Below the pieces are notes generated by a model. The model worked only from the letters and a program-made list of their open reading frames with translations, had not been told where the DNA came from and searched no databases. From positions 3,968,001 through 4,032,000 of the forward strand of contig CP126198.1 of NCBI GenBank assembly GCA_030272155.1: 64,000 bases of DNA, in the 5' to 3' direction. The translations under genes were made by a program, and so were the position numbers. This document shows positions 1-64,000 of this stretch, piece after piece. The stretch's first letter is position 1, and each line of letters begins with the position of its first letter. Origin of the DNA: Tetradesmus obliquus (Eukaryota > Chlorophyta > Chlorophyceae > Sphaeropleales > Scenedesmaceae).

Positions 1-741
1 GCAACCCTGCCTTTTGACTCACCCAGCCTCCCGATTGACTCCCTTGCCCCTCAAAGTACACCTGTGATGTATGCAGCAGCAATAGGAGTGCATGGACACT
101 CCACTGCTGCACCACATCGCTGCCATGTGCCTACAACGCTAGCAGCAGGAAGTGTGCCTGCGCCCCTACTGCTGCAGCCTCAAATGCTGTCGTCATGTCA
201 TGCTACACTACGCTCAGCATGCAGCATCGACTGAAGCCCACCCTACACTTCAGCAGCTGCCTGCAGAACACAACCACAGCAGCTGCGGCAGCTGTGCACG
301 CGTGCGTGCAAAAACAACCGCAGTCAAAGTCACACGCCATGCATCTGCATGCTGCTGGATGAGTACATCATGCAGCAAAGATGACGCAAGGCGCTGCTTG
401 TAAACAGAGCTCAAGTAGAGGACCATGCATTCCTTCCACTTCCCTGCCTGCCCCCAACCCCAAAGCGGCCGCGTCAAGCAGCAGCAGCAGCAACATTGGC
501 AGCCACACAACCACCACGCAACTGCCAGCTGGCACAGCCAGAAGCGCGGCCAGAGCACTGTTTCCTGCAAGCAGCCAGCATCATCCTCATCCGCCCCAGG
601 CCACTGCTGGCTGCCTGCCTTTCCTGCAAGTCATTGCAGCACCACCGGCTGCCTTCGTCTGCTGCTTGCCTTTGCTGCTGCCTGCCGCACTGCCTGCTGC
701 CCAACCACACGCCTTGAATGCTTTGCCGCCTCTTTTCTCTT
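1..741. other. 3' flank of the translocator gene, no gene seen
   Basis: Downstream of the minus-strand translocator stop at 742-744. It holds scattered CAG/CTG triplets and short open frames on both strands, with no family I recognise and no clear TGTAA signal on the minus strand. It is probably 3' UTR and intergenic DNA. Confidence 0.4.
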
Positions 742-3700
742 TTAGGCGGTCGCAGGCTTGCCGCCGCCTCCTGCCTCGGGCTTCTTGTGCTTGTGCTTGC
801 TGGACAGGTCGGTGTACAGCCAGGTTCCTGCAAGCGCGATGACTGTGCCGACCATGGCCTGCTGCGTCAAGACCTGGTTGAAGAAGAGCACGCTGCTGAA
901 GATAATGACGATGCGCTTGACCACGTTGCACACGCCGTGGCTCACAGGGGACACGCGCTGCAGCGTGTTGAACGCAAACTGGTTGTACAGGTGGTACAGC
1001 AGGCCCACCATGAACAGGTCGCCGTAGAAGCGAGCCTCGCCCACCTGCAGGAAAAGAGCGTGAAAAGGCAAACAGGAAAGAACACAGCATTTGTGAGTTT
1101 TGAAGGCAAATTGGTTGTACAGGTTGTACAGCAGGCCCACCATGAACAGGTCCCCGTATAAGCGAGCCTCGCCCACCTGTACAGCAAAAATGGAGCAAAC
1201 AAAGCAGAGCAGAGAATAGCAGTTGAGTGTTGAAGGCAAACTGGTTTTGCAGGTGGTACAGCAGGCCCACCATGAACAGGTCACCGTAGAAGCGAGCCTC
1301 GCCCACCTGCAGGAAAAGAGCGTGAAAGGCAAACAGGACAGAATACAGCATTTGTGAGTGTCGAACGCAAACTGGTTGTACAAGTGGTACAGCAGGCCCA
1401 CCATGAACAGGTCACCGTAGAAGCGAGCCTCGCCCACCTGCAGGAAAAGAGCGTGAAAAGGCAAACAGGACAGAATACAGCAGATGTGAGTGTTGAAGGC
1501 AAACTGGTTGTACAGGTGGTACAGCAGGCCCACCATGAACAGGTCACCATAGAAGCGAGCCTCGCCCACCTGCAGGACAAGAGCGTGAAAAGGCAAACAG
1601 GACAGAATACAGCATTTGTGAGTGTCGAACGCAAACTGGTTGTACAAGTGGTACAGCAGTCAGATCATGAACAGGTCACCGTAGAAGCGAGCCTCGCCCA
1701 CCTGCAGGAAAAGAGCGTGAAAAGGCAAACATGACAGACTACAGCAGATGTGAGTGTTGAACGCAAACTGGTTGTACAGATGGTCCAGCAGGCCGACCAT
1801 GAACAGGTCTTTGCAACAGCGAGCCTCGCCCACTTGCAGGAAACAGGGTGGCCAAGGATTTGGCGGGAAAGCAGCTGAGCAGAGCAGGGAGCCGCACATT
1901 GCATGTTGCTGATGAAGAGGCTATTAAAACAAATCATGCAACGTACTGGTCGTGTAGAAGCATGTTGGCTCTCATTGCAGAGTGGATCTGTGTTATGAAT
2001 TTCACCTTGCTACTGCTGCTTAGCGACCGGTCTTCGGTTGACTTGTGTGCTGCCAGCACCCACTGCTAATGCTATCTGTGAGATGTGATATGTGGATGTT
2101 ACCCATGTTAGGTGTGCTGCGCACCTTGGCGATGGCAGCTGCTGCGCCAGCCTGAAGCTGGGGGCCTTCCATACCGATGGCAAAGGGCAGGCACACAATC
2201 ATGCTGATGAGCGTGGTGTAGGCGTACACTGCCGTGCTGGACAGCGTCTTGGTCATGGCACTGCACAGCAACACAAATAGAAGCAGACAGCAGTAAGAGG
2301 GCGTCCTTAACGGCGATGCCCGCAGCGCTGTATGTGAGAGTCTGCTCGGCTGACAGACACCATCCCACGGCTGCTGTCCTGCAAGCCTAGGCAGCCTGCA
2401 GCATGCATGCAAACATAGCAAACCGCTTGCTCCTTGCTGTGCATACGAACACACCCTGCAGTCACATCCTACAAACCACGCAATGCACCCCAGTCCTGCA
2501 AGCCGCATCCCGCAAGCTGCATGTTGCCAAGCTGCATGTTGCCAGCCACAACTGCCACTCACACCTTGCCCCAGACCGCCCTAAAGCCGAAGGTCAGGTT
2601 GGAGAGCATCGCGCTGATGAAGCTATCACAGGTCAAGCAATGCTTTTGCATGCATAATGTACACTGCTTTAGCTCTAGCGTATGCAGCATCCTGCAAGCT
2701 GACTGCCACTCACGCCTTGCCCCACACCGCCCTGAAGCCGAAGGTCAGGTTGGAGAGCATCGCGCTGATGAAGCCGGTCCAGTTGAAGGACAGCTCCCCG
2801 GCTGAGGCCAGGCCCACACCAACCATGATGGGCAGCAGAGACAGCATCACGGGCAGGGGCGTGGCCTCACCCAGGATCAGCCTGCGGATTGGAAACAGAG
2901 GCAGCAAACAGCACAGTTGGTGTTGGAAAGACGTGTTGTTATGGGCACCAGCGACAGCATCACGAGCAGGGGCGTGGCCTCACCCAGGATCAGCCTGCAA
3001 TGAGAATCCGGTCAAGCAGCAAGAGGCACAGCATCAGCCACTATGTTGATGTATGGTGTGATGGGCACCAGAGACGGCATCACAGGCAGGTGCGTGGCCT
3101 CACCCAGGAACAGCCTGCAATGGGATTGCGGTCAAGGCAGCAAGAGGCACTGCATCCAGGATCAGGTTGAGTTGTGTGTGGTGAAGGCACCAGTGTGTGC
3201 CTTGGCCACCAGCCACAGCATCACGGGCAGAGGAGTGGCCTCACCCAGGATCAGCCTGCGGTTGGGCAGCGTTTTCAGTACGTCACAGCAATTGCACAGC
3301 ATCAGTCGTCGTGTTGTCTTGCATGGAGAGGGCCCTGCTGCATGAGCGGTGAATGGGGAGCGAGGTCTGCTGCTGCTTGCACGACACGATGCGCAGCAGC
3401 AGGAGCCCTGGAGCCCATGCAGCACAGGCGGTTACCACAAGAAGAAGCAACAGAGCATTCCTGACGCCCGCCTGCTGCTGCTGGTAACTGACATGTACGC
3501 GCCGCACCTGCTGAGGATGACGTTGAAGGCCGGCTCCAGCGTCTTGACGGTGTGCGTGAGGCTGATGGCCACAGCGGCAAAGCTGATGTTGGCTGCGATG
3601 TGCCCGATGGCGTGCATGGTGGCGGGGCCAAAGATCTTGCCAAACTCCTCCTTGCTGATGCCCTGCAGGGAGCAACATAACACAGAAGTAAGGTTGCATA

Positions 3701-5830
3701 CAAAGCTATGGCACCGATCTAGTGCCGAAGATCTTGCGAGCGGTGCCCTGCAGGGAGCAGCAACAGGGAAACAGCATACATCAGGTGCTTGCAGGACATG
3801 CATGTGGCAGTAGCTGCAATGAGTACGCAGGTGTGGTCTTTGCCGCACTCCTCCTTGCTGATGCCCTGCAGGCTGCTTGGGAAAGCAAAACAAAGAAGGC
3901 CACATCCACACCACGGCAACTATGACATCAGCCTGCACGCAGGCCAACGCATGATGCAATACCATGCACGCCAACACTGCAAGGAGCTAACCAACACCAT
4001 GCACAATCATGCAAACTGCCCACCCTGGCTGCACTGCATCAGCTTTCAGCCTGCTCACCCTGCCGAAGGACAGCTGCTTGGCTCCAATGAGGTACACCAG
4101 CGCGCAGTAGGCGGTGCCCACCACCACCCACTGCATCTATATTCAATGTCAAATTTTCAGGTACCACGCTCACAAAAGTAACACACTCACCCTGCCGAAG
4201 GACAGCTGCTTGGCTCCAATGAGGTACACCAGCGCGCAGTAGGCGGTTCCCACCACCACGTGCACCGTGGACACGGTGTAGGGGAAGGGGAAGTACTTGA
4301 AGATGGACTTGTTCAGCAGGTTGAAGTACACGTTGAGCGCATACCTGTTGCAATGTATGGTGATGGAAATGATACACAAGGTATGTTGGTGGTGAAGCAG
4401 CAGAAGCGGCACAGTATGATTAAATGAATTTGTGCCTGAGCAAATGAAACAGAGGTAACGAGAGAGGTGGCAGGAGGTTGATTGTGGCACTACTGTTCAT
4501 TGACCAGCAACAACAAAAAGATTGTCGGCGGCCTGAAAAAGCACGACCATCTCGCTGTTGGCGAACATCAACAGTCATGGAGGCGCATCTGTTAGCATTC
4601 ATCATGCGCAGCACGCACACATCAAACAAACGGTAACGGCAGCACCTCCACTGGCTGTTTATGTTGGCCAACAAGGAGATGGCTTTGCTGGTGGCGTGTG
4701 TGCACTGCGCACGGTGTCTAGTTGCTGTGTCGGTTGAGCCTTGCTGTGTGCTGCACATAGCGCTGCGTCACTTGCCGGCCAGATCCCACTGTTGCGCATC
4801 AATGCTGCTGTCTAAGCATGCTGTCAGATGGTAACTAGGGCTGTGCTGCTGAGAGCATGCTGGCACCAGCACCCAAACTGGCAATCTGTCACTAAGTATA
4901 CGTGGGCATTGGCATTTGTTCAGTCCTGAAACTGCCGTGCTATGCAGCATGGCTGCAGCTGAATGCGTGAAGCATGGTGTGTGTGGTGTGCATGCATGTT
5001 TTCAACAACAGCACAGGGCCCTTCCATTGATCTGCCTGCTGTGTGATAGCTGCATGCGCCCACTACCCTGCAGGTTGCTCCACCGGCCATCATTACAGCC
5101 AGACCAGTGCTGCTGCTGCTGCTGCACGGGAGCTGTGCGCTCGGCCGCCCTGGAACCACAGCTGCTGGGCACGGCTGTCACTGCACATGCTGCTGCTGCC
5201 TGCTGCTGCTGCTGCTGCTGTCGCTGCTGATCCGGCACGCACCAGAGAGCAATGAAGCCCAGAGTGACCGCTGACTTTGCATTCTTCTCGCCAACGAACT
5301 TGGCCACAGTACTGCAGGCGCAAAACACAAGTCAGTTGAGCATGCAGCACGTACTGGCACAGGTCAACAGGATATGCTGCTGCAGCGAAACGCCCTCAAC
5401 AATCAACAGCCAAGCCTGCTAGCAATGCGACATTGAGGGATTTAAGAGCGTTGAAATGCCAGGGATGCGAAGTGATGGTGTGCAAACACTGCCGCAACGT
5501 GACCCACGTCTCGAGAGGGTCGAGTTCCTTAGGAGCGCCAGAGTCGGCTGCGGCCTTGACTGCCACTGGTGCAAACTGCGGCTGCTCAAACTGAGGAATC
5601 CTGCTGGTCTGCAGTGGCCTGATCAGGCCGGGGGCCACCAAGGGGCGAGCCAGCCTCTGCAGAGTCGCAACCAGGATCCCAGTGAGACCGTGCACGGTGT
5701 GCAGCCAAACCCACAGTACTGCGTTCTAAGTATCGTATCATTAAACATTTATATATTTTGTCACCTGCGTTGGCCGGCTGCTGGACAGGCTGGCCAGCCT
5801 GGTGTTGCATGCCGAGAGAGCGGACGCCAT
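742..5830 (-). CDS. Plastid triose-phosphate/phosphate translocator (pPT family)
   Basis: Inner-envelope antiporter of the drug/metabolite-transporter superfamily. The family exchanges triose phosphates or related phosphorylated C3 compounds for phosphate. Eight exons give 399 aa: 5765-5830, 5508-5656, 5243-5311, 4191-4344, 3508-3662, 2714-2881, 2125-2260, 742-1044; all junctions are GT-AG and in phase. The start ATG (5828-5830) opens an Ala/Ser/Arg-rich transit-peptide-like leader (MASALSACNTRLASLSSS). Family motifs follow in order: YFPFPYTVS, SFAAVAISLTHTVKTLEPAF (about residues 173-192), LSFNWTGFISAMLSN, VYAYTTLIS, YHLYNQ, and the double-basic substrate-binding pair KR (about 342-343) in CNVVKRIV. 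The wording resembles TPT more than the PEP or hexose-phosphate branches. The substrate is inferred. Introns 4 to 7 are full of partial copies of the neighbouring exons. Confidence 0.9.
1045..1850 (-). repeat. Six tandem copies of the translocator exon 8 acceptor edge
   Basis: Intron 7 contains six further copies of the first about 80 bases of exon 8 (reading VGEARFYGDLFMVGLLYHLY) with the preceding pyrimidine tract. Exon starts lie at 1176, 1306, 1437, 1569, 1701 and 1833, against 1044 for the real exon, so the period is 130-132 bp. All but the most distal keep an AG acceptor in CTGCAG or CTGTACAG context; at 1833 CAG has become CAA. No copy carries a clear donor. Minus-strand reading stays open across 742-1647, with two copies out of frame where the unit is 130 and 131 bp. 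Confidence 0.9.
2564..2632 (-). repeat. Copy of the translocator exon 6 donor edge
   Basis: Near-identical copy of the 3' end of exon 6 (LSNLTFGFRAVWGKA region), including the splice-donor context, lying in intron 6 about 150 bp from the genuine edge at 2714. Confidence 0.8.
2945..3265 (-). repeat. Three copies of the translocator exon 6 acceptor edge
   Basis: Intron 5 carries three diverged copies of the first about 55 bases of exon 6 (LILGEATPLPVMLSL) with the adjoining intron end, at about 2945-2998, 3062-3118 and 3206-3262. Spacing is about 115-145 bp. The AG acceptor is retained in each. Confidence 0.8.
3722..3873 (-). repeat. Degenerate copies of the translocator exon 5 acceptor edge
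   Basis: Two partial copies of the start of exon 5 (GISKEEFGKIFG) with CCCTGCAG-type acceptors lie upstream in intron 4, at about 3722-3755 (badly decayed) and 3838-3873. The genuine exon starts at 3662. Confidence 0.7.
4056..4131 (-). repeat. Copy of the translocator exon 4 donor edge
   Basis: About 75 bases at the 3' end of exon 4 (GTAYCALVYLIGAKQLSFGR) are repeated in intron 4 exactly 132 bp from the genuine edge. The copy is nearly perfect and so probably recent. Confidence 0.85.
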
Positions 5831-7244
5831 TTTGTCTGTTGCTGCTGCAAACAAGCCTGATCTAGATTCCCCGAAAGCACTGTGATCACACGCTGAAGTC
5901 TGGACAGAGTTTGACGGCACTGGGTGGTGTCCGGCCGAAAAAAAGACCTAGCGACTGCTGGCACACTGTTTGCACGAAACAGCACGGGTACTGACTTTCA
6001 AGCACCTGAACAATCGCAGATCAGGCCCGGACACGCTGGATTTGCGACACGCAACCAAACCCCAATCAGGGCGTTACAGCTGATTTGAGTTGGATGTTTG
6101 CAGGCTTTGAGGTGTTGGTGGTATCGAACATCATACTATCGTCGTGTCTGGCGTGCCTGCATGCCAACCCTTCAGTTGCTCAACAACAGACCTGCTGCCA
6201 ACAGCTCGAACGTGCTTGCAGCAGTCGATTGCAACAGCATGCGCGTGAAGGCCCAGATGATGGTTTTTAATAGCCAGATCTTTGTTTTGAACAAGCACAC
6301 AACGTATTATTACAGCCAACACAGCAGGTGCTGCTGGCACTACGCATGCAGGCAGCTTATGCGGCGATTACATGCTTCAAACTGGTTGCTTTCTGACAGT
6401 CAGGTTCTTCCATGCCTACTCTAGTTCATCAAGTCATAGCTAACACCAAATGAGCCGGGAGGAGCAGCAGCAACATGAGCATATTATGCGCTGTTAAGGC
6501 ACCTGTGTGCCTCAATGGGCCTGGACACCTTGGACAACAGCAGCGCAGCCGCGGCTGCATGACTCATCAAGCAGCAATGCAGATCCTGGATGGATCAGCA
6601 ATCAAAGGACAAGCTGCATGAGCATCTGATCACCGCAGCATGGAGGAATACTGCATGCAGCAATGCCAGCATAGCAAAGTTCTGCACTGCAGAAGGGTTG
6701 TTGCTGCAGCCAAGCCAGCAGCACAAGCACAGCACATCATCAGCACAGCACACCAATTGCACTCGACAGGATCCTAGCCCTGCTTGTTGCTTGTCATGGA
6801 TGCAGCAGCTATGCACAAACTGACCACCCTGCATCTCTCTCGCAACACGAGCATCCAATGGCACATCACTCGCCCTGCGGCCTGGCAGCCCTACGCAGCT
6901 TCCCTCAACACACAAAAAGCTGCTGTGATCGCTAGCGCTAGCGCCAGCTGCTGGCTGTCACTGCCGCATTGCTGCGGCAGCAGAGTTCAGAACTTGCTGG
7001 ACACCACCCTGACAACCCCTTGTTGGCACAACCCCGTGCCTTGCAGCTGCAGCAGAACCAGCACAACGTTGTGCTGCTGCAAATGCGGGTGGCTGCCTAG
7101 ATGGACCATCTTCAACCACTCACTGGCCGGCGTAGCACGCACATCACTACGCCGACAAACCCCAACACAACTTGACTGGGCTTGTACAGCCAGCGCTTTG
7201 CTGAAGCACGCCCATTATTGACACACCCACTCGCACATCAGCGC
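5831..7244. other. Intergenic: translocator promoter side and CofD-like 3' side
   Basis: No conserved coding region was found. TTACA on the plus strand at 6310-6314 (TGTAA on the minus strand) is a candidate poly(A) signal for the CofD-like gene. The part next to 5830 should hold the translocator promoter, but I see no convincing TATA box. Confidence 0.4.
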
Positions 7245-7352
7245 TCACTCCATGCTGCTGCTCACGCGCCTGTTGTCCAGCGTGCCCACCAGCACTCCTG
7301 TCCCCACCAGCAGCTGCCCAATCGCCAGCACCAGCTCCTCACTCTCAAACCC
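7245..7352 (-). repeat. Extra copy of the CofD-like gene's terminal coding segment
   Basis: Closely matches 7481-7590, the last about 36 codons of the CofD-like gene including the in-frame TGA, but lies about 240 bp beyond the genuine stop. It is therefore a 3' tandem duplicate, probably within the 3' UTR. Confidence 0.85.
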
Positions 7353-7480
7353 AACACACTTTAAGCTGTGTTGACACCCATTTCAGAGACGTGCCACCAT
7401 AAAATCTGGAGATTGCCCTGCAGGCTGCAAGCAGCCGGCCAGCACTACACTCAAGCACGAATATCTACACCTCCTTGGGA

Positions 7481-9808
7481 TCAGTCCATGCTGCTGCTGA
7501 CGCGCCTGCTGTCTAATGTCCCCACCAGCACCCCCGTTCCCACCAGCAGCTGCCCGATCGCCAGCACCAGCTCCTCACTCTCAAACCCTACCCGCCCCTC
7601 TGCATCCAGCACAGACCCAACCTCCACCACATGAGATACTCCCAGAAGCTCCAGCGCTGTATGATCTACCTCAATTTCACCACCTCGGGGCACCAGCAGC
7701 GTCGTAACATACGCAGACGGCGGGTTGCGCAGCGGCCCCCGCACTGCTGCAGGGGTTGTTCGGCTGCCAGGTTTAGCGGCTGCTGAGGATGCGGCTAAAC
7801 CTGAGGAGCCTTGCAGGGAGTGAGCGCGGCTGCGGCGGCGGTTGAGGGCATCGGTTATGGCAGTTACGACGTCGCTGGCGCGCATTGGGCCGCCGTGGCT
7901 GCCGCAGCAGGAGGTCTCGCGGTCGTGGCAGCCGTTGAGCAGCAGCACCTGGACGCAGCAGGCACAGACACAACCGGTTTCTTGATATCTGATCCGATGT
8001 GTTGGGTTTGTTGTCGCCAGAACTCCGTGGTCACTTTGCTTGCACACTCCAAGTGCAATATCTCTGTGAACACACAATTCAACTGCAGCAGAAGGAGATG
8101 TGCTGGCGGCACCTTGGGGTTGTTGCTGCGCGCTGCAATGGCCTCTCCCACGCTCTGCATTGATAGTGCATGCTGCTGCCTGACACAGCTGCACACAGCT
8201 ACACACAGCTGCACACAGCTGCACACAGCTAGTTGTGTGCAGCGCTGCACACAGCTGCATGCATGCATCTTGCGCACCTTGGGGATGTCGCTGCGTGCCG
8301 CAATGGCCTCCCCTACGCCGTCCAGGATGAGGGTGGGGCAGATGCTGGTGTACAGCGAGCCCATGCCGTACACCACAGCGTCGGACCGCTGCACATCCTG
8401 CGGCAGCAGCAGCAGCAGCAGCAGGACCGCAGTCGAATCAATGGCAGATATGCATTCCAGGCACTTCCATGAGAGGCTGCAACGACGCCACTGCAACCAC
8501 ACATAGCAGCAAACACCATACAGTCCGCCAACGACGGCTGCAGTTCTGCCACAGCACAGCACATGTGCACGTACCTGTAGTATGCGCGGGTTTGGCTGCG
8601 GTGCCACCTCATGAACCTGGCCGGTGCCCTCGCGCGGCAGGTAGCTTCGGGCTTTGCGGCTTCATGCTGGCTTTGTGTGAGTCACAAAAGCCATACGACC
8701 CTCGCAGATCACATTCCAGCCATGCTACGCACTCACAACAATGCAATGCAGCAGCCCACACGCCAACCGCTGCCAGCCACCCACCTGCAGTATGCGTGGG
8801 TTGGGCTGCGGCGCCACCTCATGCTCCTGCCCGGTGCCCTCGCGTGACAGGTAGAACACGCGCCGGATGGGTGAGGGCAGCGGCTCGTAGTGGCGGCTCT
8901 TGTCTACTTGGGATGGGCCTGCACAGAGCACACAACACAGCGCAGCACATAGACAGGTAGATGAGGTTCCATGTGCTGCTATGCCACAGCGACAGAGTGT
9001 GCAGGAGCAGCAGCAGCAGGAAATATCATGGATGCCGGATCTTGCGGCATGCCACATGCCCTACGCGTGTCCTACCAGGTGATATGTGTGTGCAAATTGC
9101 ATCAAAGTGTTGGTGAAGGAGTCAAGGTACAGCTGTGCTTGCTTGAAACCAGCCAGCACCCTCACCTGCGGCCTCAGGCCCTGCAGCCACGTCCGGGTGG
9201 CTGATGTTATTCTGCCCCCGTATGACAGTGCCGTCCTCCAGCTCAGCACCCAGCGTGATGACCTCCTCAGTGCAAAAAAAGCATCACCACAGCCGTGCTG
9301 CGCAGCACGCTTCACCTGTGGCCTGCGAGCCTGCCTTCATTTGTATGGCTGATGTCTTTCTGCTCCGCTTGACAGTGCAGTCAATGTGCAACAACTGGAT
9401 AGCAGCACTACCTGCCTTACCTGCGGCCTCAGGCCCTGCAGCCACGTCCGGGTGGCTGATGTTGTTCTGCCCCCGCATGACCGTGCCTCCGTACTTAACA
9501 AAACACCAGCAATTGCCTGTAAACCGTCCTAGGTTCCTAACCTGCGGCCTCAGGCCCCGCTGCTACGTCCGGGTGGCTGATGTTGTTCTGCCCCCGTATG
9601 ACAGTGCCGTCCTCCAGCTCAGCACCCAGCGTGATGACCTCCTCAGTGCAGATGGCGGGGAGCACGCTGGATCCTTCAGGGATGCGCGCGACGCGGCTGC
9701 AGCAGCAGCAGCAGCAGCAGCAGCAGCGTGTTCAGCGTGATGACCTCCTCAGTGCAGATGGCAGGCAGCACACTGGAACCTTCGGGGATACGAGCGACGC
9801 GGCTACAT

Positions 9809-9857
<49 letters not shown>

Positions 9858-10166
9858 GTGTTCAGCGTCATGACCTCCTCAGTGCAGATGGCGGGCAGCA
9901 CGCTGGAGCCTTCGGGGACGCGCGCAACGCGGCTACAGCTGCAGCAGCAGCAGGAGCAGCAGCAGCAGCAGCAGCGTAATCAAATTGGTGCAGCAGTGTG
10001 CGCTGCAGGTGTGCTGGTGGCGGGCAGCACACTGCTGCCCTCAAAGAAGCGCGCGGCGCGGCTACAGCAGCAGCAGCAGCAGCATCGTGTTTTGAACGGG
10101 GGAAGCCGAGTGTAGTGCAGATGGCCAGCAGCACGCTGCTGCCCTCAGGATGCGCGCGAGGCGGCT

Positions 10167-10202
<36 letters not shown>

Positions 10203-10276
10203 GCAGCATGTTGGAATGGTGTAGCAGTGTACAAATGGCGGGCAGCACGCTGCTGCCTTACAGGATGCATCCACGG

Positions 10277-10316
<40 letters not shown>

Positions 10317-12972
10317 CTCTGCGAACGCTACGCCAGTGTGCGCTGCAGGTGGCCGCAGTGATGTCTGCGGCCTTAGGTCCCAGCTCGATGGAATGGGAGC
10401 GAGGGGTTGTGGCGATGTCAGCCATATATTCAGCTGAACCAGCAAACTGCTGCCAGGCGTGGTGCGGCTCACTTGAACCAGAACACTGCACCCCTACTTC
10501 CCTTGCTGATTAATCAGGGCAGGTGCATGGCCGCAGAGCATTTCAACCGCTTCACTGCGACACTGGTACGAATATAACATATGTGCAAGGCGTGCCGCGG
10601 TTCACCTGAACAGGAACACTGCGCTCTCCAGGGACCTGAAGAAGGTGCGCGCGCCAGCAAAGAAGAAGTTGCCTGCAACAGCAGCAGCAGCGCAGCGCGC
10701 ATCACAGCTTGTACGTGACAAAATTGGCCCGGCCCAGCCGTGCTGCAGCCGCCCAAAAGCGGGGATAGACGAGGGACAAGGAACAGACACTCGGCAACAC
10801 CTGCAGCACCTTGCAGCACCCACAGCAGCTGCATGCGTGCCCTGCCGCTCACCGATGCTGCCATTGGCAAAGCTGAACTCGTGCGTTACCTGGCCCAGGA
10901 TCTGCAGCTGGAAGTGCACCAGGAAGGCCCACCACTTGCAAACCATGTCCAGGCTACCCATCTCAACACCCTAGCCAGCCCTCACATGCAACATCTTGTG
11001 AGCTTCTGCCGGTACAAAGCATCTACAAGTGCTTGCAAGCCCCTCACCGGTGCTGCAGCTGCTCACCCTTGGAATTATTATGCAGCACATGCAGGACAAA
11101 CCGCCCCTGCCGCTCACCGATGCTGCCGTTGGCAAAGTTGAACTCGTGCGTGACCTGGCTCAGGATCTGCAGCTGGAAGTGCACCAGGAAGGCCCGGATC
11201 ATGTGCTTGTAGGGCTCGCTCACGCCACCCCACAGCGGGTGGCGGCCCTCCACGATAGCATGCCATTCTGAGACAGCCTCTGCGGCACTGCTGCCGGGCA
11301 GGCGGTGCGCCAGCAGCCGCTTCACTGCGCGCGCCTGCGGAGGTGCGATGCACAAAGAAAGCCAGCAGAACACGATGCAGAGCGCTGTCACCAGAGTGCG
11401 GGCAAGTCAATCTTTTGGACAATGAACATCTAACCTGCAGCTGCGGGGAAAACACTCCAGAAAGCAGGCAGCATGTGTGAGGTAGGCTGTTGCGGCCCTC
11501 CACGATGGCGTGCCATTCTGAGACAGCCTCCGCGGCGCTGCTGCCGGGCAGGCGGTGCGCCAGCAGCCGCTTCACCGCGCGCGCCTGCATTGCGGTTTTG
11601 GTTCAGAATCAAGGCCAGCAGAACACCATGCAGCAGCTGTGACCAAAGTACGGACAACCTGATGCTGTGCATGTAAACATAGCCTAGTAAGCCTACAGCT
11701 GCAGGGGAAACCTGCAGAAAGCAACAGGCAGAATGGGTGAGGCAGGCCGTGGCGGCCCTGCACGATGGCGTGCCACTCAGAGACAGCCTCAGCAGCGCTG
11801 CTGCCGGGCAGGCGGTGCGCCAGCACGTGCACTAGGATATGCGTGGGACACTAATTTGTTGGCTGTTCATGCGCAGCTGCAGCCGCCTCGCTTGGCGGGC
11901 AGCATGCAGCCTCGCCAAACCTTGCTGAAGCGCTACTAGGTGCAGCACTAGAGTGTGCTAGGCACTTGACAGCCCTCTCACCTCCTCGTCCCTGTCATCG
12001 GCCAGGCGCAGGCACCTGCTGCGTATGTCGCCGACCGCGGGCCCGCCGATCACGCGCACAATCTCCGCGGTGCTGCCGCCATCATCACTCACGGGCAGCA
12101 CATGCGCCACATGCGTGGTCAGCTTGCGCAGCGGGCCTGCAGGTATAAAGGAGCGAATGTCAACTTGTGTTTGTCAAGAGTCGTACTGTTTCAATACACT
12201 GTGACAAGGGCAGCACGTGCGCCACGTGCGTGGTCAGCTTGCGAAGCGGGCCTGCAGCGGCAAGATAGGGAGTGCGCTGAAAGATATTGACATCCATCAA
12301 TGCAGCGAGCTAGGTCTTCAGCCGCCCCACTGCTGCTTACCCACATGCAACATGCACAAAGAGAGATGGCAATGCATGCTTGCTTCTGCAGCGTGTCTGG
12401 TTGCTGCTGTTGGTGCCCTCGTGCTGCTGCTGACGGGGACTGGTGCAAGCATACCAGGGACTGGTACATGTGCGCAGCTCTGCATGCTTTGCAGCACATC
12501 TGCAGATATTGCTTCAGCCTTTCTGCCAACCACCCCAGCGCATGCACCCCAAAAACCCTTACTGCCCACCTGCTACGCTGTTGTTGCGGCTATGCCTGGT
12601 ATGCAGCATATACCTATCTTGAGCTGTGGCTTCATCCTGTGTGCCAACCACCACAGCACACGCACCAACAAACATTTGCCCACCTGCTACGCTGTTGAAC
12701 GCTGTGCCTCCACTGAAGACTAACAGGTTGGGGCATGCTAGCTCCGTCTGCAGGGAGACTGTCGAGCAGCGTGGTAACCGCTTGCTGCTGCTGCCAAGTG
12801 ACTGGTGGAGCTCTCCAAGGGTGTCTGCTGCCTGCAAGCCAACTGACTGCTGAAGGGGCTCCATACTGCTGCTGCTGCTGCTCCTGCTGCTGCTGTTGTC
12901 ATTCTGAGGGGCTTCTGCTACGCAGGCGACCGCTGCATGTATGTTCAGCCACAGGGCAGGCCGCGCATGCAT
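7481..12972 (-). CDS. CofD/YvcK-like Rossmann-fold protein
   Basis: Member of the CofD-like (2-phospho-L-lactate transferase/UPF0052) family found in plants and fungi as well as prokaryotes. The plant proteins have no settled reaction that I can name. Eight exons give 534 aa: 12684-12972, 11982-12136, 11118-11334, 10606-10672, 9542-9696, 8785-8918, 8278-8397, 7481-7948, all in phase. Family motifs: VFSGGTAFNS (about 85-94), HVLPVSDDGGSTAEIVRV (108-125), GPAVGDIRSRCLRL, FANGSIGNFFFAGARTFF, LEDGTVIRGQNNISHP, VVYGMGSLYTSICP, VLLLNGCHDRETS, VTAITDALNRR. The SGGT and DDGGS loops are the nucleotide/phosphate-binding signatures of the fold. The first ATG gives a Ser-rich leader; ATG at MEPLQQ is an alternative start. 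CAG arrays and exon-edge copies fill most introns. Confidence 0.9.
8109..8165 (-). repeat. Copy of the CofD-like exon 7 donor edge
   Basis: Diverged copy of the 3' end of exon 7 (GVGEAIAARSDIPK) with its donor side, in the intron 3' of that exon. The genuine edge is at 8278. Confidence 0.75.
8575..8650 (-). repeat. Copy of the CofD-like exon 6 donor edge
   Basis: Diverged copy of LSREGTGQEHEVAPQPNPRI with a GTAC donor, 210 bp from the genuine donor edge at 8785. Confidence 0.8.
9166..9541 (-). repeat. Three copies of the CofD-like exon 5 donor edge
   Basis: Copies of the 3' part of exon 5 (GTVIRGQNNISHPDVAAGP) have donor edges at 9166, 9316 and 9421, against 9542 for the genuine exon. The 9166 copy extends over about 105 bases. 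The 9316 copy is strongly decayed. Confidence 0.8.
9697..10320 (-). repeat. CAG-linked array of five CofD-like exon 5 acceptor edges
   Basis: The start of exon 5 (RVARIPEGSSVLPAICTEEV) and the (CTG)n tract before it are repeated upstream. Acceptor edges lie at about 9802, 9932, 10061, 10164 and 10278 (the last badly decayed), against 9696 for the genuine exon. Spacing is about 103-130 bp, and each copy carries its own CAG/CTG run of 4-15 units. Confidence 0.9.
10853..10941 (-). repeat. Copy of the CofD-like exon 3 donor edge
   Basis: About 88 bases of the 3' end of exon 3 (LVHFQLQIL through FANGSIG) with a GTGAGC donor, 265 bp from the genuine edge at 11118. Confidence 0.85.
11491..11826 (-). 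repeat. Two copies of the CofD-like exon 3 acceptor edge
   Basis: The first about 93 bases of exon 3 (ARAVKRLLAHRLPGSSAAEA and following) recur at 11491-11584 with an intact TGCAG acceptor, and at 11749-11826 with the acceptor end lost. The genuine exon starts at 11334. Confidence 0.88.
12205..12256 (-). repeat. Copy of the CofD-like exon 2 acceptor edge
   Basis: Copy of PLRKLTTHVAHVLP with an upstream CTGCAG acceptor, about 120 bp upstream of the genuine exon 2 start at 12136. Confidence 0.8.
12545..12600 (-). repeat. Copy of the CofD-like exon 1 donor edge
   Basis: A short copy of the exon 1/intron 1 junction (GTAGCAG|GTGGGC) with flanking intron sequence, about 120 bp from the genuine donor at 12684. 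Confidence 0.6.
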
Positions 12973-13699
12973 TCAGCACGCTAGCTAGGGTTGTATGATG
13001 CTGTTGTTTGCTGCAATGGCAAGGCTCACTGCATGGTGTGATGCTGCTTGATGCAACATAAGGATAGCTTAAAGCAGATCAGGGGTAACTGGCAGTTGCG
13101 AGTGCAGAGTGGCTTGATGCAAACAGTCCTGACACAGCAGTAGCACTGAGTGCAGCAGAAGGAGCAGTAGCATCACCGCAGCACCTGGTCCGCAGAGCTG
13201 GCGCAGCAGGCTATGGTCATCTTCCCGTAAGCTATTGACTGCTACACTCCTTGTGCTGCTTTTGAACCTGAGTGGTTTTCGCGCTGTTGGTGCTACTGCT
13301 GCCGGAGCTCTGCTAGCTGGTAAGCTACGACCGCACTGCATTTCACGATGAACAATGCTTCATCAATTTGCTGTTGGCTGCCCTTGGCCGCTTGCTGTGT
13401 CAGGGCGCTGAAGTGATAGAAAGGGTCACTCGACGTGTAATGGCGTAGATGTTGGATCGAGAACTGTTGCTGATCCTACCCTTTCACATCACAAGCAACT
13501 CTCCAAATGCGCAGACGAGTTGATACAGCTGGAGGATTCCAAGGGATCTTCGATTCCTCAAGAAACCAGCCTGACAAGGGGTGCATTCAAACAAACGGAT
13601 CCTGCAGGTACTATAACATGCAAAAGAAATTACAATTGAGATCTCATGCCATGCGTGCACCAGGTGGGTGTTTGACTGGGTCAACTCCTGGTCAGCACA
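12973..13699. other. Intergenic, CofD-like promoter side
   Basis: Lies between the CofD-like start and the PNPase stop. No conserved frame was found. It should hold the CofD-like promoter and the short PNPase 3' UTR. Confidence 0.4.
13630..13634 (-). terminator. Candidate TGTAA poly(A) signal for PNPase
   Basis: TGTAA on the minus strand (CTCAATTGTAATTTC context), about 65 bases after the PNPase stop. TGTAA is the usual poly(A) signal in chlorophycean algae. Its use here is inferred. Confidence 0.45.
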
Positions 13700-15936
13700 C
13701 TACTCGTCCTGCTGCTGCTGCTGCCTGGGAGGCTGCCATGTGAGAGCACGCGGGTGGCCACCGCCCTTCCTCACACCGCTGCCGCCTGCCCTATCCCCGC
13801 TGCCGCTGCTGCTGCTGCTGCCGCCCCTGCTGCCGCCACTGCCTGCTGCTGCTGCAGCCATCGCGCTCGCCGCAGCCTCTGCTGCCCCCAGCCCTGAACC
13901 TCCGCCCTCAGGGTTCTTCAGCAGGTCTTTGCGGCTCAGCCGCACAAAACCCTTGGCGTCGCGGCCCTTGCACAGCACGTCCAGCTCATCTCCTTCTGTA
14001 ACAACTTCCCGTACCTCTTTGATCTTGCTGTGGCTGAGCTCACTGATGTGCAGCAGAGCTGGAAGCCCGTTTGGCAGCGCAACATACGCGCCGAAATCAA
14101 CCACGCGTAGCACCTGAACCCTATAGATGTGTCCTGCCTGCAAGCCGCGGCCCTCAACCTCTTCTACTGCTGCTACGGCGTGCTCGTACTGCAGCTGCGT
14201 GGGTGCGTAGATGGTGACTGCGCCAGTGTCGTCCACAATCAGGGAGGCAGAGCACGCCTCCTCTATGTCTAGCAGGGTAGAACCCTGCAAAGCACATGAA
14301 CAGGTATGGTGAATAGCACACATCTACGGGTTCTGAAGTGGCTTACAAGGTTGACAAGCAATGGTGCAATGCAGCAAGAGTGAGATGTTCAACAGGCACC
14401 CTGTGCATCTAAACTTGCACACTCGCACATTGACATGGTTGCTTGAGGACAAGGCCGCCTGCAGAATATTGACAATGGCTTTCGACCTGAAAAAGAGTGC
14501 CCACCTGCGGCCCGACCAACCTGGGCACCAGCTGCTTCATGATCTGCAGCCCACCAACATCACACAACAAGTATCAACACACGGTGACATGGACTTAACA
14601 TACAAAACAAGGAGCCAAAAGTGCACATCTGCGGCCTGATCAACCTCGGCACCAGCTGCTTCATGATCTGCAGCCCGCCAACATCTCACACGGCAATGCT
14701 CACATGGTGACATGCACTGAACACAACAATGTAACAAAGTTGCACACCTGCGGCCCGATCAGGCATGACACCAGCTCCTTCATGATCTGCAGCCCGCCAG
14801 CCTGCGGGGCCTGCTCAGGCGAAGCAAACACCACAAACAGCAGAAACAAGGCCCACTCTACTGCCCACCTGCACCCAATCAACCTGGGCACCAGCTGCTT
14901 CATGATCTGCAGCCCGCCAACATCACACAACAAATATAAACACATGGTGACGTGGACTGAACATGAAAATCAAGGTGCCCACCTGCGGCCCAATCAGGCG
15001 TGGCACCAGCTCCTTCATGATCTGCAGCCCACCAGCCTGTGGGGCCTGCTCAGGATCCAGCCCAGCCTCATAAATGCCAGCAGCAGCTGCCATGGCCGCC
15101 AGCAGCTGCTGCCGCGCGGCGGCTGCCGGCTGCAGCGCTGCTGCCAATAGGCTGAGGTCCACGCCTGGCAGCTTGGTGTCAAGCTGCACTGCAGTGATGC
15201 CCTGCGCAGTGCCGGCCACCTGCACAGGAAAATGTTGAAGGATGGAGTAGAGTGATGAGCAATGTGGTGTGCGCGAAAGCAGGCTGAGCTCTACACCCGG
15301 CAGCTTGGTGTCCAGCTGCACTGCGGTGATGCCATGCACAGTGCCAGCCACCTGCACAGGAGGAATTCGAAGGACGAAAGTAGATATAAAGTGACAGATG
15401 TGCGAAGTTATGGATACAATGCGTTGCCGTGCAGCCCATGTATGTGCATGTGACAGTAGCTTTCAAAGTCACAAGATAGACTTGCCGCCCAGCCCTTGAC
15501 ATGGCAGTCCGTGTCAGACCAGCCCTGTAACACTATGTTATTGACAATGTGTTGGTAACAACATAACATAACAAAAACACCTCACCTTGAAGTCCATGTC
15601 GCCGTGGTGGTCCTCAATGCCTTGGATGTCCGTCAGCAGCAGCGCAGCACCATAGCTGCTGCGCAAAAGACCACCGGCGCTGCTGCTTGGCTGCTCATCA
15701 TCACTGCTGCTGCTACTGCTGCTGCTGCTGTCGCTGCCTGATTCATCACTGCTGCTGCTGCTATCCCCTGCAAGTGCATCCTCCTTCTGCTGCTGCTGTT
15801 CATCCTCGGCAGTGCTGGCTGCTGCTGCTGCAGATGCTGACTGCTGCTGCAGTGTCCCTGTTCCCTGCGTAACATACCAGCTGTATCCTGCCACATCACT
15901 ACTGCTGCCTCCTGCAGGTACCCCCGCCTGACCACC

Positions 15937-15967
<31 letters not shown>

Positions 15968-16319
15968 CTGGCGCATTCATGGCCAGCACCAGGGCCCTGC
16001 AGCTGAGGTGGCATTGCTGTCACCAGCCCCACAGATATGCCAGCAGCCATGCCATGCATCGGCACACCTGCTGCTCGCAGCGCCAGAGATCCGGCACACA
16101 CTGCCGCCATGCTGCTGCTGCCGCTGCTGCTGAGGGTGTCAGCTGTCACCCTGACTGAAAAAGGGAAGTCATCCTCGGCCGGCATTAGCCCTAGCAGCGA
16201 TGACCTGGCACAGCAAGCAGCGCGAGCAGCAGCAAGCAGTAGCAAGAGCATGTAACGATTGTCAAAAATGCGCAAGAAAACAAAGCACTGGACCAGCTGG
16301 CAGCAGCTGTGTTGCCGTG

Positions 16320-16359
<40 letters not shown>

Positions 16360-19300
16360 TGATGGCCTTGCACACAAGCAGCACGCAGCACAAGGCAGAG
16401 CAGGCTGCCTGCCGACGTAGTGCGCGCTGTCTTTTCCCGCTTGCAGCTCAGTATGCAGGATGAAGGTGAATAACTGTACACTAGCAGCAGCAGCAGCAGC
16501 AGCAGCACTCCCGCAACCCACCTGGCCAAGTTGCCGTGGCCGATCTCCCTCCTGTTGGGCTGCCCTGCCTTGCCCAGCTCCCCTACTGAGAAAGGTGGGA
16601 AGGCATAGTGCAGGTACAGCCGGCTACTGCTGCTGCCAGCCCTGCTGAACAGTGTCTCCACCTGCAGCAATAAGGCATGCACAGCGTGGCCACGTCATGA
16701 TCAGGGCACAGCGCACAGCGCAGCAGCATGGCTGCGTGACACAACGATGTGTTGCTGAGGCATGCGCGAGTGCACGTGGCACTGCTCAAAGCCCAAACAT
16801 GCAGAAGAGGTCATGCACATCTCATGCGTCACTGCAAACCCAGCAGACTCTATTGCATGCCTGCTGCTGCTGTTGCTGGTGCCAGCTCTGTGGAAGCTCA
16901 CCTGCCCCAGGTCTCTGCCGTGCCACTGTGGCAGTTCAAGCAAGTGCTGCTGTGCCGCCTGACCGCTGCTGCTGCTGCTGCCGCTGCCAGCCCACCACCT
17001 CAGCCCACCACCCCACCTGCCCCAGGTCTATGTCGTGCCCCACTGTGGCAGTCCATGCAGGCAGTTGCTAATGCTGCTGATGCCCGACCGCTGCTGCTGC
17101 TGCTGCTGCCAGCCCACCACCTCAGCCCACCACCTCAGCCCACCAGCCCACCTGCCCCAGGTCTCTGTCGTGCCCCACTGTGGCAGTGGCCAGGCTCTGC
17201 GTCTCTCCCCGGCTGAAGAGCCCCGAGCCGTGCACGCAGCGAGACAGCGGGCCCGCCTGGCAGCTGATGGGCCGCAGCTGCTGCGGCTGCCTGCCGTCCA
17301 CTCGGCAGCCGCCCTGCACAGCAGCAGGTTGTAGCGGAGGGTGAGTGGTGCATAGCGTCGTTTGAATGATGGTGCCGTGTTCTGAATGCAGGTGACACAC
17401 ACAAGAACAGCACCCCTGGCAGCCTCAGCACATGCTGCCCCGTCACCAACCAGGTCAGACGTCCGTGTTCGTGCTTGCGCACGCGTACCTGTAGAAGCTG
17501 CTGCCGCATCACTCTGCTCTGCAGCATGTCAAACGCCCGCAGTGCATCAGCCTCTGCCTCCATCCCAGCAGCAGCAGCAGCAGGCAGCAGCGTGTGCTGA
17601 TCTGGCAGCACCCCAGTCTTCCGCAGATCAGCCAGCAGCTGGTTCTTAATGCGTGTCAAGGCAGCAGCTCGAGCCCCTTTGTCAGGCCCTGCTGCTGCTG
17701 CTGCCGCACCCTGCTGCTGCTGCTGCTGCTGCTGCTGGCTGAAGAGCTGCTGCAATGGCCGCTCTGCAAGCTGCTGCACAGCCTGCTGCAGCCGTCGACT
17801 AGGCCACAGCAGCGGCAGTGCAGCCTGCTGCTGCAGGATCTGTGCTGCTGCGGCACCTGCAGTCCTGCTGCTGCTGCTGCCGCCGGCTGCTGCTGCCAGT
17901 GCCAGCTGTGCACGGATCAAGGGGCCGGTTGCTGTTGAGGCGTGCCTCATGGCTTTGATGAATGCAGCGTTTGACACCTGCAGCACGTGCCGGGGCAGCT
18001 CACAAGTGAACACTGCTGCTCATGATCATCATGCAGCTGCAGCAGGCCATCCTTTCAACAGCTGATGCACCACCAGGCAGCCCCTCACTGCAAGTCAGGT
18101 CTGCATTTGAGGTTGTCACGGCCCCGCAGCCATGTACTCATACCACGCATTCGGCCTTGACTGCCACCAGCTGCAGAGGCCTGGCCTGCCACCAGCTGCA
18201 GAGTCAGCATGCAAGTCACCCACAGTGCAGAGGGGGATGCTGCACACCTGGCATGCTGCTGCCTGAGCTGCTAGTCCCTGTGGCAGACAGGCTGCCCTTC
18301 CAGAGGAATTGCTGCATATCTCTGGTGTGTCAATTTGTAAGCAGACCTAACCAGACTAATCAACACAATCACAATGGACAGGCAAGAGCGTGCGTGTCGC
18401 CATTCCTGCGCCAGCACACCTGCTTTGCTGTCGCCTCTATGGCAGTGGCCTTGGTCAGGCTGCCAGCAAAGGTGAGGCTGAGGCTGACGGCTGGCCACCT
18501 GCTGCGCTGCTGCCTCACTGCAAGTGCTTTTAGCAGACAGGCTGCCCCGCCAAAAAAAGAACTGCTTGCTAGCTCTGGTTTGTCATAAACAAGCAAGCTG
18601 ATCAAAACAAGCATCACACATAACGCTCATTGGCGGCTATTGCATGCCTTTCTTTGGTCCTGCAGCTGCCCACCTGCTTTGCTGTTGCCTCTATGGCAGT
18701 GGCTTTGGTCAGGCTGCCAGCAAAGGTGAGGCTGAGGCTGACGGCTGGCCACCTGCTGTGCTGCTGCCTCACTGCAAGTGCCTTTAGCAGACAGGCTGCC
18801 CCTCCACAGAAACTGCTGCACAGCTCTGGTCTGTCACAAGTAAGCAAAATCGATCAACACGAATCGTTATGCTCATGGGCAGCTGTCGCATGCCTGTAAT
18901 GCATCCCGCAGTGCCCACCTGCTTTGCTGTGGCCTCTATGGCAGTGGCCTTGGTCATGCTTCCAGCAAAGGTAAGGCTGAGGCTGACGGCTGGCTCAGCG
19001 CCAGCAGCCACGCTGGGGTTGATCAGCACATGCTTGCCGCGCTCAGCAGCCCGCACAGCCCTGCAGCACCGCATGCACTCGTTACAATTACATGTGTTAT
19101 ACTGTTACTGTTCTAACACCATACATGTGTTCAGACACTGGGGTTGATCAGCACGTGCTTGCCGCGCTCAGCAGCGTGCACAGCTCTGCAGCACCAAAAG
19201 CAGCAACAAGGACACTCATCCTTCCGTGCATCAACAGGATGATAACCTGACCAACTGCTTTGCTGCTGGAGAACAGGCACAGGTGCTGGACGGAGCCCCA

Positions 19301-21708
19301 GCACAGAGGTAAGCGCATAAAACTGTGCTGTTGCGTGACAGCAGGCAGGCAGACTTGCTGCGTGGCAGATTGATGCCGGAACTGTGTGAGCAGCGACACA
19401 TGTGGCAGGGGGCCAGCTGCAGTGCAATTGCTCACCCTATGGGGTGTGAGAAGGGCACGATGCCTGCCAGCAGCAGCGCCGCGCTGGCTGCGTTGATGGC
19501 CACCACCTCCGGGTCGATGCTGCCATCAGCAGACAGCACCTGACACCACACCTGCAGTACATAAGCAACAGAGAATTAACACAACCTGTAGCAACACGCG
19601 ACACCTCCCGGTCAATGCAGCCATCAGCAAACAGCAGTATGAAGAGCAAGGCGCAATTGAATCAACGTAGGTGTACGTAGGCGCATCCTGGACATCTGGC
19701 ACGAGCAAAAGGTGTGTGCAAGACACGAGCACATGACGCACACACTGCCGCACCCGGCGACGCATCAACACGCTGAAGCTCTCGTTTAAAGCAGCCCCAG
19801 CACACCATACACACCAACCACACACGCCCATAATTCGTACTAACAGACAACACAGACAACACGGAGACATACACTGCAAAAACATCAACCACCGCAGCGG
19901 CCGCACCTGTGTGTCATAGAGGTGCCCCGGGGCCAGCAGCGGCCGCAGCGCCCTGTCCACCAGCCGCCCCGCCAGCGGCTAGGCATCAATCTTTGCAGAA
20001 TGATACACTGTCACGCCTCACAACACATCATCAGCCCCTTTCATAGCAGCCCAGCACCCCTGCGATGTTTATACTCGCGCTTTTGGATGAAAACAGCACA
20101 CACAACACCGACAGCTACGGGCAATACCGACAGCTACGGGCACACGGACTTCGTCCAGGTGATACGTTTCATGTTTTTCTAGTCTAGATCCTGGTTGATG
20201 CGCAGGGTGCCCAACCCCAGCGGCCCGTAAACCTTTTACCAGTTCACGTCGAAATATTATGAATGCTTTCGACGCGCTTCTCAATTGAAACGTGCTGAGG
20301 ATACTTCCATGCTTTCATGCTATAGGCAAACTCTCTGTGAACAACAACAACACCTACACATCCACACTATCTCAGATACACAGCGCCGCCACAGCAGCCG
20401 CACCTGTGTGTCGTAGAGGTGCCCCGGCGCTAGCAGCGGCCGCAGCGCCCGGTCCACCAGCCGCCCGGCCAGCAGCTCCCTGTCGCTGCTGCCGCGCTCG
20501 CGCCTGTCTGGCCTGCTGGGCAGCTTGCCGGCAGCAGACAGCCGCTCGCGGTACTCCACCTGCAGCAGCAGCAACAGCAGCAGCAGCGTCAGCAGCAGCA
20601 GGATGAAGGAGTGCCAGACGGCGTCGCCAGCATGCGCTGCTAATGCTGCAGCATTGCTGCGCATGGTTGCAGGGCTCATAGGGTGTAAAGAGCGGTCCCA
20701 GGGCCGTCAGTAATCAAATGGAGACAAGCAGGAGGTGCTTGCAGTGAGAGATGCATGCTCAAGCAACGTTGAGTGTGGTGCCCTGGTGTCAGACTTGGAG
20801 CAAAACTGGCAGCAACGACTACCATGCTTATGCCTGTGGTGTGGATGTGGCTGCCATACAATCTGTCTTGACATGTCTGCTGAGCCATGCAAGGCAGAGC
20901 TGTGAGTGCAAGTTACACAGCAGCAGTTGCTTGCAAGCACAGCTGCTCGCTGCAGCTCACAAGCAGCAAGAAGCGCGTGCAGCGACAGCTGCCGGCAACC
21001 GCACATCCACCCAGCAACTACCTGGCTATTGCCTGCAACCAGAAGCACAGCTGAAGTGCATTGCACTTCTCTCTCAAGCCATGCGTGGTTGTGCAACCTG
21101 TTGCTCACTGAACGTGTGTGTGGACACCACCCTACTGTCAAGGGCTGTGTCTCCCACAAACCTGCTAGTGCCTGCACCACAACGGCACCTTGCTTCGGCA
21201 GCAGCTCAACACCCACCTGCAACGGCACCCCATCTGCTTCCCGCTGGGGGTTAGGGTCTACCACTGCCGTGCTGAGCACACTGGTGCCTCCAACAGTCAC
21301 CAGGCAGGAGCCATGAGCCAGCCTGGCTAGCCGGCCAGTCTCAAATGTCCAAGTTTTGCCTGCCAGCTTGCAGGATTCCTGAAACACGCCATCTGATGAC
21401 GTGGCTTTGCTGCTTTGTGTTGTGCTGGAGGTCGGCTGTGTGGGTGAGGCATCTGAGCTGCCCTGGGCTGCTGCGCTGCTCTCTCCACTGCTTGTGCTGT
21501 AACTGCTGCTGCTATGAAGATTTGTGCCCTGCATGGATACAGGATCGAGGTGAAAAGCACACAATCAACATGAGGACTAAAAAACATTATTGGCCAGACT
21601 AATTCAGTTGTGTTTGTGATCACTCACCAATGGGCAGCGCAGGTGCCTCGCTACTGCTGCTGCTGCTGCCGCCAGGCTCGCGCCATGCCCTGCACGTAAG
21701 CGGATCAT
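13700..21708 (-). CDS. PNP1: Polynucleotide phosphorylase, organelle type
   Basis: Phosphorolytic 3'-5' exoribonuclease/polyadenylase, EC 2.7.7.8. The Arg/Ala-rich leader ([18 protein letters not shown]) suggests import into an organelle, probably plastid. Eleven exons give 1012 aa: 21628-21708, 21217-21528, 20404-20559, 19436-19551, 18919-19060, 17489-17977, 17152-17313, 16522-16661, 15586-16204, 14983-15219, 13700-14284, all in phase. Domains in order: RNase PH 1 (about 85-265; [27 protein letters not shown]), helical linker with a polyQ run (270-432), RNase PH 2 (433-790; [34 protein letters not shown]), KH-like (800-870; [17 protein letters not shown]), S1 (870-945; [20 protein letters not shown]), Gly/Ser tail. 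The catalytic motif [15 protein letters not shown] (about 725-739) is intact. It follows an insertion of about 130 residues that most PNPases lack. Confidence 0.93.
14505..14925 (-). repeat. Four tandem copies of the PNPase exon 10 donor edge
   Basis: Intron 10 repeats the 3' end of exon 10 ([17 protein letters not shown]) four times. Donor edges lie at 14505, 14629, 14748 and 14869, against 14983 for the genuine exon, so the period is 114-124 bp. Most keep CAG|GTGNNC; the 14629 copy has an AT in place of the donor GT. Confidence 0.9.
15290..15351 (-). repeat. Copy of the PNPase exon 10 acceptor edge
   Basis: Copy of [20 protein letters not shown] with the CCTGTGCAG acceptor, 132 bp upstream of the genuine exon 10 start at 15219. 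The repeat reads [20 protein letters not shown]. Confidence 0.88.
16902..17075 (-). repeat. Two copies of the PNPase exon 7 donor edge
   Basis: Copies of the end of exon 7 ([12 protein letters not shown]) with donors at 16902 (GTGAGC) and 17017 (GTGGGG), against 17152 for the genuine exon. Confidence 0.85.
18275..18840 (-). repeat. Copies of the PNPase exon 5 donor edge plus intron
   Basis: The last about 80 bases of exon 5 ([20 protein letters not shown]) and about 100 bases of intron are repeated with donor edges at 18420 and 18674, against 18919 for the genuine exon (period 245-254 bp). A third, intron-only copy begins near 18275. Two units read SLTKA for SMTKA. Confidence 0.88.
19139..19194 (-). 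repeat. Copy of the PNPase exon 5 acceptor edge
   Basis: Copy of [13 protein letters not shown] with an intact CTGCAG acceptor, about 130 bp upstream of the genuine exon 5 start at 19060. The frame stops soon after the duplicated part. Confidence 0.85.
19907..19981 (-). repeat. Copy of the PNPase exon 3 donor edge
   Basis: About 75 bases of the end of exon 3 ([20 protein letters not shown]) with a GTGCGG donor, about 500 bp from the genuine edge at 20404. Confidence 0.85.
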
Positions 21709-22874
21709 TATGTTAGATAGTCTTTAACTAGGTTTACACAGAATAGTACGGCAAGCCGGAAGTCTCACCACCGCATTGCAGCTGGGCACCACGCAACAAG
21801 GCCACTTGCAGATTGTGTCTATGTTTCATGGCGTGTAGCGTGCGACTCAAATGTCAAGCCATAATTTTAAACCATAATTGTAATACGTTGCTGCTCTCTG
21901 AACCATCCGATGGAGCGATGTACACGGTCAAACGGGAGTTGAACAGGCAAGGGTGACAGGTCATGCTGCAGGACTTTTGCAATGTTCAAGCCTTCACCGT
22001 GCATTGCCACCTTGCTGCAAGGTATTAAACCTTAGGTATAAAGCTGCACGGAGCGCTTTTTGCTCGCCATTGGAAAACAGAGTCAGGCTCAAAGTTGCAC
22101 CAAGCTTGAGCCTGTCACAAGTGGCAACTGTTGTTGGTCTGCAGTCTTGGCTGGACGAGGGCCATGCTGGGTGAAGCACAAGATGCCAAGGCTGATAAAG
22201 TATGGTGCATTTGGTACAGTTTCGGTGCATACATGGCCAAAAACATTGGCACTGAGTGCTGCCAGCTGCCGTGACCCCACAACTCACTCCTCAGTCTTAA
22301 CACAGGCATCACAAAGCACTTTAGTTATCGGAGTTCTCAAAATCGTGATACAGAGCCAAACAGAACCAGAAATTCTGGCATGCCAGGCCCATCACCTGTA
22401 ACAGCATGGAATTGTCCTGCATCCTGAGCCAGACGGACACGTACGCATTACGGCCCCTGATTGACATTGAGCGGTGCCAGACGAAACTGCGTACGCATCA
22501 AGGAGCTGCCAGTGCAGTCTCTGGTTTTCGTGCATGCTGCAGGCTAGCTGGAAGTGCTGCTGCATCTTTCCAGTGCAGTGCCAATATACACCAGTGAGCG
22601 GCGCTGCCGCAGCTGCTGATAAACGGTGGTGTGTACGTGCTTGTCTACAGGAGCTTCGGCTATTTTGCACGAACAGCACCGGGAAAGCGACAGAGGGGGC
22701 CGTGGATGCGGTGCAAGGGTTTTACAGGATATTTTAGGATACGATCCCATGCAACTGGCACCGATACGCAGCAAGGCCAACAACATCGCATGACTTCGAA
22801 ACTCACATTATACTTCAAAACACATAAGTTCCGACTTTTCAGACGCATCATGGATGATTTGGACACAAGCTGAA
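21709..22874. other. Divergent promoter region, PNPase / low-complexity gene
   Basis: 1.17 kb between two oppositely oriented start codons. Triplet repeats are few compared with the flanking introns. No conserved frame is seen, so both promoters should lie here. Confidence 0.5.
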
Positions 22875-25800
22875 ATGTCTCGGACAGACGCACTAGAAGC
22901 CGCAGCTAGGGCCCTGCAGGGTCATTCTGATAGCTTAAAGCATATAATGGGCCCCGGGAGTTTAGGTGTGCCCCTGCCGGTGGGCTTGGCACCTGCTGCT
23001 ATGCTGGCTCCGCTGGAGTCGCCGGGCTGGGCTCAAACGCTGGTGAGATTCTAAATGATTGGTACTTTTCGGAAAGTTAAGGTAGGCGGTGGCTGCACGC
23101 TACATGCGAGCCAGGACACCAAAAAGATGCATGCAGTCCGGCCGCTGCCAGGAGCAATGCTGAGGGCCGTAATTGTGCTGTTGCGTCAGGGATAATGGTT
23201 CGGAGATTTTATGGCTTGTGGACAGAATATCAGCAGCCATGGATTCGGGTCGTCTGCCAGCCAATCCTGGGCAAAAATGTTGCGTCGATCGCAGGCACGC
23301 TACCGAATCTGGTGCAAAACATGCATGAAGCAACTGTTTTTAGGGTGCTGCGCTGGGCGGGATGGTGATCTTGTCGCAACCGCCCTGATTCAGGGGCCTT
23401 CAAGATAGAATGCTGGGTACTTTGTGGCCTGGATTTCCCTGCTTTTAGCCATCCTGCTGTATCTCCCTGGCTCCCTGTTTGTGCTTACAGGTGGCGCCCT
23501 CTTTCGGCTTCCCGTATGGCTATGCCGGCACGTCTGCGTCAGCAGGCTACCCTGTGCAGTGCTACCAACAGCATGCAGGCAAAGGCCCTGCAGCCATGCC
23601 AGCTGCACCATCCAGCAACACTGATGCTGGAGGTGGCTCCCCTTCCAAGAAGGCCACTGCAGACACCTGGTACTCGCAGCAGCAGACAGCTGACAGTGCA
23701 GCAGCGCTGGCAGCAGCAGCTGGCGCAGGCTGGCCCCTACATCAGCTGCAGCAGCAGCGCCTTGCAGCGCCCAGCAACCCTGATGATGCGGTGCGCCGCA
23801 TGCTGCATGGAGCAGCATCTGAGCAGGCGGCCTCAGAGCCATCATCAGCGCAGCAGCCCCAGCAGCAGCAGCAGTCCGGCAAGTCGCACAAGCAGGTGCA
23901 CCGCAGCAGCAGCTTCAGCAGCGCACATGCCACGGTGGGTCCTGCAGGACTGCCGTCTCCTGCACACTCCAATAGCTCCTTTGGAGGCGGCAGCAGCTAC
24001 GCTGCTGCAGCGTATGCAGCAGCAATGCAGAGTGCGCAGCTGCAAGCAGCCAGGCCAACGTGCAGCGGTGGCAGTATGATGCCAGGAGCGATGCTGTCCC
24101 CAGCAGCGTACGTGCACAACGCGCAGCAGATGCTGATGCAGCAGTCGCAGCAGATGCAGGCGATGCAGCAGCAGCAGGCGCTGCTCGGCATGTCATCCCA
24201 GCAGCAGCGCCAGCACCACCACCACCACAAGCACAGCGCAGCAGGCGCGTCAGCTGTCGCCGCCACCGCACCTGCAGCAGCTGCAGCTGCACAGCACCAG
24301 CATCAGGCCCGCATGCAGCAGCGCCAGCGGCCTGCGGAGGTTGTTACGCCGCACACAATGCGTGCAGCGCTGGGCGACCGTGCCTTCTTCAGCATGCGCT
24401 GCTTGATGGTGAAGCAGCAGGAGGCCTTTGTAGCGCAGCTGTTTGAGCTGCACAGGCTGTCTCGTGTGCAGGCCATGCTTCAGTCCGAGGTTGAGGGCGA
24501 GCATGCCAGGCTGACTCAGCAGTATGAACAGGAGGCAGTCGCTTCGCTGCAGTGCTCCCAGGCACTGCAGCAGCGCAGTGGCAGCACTGCTGGTAATGCA
24601 GTCAACAGCAGGAGCCTGGCAACAGCAGCAGCAGCAGCAGGCAAGCAGCGCAAGCAGCCGCAGCAGCAGCTGCAGCTGCTGCTTGCAGGAGCGCGGCCTG
24701 TGGAGGGCGACGACAGGGGCGCAGCAGCAGTCGCGCATCTGCCGGTGCATGCGGCCCTGCTTGCAAACCTGCCCTCCACGCTGCGTGCTGCAGTGGCGCA
24801 GCCAGCTGAGAGCGACTACGCAGCACTCAACCCTAACACCTACTATGTCAGGCAGGCGCCAGGCGTGCTGCGCCCCACGCCCATGCGGTATGTTGGACGG
24901 TCTAGCGGCAAGGGCGGCAGCATCGGCGGCATGGCCACAGCAGCAGCAGCTGCGGGAGCCAGGTCAGTAGCGCCAGCTGCCTCTGGCGAGGAGACAGTAC
25001 AGGTTGGGGAGCGCATGGGAGCACCAGGCGCAATGCACAGCCGCAGGTCGCAGGGGCAGCACAAGCGGGGGCCTCCGCAGCGCAATGCGTCTGTCAGCAG
25101 CCTGCAGGCTGGCTCACGTGCTGTAGCAGCTGAAGCGCCTGCAGCAGCAGCAGCAGCAGCAGCAGCTGGTCTGTCTGCCCTGGACAGGGTAGCTGTTGCA
25201 GCAGGCAGGGGCAAGCCTCCACTGTCACCTGCAGGAGCAGCAGCAGCAGCAGCCAAAGGCAGTGTTCAGCAGCAGCAGCAGGACATGCCGCCGCCTCCGC
25301 GCATGGCGCCTGAGCAGGCTGCACAGCACGTCGCTGCAGCAGCTGCGCAGCAGCAGCAGATGCAGCATGAGCAGCAGCAGCAGCAGCAACAGATGATGGA
25401 TACAGCTGCTGGCATGCAGCAAGGTGCTTCAGGGCTGAACGTGTTTAGGCCGATGCCTCAGATCGACCCCTCGTTTGCATCCAAGTTCCTGGCAGGCGGG
25501 CAGGGCAGCGCTGGTGCTGCCGCCGCGCTGGGTGCAGCAGCTCCAAGGTTTGACCCGCACGCGTACTGGATGAGCAAGCATTATGGCGGCGGCCCGGCCT
25601 CATCACAGCAGTCACATCAGCAGCAGCAGACAAGCAGCGCATCTGCGCAGGCAGGGCAGGATGCGGCTGCTGCTGCAGCGGCTGCAGCTGCTGTGGCATC
25701 TGGCTTGATGGGCGGAGCCATGGCGGCAGCAGCAGCTGCTGCAGATGGCTGCATGGCAGCAGGCGGCAGCGCAAGCGACGCAGCCAGCAAGCAGCAGCAG

Positions 25801-27110
25801 CAGCTGAGCATGGCGGCCGCCAGTGGCCTGGCTGGTCTTGCTGCTGCTGCTGCCAGCGCTGCTGCTATGGACCCTGCTGCTGCCGCTGCTGCGCCCAGGC
25901 CTGTCGTGCACTGGTGGCAGGATGCTGCAGCGACGTTTGGCGAGATTGGGCTGGTTGATCCGAATGGCTGTGGGGCTGGCAGCAAAGCAGAGGGCACGTC
26001 CAGGTGTGTACAGATGGATGCCGTGAGATTGCTGTGCATGGTCCTTCGAGGTTACACCACACGAAGTGTGCAGGTGCTTGCACGCTGCACGTGTGTGTTG
26101 ACCTTTGTCAGCCTTTTGAGTGACCAGGCAACGCATCACGTGAACGCGCACATACTGCGAGCAACTGCTGACATATGCTGGTTGTCCGACTGCTGCTGTG
26201 CCCTCGCAGGAAGCGCGACTTTCCTCAGCAGTACAGCCTGCAGCACCTACCGCACAAGAAGCGCGTGAAGCATGCTGCAGCAGCAGCAGGCAGCTATGGC
26301 GGGTCCTATTACAGCGGCGGCTATGGTTACGACCAGGCAGCTGCAGGAATGGGTGGCTGGGATGGCACACCAGAGGGGGCTTTCCAGGTGCGTTGTGTTA
26401 CTTTGGTGGTTTGAATTGATTGTGCAGCAGTGCAGGCTGCAGTGCAGCAGCACAGGTGTCGCGCGCTCCGCTCTGTTTTTCCATGCGGCGCAGTTGTTCG
26501 TTTTTTAATGGGGCGCAGCTGATCGGAAGCATTAATCAGGATGCTTGCATGTATAAAGTCTGCAGCTGCAACTGCCGCCGATTGCTATCACTTTCATATG
26601 ACTGTGCATCGCACGCGCCTGACTGTCCTGTTTATGTTTCTCCTACTGCTGCTGCTGCTGCTGCTGCTGCAGCCGCCGATGCGTGCGCCGTCGGCCAGCA
26701 AGGAGCGCAGCCGCGTGCGCAGCAACCGCATGGGCGGCTCCAGCCGCGCCTGCGAGTCCTCCGTGTGCAGCGACAACAGCGCCAGCAGCATCGACAACCC
26801 CAGCTACATCGCAGCAGCAGCAGCGGCAGCAGCAGCAGCAGCAGGCGCTGGCGAGCTTGGGCCTGATGCGGATGGAGTGTCGCTGCTGCTGCATATGGGC
26901 CAGGCGGCAGCAGCGCAGCATGCTGCTGGCTCGGTTGTGGCGGGGCGCAGAGGTAGCAATGGCGGCAGGGGATCTGGCACTGGCGGTGCAGGGGGCAGAA
27001 GCAGCAGCTGTGCTGCATCTGCTGTGGGAGGCGCTGGGGGGCATTCGACTGCGAAGAGTGCTGCTGGTATCCTGCTGTCGCTGTCTGCCAGCCAAAGTGA
27101 TGCGCTGTGA
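22875..27110 (+). CDS. Large Gln/Ala-rich protein with an ELF3-like motif
   Basis: Function not established. Four exons give 1098 aa: 22875-23042, 23491-26003, 26210-26387, 26673-27110, with phase-consistent GT-AG junctions. Most of the protein is low-complexity Gln, Ala, Ser and His (for example a His run near codon 300), as expected for a disordered regulator. The ordered island is FFSMRCLMVKQQEAFVAQLF followed at once by ELHRLSRVQAML. QxFELHRLxxVQ is the signature of the conserved middle block of land-plant ELF3 (QVFELHRLIKVQ), and a similar string occurs in plant DUF863 proteins. A second basic island (RKRDFPQQYSLQHLPHKKR) spans the exon 2/3 junction and could be a nuclear localisation signal. 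A circadian role would be inference. The sequence after exon 4 has no further conserved frame. Confidence 0.6.
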
Positions 27111-28016
27111 GGCGATGGCTTGGGGAGCAGCGTCTAGCTTTTTGTGCATGCAGCGCATTTCTTTGGTTGGCTGCAGGGTGTTTTGTAGTGTATGTATAAC
27201 AGAGCAGAGTTTGTCGACGCTCATTTTGGAAGCAAAGTCTTGAGGCAATGCAAGGCTGTGGTGCAGGACTGTTTTTGGGTTACATGTTGTGCAGTGCGTG
27301 CTTGTATTTGCTTGGTGTTGGTGGGAGACTCCTGTTTGCTGAACGCTGCAGTGTATTGCCGCGAGGCAGCTGCAGCGTAGACGCACAAGTGCCATTGTTT
27401 GGTGCCTGCTTCTTGGGCAGGCACAGTCGCAGCTGGCCAGGCTTGAATCTCTGAAGCGTCTGCTGAATGGGCTGTGATGTGTGCTGCGATGCTACACCAG
27501 GTTGTTGAGCATTGGGTATCCCGCTGCAGCAGCGTCTTGCGGCTGCTGTGAGTGTGTGTGCTGGTGTTCTGCTGTGTGCTGGTGAATGCTGTTGTTTTGG
27601 GGTGCCTGCTTTTCAGGCAGGCTATGGAAGCACTTTTTGCGTGTCCTTGCATGGCGGCTCCAGCTGCCTTGTGCTGCCAAGCGTTGCATGGGTTGTATAC
27701 AATTAAGCATGGTGCATGGTTCCCTCGACATGCATCTAAGCTTTGGATTCTTTGTCTGTGGCGACTGTTGCTGCATCCAGTGTATTGCTGGCATTGTGTA
27801 CTCTGATCGCTGCTGGTGATGTGTGGGCAGCAATACAATATGGCCGTCCAGGGAGGTCCCTTTTGGCATCTTTGCCGCTGGTTTGACTGGTTTGACTGCA
27901 CCTGAGCAGTGTACAGCAGGTGCAGCTGTGAGCTGGCAGGCCTCTTGCTGGCTGTTGAGCAATTGCACGCTTCACGGGCGGTGATGGCGGCAGCAGGGCG
28001 AGTCACCCAGTTTTGC

Positions 28017-28021
28017 TGTAA
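28017..28021 (+). terminator. Candidate TGTAA poly(A) signal
   Basis: TGTAA in TTTTGCTGTAATACTG context, about 900 bases after the stop at 27110. It would give a long 3' UTR. Inferred only. Confidence 0.35.
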
Positions 28022-29604
28022 TACTGAGACTCTGAGCTTAGTAGCTTTTATCGTGTGCTGATGCTGCTGTTGGCAGTTGGGTGGCTGGACAACACTGCGC
28101 TTGTTCAGAGACAAGCATACAGTCCCAGCAGCCCCTCTGCTGTTTGCAGCCAGCGGATAGCTTCAAACATGTCTGTCTGCCGCACAGATTGGCCGCCTGT
28201 CAGTGCACGCTCTTAGGCAGTGCACTATTGGCCGGCCGTGTGCTCTTTGTGCTACTGTCTGGCTGCTCTGTGCGTCCATCTGTGGTGCTGCTGGGCACCC
28301 GTTGTTGCTGTTGTCTTGATGTGCACTGAGCTGCATTCTGCAGCGCTTGCAGGATTGCAGGATTGTGTCATGCTACGTATGCAGGTGGTGTGGGCACTCG
28401 GCATACAAGCTAGGGGTTGGTCTGGGAGCAGCGGGCATCTGTTAGCATGTTCTTTTCTTTCTTTTGGTTTGCGTTGGGCGCCGCATCGTGCGCTGATGTC
28501 AGCAGGATTGCATGTGGATGCATGCAAGCAGGCATGTGGATGCATGCAAGCAGGATAGCGGTACAGCTGACGGGGCCCACAGAGACATGTTGTGTGCGGT
28601 GATGCAGAGGCTTGGCTGGCAACATGCGAGGTGCATCACACGAAGCTCATCATGGCATGCTTGGGGTCGGTGTTGCCCTGCGTGCTGTGTAAACAGCGCA
28701 AGCAGATGTGCGTGCCTTGGCGTATAGGAGCCAACAATCAAGCCAGCAACCGAAATCAAGAAGAACCACAATCTTGAGGAAGCTGCGGCTGGCCTAGAAC
28801 TTGCCAGTCAAATTGTTTGTTTGTTGGCATGCAGTCTTGGCCTGCAGCTTATGATGGTCACACCATCGTTTGCTGTGTGGCGGAATGGCAGATTAGATTG
28901 GCAGATGAGGGCCCTTGTGCATATGATTGCCTAGCTTCCCGGCTGGCACGGCAATGCACGGTGTCTATCTCTTGCTTCCATCTTGTTGCGGCGGCGACAT
29001 CGTGTGCACTTGCGCACGTGATATGTGGGTTCCGCTGCTGTTCTTATTGCAGCAGCGGTTGCATGTCTGTTGCAGCCGAGCTGGCACCTGCTTCTTGGCG
29101 CCTTGCTGCTGCTGCTGCTGCTGCTGCTGCAAGGAGCACACTTGACAAGAAGGCAGCATGGCAGCATCGCAGCAGCAGCAGGCAGTTCCATGTGATCTGC
29201 AGGTTCAACCTGCGGGGTGGACGATGGATCCTGTACCGCTGCTGGGATTGCTGCAGTCTTGAGGTCTTGCTGGTGCTAGGGTAAGACACCCACTTGCTCA
29301 GCTTTGTGTCTGTCAGTGTCTTGGTACTGTGAGAGTCATTGATCGATGCAAATCAAGCAGCTGCACTGCTGCACGACATAAGGCAGTCCTGCCAGGTATA
29401 CCTGATACTTATTTTGGGCTTGGCACCTTGCGTGCGCTTTGGGGCATGTGTAAGTGTGCGTGTGTGTGGATCTGGCACACTCTGTTCTCTACATACACTT
29501 TTCACCTCAAGAATACCATTGCAGCTTTGCTGTCACCCGGGCAGCATACAGCATGCACTGCAGCACGTATGTTGTGGGGATGTGTTGTAGTGCAGATAGT
29601 CATG

Positions 29605-29607
<3 letters not shown>

Positions 29608-29644
<37 letters not shown>
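29608..29644. repeat. (GT)18 microsatellite
   Basis: Uninterrupted GT dinucleotide run of about 36 bases in the convergent intergenic region. Confidence 0.95.
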
Positions 29645-29645
<1 letters not shown>

Positions 29646-31179
29646 GACCCCATGTGACTTGTGTCAGCAGGGTTGCCTGCATGTGGTTGTAGTAGTCTTA
29701 CTGCCGGTGCCTGCGCCGGCTGGGGTGCTGTTGCTGGCGAGCTGTGCATTGCATTGCAGCGTGTGCTTGGAGCGTGGGGCTGCCAGGCCTCACAAAAAAA
29801 ACCTTTTTTGAACGCCCCTTGCATTGCTGTGATGCTGCTGCCAGTGGCAACATTGATATTGACTGTACTTGTGGACCGACTGACGATGGCTCTGGCTCTG
29901 GGCAGTGCGGGTGTCAGCTGTGTTTATCTTCTTTTTACTTTGGGGTGGTGTGTTGCGCTGCAGCCTTGATGAAGGTGTTACGCCTTCCTGACGCCTTGAT
30001 GTACCATGCGTTGCTGTGTTTGTACATGATCACACTTGCCGGCTATGGCTGTGCTGCTGCTGCCCACCATAGTTGGAGCCGCCATGCATGCTTGCCGTCG
30101 CTGTTTGGGCAAGGTATTTTGAACCTGATTTGGGTGCTGGTCGTTGTTTTGGCCGTTCTGTGGCAGTGCAGGAGCTGGCACGCCATGCACTGCTCTAGCG
30201 TGTTGCTGCTCTAGCCCCTGCCATCGTATTTGCATCTGATAACATATGTTGCTCCCATCTGCCTGTGTTTGCCTGCATCAAGACTCCCCCTTAACGTTAA
30301 GTTACGCTATGATAGCGCTGTTCTAACAAGTGTGTTTGCAGCAAAATGCTTCGCGGGCAGTGGCTGGTACGGCAAAGGGCAGGCTGTGCATGCGCTGCTG
30401 GCGGGTTCTGTCGTTGGTTGCGTTGTCTTGGGATGGCATCTCTGCGCCATGTTTGCTGAAGCATGGCTTTCAGTTCCGCAGCAGCAGCCAAGCACTGTCT
30501 GCTGCTGCATTGTGGATTGCGCCTTTTGGCAGAAGGGTTATGCATGCGAGTGTCGGCGGTTGGGGGTTGTTGAGGGTATTCGGATACTTGTGCATGCTGC
30601 TGCTAGCTGTTGAGCCCTAGGGCAGGAGGCCTGGTCAGCAGCACCTGAGAATTCCTACAGTCCAGCCAGCGTTTGTACCCAGACGACAGGCAGCGCGAGA
30701 GAGAACCAGTTGGTGGGATGCCTGCAGGTTCAACCACAAGTTGCGGCTCTGCGGGGCTGGTGTAGGGTGTGGGATTGGTGGCGTGCGCTACATAGTGTTG
30801 CGGGACTCCTGAGTGTAACGATCACTTATGACGATGATGATCGATGACAGGCATCGCTTCATCAGGTCAGGTGTACCATCGTGCCAGACACCTGATCAAC
30901 CCACCATCATTATGGCTGATGATCAGCGCTACTGCCTCTCTAGCTTATAGTGAACATGCACAACAAACTCCTTGCCGGGAGAGCTCTCCCAGCAACTCGA
31001 ATTGCTCGTCCAATGCTTTCAACCATACCAACAGGTTTGCAAACACTTTGCCAAGTCGACCATCCAGGTTTGTTACTAACAAACTCTCTTTGTCTTGATA
31101 AAACGAGCTTGGGGCAGCAGGGCTACAAAGGTACCACTCTGCAGGGCCCCGCGCACAGCCCAACGGTGAACCTCACACA

Positions 31180-31370
31180 TCATCGCTGCTTGACATGGCC
31201 GTTCTGCCGGTATTGCTGCTGCTGCTGCTGCTGTTGCTGTGCCGCGCTAGCTGCTTTGCGCCGCTCCCGCCTCCACAGCCGCAGCTGCCACACCGCCAGC
31301 AGGCTCACAGCCACCACCACAGCCACAGCCCAACTGGCCAGCCCAGCGCGGGGCCAGGGCTTGGGGCAGC
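31180..31370 (-). repeat. Downstream copy of the phosphatidylserine synthase terminal exon
   Basis: Repeats the last exon from the PKPWP region to its stop, including [12 protein letters not shown], the polyQ tract and the NGHVKQR ending. It lies beyond the stop at 31422 and has no visible acceptor, so it is probably untranslated. Confidence 0.85.
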
Positions 31371-31421
31371 ACAATACCAGGGGCCCGCGGACAGCACTCC
31401 CCAACATGAAAATCTCCCACG

Positions 31422-31452
31422 TCATTGCTGTTTGACATGGTCGTTCTGCCGG

Positions 31453-31488
<36 letters not shown>

Positions 31489-32393
31489 GCTGTCGCGCTG
31501 GCTGCTTCGCCCCGCTGCCGCCTCCACAGCCGCAGCTGCCACACAGCCAGCAGCGTCACAGCCACCACCACAGCCACTGCCCAGCTGGCCAGCACAGCAT
31601 GAGGCCAGGGCTTAGGGTACAGGCCGCGACCAAATTTGATAGCCAGCATCGTCTCAAGTGCCAGCATCTGCAGCAGTGAGGATGCGACATGTTGATGTGT
31701 TGATGTGTTAGCAGCAGCAGGTCAGGCGCCAGGCACAGAAGAGCAATGAGTTGCCTCAGCTCGGCAAGGCCTGGTGTGTCCTCTGATGTAAATGAACAGA
31801 GTATACCACAGCCACAGCCCAGCCGGCCAGCACTGGCGGGGGCCAGGGCTTAGGGTACAGGCCGCGCCCAAACTTGATAGCCAGCATCGTCTCAAGCGCC
31901 AGCATCTGCAGCAGCGAGGCGCCAGCAACAGAAGCACACCAAAATGCTGCTGCTCGGCAAGCACAAGAGGTGTCGCGTGGTGCCTGGCTCTTTTTGTATG
32001 ATCAGGTTAGTACAATAAGAATGATGGTGCTGTGCTCTGCATATATGAATACGGGTTCCGTCATCGTGCCCTGCTCAACGCACCGTAGCCAACTCACCGC
32101 AGCAGCCACCCACGCAAACGTGCCCAGCTTGTGGAACACCACACCACCACCAGCTGCCCCACTAGCCCCTGCCAGCGCATAGCCGGCTGTGCCTCCTTCG
32201 CCTTGTATGAATTCGTAGTACTCTCGCACTGCCGGGGCCCCAACAAGAGTCCACAGCAGCAGCCGGCCCCATACAAGGGTGTGCTGTGGAGGGTGTATCC
32301 ACAGCGCAAACTTGAGGAAGAAGGAGTTGACTTCGACTGTGAGGAAACACGCCACTACTAGGAGCGACTGCAGGCAGCGCTTGGGGCCTGCAG

Positions 32394-32428
<35 letters not shown>

Positions 32429-34808
32429 GCAGCGCAAACTTGAGCAAGACCCACATATCTCTTCTGGCCCTCAGCGGCAGCCTCCCTCCTCTCCCCTCAA
32501 CACTCAGTTTGTCAAATGTTCCCGCCTCACCACCCCCGCACGCACTGGAGGCGATGCTCCAGTCCAGCTTTGACCAGGAACAGGAAGCAAAGTTTGTAAG
32601 GCTGTGGCTAGGACCTCCCTTTTGTCCCTCAACCGCCTTCCCACCTCTCCCAGCCCCCACTCAACACAAATGCATATCAGGACTGGAAACCTGCCTCAGG
32701 CATTAGCCCAAGGAGCCAGCTACTGCGCCCATGAAGGTGATGACAACAACTCACTGGAGGCGATGCTCCAGTCCAGCTTTGACCAGGAGTAGGGCAGCAG
32801 CTGCGCCAGGCCCCTGCTGGCCCGTGGCACCAGGCCATGCAGCTCACTCAGGCCCTGACAGGCAGCAGCAGCAGCAGCAGCAGCGGCGGCGGCAGCGGCA
32901 GCAGCAGCAGCAGCGTGTTTTGGACAGCCATCTTGCCACTGCTGGCACCAAGCAGAGCTAGAAAGCACAACAGGGACACTCAGGCCACAGTATCTTTGGC
33001 AGGTTGACACCATCCATGAAGCCACAATAAGCGCGGGAAAGGCCTCGACTGCAGCTGCAGTTCCTGCCGCTGACTTGCTCATGTTGTGCCCTGCCGTGCC
33101 ATCAACTGTCGGCAGGCTTGCAGTCAAGCAGCGCATCTGCAGTTGTAGTTTTTGTACTTGAAGGATTCAGGTTCGAAGGTTTAAACCGACTGGCTATCAT
33201 TGCGTGCAACACAGGCCAAATCGTACCTGCCAGTTGTAGTTTTTGTACTTGCAGTCCAGCCAGTGCACAGTGGCCATACCCGCATAGATGCCTGCAGCAG
33301 CAGCAGCAGCAGCAGCACGGTGCCGTTGTCGCTGCACTGATATCAGGGAGTGCGCCGAATGGGACGCGTGCCAGGCTTGCATGGTTGGCGTCGCTGCTGG
33401 CAGACTCGTGGCCGCAGCAGCACAGCCAACCAGGGCTGTTGTTAAGAAGCCACATGCACTGCTGCTGCCATCTCTCAACCAGGCTGTTGCAGAGCACCAC
33501 AGCTGTATGCTGCTGCCCCTGCTCACCCAGGCTGTTGCCAAGTGCACATACACTAAGAAGCCACACGCGTTGTTGCTGCCGCTGCTCACCCAGGCTGTTG
33601 CAGAGCTATGTCTACGGCTGCTATCTGCTCATTGAGGTTGTTGCTCAAAAAGCTGATTGTTGCTAAGAAACCTGCCGCTGCTCACCCAGGCTGTTGCAGA
33701 GTGCCACATCCAGCAGCCAGCTGTCCCACCAGCACTCGTTGAAGTTGGGCAGCATGTGCTGCAGGGGAGGGGGGGGAGAACAGGCAGAACAGGTCAGACC
33801 ACGCCACAGACAAAGAAACAGACAGACAGTAGCTGAGGCAGCAGACAGGAGTGATTGCACGCAGGTTGCAGTGAGTGTGTGTTTAGCATAGCGCAGGCTT
33901 GTTGTCAATGCAGCCTGCTGTGCAGCACCTGGCTGCTAATCGGCAAACACACTGGCTTCGAGACAGATGCCTGTGCATGCGCCTGCACTGCAACCCTCAT
34001 GTTGCAGCTTGCGCAAGGGCACGCCTTGCCTGTGACCTGTACGTCGATTGCAGCCCCCCCCCCCCAAACAACAACGCATCGCAAGGTGTGGGTTGCAGGT
34101 TGATCCGCAACAAGCACCCCGCACCTTGCAATAGCATATCCTGCCTGTGACATTACGTGCTTCACTGGACCCCCGCGCCACACAACACAACGCACCGCAA
34201 AGGTCGCCTCCAGCAGCTCGAAGCCAATCGAGTAGGCCCACAGCAGCGGCGTGTTGCGGATGAGCAGCGCCTTGCCCCACCAGCCCAGGCTGTGAGCCAG
34301 CACAAACACGTCCAGCGCTGACACAACATTGGACCAGTCCCAGCTGCCGCTGCCGGGGTGCCACAGCGCGCAGGCGCTGCCGTAATCCCGGTAAGTGACT
34401 TCGACGCCGAGGGAGGGGTCGAGGTGCTGCGGGCGGCAGCAACAACAACAGGCGGTGTGCAGGTGAGACAAGGGAGACCCGGTGTATGCACGGCATGCGC
34501 AATGGCTTATGCTTGGGTGCCACAGCGCGCAGGCGCTGCCATAGTCCCTGTAGGTTACTTGGACCCCCAGTGAGGGGTCGAGGTGCTGCGGTGTGTGCAG
34601 CAACAACAGGCGGTGTGCAGGGGCGACCGGGTGTATAGCGTTATGGGGCTGGCTGATGCTTTGTTGCTTGCAGCCCTGCATGAGCAAGCAGGGATGTTAG
34701 CGGCGTCTGGTGACAGATGCAGCAGCCTCCTCAAGACACATGCTTGTCAGCAACATGGCATGGCTGCATGCACGCAGGCGAGAGCTGCGGCGCAACCTAA
34801 TGCCATCT

Positions 34809-34850
<42 letters not shown>

Positions 34851-35647
34851 GCACCTTCATGAACTGCCTGGCGTCCTGTGCTGTCTGGAACAGCAGCCAC
34901 ACCAGCAGCAGCACATAAAGCACGGCAGCACCATGCACCAGCCTCCACAGCGCTGGGTGGGGCCGCACCATGCTGGTGCGGGGGCCCTGCACCACCGAGT
35001 AGCCTGGCGGCAGCAGCAGCAGCCGCAGCAGCAGCGTGTGCAATGCCTGTTGTACAGCGAGACTCTTGTAAGTAGCGACAAGCATGTGCAGCCTAGCTGG
35101 GCATTGCATGGAGGTGTCTGCATTGTGCATGTTCAAGTGGACTTGTGTTCACATGTTGACACTCTTCTGTTCACATGCACTGTTCACCAACACCCGACTA
35201 AGCCAACCAAAAATGTGTAATTGCCTGCATGTGCTGCACTGCGACAGCTGCAGTAGTGTTGTGCTGCCACTTACCAAGGAACACCAGCACTGCCGCCCAC
35301 AGGCCAGCAGCAGCATTGTGCTCGCTGCTGCCTGCTGCTGAGGCTGAAGCCTTCCAGCCCAGTACATCACCATAATAAGCCAGCAAGGCAAGCCCTGTAG
35401 CATAGTATCGTGCACATTGGCAGAGTTTGGTGTTTGAAAGTTCATGCTGCCTATGGCAGCAGTACTGCTACTGCTGCTGCAATCCATGGTACTGCTTACC
35501 TGCGAGCAGGGCTGAGACGGTGTACGGAGCGTACAGGAACGCTGTGCATGGATCTAGTTTCTCGAAAGCTTCACGCCTGTGATTGTGATTTAACCGAATC
35601 ACTACTTTCCCACCATGCTGTTGCTGCCGTTCGGCAGCAGTCACCAT
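31422..35647 (-). CDS. Phosphatidylserine synthase, base-exchange type
   Basis: Integral endomembrane enzyme (PSS1 family) that exchanges serine for the head group of an existing phospholipid. Nine exons give 473 aa: 35500-35647, 35275-35394, 34855-35003, 34196-34426, 33686-33758, 33227-33291, 32755-32854, 32098-32387, 31422-31667. Family motifs in order: [13 protein letters not shown] (about 100-112), [71 protein letters not shown] (the active-site region of the family), [50 protein letters not shown]. Several hydrophobic membrane segments are visible. A polyQ stretch near the C terminus is extra. Exon 7 ([13 protein letters not shown] to DWSIAS) is the least conserved part, but its phase fits. 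Higher plants have proteins of about 425 aa. Confidence 0.92.
31792..31913 (-). repeat. Upstream copy of the phosphatidylserine synthase exon 9 acceptor edge
   Basis: Near-perfect copy of the first about 115 bases of exon 9 ([20 protein letters not shown]) with an intact GCTGCAG acceptor, in intron 8. After WAVAV the copy runs into unrelated sequence (GTATAC), which could act as a donor. Confidence 0.88.
32545..32585 (-). repeat. Copy of the phosphatidylserine synthase exon 7 donor edge
   Basis: Copy of [11 protein letters not shown] with GTGCGT in place of GTGAGT as donor, 210 bp from the genuine edge at 32755. Confidence 0.8.
33137..33163 (-). repeat. Short copy of the phosphatidylserine synthase exon 6 donor edge
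   Basis: About 25 bases of KYKNYN repeated in intron 6, about 90 bp from the genuine donor edge at 33227. Confidence 0.6.
33433..33610 (-). repeat. Copies of the phosphatidylserine synthase exon 5 donor edge
   Basis: At least three copies of ALCNSLG with the donor side, at 33479, 33527 and 33590, plus a decayed one near 33433. The genuine edge is at 33686. The 33527 and 33590 copies keep the GTGAGC donor; the 33479 copy has lost it. Confidence 0.8.
34515..34594 (-). repeat. Copy of the phosphatidylserine synthase exon 4 acceptor edge
   Basis: About 78 bases ([20 protein letters not shown]) with a CCGCAG acceptor, 168 bp upstream of the genuine exon 4 start at 34426. Confidence 0.88.
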
Positions 35648-36482
35648 GATCGATGCACCAGCATCGATCCGGCTGTGTTTCTGAAAATGATGTCAATGAG
35701 AATCGTGGAGACGAGCGACCGGCAACGGCATGGTGCTACAACTGGCGTTCTCAGAAAGCAACCAGGGCTTTGTGACAGCTGGGAATCTGAGATGGCATTT
35801 GAGGGCGCTGCAGCATCAAAGCGAGCGATAGCCCCTCAAGCAAAGCGACGAAGATGTTTCCTCTGCCAAATTCGATCCAGGTGCCATTGTTGCTGTGGCA
35901 GATGACACCACCAACTCAAGAAGTCAAGCACTAGTAGTGTTGCCCTCACCAGGCCTTCACCATGCTCAGCTGGTGAATCGGGTTACATTGTCAAGCTTAG
36001 ATGGTAGAACCTCCACAAACAGTGCAAATGTATCATCATCTCTTAATGCATGCATGCCATCATGACAGCTACATGTGCATGAGCTTCACAGACCAGGTGC
36101 AGACACTAGAGGTGTGCTGCTACTGCTGACACCCATCAACTGCCGCTGCTGCTCTCACACGCTGCTGCCTGCGATAACTCCAGTGGGATGAGCTGCTACT
36201 CCAGCTGCACTAACACCATCTGCTGCACCCACTGTTGCTTCAGCAGCTTCCTGCCTGCTGTCCGGAGTTCCAAGCAGCTCGGTAATCAACATACACGCAG
36301 CGCTGCGGCTGCAGCTGCTGCTGAACTTTGGTCACTGGCCTGGCAGCAGTCTCACGGCCCCCACACAACAAGCACAGGTTGCTGCTGCTAGCAGCTAGCT
36401 GCTAGCAGCTAGCTGCTCCCACTGCTGCTCCAGCTGCCGTACTTCTGCCTTGATCCTGGCCGCTGCTGCAGCCGGTGTAGCT
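35648..36482. other. Intergenic, phosphatidylserine synthase promoter side
   Basis: Lies between the phosphatidylserine synthase start and the stop of the next gene. No conserved frame. A run of overlapping CTAGCAG/CTGCTAG palindromes lies at about 36380-36418, just after the neighbouring gene's stop. Confidence 0.4.
35983..35987 (-). terminator. Candidate TGTAA poly(A) signal for the complex I gene
   Basis: TGTAA on the minus strand, about 500 bases after the stop at 36483. Inferred. Confidence 0.35.
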
Positions 36483-36736
36483 TCATGCGCCGTTGTCCTT
36501 GGCCTGCAGGATTGCGAACTCGTTCCTCATCATGACAGCGTCGTAATACCTGCAGGCGGCAGCAGTGGCAGTAGCAGCAGCAGCAGGTGTGGTCAGACAC
36601 ATGGACTCTGCTATAACAGTCCCCTCAGATGTACAGCATGCTCAGTGTTTGCATCTGTCCGCCAGCTCCTGCTGCTTGCCTGGTCTCCAACCTTACAGCA
36701 AAATAAAGGCCTCATCAACCACATGCACATTCAACA

Positions 36737-36771
<35 letters not shown>

Positions 36772-38800
36772 GAAACATGGGACTTCGACTGGTTTGACCC
36801 GCACCTGTCCGGGTGCTTGCCCATGGCTGTGAACTTGTCAGCCATCTCCTGCTGCAGCGAGGAGTCGGCAGCATACGCCGCAAACTTCTCATCTTCTTCG
36901 GCCAGCTCTGCCAGGGCGTGGGGCCGCGCCCAGGCCTGCAGGCTGTTGTCGGGGCCGTACAGAGTCAGCCAGGCGGTGAGGCCAGCAATGCCAAACCCGG
37001 TGTAGCTGCAAGGGACAGGAGAGAAGGGAGGAGTGCAGGGATGGGGGCAGGGAAACACGAGGGTCAGTGGTCAGCCAGACAGTGAGGCCAGCAATGCCAA
37101 ACCCGGTGTAGCTGCGGGTGCAAGTCCAGCGCAGCAGCACAGGCGCGTGATTATCACAGGAGAAGTGCAATGGGGACTACAGCAGGATGAGTGCAGTGGT
37201 GAGCCAGGCGGTGAGGCCAGCAATGCCAAACCCGGTGTAGCTGCGACAGAGAAGAGTGTAGTGCAGAAACACAGGAGGCTCAGGAACACACCAGGCTTGT
37301 TGATAAAAGGGCCAGTGCAATGCAGGATAGCAGCAGGCTCAGTGGTGAGCCAGGCGGTGAGGCCAGCAATGCCAAAGCCGGTGTAGCTGCAGGAGACGAG
37401 GATTGCAGGGAGGGGAGCTGAAGCAGAGCAGGAGGCTGAGTGGTGAGCCAGGCAGTGAGGCTAGCAATGCCAAAGCCGGTGTAGCTGCGAAACACATTGA
37501 GGATTGCAGGGAGGGGGAGGTCAAGCAGAGCAGGAGGGTGAGTTTGAGACAGGCAGTGAGCCCAGCAATGCCAAACCCAGTGTAGCTGCGAGACGAGAGG
37601 ATTGCAGGGAGGGAGGGTTAGTGGTCAGGCCGGCAGTGAGGCCGGCTATGCTAAAGCCCGTGTGCTTGCAAAAGAGAAGCATGCATGGAGGGGTGCAAGG
37701 CCGTACAGTGTGAGCCAGGCAGTGAGGCCAGCAATACCAACCCCGGTGTAGCTGCAAACAGAAAAAGTGCAGCGCAGGAACACAGGAGGTTTAGCGGTCA
37801 GTGCAGGAGCGCAGGAGGCTTGTTGACGAAAGGGCAAGTGCAATGCAGGCACACAGCAGGCTGAGTGGTGAGCCAGGCAGTGAGGCCAGTAATGCCAAAG
37901 CCAGTGTTGCTGCAGGAGACGAGCGGTGCAGGGAGGTGCAGCAGAATAGGAGGGTAAGTGGTTAGCCAGGCGCTGAGGCTAAATATGCTGAAGCTGGTGT
38001 AGCTGCGGGGTAGAGGAGTGGGAATACTGGTGGTTCATGAAAGCAGCACACAGGGAGGAGTGCAGGACGCAACAGAGTATACAGTGATCAGCCACGCCTG
38101 TGAGAGCATGGGTGGTACAGAGATGCGTGAAGACAAGTGACCACAGAGCAGTTCCACAGCAGTTGCAAAGCACTGGCTCTGGAGCATCAACAGGTTAAGG
38201 TGTGTTGCTGCCTCTACCAAGTGCTGCAGTGTTGCCGAGGTGGCAACACCGCAGCACCGTGATGGGCGTTGCTACCTGGTTGCTACTGCTAACAGTGGCG
38301 TGCTGCACCTGCGTCCTGCTTCTGCATCAACTACTGGCGTGCTGCACCCTGCAACCACCTGCCCTATGCGCAAGTATAACACAGCTTGCACATACTGATG
38401 ATGAGCAGCCACTGCCGCTGCAGCTGGTGTTGCAGCGCTTCCCACCAACGGCGTATGTGCCACTCAAGCTTGCAGACAGCTCAAGCGTCGCACAAGCCAA
38501 CTGGAACAATACACACAGAGCTCCTTCAGCTGTTCTCGTTGCTGCAATGGGACAGACAGAAGGCACAGTGCGCTTGGCCAGTCCTGCTGCTGCTGCTGCC
38601 CCAGGCACTCACAAGATCAGCTCCCAGCTCTCCCATTTCCGCTTCTGCCCTGGTGGAGGCGGGGTCTCGCCGAAGATGTAGCCATTCCTGCCGGTTTGTG
38701 TGCCCTCTGCCCAGAACGAGCCCCCGGGCCAGCCATGCCCTCCTCGCTGTATGTTGTTCCGCAGGAGCTGCGCGCCAGCACGCCTCAGCACTGCTGCCAT
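36483..38800 (-). CDS. Probable mitochondrial complex I subunit ESSS (NDUFB11-like)
   Basis: Three exons give 151 aa: 38613-38800, 36805-37005, 36483-36549, all phase-consistent. The leader (MAAVLRRAGAQLLRNNIQRG) looks mitochondrial. GYIFGETPPPPGQKRKWESW matches the plant ESSS signature of the type FxPPPPGESRKWEDWE. It is followed by one membrane segment (YTGFGIAGLTAWLTLYG) and SLQAWARPHALAEL, which parallels the plant IETWAHQKALERL. The ending YYDAVMMRNEFAILQAKDNG has no counterpart I recall. ESSS is an accessory membrane-arm subunit of NADH:ubiquinone oxidoreductase. The assignment rests on remembered plant sequences. Intron 1 (37006-38612) is mostly made of nine decoy copies of the exon 2 start. 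Confidence 0.75.
37063..38010 (-). repeat. Nine tandem copies of the ESSS exon 2 acceptor edge
   Basis: Copies of YTGFGIAGLTAWLT with the preceding GCAG acceptor have exon starts at 37111, 37240, 37386, 37484, 37585, 37664, 37751, 37909 and 38002. The genuine exon starts at 37005. Spacing varies from 79 to 158 bp. The duplicated block is about 45 bases of exon plus adjoining intron. The 37664 copy has a weakened acceptor; most of the others keep GCAG. Confidence 0.92.
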
Positions 38801-41800
38801 GATCTAGAAGTGTACTGTAGTGGTTTCAGCAGAGTACACTCTGAATCACTGCAGCATGCTAGACGGTGCAGGGCAGCACAGACACGCAAACTCGATCGAT
38901 TGTCAAACTAGTGTTTATAGCGAAGAACGATATTTGTTTCTCTGTTACTGCACAATGCAGGCTGTGAAGCACATGATCAGCTCAGCTGCACGTAATAACA
39001 CACCGAGCCCTAGAGCAGTGATCTGTTGCGCTTCAACGTCCCTTTTCGTGTTGCAGCGCTTGCCAAATCCCGACTTGAGTCAACAAATCCGTTGTACACC
39101 CGCTGTAGCTTCCCTTGATCCTTCTGTAGGGGATGGTGGCTGTCGCGATCAGGCCTCACAGCTGTACATGTACAGCTGCCAAGATACAGTGGCAGTAGTG
39201 GCGCCCTGTTGCACGTGACCTCCGGACGCAAATAGCATCTTAAAGAATTTCAGGGAAGACAGTACATCATAGCATGTAGGTCGGAGTCTTGATTCAAAAT
39301 CTGTTACACAGAAGGGAGCAGACACCAAGTCCCAATTCTGCAGCCCTCTGAAGAGCATCACTGCATGATGCACTTGCAGGGCATCACTGCATGATGCACT
39401 TGCAAACCATGTCATTCGCCAGGTTGCGTGCTCCACTTCATCACTGCGCTTATTCATCCTCTGCCATATATGAAACTGCTTGCCTGCAGTGCAGAGCAAA
39501 GCATCAAACAACAGAGCTGCTAGTAGTACACACCAGGATCTCCCTTTGATACACACACAAGCCCCTGCCCCGTAAGCCTGATCGCACCCAGACAGACACC
39601 CCCATTGTACAAGGACGCTGGCCATTGTATCCCATCCACCCAGCCACCACTCATCCTCTGAACCACCACACAAAACCGGATGCACTGCTGCACCCTGAAA
39701 GTCCAGCGACCGACCGCATACATCACACGACATGCGTCCTGAAATAGCGCCGGCGCGAGCCTGCTGCAGCCTGCACCCAAAACGGCCTGGCGGGTGGCAG
39801 CACCCACCACAAAATGACGCACGCACCACGGCCAAGAAAAGGCTTTGGGGCGGCGAGGCATCAGCATTGCAATCCAACACCATATGTCACTGTCTACTCC
39901 CTTCGCAGAGAGCCACACAGAAAGCTGCTTCAGCACGTGGTGGAGCGCACAGCATGTGGCGCCCACAAAAACGGGCCCCCTTGGAAAACGGGCGCCCATA
40001 GCAAAGTAATAGTGGAGAAGTAGTAGAGAAGTACGAGAGAAGAAGAACAGTACATCACCAGCACGCAAAACACAAGTCATGCCACTCACACATATATATC
40101 ACTCTCTCCAACTCGGCGCGGCGCGGGCCCTGCACACAACGCTGTGCAGAAAGGCGCCCCGCGCCACACAAAACAGCAGATGCGCATGCTCAACCATCAC
40201 CCTCGAGCAGAGTCCTGCATGCAGCAGTGCCACAACTGGCCGCCCAATACTGGCGGCTGCGGGGTGCCTGCAGCCTGCTTGCTGTGCAAGTGCTGCAGCC
40301 TGACCGCCTGATGTGGCTGCTGCTGCTGCTGAGGCTGCCATGCAGAAAGATGACGCCGGGTGTGCATCCCTGCGCAAGGCATGCAGGCATGTGCAGCAAG
40401 AAAAGGTGGGGTTGCGCGGGCTCCCTGGGCCGCCTGCTGTCCCTGCCGTCCATGTTATTACGTTAATAACACATGTTATACCGCCATATTTCCAGGGGCG
40501 GCCGCAAGGGAGCGCCGCGAGTCAAAAACCCCGCCTGGCCAGCACGTTGTGCCGGGCGCAGGCTGCTACGAAAATCAGCGACGCACAGCGGAATGTGTCG
40601 CATACAAGTGAAAACCCCAACCTGCGCTGCAACTACAAGTGCAGCTGCAGAGATGGCTGAACATGCACCCACACTCACACACCCCGCGAGACAGGGCAGC
40701 AGCGCAACACACAGATCAGAGGCTATGCCATGGAGTCAGACCAGGGACGATTGCACGCATACAGGCTGCCTGCTTCAAGCCAAAATCGGCATGCTGTTGC
40801 TGCTGCTGCTGCCGCTAGCATGCTGCACAGAAAGTACAATGAGCAACAATGCAGCTGCTGCTGAGCACCCAGAGTGTTGCGGCACCAGGTGGAAAGAATT
40901 GTGGATGCTGTAGCGGTACGTCAGTCAGGTGTGCACATCGTCAGGCCTGGGCCACACATTCACCCGCACTGCAACACACGCACACAGTCACACGGGTCCC
41001 ATACAGCTCCATCATAGAACCACCGCCGCAACCAGAAACAGAAGCAGCACACACTCCACAACACACAGGCCTGCATCACCGCCCTCCAATCCTGCCTCAC
41101 AGCTGGCACAAGCGTGGCAAATCAGCCCAAGTAGAGCTGCCCAAGGGCCAAAGACACATATGCATACAAGGAGACACCTGGACGGGGCATGGTGCCCTGG
41201 TATAGCACCCACTCTTTCTGCAATGCAGGCTAGCGGTTGGTCACTCCGCTTCGCCACTGCGCCGGAGGCAGCTGCATGCATTCATTGCGCGCCAAAACAA
41301 ACCAACACCACAGAGCGCGCACGATCCATTCACTGCATTCACTGCAAGTAATGCTGCTGCCCTTTACTGCTTCTTCTGCCATTCTGCACTTTGCAAAAGC
41401 ACAATACCACACTGCAGCAGCCTGCCTGTGCCCTCACACAAGCATCGCACCGCACAAGACGCATGCATTGTGTCTGCAGGGGAACAAAAAGGCGGGAAAA
41501 CTTCGCTGTGCGTGCAACATAGTGCTGCAGGAGCTGCACAGGCTGACAATCATGTCAACACAGCCGATGGTGCTTGCACCTGCTGCTGCTTTGCGCCCAA
41601 ATAACACAAGCATACACAGCGGCTGCTGCCTCGCACTGTACTGCTCTGTGCGCGCGCGTTTTGCACTGCACGCTGCTGCAATAAGCGGGCACTGTGCTGC
41701 CCGAGCTGCGACCAGCGCATGCAGGCAACACACACAAAGCTCCTCGACAAGGCACCACAGGGTGGCTACCAGCTGCACAAGCAGATCAATGGGCCTGCGC

Positions 41801-44198
41801 GCTGCCAGAATGAGAAACGCCAGAGGACCCCCTCTGCACAACACAGCCGGAGGCACGGCGCCCCAGAAAAAAAACAGACAAGTGAGGATGTGTATGCATG
41901 CAGAAGATAGATACGTATAGATAGATTGAGGCAGGCGGCGCCTGCTGCTGCAACTGTGCCCCGCTCGGGGCGACTGTGCACCGGCTGGCTTCATTTTGTG
42001 CAGATGTATTGACAACAAGTGCAGCTAACAGCTACCACGCAGCACGCCTGTGACAGGCTGCCGTGCGCACAGCACGCATGCAAATGCTGGCGGCTCAACG
42101 TCTGCGGAATTCCTCACGACGAGCGCCTTACCCAGGCCGCAACCTTGGCGCACTGCGCACTGCTGCTGCTGCCCCAAGAACAAGTGCTGCTGTGGTGACC
42201 AGCGCATGCTCCACCTGGGAAGCACGGCTGCACTGTTGCCAAAACAAAACCCTTTCTGACTCGAAGCAAGGCCAGCGGGCGGGCGCTGTGTGTGATGCGG
42301 TGAAAACTGGGCCACCCTCAAAGAGGTGGCAATTGGCACGCCCTGTAATGCGGACATCCTGCCCATAATGCATCCGCCCACCCGCTGGCACGTAGCTTAG
42401 CTTAGCGCGGCACACCAATCAAGGCAAGAAAACCGGGAGGAGGGCTCGCACACATGCACGCAAGCACGTGTGCGTACATTGCACACACACATACACAGCC
42501 GATGTACTCGCTCACACTGGTGCGCACTCACAAGTCGCGCTGCTGTTGTGTCCGCGCACCAACAAGCAGAGTCCACACGTGCCCTCCTCCCCAACACAGT
42601 GGCAGACGACACACGAAAGACAGGCAGACAAGACAGACAGACACGCAGAGAGACAGGCAGAGCAGTCAACGCGCTAACAAGTGTGTTCTGTGATCAGCTG
42701 CAGGCAGGGCGGCCCAGCCCAAGAAAAACCCGTGCAGAGTTGCCATTGCTGCAACACTGCTGAGGCAGGGGGCTGGCCGTGCTGTGCTGATGCCCCAAAA
42801 GGGAGTGTTCCTGTGCGGTGCTGCGCCGCGACGCGCACGCAGCCCGAAAACTGCAAAACAGCTGTCAAAAAACAGGCGAAACAGCATATGAAAATCGCCC
42901 CTTCTGCAGAGTAAAGAGGCGGCCCACACACGCCGTGCTCTCTGTGCACTCCCCAACCACTAACAGCGGTCACGCAAGCACAAAAAGGTCACCAGCCGCA
43001 GGCTGGGGCTGCCCAGGCAGATGAAGATGAGGACATATATATGGGGAGGCCAGCCCTGGCACAAAAAGGGCTGCGCGATCCCGGCAACAATGCAGCCTAG
43101 GCTAGGTGCATCGGCCTGCCGGCACCATCGCAAGTTATCAGGCAGGCACACATGCACACAAGCACGCCAAGACACACTGAGCGCTAGGTAGCTGTGTACA
43201 GCGGCACCACTCAGCCACGCCCTGGCGCCGCCACACACCCTACAGCAGCCCATGTGGGACACGCGGCGGGCATGGCAGAGCGATGCCGACAAAATTGGTG
43301 TTGATATGCTTCTGGTATGGGCAAAGAATGATCCTGCTCCAGGATGCTCGCCATGTGCTGCGCAAGCAGCAGCAGCAGCAGCAGCGCCCTTGCCACCACA
43401 TGGCCATGCCATGCCATATGCCAGGATATGCCAGACGCGCCTGCATATGTGGCCACTCGTGCGCGCCTATGCGCCGATGCACCCCGACAGCACGAGTCCC
43501 GGCGCCCTCCAGGCAGAGAGGCCTTGCACGCAATACACAGAATACATACAGCCAGCGCCAGCTGTGCTGCGCCACCCAGACCAGTACACAACAGCACCCG
43601 TGCGCGCAACAACACCACGCTGCCACAGAGCGTGCAAAGCACACACACCTCGCACCACAGCGGCACGCATGAGCTTGCGCGCTGCGCGTGCCGCTTGATT
43701 CTGGTTGCACTCAGCATACAAAATGGGGCGGATGAAGCCAAAATCGTAGGCAGCCCTTGACTGGGCTCACCATACACTAACCAGAAACCATGCATGCACC
43801 CCTCGCCAGCGGGTGACCCACCCCAGCCAGCCACACCTGCTGTGTACAAAATCAAGTGGAGCAACAGAGCAGCTGTTGCACAACGCAGCAAGCAAGACCG
43901 GGGCAGCTGCAGGGCTTGCAGGAATGCCGGCAAGGCGCCTGCGCTGCTGCTGGTCCCGCTGTGCGCTGCACCTACGGCCTGCTCGCCTATACCACACCAC
44001 CAGGCAGAGCTACATCAGCAGCAGCTTGTTTGCCGCCAAACGCGCTATAATGACAACAGAAACATCCTCCTGCGCTGCAGCTGCTGCCAGCGCCCAAACC
44101 AGCCACGCCCTCCCACCACACATAGCCTTGAGGCCGCACCACCTCCCACTCTCAGCCTGCCGCACCACAGCAGCATGAGATCCACTGCGCAGTCGCGC
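38801..44198. other. 5.4-kb gap with no recognised gene
   Basis: Between the ESSS start and the RNA-binding-protein stop, both minus. Open frames reach 244 codons (minus, 39149-39883) and 240 codons (minus, 43211-43933), but none has a recognisable domain, and opposite-strand frames of similar length coexist. Short A-tracts in GC-rich surroundings recur, with CA-rich and GACA-rich stretches (for example 42590-42665). It may be a long 3' UTR, a lineage-specific gene, or decayed mobile DNA. Confidence 0.35.
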
Positions 44199-46010
44199 CT
44201 AAGAGATGAAGGAGAGGTCCAGCCCTGGAGGCACCACCTCGCCATTAGGCCGCACGATAGGCATGCCCTCACGCCCCATGCCCTGCATCATTGCAGGATG
44301 GGGCATGCCAGACATGTGCATGCCAGGCCGCATGCCACCGGGCCCCATACCCCCAGGGCCCATGCCGCCCGGCGCGCCACCCATCCCTGCCGCTGCTGCG
44401 GCGGCGGCTGCTGCTGCTGCCGCCATGCTGCACGGCACCGGCAGCTGGTGCGGCATCATGTGCTGCATCTGCTGCATCGCCATCTGCTGCTGCACCTGCT
44501 GCATGAACAGCTGCTGCTGGTGCAGCTGCAGCCCGTGCATGAGCCCCTGCTGCAGCTGCAGCGCGGCGGCCGCCGCCGCAGCCTGCTGCTGGTGCTGGTG
44601 CGCTGCAGACAGCCCCAGCAGCGCCGCTGCGGGCGTGGGCGGTGTGCCGATCATGCTCTTGGGTGAACACGCAGGAATGCTGCCGCTGCCATCCTCACTG
44701 CCAGAGCCATCTCCGGATGTGGGCTGGCGCTGGATCCTGTTTTTGAGATGCTCCAGCTTGCTGGGCAGCTTCTTGAGCCGCAGCGGCGTCACCTCAATGG
44801 TGCGGCCCTCCAGGCGGTAGCCGTTGGTTCCTGCAAGCGCCTTCTCCGCATCCTCGATGGTCTCGTAGATGACCACGCCGTGCCCGGCTGAGCGGCCGTC
44901 GCTGTGGTACTGGACCTGCAGCAGCAGGGGCAAAGCGCAGCAGGGGCAAGGTGTGCAGCAGGGCAAGGCAGGAATGTGAGGGACAGGCAAGCAGGAAGGT
45001 ATGTATGCCATACAGGAGGAAATGTCCGCAGTATATAAGAGAGCTGATGTCAACAGTGTGCGGCACGGGCTGCAGAACTAGCGTGCTGCTGCAAAAACAG
45101 CATTCTGGCGGCAGCTACTGCTTTGCACGCTGCTGCGGGCGCTGAGCCAACGCTCAACAGTTTGCCCTGCGCCATCACCAGCTGCTTCGCTGCGTGCAGC
45201 CATTCTATCATATCCTTGCCCCAGTGCTGCCAGCCTATCCTTCCCCTGTGCTGCTACTCCTGCCCCCGCTGCTGCTCCCGATGCTAATGCTGCTGCGCAC
45301 CTCGCACGCCAGCATCTTGCCAAACTTGCCGAACAGCGAGGTGAGGCGCGCCGTGGTGATGTGCTGGTGCAGCTTGCTGATAAACAGAGCGTTCACTTTG
45401 CAGGAAGCCTTCTTGTAGTCGGGGCTCGCCTTGGCTGCTGCTGCTGCCTGCGCCCACTGCGCTGTCACAAACGCCCTGAACGTGGGCGTGCACAGCGGCA
45501 CCACGTTCTGCGGCTTGCAGAACCGCACACGCAGTGCATCTGCTGCACCTGCCTGCTCTGGGAACCGTGGCTGCAGTACCCGCTTGGCCTGGCAAGCCCC
45601 TAGGTGGTCTGTGAACACAACATAGCAGTGCAGCTTGCGAGTGTAGTCCCCAGTGGACTCGTTCTTCACAGCCTCGGGCGCAGCCTGCGGCACCGTTTGC
45701 AGGATCGGACGCGAAATTCAGATCAAGGCAGGGTGCAACAATTGCTGAATGCCTGCAAGCCGATGGACTGCGGAAAGCGCGCCTGCGTGGAGCCCAAACA
45801 AGGCGGCAAGCGAAGGCCTTAAGCGTGCCTAAAGCACACCTTTGACAGATGAGGCTTGATACTGTCACGCTGGGTGCTCACCTCTGCGTACTGCACGCAG
45901 CCATAGGGCGCCATCAGCTGTGACAGCTCAGCTGCAGTCATGGTTGGCGGAAGGCCTTCGATGTGCAGTGACCTGAGCATTCCCATGGACTTGCTGCGCG
46001 TCAGGAACAT
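44199..46010 (-). CDS. Two-RRM RNA-binding protein, 5' end uncertain
   Basis: Three certain coding exons: 45882-46010 or longer, 45301-45684, 44199-44915. From the in-frame ATG at 46010 the product is 409 aa. RRM 1 has SLHIEGLPP as RNP2-like and KLHCYVVFTD as RNP1-like, and is interrupted by the intron between 45882 and 45684. RRM 2 has ALFISKLHQH, then HGVVIYETIEDAEKALAG, and is split by the intron at 45301/44915. The C-terminal 170 residues are rich in Gln, Met, Ala and Gly. The reading frame continues upstream of 46010 to a CTGCAG acceptor at about 46093, so an earlier first exon is likely. Candidates are a 13-base exon at 46635-46647 (MAPS) or an exon beginning MDSAAMQGAMPP near 46190. 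It probably acts in mRNA metabolism; no specific target can be inferred. Confidence 0.75.
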
Positions 46011-48404
46011 ATTAAGGGCGGGAGCGGCGGTGTCAATGCTGGCCTCGATCGCCTCTAACGCCGCTTCCCCGCTCCCACCTCTCCCATCACACACCTGCAG
46101 TGGCAGCCCAAGCAGCCTTCCTGGTCGTCCCCTGCTGCGCTGTAAGGACTCTCCGGTGGCATAGCGCCCTGCATTGCTGCGCTGTCCATGTTTTGAAGCA
46201 GTGCGTGCAAAAGGAGGTGTGCCATGATGCACGCCCGCTAGTCTGAGGCTGCTAACTGTTGGTTTTGCCCTTTGGCTTACTACACAGCTGCTATCAAAGG
46301 CAGGCCGCTCCGCTCCGCTGCAAGCGAGTGAACAGCAACGAACGCCAATCAAAAAGTCTCAGTTAGTGCCTTTCCTAAATGTTACACTGTAGCTATTCAA
46401 GAGTTATGTGGGTGCATGGGGGCATTGAGGGCGCAAGTTCAGACTTTCCCCCAGCACAACATCCATCGTCAGCTGAGTCAGCACCACGAGGCAGAAACCC
46501 ACCGTTGCAATAAGCTCGGCAAAGAGGCACCGAAGCTTTTTAAAGCTAATTAAACTATTACGAAGGGGCAGCAGGCAAGGACTGTGTGCTAAAGGATCAT
46601 ATAACACGCCCAAAGGAGGGGTGCTGAGCCTCACCACTGGGCGCCATTTGGTCTGCTGTGCGGGCCACAGAGCATAAGTTCAGCTTGTCACAGTAGAGTT
46701 TGCCTGTGCATCTGCATGTGATCACTTGCAGATGCCGGATGTGGTCAGTACCTGCTGTTCCTGGATCCACCATGGTGCAATCCTAGAAGGTGGATGCTTA
46801 AGCCCCACCTGGCTAGCTACATCAGCTGCGTTTACTCCTGCAAAACAACGTCTACTGAGTGCAAGTTAAATTGGTGGCGCACTTTGTCGTGTCTGTCACA
46901 GTACGCAGCTACCCTGCCAAACCTGGCCACTGACAGTTTGATGCTGGTTGCATGATGCAGTGTGGCACTGTGCTAGGCGAAGCAGCTGTGACTCGACTTG
47001 TTTTGGTTGTTGAGTTGCGGTGCTGCAGCACCTGCTGCTGTTGCCACAGTTGTTATAAGAAACAGACTCAGCGGCGGACATACCAGCTGAATTATAGAAA
47101 GGTTGACTTCTGCTCAAAATCTTTAAAAGGAAATCTTGATCCAGCGGCACTGCATGATGCACTGCAAGTTTCCCACAGCCCGCTACAACCTTCTGTGTCA
47201 TACAGTGATACCAGGTAGCTGCTGCACAGCTGCCCTTTGCAAGCCTCAAGCTTTATCCCCACTATGTTCGGCCCTACCAATACGGGCTCGGTGCCAAATA
47301 TCGTCTCGTTTTGCTCAGTTACACGGAGCCTGTCACAGGACAAGCTCAGGGCAGCAGAGGTGAGTACACAAGCTGCCTCATCACAACAGGAACAGCTGCT
47401 TCTTTTATTCGCTCTACTTCTGCTTTCTGCCAACTGAGCACAACAGCACAACAACTACAACACGACGGATGGCTTAATCAAAGCCCAGTGCCAGATGGGC
47501 ATAAACCATATCGCCAGATTGCCTCCAAAGCTGGCAAGAACCCTGAGGACAACACCGGCCATAACCTGGCGCCCGCCAGCAGCATCTCATTCCATATCGC
47601 CCCATCTCATGGCGTTAGATACTAGCATAGCACAGCAGCAGCTGCCCTTATCTGAGCAACATCAATCAACATGCCAATGACAACACAAATGCAGGTGTAC
47701 AGATGCACTGAGAGCACTGTACCCTCATAAGATTTCATCACGTGCACTAGCCTGGACGTACTGCAGTCCTCAGCTTTATGCATGCACCTCTCCATTGCTG
47801 CCAGCACAGTCTGAACAGCCTTGCTACATCGCAAAGTGCAGTTCTGCAGTACGCTTCCACATGCTCACAATGCGCCCAGCACGCTGAAAGTTGGCACAAA
47901 CTCTGCACATGGCCACAAGTACATGCCAGCCTGTAATGGTGTGTGCAGGCAATATTAGCAGGAAAACAACCCCTCACATACAATATCATGCGTGGGATAG
48001 CGCCACGGTTGCCTGGCAGGCAATCATGCAACATAATGCGTAGGATTTCTAGCAAGACCTACATCCAGCAACAACACAAACCACAGATGTGGGTGCACAC
48101 AGTGAAACTACCTAGCAAAGAATGTCATCATGCCAAGATCTTTATTCAAGATGCACCCACAGCACCCTCTTTACTCTTCACCAACACAGCTGTACAAGTG
48201 GCAAGCCAGCCAGCAAAGAAACACTGCTGCTGCCAACACCGCCTGACATTATGTATCATTCATACCACCTGGCTCATTGCTCAACACGCTGACAGCAGAC
48301 AAACATCATTCAGGCACCAGGTGCAGCACCTTGCTGGCACTACTGTACGGCGCATCTAGCCAACAGCACCCAGCAAAGCATCAAGCACAACAGCCAGCCG
48401 CACT
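46011..48404. other. Upstream region of the RRM gene and 3' side of the secreted-protein gene
   Basis: Contains the unresolved 5' exon(s) of the RRM gene in about 46011-46650. The rest has no conserved frame. Minus-strand TGTAA occurs at about 46383-46387 and near 47318. Neither can be tied firmly to the gene ending at 48405. Confidence 0.35.
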
Positions 48405-49284
48405 CTACTTGCCGCTGCCTGCCAGGCTTGTGGCCTCTGCGTATGCGCTGGAGGAGCAGGCGTTGATGAACTTGTTCTTCCAGTCGTCGCTGCCGAATGC
48501 AGTTGACCTGGCATCAGCAAATGCCTTGGCGTTCGAGAAGGCAAAACCGCCATTGCCGCTGCTGATCGCAGTGCCTGATGCATAGGCCGAGGCAGCAGAC
48601 TGGCAGGCCGAGTAGGAAGGGTGGTTGTTCACCACTGGCACATGCTGGTTGCAGCCGCCGTGCTTGCACTTGTCATCATAGTTGTTGTTGTTGCCGACGT
48701 ACGTGGGGTGCTGGTTGAAGTTGGAGCTGGCTGCAGCAGCTTGTGCCTGGGCATTGGCGACGGCAACTGCAGCAGGCAGTGATGATATGTTGCGTGGCAG
48801 GGCAGTGGCAGTGGCAGCAGCAAGCTCTGAGAACCATGTTGCAAGTGGAATAGTTTTGAGGCATCTGACAGTGAAGCAACATGAGCTATGGAGTGATGCT
48901 GGACTGGGCATGCTTCGCCACTCATGCAGTAGCGCTGCGTAGATGCATGAAGGGGCTGCAGCAGCACCAGCAGGTGCAGCACATAATGGACATGCTGCCA
49001 AAAACAGCTAGAAGCTGCCTCACCCGGGACCTTGGGCATGGTCAACTTCACGTTTGCCCTAAGAATGCTCTAGCTGATACTTAAGCAAGCCCTGTATAAG
49101 TCTGACAGTGCAGAAGTACGCTGACAGCTATTGCTGCTCAGCAACAGCACTCACCATTGATGTCTGGCATTTTAGAAGCGCCCAGCATCTTGCGGTTGCC
49201 ACTGGCAGCAGCAGCAGATGGCAGACTGGCCATGGCTACACAGGCGCAGCAAGTCAGGAAGATCATCACAGTCCTTGAAGCCAT
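48405..49284 (-). CDS. Small secreted Ala/Ser/Asn-rich protein
   Basis: Not a family I recognise. Two exons give 183 aa: 49155-49284 and 48405-48826, joined at CAATG|GTGAGT and TTCTCAG|AGC with matching phase. The N terminus MASRTVMIFLTCCACVAMAS is a clear signal peptide, with likely cleavage after the Ala-rich stretch. The mature part begins SGNRKMLGASKMPDIN, then Ala/Gln-rich sequence, an Asn-rich patch (NNNNYDDKCKHGGCNQH) with paired Cys residues, and a Ser/Ala/Phe-rich tail. An extracellular, vacuolar or cell-wall location is inferred. The gene has its own TATA box. Intron 1 contains open frame on both strands, but the phase supports direct joining. Confidence 0.6.
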
Positions 49285-50158
49285 TGTGCTGGTGCGCTTG
49301 ACACCGGAAAGGGGTTACGGGATGGTGGGAGGTGGGCTAGTATCGCAATTGCAGTTGTGAACGCTGGTTGAGAAGGTTGTACTTCGGCTGCGAACATCGC
49401 GGCTCTATATAGCTGAACGGGCGTGAGAGAGGGATTATCACATAGGAAGCCACCCATGACGTCTTACGCCTTACTCGACAGACCGCACCTGCCTCCGGCG
49501 CCGGTTGTGCGACGCCATGCCAGAAATGCCCACGTGTCAGACTGCTGGCAGCAGCTGTGTAACGCCGATCGCTGATAAAGTAGCTGTAGCGAAACATAAA
49601 CGTAACAATTATGGTTCACGCAACGCGCTTGCGGCATGGTTTGTCACCGGAAGTCCCGTGAAGCCAGCAACGCCACACCGGGTACTTCCGGGATCCCGCC
49701 ATGCGCAGGTTCACGAAGGTGTACAACGTTATGTGCATCTGTTGCTGTATCGTTTCACTTCATAGCAGTTGGGTTGAATTGGTATACACAAAGACACCCC
49801 GACACTTCAAGCCGGCAGTACTAGTTCGGTGCAGGTGATGCTGATGCATGTAAGTTGCAACGCCCTAGCTTGTGCTGCAGCGCCATGCTGCAACACATAG
49901 CAAGCACCCAACTTCACATGTCACGTACCTGTCAGCGGCAATGGTGTCGTGTCTCACACTTTTGAGGGTCCCCGACTGGTCAGATTCAGGAATGTACTAG
50001 TAAGATTGAGCAGCCTGAGCCAGGAAGCCCAAGTTGCAGCTCAGAGACAGCCACTCGACAGCAGCCAAACCATTGCTGATCCAGTCATCGCAGTCGCAGC
50101 CGCACGCCGTTTGGCGCAGATAGTATGCACGACAGCAGGGTCATCAGCTGCAGCCACA
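49285..50158. other. Promoter of the secreted-protein gene and WD40 3' side
   Basis: Comparatively poor in triplet repeats. Contains the TATA element at 49405-49411. No conserved frame. Confidence 0.45.
49405..49411 (-). promoter_or_regulatory. TATA box of the secreted-protein gene
   Basis: CTATATAG in the sense direction, about 120 bases upstream of the start ATG at 49284. It is the clearest TATA element in the window. Confidence 0.6.
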
Positions 50159-52236
50159 TCAGCGCTCGCGCCTGCTGCCCGCAGCGCCAGCAGCTCTGCG
50201 CAGCTTTGCAGCGCCTGGCCCAGCAGCAGCCTCAGGGCCCAGGCCCACCCTGCTGCTCTCAACGCTGCTGCTGTGCTGCAGCGCTGCCACTGACTGCATG
50301 GTGGAGCTGGTCCAGGCAGTGGCGCCCTTGTCAGCCACCACCTTTGCTGCACTGTCGTTGATGTCCTGCGCAGGGCAGAAGCAGGCAGCAGCAGTCACAG
50401 CAGACAGCAACTGTGGTGTGACGCAGCTCGCGATCAGCAATGGCAAGCAGGAACAATGCACAACCTGCTGTAGCCACACTGCACGACAAGCTGCCCAACG
50501 TGCAGCTGGTGCCCCGGCGGATTGTTCACACAACTATGCCTGCACATGGCTGTACACAGCATTGCTTGAAGGGGCCTCCTGTTCCAGCAATGCTTGAAGG
50601 GGCCTCCTGTTCCAGCATTGCTTGAAGGTGCACGGAGGTGCATGTACTGTATAATCGTCATCAGTTTGCATTCCTGCAGCCGCCGCCTCACCATGAGCAG
50701 CCGCCTGCCCAGCTCCTGCAGCTTCGCCCCCAGGCTGCCAGGCGCATCATGCACCTCTGCTGCCCCCAGCTGCCAGCCCTCCTCACTCAACCGCGGCTCC
50801 CTGCCGCCGGCGCGCCCGCCACGCCTGCCGCCAGGCTTGCCGCCCGAGGGGCCGTCGTCGCCGGCTACACCGATGGCTCGCAGCAGCGCCAGTGTGTGGT
50901 CCTGTGCAGCAGCAGCAGCAGCAGCATCCACAACAAAAGCGTGGAGCTTCAGTACCAGTACTTCGTATGTTTTCCTATTTCAGTCAGCAGGATCCTGCCC
51001 ATAACCAGTCGACAAGTTGCAGAGTAGGCAGCCTCATCTGCGCACTCTGCTGGCAGCACAAATCACTGCCTGCCTTGCAGTGCACTTTGCAGCCCTCACC
51101 TGGCTCAGTGCCTTGGGCATCACCAGCGGGTGCGCCTTCTCATATTCTGACACATAGTTGGCGGCATCCTCACTATCCTCAGGCAGCAGGTAGGCAGCAT
51201 CGCCTGATGTGGCAGCAGCAGCAGCAGCAGACGCCTTGCCAGTGCTGCTGCTGCTGCCTGCCGCTGCTGCTGCTGCTGCAGGCTGCGGCCGCTTCCACAG
51301 GCGCAGCGCACCGTCCCAGCTGCTGGTGATGTAGCAGTCCAGTGCATGCAGGTAGCCTATGCCGCTGATTATATCAGAGTGACCCTGGAACCTGCCCACA
51401 GTGACGCAGACATGTAACACAGCATGGTCTGAGCAGGAGAAACGCACTTTTTTGGTTACACTTACAACACAGTGAGCTGTGTGGCGCTCGCAGGCATTCA
51501 ATGTGTCAGGCATGTGGTGTCCCTGACCTGCTATAGCAATGATTGCTGCAAGCCACGCATCAAGAATCCAAGGCATCATACGCTAGGCCCTCCATACCAT
51601 TGCTGGACGCTGCTGCTGACACAGCCAACAGTGCCTGCCAGCCAGCCCACAGCTGCCGCCTGAGCAGTGGGAGCACTCACCTTGCCAGTGGCACTGCTCC
51701 AGCAGCCAGGTCATACAGGTATGCGCTCTTGTCGGCAGTGGACACCAGCAGCAGCCGGTTCACCTCATCCACAAACAGGTACCTGCGGCAGCACACCAGC
51801 AACCGCCGCAGATGAGAACACCACACCCTACTACATGCATGCCGGTTCGTGTTGGCAAGGCCTGAGTGCGGGCCCTGCATCAGCTGCACATCACTGCATG
51901 CAGCAGCGCTTCTTGTGCTGCGTGTGGTGCTGCCCACCTGGCGCTGCCTCCTTTGAATGGGATTGATGCCATCTTCTCGCCCTTGGTGCTCCACAGCCGC
52001 AGCAACTCATCATCTGCTGCTGTCACCCAGGCTTCCTCATGGGCCACCCAGCGCACCTGAACAGCAGCAGCAGCAGCACCAGTGTGTATGCAAGTCAAAG
52101 GCCTAGGCAACACATATCACAGCAAAGTGGACGTCAAAAGCTGTACTGTTTTCTCCCAGCGCTGCGCACAGCCAGTGGTCGAACTGCACACGGCATTGCC
52201 TGCAATTGCAGTTAGCACTCCATGTGGCCCCCTCAG

Positions 52237-52294
<58 letters not shown>

Positions 52295-55200
52295 GTGTGA
52301 CCTCCGGCACATCTTCACTCGCGTGTGCAATCGCCTCAGCCACAATCGCCGGCAGCCCAGCGCCACCCTGCTGCTGCTTTGTGCCAGCACCGCCCCCTCC
52401 AGCCGCCAGCCCATCGATATCAGAGCGCGTCAGCCACTGCATGTTGCTCTTGCCGTTAGAGTTCACATCTGAGGGCGTCTGCTGCTTGCTGGGCCCTGCT
52501 GAATTAGGCCGCGTTGCTGGATCCGAGTGGTCCAGCACTAGAGTGAGGCGGGGCTGTGTGGGCTTGGCTAGTGACCAAACCTTGACTTTGCTGCCCATGC
52601 CGCAGGTGGCCACCTCCTGCCGGGCAGGGCAGTGCTCCATGCATTGGATGGGCGTGTTGTGTGCGTCCTGCTCGGCCTGCAGTTCAAGCGAGACCAGCGC
52701 CACAGAGGTGAGACAGGTCAGCAGGCACTGGCATGCGTTGCTAGCTGCGCATGTCCTGCGCTGTTTGCATGCCGTTTGGCGCTCCTCAGTTAGTCAACAG
52801 TACAGCAGATAACAGCTGCTTATCAACACAACACACAGCTGTACACAGCTTGATGTTTCAGATCATGATATAGTGGCATGCACATAATCCAGCCCTCGGC
52901 TACAGCAGCCCACTGCACTGTGCCGAACCATCACCACTCACATGCAGCTGCTTCATGGTGCGCAAGTCCCACACACGCAGGCTCCTGTCTTCGCTGCAGC
53001 TCAGCACCAGCCCGCCAGGCAGCGCCGCCAGCCCAGTCACCTTGCCCTCATGCCCTGTCAGCAGCGTGGGCAGTGCTGCTGCATCGCAGTCGCCTGCAGT
53101 GCTTGCTGCGTGCCCGTCCAGGTAGCTGAGCTTGATGCTGCCGTCCTCGCAACCTGACATGATGCAGTGCTGCTCTGGCAGGTGCAGCAGGCACAGCACG
53201 TTGCAGTCTGCCACTGGCGTGTCCTCCTGCAGCAGAGCAGCAACAGCAGCAGCAGCAGCAGCGCCAAACGCCTCAGTCCTGCAGTGCATGGGGCTGCAAG
53301 GGGTTATGATTCTGACGTGCGAGGCGAGGTCTGCATGCTGCTCATGCACAGGTAATAGAGCTAGCCGGCCAACCTTTGTAATCATGACAATGCGTGCATC
53401 CCTGCCTGCCATGCCCAGTAAGTCACGAACTGCCGAAGTACTGCAATATGGTGCCAAACAGCTCAAGGCTGCATCAGCAGCCACACTCACCACCAGCCTG
53501 TACACGTCACAGTTCTGCTCTGCATCCAGCTCCCAGCTGCACACATGGCCTTCCGCACTGAAGGAGAACAGGGACTGGTCAAACGTGTCCTGGCTGCTGC
53601 TGCTGCCCTGGCACACCAGCAGGCCCTCAACCCAGTCCTCATGTGCTCGGAACACCCTGCAGCATGACAGCAAACATGTAAAGGACGAATCTCTTTGTGG
53701 TAAATGCACAGTTATGTACCTTCTAACAATGCTCACATGTGTGTGCGGATCGCAGGGAACTTCACAGGCAAGCTGACATAAGCATGTGCACACGCCCAGC
53801 CGCACAGCATGCAAGCCGCGTGCCCAGTGCACAAGGCCTGCAGGGGCAGTGCTGCTGCAGGCCAACTGCAAGCAGCACTGTGCGCACCTGTGCGCTGCAT
53901 GCGGGTTGTACTGCCACACCACCAGCTGCCGCTGCGCTGTGCCTGCCAGCACCAGGTCGCTGCCAGGCGGCGCGTACAGCAGCTCCACTGCGTGCTCCTG
54001 CAGACAGTATGTATAATAATGACAATACTATACAGTAAATGCATGATTATGCACCTTCCAGCAAAGTTGGACCAGCACAACCCCGCACAAGGTATTCAGT
54101 ATACACAGTGCGCCCCGCCAAATGCTTTTGCGTCCCCAGGCACACAACAGTTACAGCTGTTCTACTGTGCTCAGGCAATAAAACAGGGCATCGTCCATGC
54201 ATGTCATACAGTAAGCAACACGGCTGCTGCTGTGCTTGGAGGTCGTTTTCAGCACAGCTGTGTGGCCCACCTGCAGCTGGTTGGGCTGTGCCACGTACTC
54301 TGTGATGACTGCTGGCGCACGCGGGTCCAGCGCAGCCAACTTGCCTGCCCGCCCCGTGGCCCACCAGTGGTTGCAGTGCGGCAGGTATGCACAGCTGATG
54401 GGCTTGTTGCTGAGCCCCTCAAACTTGTCCAGGCACCTGCGGGCAGCGATTGACATGCACGTCATCAGCAGCCTGTGCGCTTGTGCCACCCCTCAGCCTC
54501 TCCTGCTGCAGACGCATATACATCACTGCAGTCGCAACTGGGCAAGCAAACATTATTGTGTGTCTCCAACTCAAACTTGCCAGCTGCTGGCCAACCCCAC
54601 CTGCCCTCCACGCTCCACACCCGCAGCGCGCCGTCCAGGCTGCCAGCCAGCAGCACGTTGTTGTGCGGGTCGAAGGCGAGGCTGGTGAGGCCCGCGCGTG
54701 CGCAGTCCTTCACGCGCCTGAAGGCCTCCTTGGGCTTGTCCAGCTTGTCCACATCGTAGCTGCAGATGCAGCGGTCAAACCTGCGCAGCAGCAGCGTTGT
54801 TGATGTGACATATACTCATGAAGGCCTGGATATCCTGTCTGAAGCAGACGCGTGAAAGTCTTGCACCCAGAGCAGCTGTGTGTGCTGAATGATGTCGGGC
54901 TGCAGCTCAGGTGGCATAACTACTGACATATAGCGCATCCATCGTGCAAGCTCGAACTTGTCCTGCAAGCGTGTCCTGCAAGCTCACCCTGCTGTGAAGA
55001 TCTTGCCGCCCTCAGTGATGACAACACACTTGACCACATCTGTGTGGCACACCCCATAGTAGTCTTCCTCGCGCTGCCTGCTGCCATACACCAGCCCGCC
55101 AGCAGAGCCAGCGCCTCTGCTGCCACCAGCTGCTGCCTTGGGCCTGCTGCTGCTGGTGTTGGTGCTGGCAGCAGCTTCCGACATGGCGTCACCGCCAGCA

Positions 55201-56716
55201 GCCGCTGAGTTTGCTGCTGCTGCTGCATCTGCTGCTGTTTCACTGGCTTGGGCAGCTGCCAGCAGGTCTGGCTGTTCATCATCGAAATCCTGTGTGAACC
55301 TGCCGCCGCCGCCACCGTCCTGCAAGGCAAATACAGCCCAGCAAGCAGTCATACCTACATGCAATGTTCGCCTTAGGGCAGCAACTGCAGGAATTGCCAT
55401 CACATTCGCTGCTTTCAGATCCCATTGCAGGATCTCAACCATGGATACTATTAATCAAACAATGTTCTGCCTGGGGTACATCTAGCCGGCTCAGGAGCAA
55501 AACATGGCGCTGACAGCGCACATTCCTCAGCTCGTACCTTCCTGCCAAGTGCTTCTACTCCTACTGCTGCACAGCTGCCAGGCCGCTGGTGCTGCTTCCA
55601 GCCCTTGAAGGCAGGGCACACTCGCCGCAGCACCTGCGGGGCATCTGAGCTGCCAGGGCCTCCAGCAATGCCCAGGCCGGCAGCTGCTGCAGACACGGGG
55701 CTGTCTTGCTGCTGCTGCAGCTGCTGGCGTGCTGTTGGCTGCGCGTTGTGGCGTGCATGCTTCAAGCGCAGCACATCTGACATGTCCACCTGCAGCAGCA
55801 GCAGCAGTCGCGGCCGGGTAAGCATAGCAGGCCAAGCCCCGCAGCGGCAGGCAACCTGCTGCAAAAACAGCCGGACCGACAACACATGTTGCTGCTGGTG
55901 CAGCGGTTCCAATGTCAGCGGCTGGACATGTGCCTGCTTATAACAAACTCTTACGGGTCCATCCAGCCACATGGCAGTGCGAACAATCGCAGCCGACAGC
56001 TGCTGCCGCTGCTGCTGCTGTCACCTTGTAGATGTGCATCACGCTGTTGCCGCCTGCCACCAGGATGCAGTGCTTGCTGCTCCACGCCATGCTGAACACA
56101 GGCCACCCTGTGGGCACCACCTGCAGGAACACGTCAGCAGCACAAGCAGCAGCATGCCACAGCCATTGATGTTCAGCTTTCACTGTGTTCTTAGTTTTTG
56201 AGCAGCTACCAAGTCGGCACAAGGAGTTCTCAATCCCCATCATGCTTGCTCCTTGGGCTACTGCAGAGCAAAGGTTGGCGCCGTGCAAGCTAGCCCACAT
56301 CATCATGCTGGTCAGGCATTGCTGCTGCACCTGTCTCTACCCACCTGTAACAAGCTGCCTTTGTCCGTCCACACGCCGATGCTGCCATCTATTGAGCCAG
56401 AGAACAGCAGCTTGACGCTTGAGGCGTATGCCAGGCATGTGACCATCCCCTTGTGCACAGCCTGGCTGCGCAGGCGCTGCCCTGTTTTAAGGTCCCATAC
56501 CTGGAACAATGCGTGGAAAGCAGGTGTTTGTTCCATGCACGTTTGATGTTGGCTGTGCAGATTGCAAGGACGCAGCATCAGGCTGGCATCGCACACCTTG
56601 ATGGCGCGGTCGCCCTCTGCTGCTGTGTACACCTCCCGCTTGATGCGGTTGAAGGCAATGGCCGCCAAGCTGTCCTCATGGGCAGCATTGATAACCTGGA
56701 TGATTTCCATAGCCAT
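50159..56716 (-). CDS. WD40-repeat protein, about 13-14 repeats
   Basis: Sixteen exons give about 1058 aa: 56597-56716, 56345-56500, 56025-56120, 55538-55789, 54988-55319, 54601-54780, 54271-54436, 53888-53997, 53491-53656, 52942-53226, 52293-52676, 51938-52056, 51681-51782, 51100-51391, 50692-50901, 50159-50365, every junction in phase. WD repeats are seen as GDRAIKVWDLKTG, SIDGSIGVWT, FDRCICSYDV, GSLDGALRVWSVEG, AQRQLVVWQYN, AEGHVCSWELD, CEDGSIKL, SEDRSLRVWDLR, GSKVKVWSL, DELLRLWSTKG and SWDGALRLWKR. This is enough for two seven-bladed propellers. Low-complexity linkers lie in exons 4, 5 and 11, and an Ala/Arg-rich segment ends the protein. It is probably a scaffold; axonemal, trafficking or ribosome-biogenesis roles are all possible. 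Exon-edge duplication is nearly absent here, unlike in its neighbours. Confidence 0.85.
52238..52292 (-). repeat. (GT)27 microsatellite forming a splice donor
   Basis: On the coding (minus) strand exon 11 of the WD40 gene ends ACACAG and is followed directly by an unbroken GT run of about 55 bases. The donor GT is therefore the first unit of the microsatellite. Confidence 0.9.
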
Positions 56717-57409
56717 GGCTGCGCGCTGATGCTTATGCTGATGCTGGTGCTGCTCTGCAGGTCAAGTCAAGCAGGCTGCATGCAACATCATCATCAGCCA
56801 ACTTTACAGACAAGATGGATGGTAGCAGCAGCTGCTGCCATGGCTCTCCCCGCCGTTTTTAGCGTTCAATCTGTATCACTGTCACTGCAGGTGAAATTTC
56901 TCTTTTCTGGTTTTCGGTGCTCTGGTGCTGCAGTGGACAGCCAGTTTGAACAAGCAGTAGGGTTGTTGTCACACGTGGTTTCTATGCTTGAAAAGCAGAC
57001 AAATTGAAAGTTATGGCTTATAATTATAGGTGCAGGTTGATGGCCACCTTGCTGCCTCCAGCTAGGTGATAACCATGTGACAAGGTGAAGGCGGGTTCGT
57101 GGACGGGAGCCTTTACAGCAATGAGAGAATGCGCCTGACGCCTACAAACCGTGCAATCGCACTTTCCCATCTGCCTCCTTTACTCGCACTTGACTGATTT
57201 ACGTCACACCTGATCAGGCTGGGCTGGAGAGTGTAGAGCTGCGTGCAGTCTCTTTCGATCTTCAAATATTTGATCTTGATAGTGCGCTGTGCTTGCAGCT
57301 AAGCTGCATCTGTCTCAGGATCAAGCGCTTGGGCGCGAACTTCGTGTTGTGGCAGCGTTGTGAGCAGTAGTCAGCAGAGGTGCATGCTTTGTCGGCGTCA
57401 TATATCTAG
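56717..57409. other. Divergent promoter region, WD40 gene / right-hand gene
   Basis: About 0.7 kb between head-to-head genes. A plus-strand frame at 56818-56892 (MVAAAAAMALPAVFSVQSVS) ends in CAG|GTGAAA and could be an alternative first exon of the right-hand gene. A CATATATC element lies at about 57399-57406. Confidence 0.45.
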
Positions 57410-59331
57410 ATGAGACACAAGGCACCGAGCTTACAGGTTTGCAGCTTACGGCTCGGCTACATGCAACTGGCCAACATATGCTGCAAGAACAGCATGGTGC
57501 ACTGCAGGAAATTCACCATGCAAGCAGCATCAAGCCTGCAATTCGCTGCAGAACATGCTTATGAGATGATTTACTGGTTGATGGCCATCCAAGGCATGCC
57601 AGCAGCTGTTTTCACCTCTTCAACCTTGGGCTGCAGTGGGAAACACAACAGCAGCCTCTACCAGCCATATGCACATCAACATGCTTGTGCAATCACGCCC
57701 CCCTGCAGATATGCTTGCCTCAACCCTTTCGTTCAGTAGAATGATGTTGCTCTATCAGAATTCTGCAGTTTATTTGTAGCCTGGTTGCCTGACATGGCTG
57801 CTGCTGCTTGCAGGAGGCGCTGCCTGACTTCAGCATCAGCAATGTCGACCTGGTGCCTCAGCTGCAGGACTGGGCCGATGAGGCGGGCGATGCTGAGCGC
57901 TGCAAGCTGCTGAGCAAAAAAGCAGCCAGGGATGCATTTGCAAGGCGGTTACTGCAGGTAAGGCAGGGTTTTCACTGCACAACATGCGTCCAAGGTTTGT
58001 CTGCTGGCTACAGGCTGCGCAGTGAGCATGCAGCAGTGTGACACTGACACAAGAAGAGCATGGTCACCGCAACTACTCGCATGGCCTTGTTTGCAGCAGT
58101 TTTATTGACGGATGTTGTTGAGCGTACACATGGCTACCTCAGCATGTCATTTGTACGATCATTGTGCTGCGTCTCTGCTGCTGCTGCAGGCGTGTGCAGC
58201 ATGCACTGCTGCGCTGGATGTTGTGGATGGCGACGCAGCAGCGCGTGACGACCAGGTGCTGCTGCAGCTGTCTGTGCTGGAGCGGCTGCTGAGCCTCGTG
58301 CCGCAGGATGTGGGGTGAGTAAGAAATTGCTCATCTGGCAGGCTGAATCAGCTTCATGAGTGCTGTTCCTGCTGCTGGGGAGGCTGGTGCAATCCTGTTT
58401 ATGCAGTTATGAGTGATTGTATTGCACGGTTTGCCCAATGCTTTGTTTTCCACCAGAAGCATATGTAACTGCTTGAGTGTCGCACAATACCTTGGAAGTG
58501 ACGTGCAATGGCTGGTAACCTTGCGTATGCTGCCTTGCTGCCTGTGCTGCCTGCAGGGACGACCGCATCGCGCAGCACCTGCTGGGCGCCAGCGAGCTGC
58601 CGCAGGCGCTGGCTGCTGCCGTGCAGTGCATCACTACACTGGCGCAGCAGGTGAGCAGCAACACCGCGCCCAGCAGCAGCAGCAGCAGCATATGTTGCTC
58701 AGCATGCACAAAATGTGAGTTGTTGCTCAGCTCGTGTGCACCTTGTGCACCTTGTGTATGTCACACCGCCGTCTTGCAGGAAAGCGGATTTTCCTGATCT
58801 GCTTGCTGCCACCTGCATCATCATGGTGCCAATCATGGTCCTGTGTTTGCTGCTGTGCAGTATCCTGATGCTCCTGCTGTGGAGGGTGATGAGGGTGACG
58901 TGGCGTGGCAGGTGTGCTTCACAGGCAGGGGCCTGACCAGCCTCATCAGTGACGTCGCGTACTGGAGCTGCCCCATCGCAAACACAAACGTGACGCAGAT
59001 GAGCCAGATGCCAGGTGGGTAGGATGGGTGGGCTGTGTTTATTGGGCTGTTAAAATGTTGCTGTATGTTGCGTATGTAACTCTGCAGGCCACGGCTGTGT
59101 GATTTGAGCTCTAGAATTGTTGCTGCACGTTACGTATGTAACTCTGCAGGCCACGCAATAGTTTGCAGGAGACTTGCAACTTTGGTTGATTGTGCTGTGT
59201 GCCAGTACAGGGGAGCTTGTGGTCAACTCATGCTGGAAGTCTGCAGGAGTTGTGTAGGAGTTGTGCTGATCTGTGTGCTTGGGGCATGATTACAAGCTGT
59301 GGGTGTGCGCTCACATGCTTGTCTGCTGGTG

Positions 59332-59383
<52 letters not shown>

Positions 59384-60347
59384 AGGCGCTGGCTCCCAGA
59401 TGAATGGTGCCAGGATTGAGGGCACCGGGCGTGACGTGGTGGCGCCCGCACTGCTGGGGCCACTGCTGCGACTGGCCTGCATGGACAGCAGGTGAGGCTT
59501 GAGCAGCAGCATATTTTTCACATTGTCTGTAGTGTGAAAGAATGAGAGACGAATCAGAATATTCAACACAAGAATAATATATGTCTAACCTTCTGTTTTT
59601 ACGAACAAAACTTCTTCGCCCTTGTGGCTTACAGCCAAAAGCGTTTAAAGACCAAAAAATCGAATTTATCGCTTTCTAGCATAGCATTGGAGCCGCTGCT
59701 GGGCCTGGCCTGCATGGACAACAGGTGGGGCTTGAGCAGCAGCAGCCAAAGCCACTGGCAGTTTGGCCATTTAGTGCTACGAACAAGGAAACTTGAAAGA
59801 GGAAGCCATGATCCTTATCACCAAGTCCCATGCGTTTTGGACTGCACCTGCCGCCTCACGCCCACCTACTACTCACTGCGGTGCTGCACCACTGGGGCAC
59901 TGCGTGAGCTGTTTTCCCGATCCCATGTCCACTTAACACCCCTCTGGTGCATACTCTTTCAAACACCCGCTTATCACTGTGACGTCTCTTCACACGCTGC
60001 TTGCAGCCTCACGCCCGCCTATTACTCGCTGCGCCGCGGCGCCACCGGCGCGCTGCGTGAGCTGGTCACAGGCAGCCGCATCGCGCAGCGCCGCCTGCTG
60101 TCGCCGGAGCACGCAGCAGCATACGGCACCCTCATGGGCTGCGTGCTGCAGGAGTGCGGGGACCACCAGACGCAGGTACTTGCGGGGTGCATGCAGTTTG
60201 TGCCGTGCATGGCCAAGCGGCCACCAGGCTGGCCTACAGGTGCACATAATCTTTTCTCTTCGCAGTCTGTGTCCATGCTGTGGTGATGCATCCCTGTGTT
60301 GCAGTTGCAGCTGCTGCGGTTCTGTCCTGCTGGCTGTGCCTGAAGAA

Positions 60348-60379
<32 letters not shown>

Positions 60380-62566
60380 TCACTGCTGCTGCCGTGCTGC
60401 TGCTGCTGCAGGTTGACCTGTTTGAGGTGCTGTACCGCTGCGGCAGGGGCATGGGGGAGAAGGCCTACAGGCAGCACCTGGACGCACAGGTGCGCGCGAC
60501 ACACAGATCCGCACCCTCATGCATGCACGCAAACGCACGTGCTTTTTGGGTGTGATGCAGCACACCACATTCTGTGTGGATCAGTTTGTCCTTTGGCTGA
60601 TCTCTTCGGCTGCTTATCTTGATGTCAAGAGCTCTTGCTGCTGCTGCTGCTGCTGCTATTGCTGCTGCAGATGCGTGGGCTGCTGGCGCAGCTGGTGGCC
60701 AAGGATGCGTCAGGCGTTGACTTGCCCTCAGAGCTGGCTGCGGTGGCAGCAGCATACAACAGCCAGCAGGAGCAGCCCAGGTAGGGCACAGCAGCGGCAG
60801 CAGCCATCGTTGGGGTTGCCAATGGCAGTGCGTGGTGTTGTTGAGCACATGTGGGGCTGAGGGAGGGCTGGTCTGCTGTTGCACGACGCTTGCACTGCAA
60901 AGTCTGAAAGTTTGTTCGTGTGCATACCAGCATGCACATCAAAGCTGCAAAGGTGCAGGTGACGGCCCTCTTGCTCAGCTCTTGCCATCACCTGCACAGG
61001 TTGTTCTTCTAGTGCCGGTTGTATCCAAAGTCACCAGCCGAGGTAATATCAGAGACACCAGTCACAAAATGGTGTTCTGCTCCTGCCGCTGCCGCTCCTG
61101 CACCTGCTGCTGCGGCCGCTGCCACAGCGTGGTGCTTGTTGAGGCCAGCACGCTGCGCATGTCCTGCCCCAGCGTGATTGCACCCAACCCCCACAACATG
61201 GCCGTGGCGCTGGGCACTGCACACCTCAGCCTGCAGGTGCTGGTCAACCAGGGCCAGGTGAGGCTGATCGCAGTTGGGGTGGTTCGGGGGTGGGGCGTTG
61301 GGTGGCAGCAGGGTGGGCATGGCTGGGCTGCGGCCACCTGAGCCTGCAGGTGCTGGTCACCCAGGGCCAGGTGAGCACTGCTGCATCAATTTGCCTCTTA
61401 TCTTCTGGCCTGGCACTATGCGTTGACCAGGTTGTGGCTCAGCTGGTGCTGGTCAGCCGGTGCCAGGTGAGAAGTGGGGCGCGACTCTGCCTTGGATGAT
61501 AGTGCCAACTGCTTCTTCATCATTATTCCTGCGCATCTTCTGTTTGTCTTCTTTGGATGTCTTTTTTGGATAGAACATAACTAATTTCCAAACAACACGC
61601 CCCACCTCACCTCCCTCCCCCCCCTGCTCGCAGGGTGAGCCGCCCGAGGAGGAGCAGCTGGACGTCAACTACAGCAACATCAACCGCGTGGTGACCAGCA
61701 TCGGCAGCTCCAGCTACCACCCAGCCTTTGCAGGGCGACACCTGGCAGAGCTGCAGGTGCGGCGGCAACAGCAGCAGAGGGTGCAGCAGCAGCAGCAGCA
61801 GCGGCTGGTGCAGCAGCAGCAAATTTGGTACATTGCACATGCAGCAAACATGCTTGCGTTCTGGTCACCTGCACGGCTTAGATGCTGACGTGCCCTCTGC
61901 AGTTGGTTGCCGCTGCTGCTTGAACCTAAATCAGCGTAAGCCGGCAGCTGCTGTCTTTTTGCTTGCACACTTATCGTCATTGTTGTTGTTCATCTACTCA
62001 GCCATGCTGTGGACACTGTACGACTAACGTCTACTGCTGCCTCATGCTCCGCTGCCCCACAATGCTGCGCTGCACGCTTCAGTGCAAGGCGATCCCCAGC
62101 AGCCTGGGCGCTGAGGTGGCTGAGGCGGCAGCAGCAGCGCAGGGCGGCCGCGGCGGCATCGTGTTCAGTGTGGGCATGGCGCTGGAGGTGGGGCAGCGGG
62201 ACAGGCTGGTGGCGCTGCTGAAAGAGCAGGTAGGAGAGAATATACTTGTGTAGTATGATGAAACAGTGCTTTCTTTGCTGCCGGCAGTTGTATCGCGCAG
62301 CGCGTAGGCTGAAGCGCTGTCAAGGATTACTGCATGCAATCAAAAGATAGGGTTTGTGCGCCTGTTGTCCGTCAATGTGTTCAGCGTGGGCATGGCGTTG
62401 GCGGTGGCCCAGCGGGACAGGCTGGTCACGCTGCTGAAGGAGCAGGTGAGTGGGGAGCAGAGGAAGCAGTGCCCACTTTGCCAGCTTGGATCGCTAACCA
62501 CTTGTATGCTGCATCATTAATCTTGTGTTGATTCATTCCTGGCAAACCAAAACATGTGGGCTGTTA

Positions 62567-62622
<56 letters not shown>

Positions 62623-64000
62623 GTGTGCTGTGCATGGAGGTCAGCTCCACCATCCATGAGCCATCACAGCAGCAGGAGCGACGGCCGAAGAAGATGTCCA
62701 TGTGAGCTGCCATTGTCTATACAAAAGCTGCAGCAGCAGAAGCAGGACATGCACAAGCAGCTGGTTTGCTGCAGCTGGTGATTGCTGGCTCTCTGCATGC
62801 CAGCAAGCAACAGCAAGACATGCACACGCTGCGCAGCATTGTTGCTGCAGCTGCTGTTTGCAATCTGCGTGTCTGTGTGTAGGGAAGATGTCCATGTGAG
62901 CTGCCAATGTCAATGTGGCAGCAGCACTAGTACCAGCATCAGCAGGATATCCATAGCCAGCTTCCTTGTTGCAGCTGGTGGTGGCACTCGTGTGTGTCAA
63001 ATGCCAGGTCCGGCGACGTCACTGGCAGCTGTGCAACTTACTACAACGATCGCAGCTTTCACAAATGCATTGCATGCGTATACATTCTCACAAACGCCTT
63101 CTAAATAGGCACATGCCGCTGCTGCTGCTGCCACAGGGGCGCCATGCCCCAGTCCTACCACAAGCAGCCGCTGCCCCTCTCCAAGACCACCCCAGCCTCC
63201 GCTGCACGGCCCAACCCTCTGGCCTTCACAAAGTCCACACCCTCGCTGCAAACAACCAGCACGCCAGCCACAGGCGCAGCAGCAGCAGTCAGCAGCAAGC
63301 CACCTTCCGGCCGCACGCAGCAGCGCAGCCGCCTGGATGCTACCACACCTGTGCAGGGTGCAGTAGCAGCAGCAAGGCATGCTGCTGTGCTGCCTACTGA
63401 GGCTGCTGCTGCTGCAACAGCAGCAGCTGCTGGTGCAGATGCAGCGCAGGCAGCACTTGCAGCCACCACACCTGTGCCTACTGCTGCACAAGCTGTAGCA
63501 GCAGGCGGTGCTGCAGCTGCTGTGGCGGCAAGCGAGCAGCAGCAGCTTGGCAGCGACTCGCAGCTGCTGGCAAATCTGGATAGCATTGCTGCTACTGTGG
63601 AGCGCGGGAAGGGGTCAGGGTCTAGGCGGCCGGGCCGCCAAGTGGTGGACTCTCAGGAGGCTGCAGCAGCAGTGGAGGCAGCAGGAGGTTCTGCTGCTGC
63701 TGGGGTTAGCAGGGAAGCAGCAGCAGGGCCAGTAGTGCAGCGCGGCAAGCGGCAGCCGGCTAGGGGTGCGGCAGCAGCAGCAGCAGAGGCAGCACAGGAG
63801 GACCAGCAGCAGCAGCAGCAGATGGAGGTTGATGCTGATGGTTGGGAGGCTGATGTTGAGCTGCATGAGCTGGATGAGGAGGCTGCTGCTGCTGCAACTG
63901 CTGCTGCTGCTGACAAGGCTCAGCAGGAGCAGCCCAGCAGGACACGTGCTGCTGCTGCAACAGCAGCAGGCACAGACAGTGCACAGGAGGGCGATGACAA
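57410..64000 (+). CDS. Large unrecognised multi-exon gene, truncated at the right edge
   Basis: Fourteen exons, about 783 codons before the window ends: 57410-57436 (first exon tentative), 57814-57957, 58190-58314, 58557-58650, 58861-59014, 59386-59491, 60007-60175, 60412-60489, 60671-60780, 61128-61257, 61634-61756, 62083-62229, 62622-62701, 63137-64000 and beyond. All phases agree. The first about 270 residues look helical, perhaps armadillo-like (DQVLLQLSVLERLLSLVPQD, ELPQALAAAVQCITTLAQQ, APALLGPLLRLACMDS). A middle region (NINRVVTSIGSSSYHPAFAG; RGGIVFSVGMALEVGQRDRL) looks folded. The last exon is acidic and Ala/Gln/Ser-rich with Thr-Pro sites and basic patches (RGKGSGSRRPGRQ), as in many chromatin or chromosome-axis proteins. 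I cannot name the family. Several exon edges are duplicated in the introns, and many acceptors sit at the end of long CTG runs. Confidence 0.65.
59337..59385 (+). repeat. (CTG)16 tract abutting a 3' splice site
   Basis: About 16 CTG units end in CAG and exon 6 of the right-hand gene begins at 59386. The tract takes the place of a normal polypyrimidine tract. Confidence 0.85.
59691..59746 (+). repeat. Copy of the exon 6 donor edge, right-hand gene
   Basis: Copy of LLGLACMDNR with a GTGGGG donor and the following CTTGAGCAGCAGC intron sequence, 235 bp downstream of the genuine edge at 59491. Confidence 0.85.
59854..59913 (+). repeat. Copy of the exon 7 acceptor edge with broken AG
   Basis: Copy of LTPTYYSLRCCTTGALREL, 153 bp upstream of the genuine exon 7 start at 60007. 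The acceptor CAG has become CCG, so this copy should not splice. Confidence 0.85.
61330..61475 (+). repeat. Two copies of the exon 10 donor edge, right-hand gene
   Basis: Copies of LSLQVLVTQGQ with a GTGAGC donor (ending about 61371) and of QLVLVSRCQ with a GTGAGA donor (ending about 61467). The genuine donor edge is at 61257. Confidence 0.8.
62372..62455 (+). repeat. Copy of the exon 12 donor edge, right-hand gene
   Basis: Copy of FSVGMALAVAQRDRLVTLLK with a GTGAGT donor, about 215 bp downstream of the genuine edge at 62229. Confidence 0.88.
62560..62619 (+). repeat. CTG tract abutting a 3' splice site
   Basis: About 18 CTG units run into CCAG, and exon 13 begins at 62622. Another instance of a triplet tract used as the 3' end of an intron. 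Confidence 0.85.
62884..62905 (+). repeat. Short copy of the exon 13 donor edge
   Basis: About 20 bases around AAGATGTCCATGTGAGCTGC repeat the genuine exon 13 donor at 62701. Confidence 0.65.

What the first reader, a model, noticed from the sequence alone, without database searches (positions are those of the whole stretch)
742..62905. Introns built from tandem copies of exon-intron junctions
In six of ten genes (translocator, CofD-like, PNPase, phosphatidylserine synthase, ESSS, right-hand gene) introns contain one to nine degenerate tandem copies of the adjoining exon edge with its splice site. Both acceptor and donor edges are copied, never whole exons with both sites. Copies are mostly 80-155 bp apart and range from near identical to barely recognisable, so the process is ongoing. 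It would leave batteries of competing splice sites and could be a main source of intron length in this genome. It differs from introner transposons, which insert introns at new sites. I know of no described system that matches it exactly.
Basis: partly seen in the sequence, partly recalled or inferred. Interest (0 to 1): 0.9.

Follow-up and report, generated by a model that had tools for sequence, protein, structure and literature searches.

The report
Exon edges copied into neighbouring introns
In this green-alga genome, small pieces of exon ends, together with their splice sites, have been copied again and again into the neighbouring introns, far more often than duplications landing at random would give, which shows one way that introns can grow and collect spare splice sites.

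Summary
The genome (104.66 Mb, 17 contigs) fits Tetradesmus obliquus. My gene models give exon-edge copies in the six genes named, and none in three others. Of 323 predicted splice junctions (window plus 12 random 10-kb stretches), 61 have a copy of the exon edge on their own intron side at >=80% identity (54 without matches inside another predicted exon); controls give 3 of 1542 and 3 of 323. Of 115 local duplication arrays in 322 kb, 89 lie on an exon edge and 20 in non-coding DNA alone; uniform placement predicts 23-25% on edges. A copy is typically 45-55 bp of exon plus the splice consensus. Ungapped similarity ends within 15 intron bases in 42 of 56 parent-copy pairs. Copies with an intact splice dinucleotide score like real sites, but transcript-like proteins for two genes contain each edge once.

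Best reading: repeated local duplication across splice junctions, tolerated because splicing keeps using the exon-proximal site, with the exon-derived part kept alike, probably by gene conversion. Selection on the copies is not excluded. One case is in print (potato RdRp); I found no genome-wide account. "Main source of intron length" is too strong.

The parts
965..1850 (-). Translocator (TPT-like), acceptor of last exon 742-1044: six upstream copies of AG|GTGGGCGAGGC..., unit about 132 bp, full-unit similarity for most
   Evidence: gene model checked against P0001
2551..2774 (-). Translocator, donor of exon 2714-2881: one copy at about 2563-2623, 151 bp away, 96% over 73 bp
2826..3265 (-). 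Translocator, acceptor of exon 2714-2881: three copies
4054..4259 (-). Translocator, donor of exon 4191-4344: one copy, 98.6% over 74 bp, no flank homology detected beyond GTGAG
7245..9656 (-). CofD-like gene: donor-edge copies of exons 7526-7948, 8278-8397, 8785-8918 and 9542-9696
   Evidence: Pfam CofD 3.7e-30
9733..10268 (-). CofD-like gene: acceptor-edge copies of exon 9542-9696 (2-4 copies by cut-off, mixed with GCA repeats)
10840..12257 (-). CofD-like gene: donor and acceptor copies of exon 11118-11334 and acceptor copy of exon 11982-12136
14493..15384 (-). PNPase: donor-edge copies (3) and acceptor-edge copy (1) of exon 14983-15219; predicted exon 14748-14906 overlaps one of them and is probably false
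   Evidence: KH and S1 domains of the gene
16895..17187 (-). PNPase: donor-edge copies (2) of exon 17152-17313
18239..19195 (-). PNPase: donor copies (2 clear, 245 and 499 bp away) and acceptor copy (1) of exon 18919-19060
19889..20477 (-). PNPase: donor-edge copy of exon 20404-20559, 497 bp away; a dispersed repeat lies between
31142..31919 (-). Phosphatidylserine synthase: acceptor and donor copies of exon 31437-31667
   Evidence: Pfam PSS 3.2e-62
32540..32788 (-). Phosphatidylserine synthase: donor-edge copy of exon 32755-32854, 97.5% over 40 bp
34356..34627 (-). Phosphatidylserine synthase: acceptor-edge copy of exon 34196-34426
36964..38021 (-). ESSS (complex I): acceptor of exon 36805-37005 with 7-9 copies of AG|CTACACCGGGTTTGGCATTGCTGGCC...; exon part well kept, fillers weakly related
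   Evidence: gene model checked against P0121
59455..60064 (+). Right-hand gene: donor copy of exon 59386-59491 and acceptor copy (AG lost) of exon 60007-60175
61209..61471 (+). Right-hand gene: two donor-edge copies of exon 61128-61257
62161..62447 (+). Right-hand gene: donor-edge copy of exon 62083-62229
44199..56716 (-). Two neighbouring genes (RRM/Mei2-like and WD40/PWP2-like) with no copy found at 37 junctions: internal negative control

Best explanation
Short stretches of DNA around splice junctions are duplicated locally, over and over. Each event puts a copy of the terminal 30-90 bp of an exon, with its splice consensus, into the adjoining intron, mostly 80-265 bp from the original (shown from sequence). 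The gene tolerates it because splicing keeps using the exon-proximal site, so the copy is removed with the intron (seen for two genes through transcript-like proteins, otherwise inferred). Arrays then grow by further duplication of whole units (shown for arrays with full-unit similarity) and decay. The exon-derived part of a copy stays alike longer than its intron-derived flank, even when both copies compared are intronic (shown). I infer that gene conversion with the live, selectively constrained exon edge keeps it alike. The excess on exon edges is therefore partly longer survival and, since the youngest-looking arrays are also mostly on edges, probably also preferential birth there.
For: Copies on the own intron side 61/323 (54 when matches inside another predicted exon are set aside) against 3/1542 and 3/323 in controls; hold-out 5/82 against 0/246 and 0/82. 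Arrays on exon edges: 27/33 window, 35/48 random, 22/29 Pfam loci, 5/5 hold-out; expected 23-25% of tolerated places. Nearly regular spacing within arrays (130-132; 98-100; 119-125 for five of six; 136-138 for four of five) and full-unit similarity in some point to tandem duplication. In three arrays examined most copy fillers are related to each other, though in one (L049) the parent's flank is not. Copy-to-copy pairs with alignable flank: exon part 7.5% mismatches and 1.05 gaps/100 bp against flank 13.4% and 4.5; exon part less diverged in 22 of 27. Full-unit arrays at >=88%: 7 on edges, 1 not. Copy-to-copy third-position ratio is about 1.85 (interval 1.25-2.59), not far from neutral. Transcript-like proteins of close relatives carry each edge once.
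Against: Conversion is not shown directly. By my own reasoning a simple conversion model gives a third-position excess of at most about 2, whereas parent-copy pairs show 3.3 (2.60-4.12; 2.5 outside CpG); old allelic differences could add to it but were not tested. Acceptor AG is intact in 48/49 copies (26 junctions, not independent), more than exon bases predict, which hints at selection. In 29 of 56 copy-to-copy pairs the flank did not reach the homology cut, which plain tandem duplication does not predict, though some of those flanks are masked low complexity. Gapped comparison still finds flank homology in 8 of 19 parent-copy pairs with exon parts >=94% alike, so the flank is not always uncopied. 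Hold-out prevalence is lower (5/82). Gene models are predictions; only TPT and ESSS junctions were checked against outside sequence.
Confidence: 0.55

Rival explanations
1. Plain neutral tandem duplication falls anywhere; exon edges only look special because exon-interior duplications are removed by selection and because the parent exon is constrained, so similarity lasts about twice as long there.
For: Nearly regular spacing and full-unit similarity in some arrays. Donor GT in copies decays like exon bases, 45/56 intact against about 0.80 expected. Non-coding arrays exist too, 20 of 115. Copy-to-copy codon pattern not far from neutral. Weak flank homology in 8 of 19 near-identical parent-copy pairs.
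Against: Edge to non-coding 89:20 against an expected edge share of 23-25%; by my arithmetic a doubled lifetime would raise that only to about 40%. Copies >=90% identical: 32/293 for the last 40 exon bases against 5/271 for the adjacent 40 intron bases (p 1e-5). Ungapped similarity mostly ends near the splice consensus. Full-unit arrays 7:1 on edges.
Confidence: 0.2
2. The copies are kept by selection as working splicing elements (spare or decoy splice sites with their exonic enhancer context), after tandem duplication.
For: The conserved block is about the splice consensus plus 40-60 bp of exon. Among copies with an intact dinucleotide, splice-site scores equal real sites, also where the flank no longer aligns. 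AG intact in 48/49 acceptor copies. Only 2 stop codons in 1341 aligned codons.
Against: GT intact in only 45/56 donor copies. Copy-to-copy changes show little codon constraint. Transcript-like TPT and ESSS proteins lack the copies. Two whole genes do without any. Spacing keeps no reading frame: 24, 22 and 23 of 69 for remainders 0, 1 and 2.
Confidence: 0.2
3. A mobile element (introner-like) inserts next to splice sites and makes long target-site duplications, which are the exon-edge copies; the filler is the element.
For: Geometry of filler plus flanking direct repeat; flanks of parent and copy often unrelated.
Against: Of 69 fillers searched against the fetched sequence, matches at other loci are one dispersed repeat inside a longer intron and short matches that look low-complexity by eye; the fillers do not form a family among themselves. 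Spacing is nearly regular within arrays. The duplicated part is 30-90 bp, against 3-9 bp in introners that show target-site duplications (PMC9860276, passage).
Confidence: 0.03
4. Assembly artefact (interleaved haplotypes or read errors).
For: No reads were available; parent-copy differences are rich in third codon positions, as between alleles.
Against: Arrays of 3-9 copies at nearly regular spacing with graded divergence, in 11 of 12 random stretches at least one array, do not look like haplotype switches. Two neighbouring genes are clean.
Confidence: 0.02

Closest known systems
Boundary-crossing tandem duplication in potato RdRp (Ma, Lan & Niu 2016, PMC4974935; passages read)
   Same: A tandem duplication covering intron 3' end, acceptor and 5' part of the exon; [quoted passage not shown]
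   Different: One event in one gene, giving a new intron. Here roughly a sixth to a fifth of junctions, both donor and acceptor edges, up to nine copies, and the copies lie inside an existing intron rather than making a new one.
Intron gain by tandem duplication of an AGGT exon segment (Rogers 1989; Hellsten et al. 2011; both only as cited in PMC4974935, not read)
   Same: Local tandem duplication supplies splice sites.
   Different: There the source is exonic and yields a new intron; here the source is an existing exon-intron edge and the old intron gets longer.
Internal gene duplication (Gao & Lynch 2009; only as cited in PMC4974935 and in the reference list of PMC3488318, not read)
   Same: Duplications inside genes that involve introns.
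   Different: As cited there, segments containing entire introns; not arrays of one-sided exon edges.
Introners (PMC9860276; two passages read)
   Same: A mass process that changes intron content; found mainly in fast-evolving lineages such as green algae.
   Different: Repeated element families, some with 3-9 bp target-site duplications or terminal inverted repeats; here no family among the fillers.
Short direct repeats near splice sites (Rogers & Bendich 2025, PMC11782384; abstract read)
   Same: Direct repeats close to intron borders.
   Different: 4-30 bp, mean 11.4, read as flanking an insertion; here 30-90 bp copies on one side, repeated.

Membership tests
Tandem duplication crossing an intron-exon boundary (potato type) | Copied segment contains exon edge and its splice site in direct orientation | tested here: met
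   61/323 junctions at >=0.80 (54); 0 inverted matches in the window; splice dinucleotide intact in 93/105 copies
Tandem duplication crossing an intron-exon boundary (potato type) | Whole unit, intron part included, is duplicated | tested here: inconclusive
   Flank homology at z>3 in 21/63 parent-copy and 27/56 copy-copy pairs
Tandem duplication crossing an intron-exon boundary (potato type) | Creates a new intron | tested here: not met
   Checked in two genes: in TPT and ESSS the copies lie inside an intron and transcript-like proteins join the flanking exons directly
Rogers/Hellsten AGGT intron gain | Source is exon-internal sequence (presence of AGGT not scanned) | tested here: not met
   5 of 115 arrays copy exon interior, 89 an exon edge
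Introners | Related sequence in many introns of different genes | tested here: not met
   69 fillers against the fetched loci: no family among fillers; remaining matches are one dispersed repeat and short, low-complexity-looking hits
Introners | Target-site duplication or terminal inverted repeats | not tested
   No element to test
Ordinary neutral tandem repeats | Placement follows available non-coding space | tested here: not met
   89 edge against 20 non-coding; expected edge share 0.23-0.25
Alternative exons / coding use | Copies present in mature mRNA | not testable with these tools
   No RNA reads; proteins from short contigs for two genes lack them

The most novel reading that the evidence does not exclude
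A duplication process that acts at splice junctions themselves: the copied block begins at the splice consensus and runs into the exon, and near-identical copies often lack the adjoining intron bases. This would mean that the splicing signal, or RNA or chromatin tied to it, marks where DNA is copied or homogenised (for example repair or conversion templated by RNA or cDNA of the exon), so that introns grow by feeding on their own exon edges.
Probability: 0.22. Interest if true: 0.92.

Novelty: new variant of a known kind. Interest (0 to 1): 0.7.

Why it matters
How introns lengthen and how genomes tolerate spare splice sites are open questions with few natural systems caught in the act. Here roughly a sixth to a fifth of sampled junctions carry graded copies of a splice site beside the real one, in one compact genome. 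That makes intron growth, splice-site choice among equals, and local conversion directly measurable. It also warns gene finders: mine called 23 copies in the window as exons before filtering, and other ab initio annotations may do the same.

Tried and rejected
Introner or transposon with long target-site duplications: disfavoured, no filler family. Copies as in-frame alternative exons: spacing has no frame (24, 22, 23 of 69 by remainder), and copies are absent from transcript-like TPT and ESSS proteins. Recursive splicing at AG|GT: exons starting with GT are no commoner at copied acceptors (6/27 against 37/141, p 0.81). Intron phase: similar shares, no test run. Conveyor-belt ageing (nearest copy most alike): 13 of 25 arrays for, 7 against, 5 tied, p 0.08, undecided. 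CpG decay as the whole cause of the third-position excess: it explains part, leaving 2.5. Comparison with relatives: the genome tool states that this genome has no relatives here, and metagenome scans are capped at 0, so none was made. (Tim17 family) was a first probe for the translocator and served only as training loci. Literature: nine searches of open-licence papers showed no genome-wide account of exon-edge arrays in their listings; most subscription papers are not held, and I have an unverified memory of regular intron repeats reported in Dunaliella that these searches did not find.

Rows dropped before counts: junctions at gene ends or too near a sequence end; low-complexity edges; exons under 40 bp or with weak coding score; predicted exons flagged as copies; overlapping loci L014, L024, L037, L042 and L001; the repeat loci L002-L008 from the array counts (they were in the training set). 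Pfam was given 7 of the 9 genes, three of them in part.
Full report
WHAT THE GENOME IS. The window is G000:C8:3968001-4032000 of a genome of 104,662,953 bases in 17 contigs. A table in PMC12571836 (passages read) lists a Tetradesmus obliquus assembly of 104.70 Mb in 17 contigs at 56.5% GC (GCA_030272155.1). The window is 57.7% GC (base counts). The name is an inference from these figures; the genome handle bears none.

CHECKING THE OBSERVATION. Self-alignment of the window gives 78 direct matches less than 2 kb apart, 1 farther and none inverted. In 12 random 10-kb stretches the count is 113 direct matches under 1 kb, 2 farther direct, 0 inverted under 1 kb and 3 inverted beyond. Spacing peaks at 100-160 bp and again at 220-260; identities run from about 60 to 100% (window and random pooled).

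To see where these lie I wrote a two-strand gene finder and trained it on Pfam-matched exons and then on its own parses. It yields clean signals, donor CAG|GTGAG and acceptor CTGCAG|G, and merges neighbouring genes: six chains in the window, which I split into nine by hand. Seven of the nine were scanned with Pfam: CofD 3.7e-30; RNase_PH, S1, PNPase and KH; PSS 3.2e-62; ESSS 0.0034, below the curated cut-off; RRM; WD40; no match for the right-hand gene. The names PWP2-like and Mei2-like are recalled, not from a call. The translocator model aligns to P0001 (96% identity), a protein from a 1583-base contig that I take to be a transcript, with no extra residues at the introns that carry copies; my model lacks one upstream exon of about 20 residues. 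The ESSS model matches P0121 at 98%.

On 323 predicted internal junctions, the best match of up to 32 exon plus 8 intron bases, 25-600 bp away on the own intron side, reaches 0.80 in 61. Controls: 3 of 1542 in other introns and 3 of 323 for the reverse complement. At 0.65 it is 88 of 323: acceptors 40/168, donors 48/155; window 33/125, random 55/198. The scan was not clipped at the next exon: 7 of the 61 and 15 of the 88 fall inside another predicted exon. Three stretches fetched later and never used for training give 5/82 at 0.80, against 0/246 and 0/82. So the window resembles the 12 random stretches, and the three later ones are poorer.

WHERE THE DUPLICATIONS FALL. Arrays, as edge / non-coding / exon-interior / exonic: window 27/5/1/0 of 33, random 35/10/2/1 of 48, Pfam loci 22/5/2/0 of 29, hold-out 5/0/0/0 of 5. 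In total 89 of 115 are on an edge; here the copy had to lie outside predicted exons. If units of 100-150 bp fell uniformly among places a gene could tolerate (non-coding, or across exactly one exon edge), 23-25% would be on an edge (window and 12 random stretches). The rate of a copy at >=0.80 falls from 53/293 for the outermost 40 exon bases to 19/226 for the next 40 and 4/126 for the next. For the 40 intron bases beside the junction (6-46) it is 14/271, and deeper in the intron 11/310 to 23/300. At >=0.90 the contrast edge against adjacent intron is 32/293 against 5/271 (p 1e-5). Arrays with full-unit similarity of >=88%, presumably the youngest, are 7 on edges and 1 not.

ANATOMY OF A COPY. 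For 69 copies, ungapped identity is 0.84-0.95 over 30 bases into the exon, 0.87-0.90 over the first five intron bases, 0.58 over the next five, and near background 30-35 bases further in. Unrelated true junctions already match at 0.93-1.00 over the first three intron bases and 0.42-0.56 over the next three, so much of the match next to the junction is consensus. Median ungapped extension for parent-copy pairs is 7 bp (acceptor, 24 pairs) and 11.5 bp (donor, 32 pairs) into the intron, against 45.5 and 55.5 bp into the exon; it is 15 bp or less in 42 of 56. Example: 4059-4127 against 4191-4259, one mismatch in 69 exon bases and no flank homology detected beyond GTGAG. Yet many arrays are true tandem duplicates. 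Spacing is nearly regular. Fillers within an array are related (TPT strongly, ESSS weakly; in L049 the copies to each other but not to the parent). Gapped comparison finds flank homology at z>3 in 21/63 parent-copy and 27/56 copy-copy pairs, and in 8 of 19 parent-copy pairs with exon parts at least 94% alike. Where both can be aligned and both copies are intronic, the exon-derived part has changed less (7.5% and 1.05 gaps/100 bp) than the flank (13.4% and 4.5), in 22 of 27 pairs. These pairs were chosen on exon similarity, which biases the exon figure, and masked low-complexity flanks count as not detected; in my judgement the gap goes beyond that bias.

CONSTRAINT OR NOT. Parent-copy mismatches by codon position are 6.3, 4.5 and 15.4% over 69 copies. 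Weighted by array the third-position ratio is 3.3 (2.60-4.12), and copy-to-copy about 1.85 (1.25-2.59). CpG sites account for part of the excess (2.5 without them). Found with exon-only queries, 93 of 105 copies keep the splice dinucleotide: 48/49 acceptors (26 junctions), 45/56 donors (34 junctions), about 0.80 expected if it decayed like exon bases. Among those 93, splice-site scores equal true sites, also in the 43 whose flank no longer aligns (21 acceptors, 22 donors). Much of that score comes from the four bases next to AG or GT, so it mostly restates where similarity ends. The evidence is mixed: nearly neutral copies with some sign of upkeep, stronger on acceptors.

EFFECT ON INTRONS. 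51 of 157 introns carry a copy; median length is 515 against 290 bp (p 1e-6). Array spans fill 17% of non-coding bases. Genes differ: 26 of 64 junctions in the left block (Q/A-rich gene with 0/6 included) against 0 of 37 in the RRM and WD40 genes (p 7e-7). The blocks were compared after I had seen the contrast.

HOW IT MOST LIKELY WORKS. Shown: local, direct, edge-centred duplication; growth of some arrays by whole units; faster loss of intron-derived flanks. Shown for two genes: the spliced product uses the exon-proximal site. Inferred: conversion with the live exon edge keeps the exon part alike; birth is biased to junctions. Not known: whether copies are used in splicing, and what breaks or copies the DNA.

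AGAINST WHAT IS KNOWN. The nearest case is one boundary-crossing tandem duplication in a potato RdRp gene (PMC4974935, passages). Introners are disfavoured by the lack of a filler family among the fetched loci. I saw no report of exon-edge arrays across a genome in the listings of nine searches, which cover open-licence papers only. I therefore file it as a new variant of a known kind.

LIMITS. Gene models are predictions from a small self-trained program; predicted exon 14748-14906 is probably false and adds a few junctions. Sample: 64 kb window, 150 kb random, 108 kb Pfam loci, about 0.3% of the genome. No RNA, no reads, no second strain.

Noticed in passing
window 20121-20346: Dispersed repeat: the search with 20000-22000 gave 45 matches over the genome (itself included), most to this stretch; it sits in the PNPase intron between the exon 20404-20559 edge and its copy.
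   Followed up: no
window 44199-56716: Two adjacent genes (RRM and WD40) have no exon-edge copy at 37 junctions while genes on the left have 26 of 64; the process seems to differ by gene or region.
   Followed up: partly
window, many places: Many CAG/GCA trinucleotide runs in introns and exons, often just upstream of acceptors.
   Followed up: no
L056:5798-6157: Near-identical array with a 37-79 bp period that contains the donor site of exon 5684-5824 up to eight further times: the youngest-looking case.
   Followed up: partly
copies in window and random stretches: Acceptor copies keep AG in 48 of 49, donor copies keep GT in only 45 of 56; the difference is unexplained.
   Followed up: partly
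proteins P0131 and P0133: Open frames on 4-6 kb contigs from other sources look like the second ESSS exon of relatives read from genomic DNA; their introns could show whether the array is shared.
   Followed up: no
L049:5703-6330: Two predicted exons share nearly a whole exon's length (at least 150 of 153 bases); whether this is a whole-exon duplication or a false exon is unclear.
   Followed up: no
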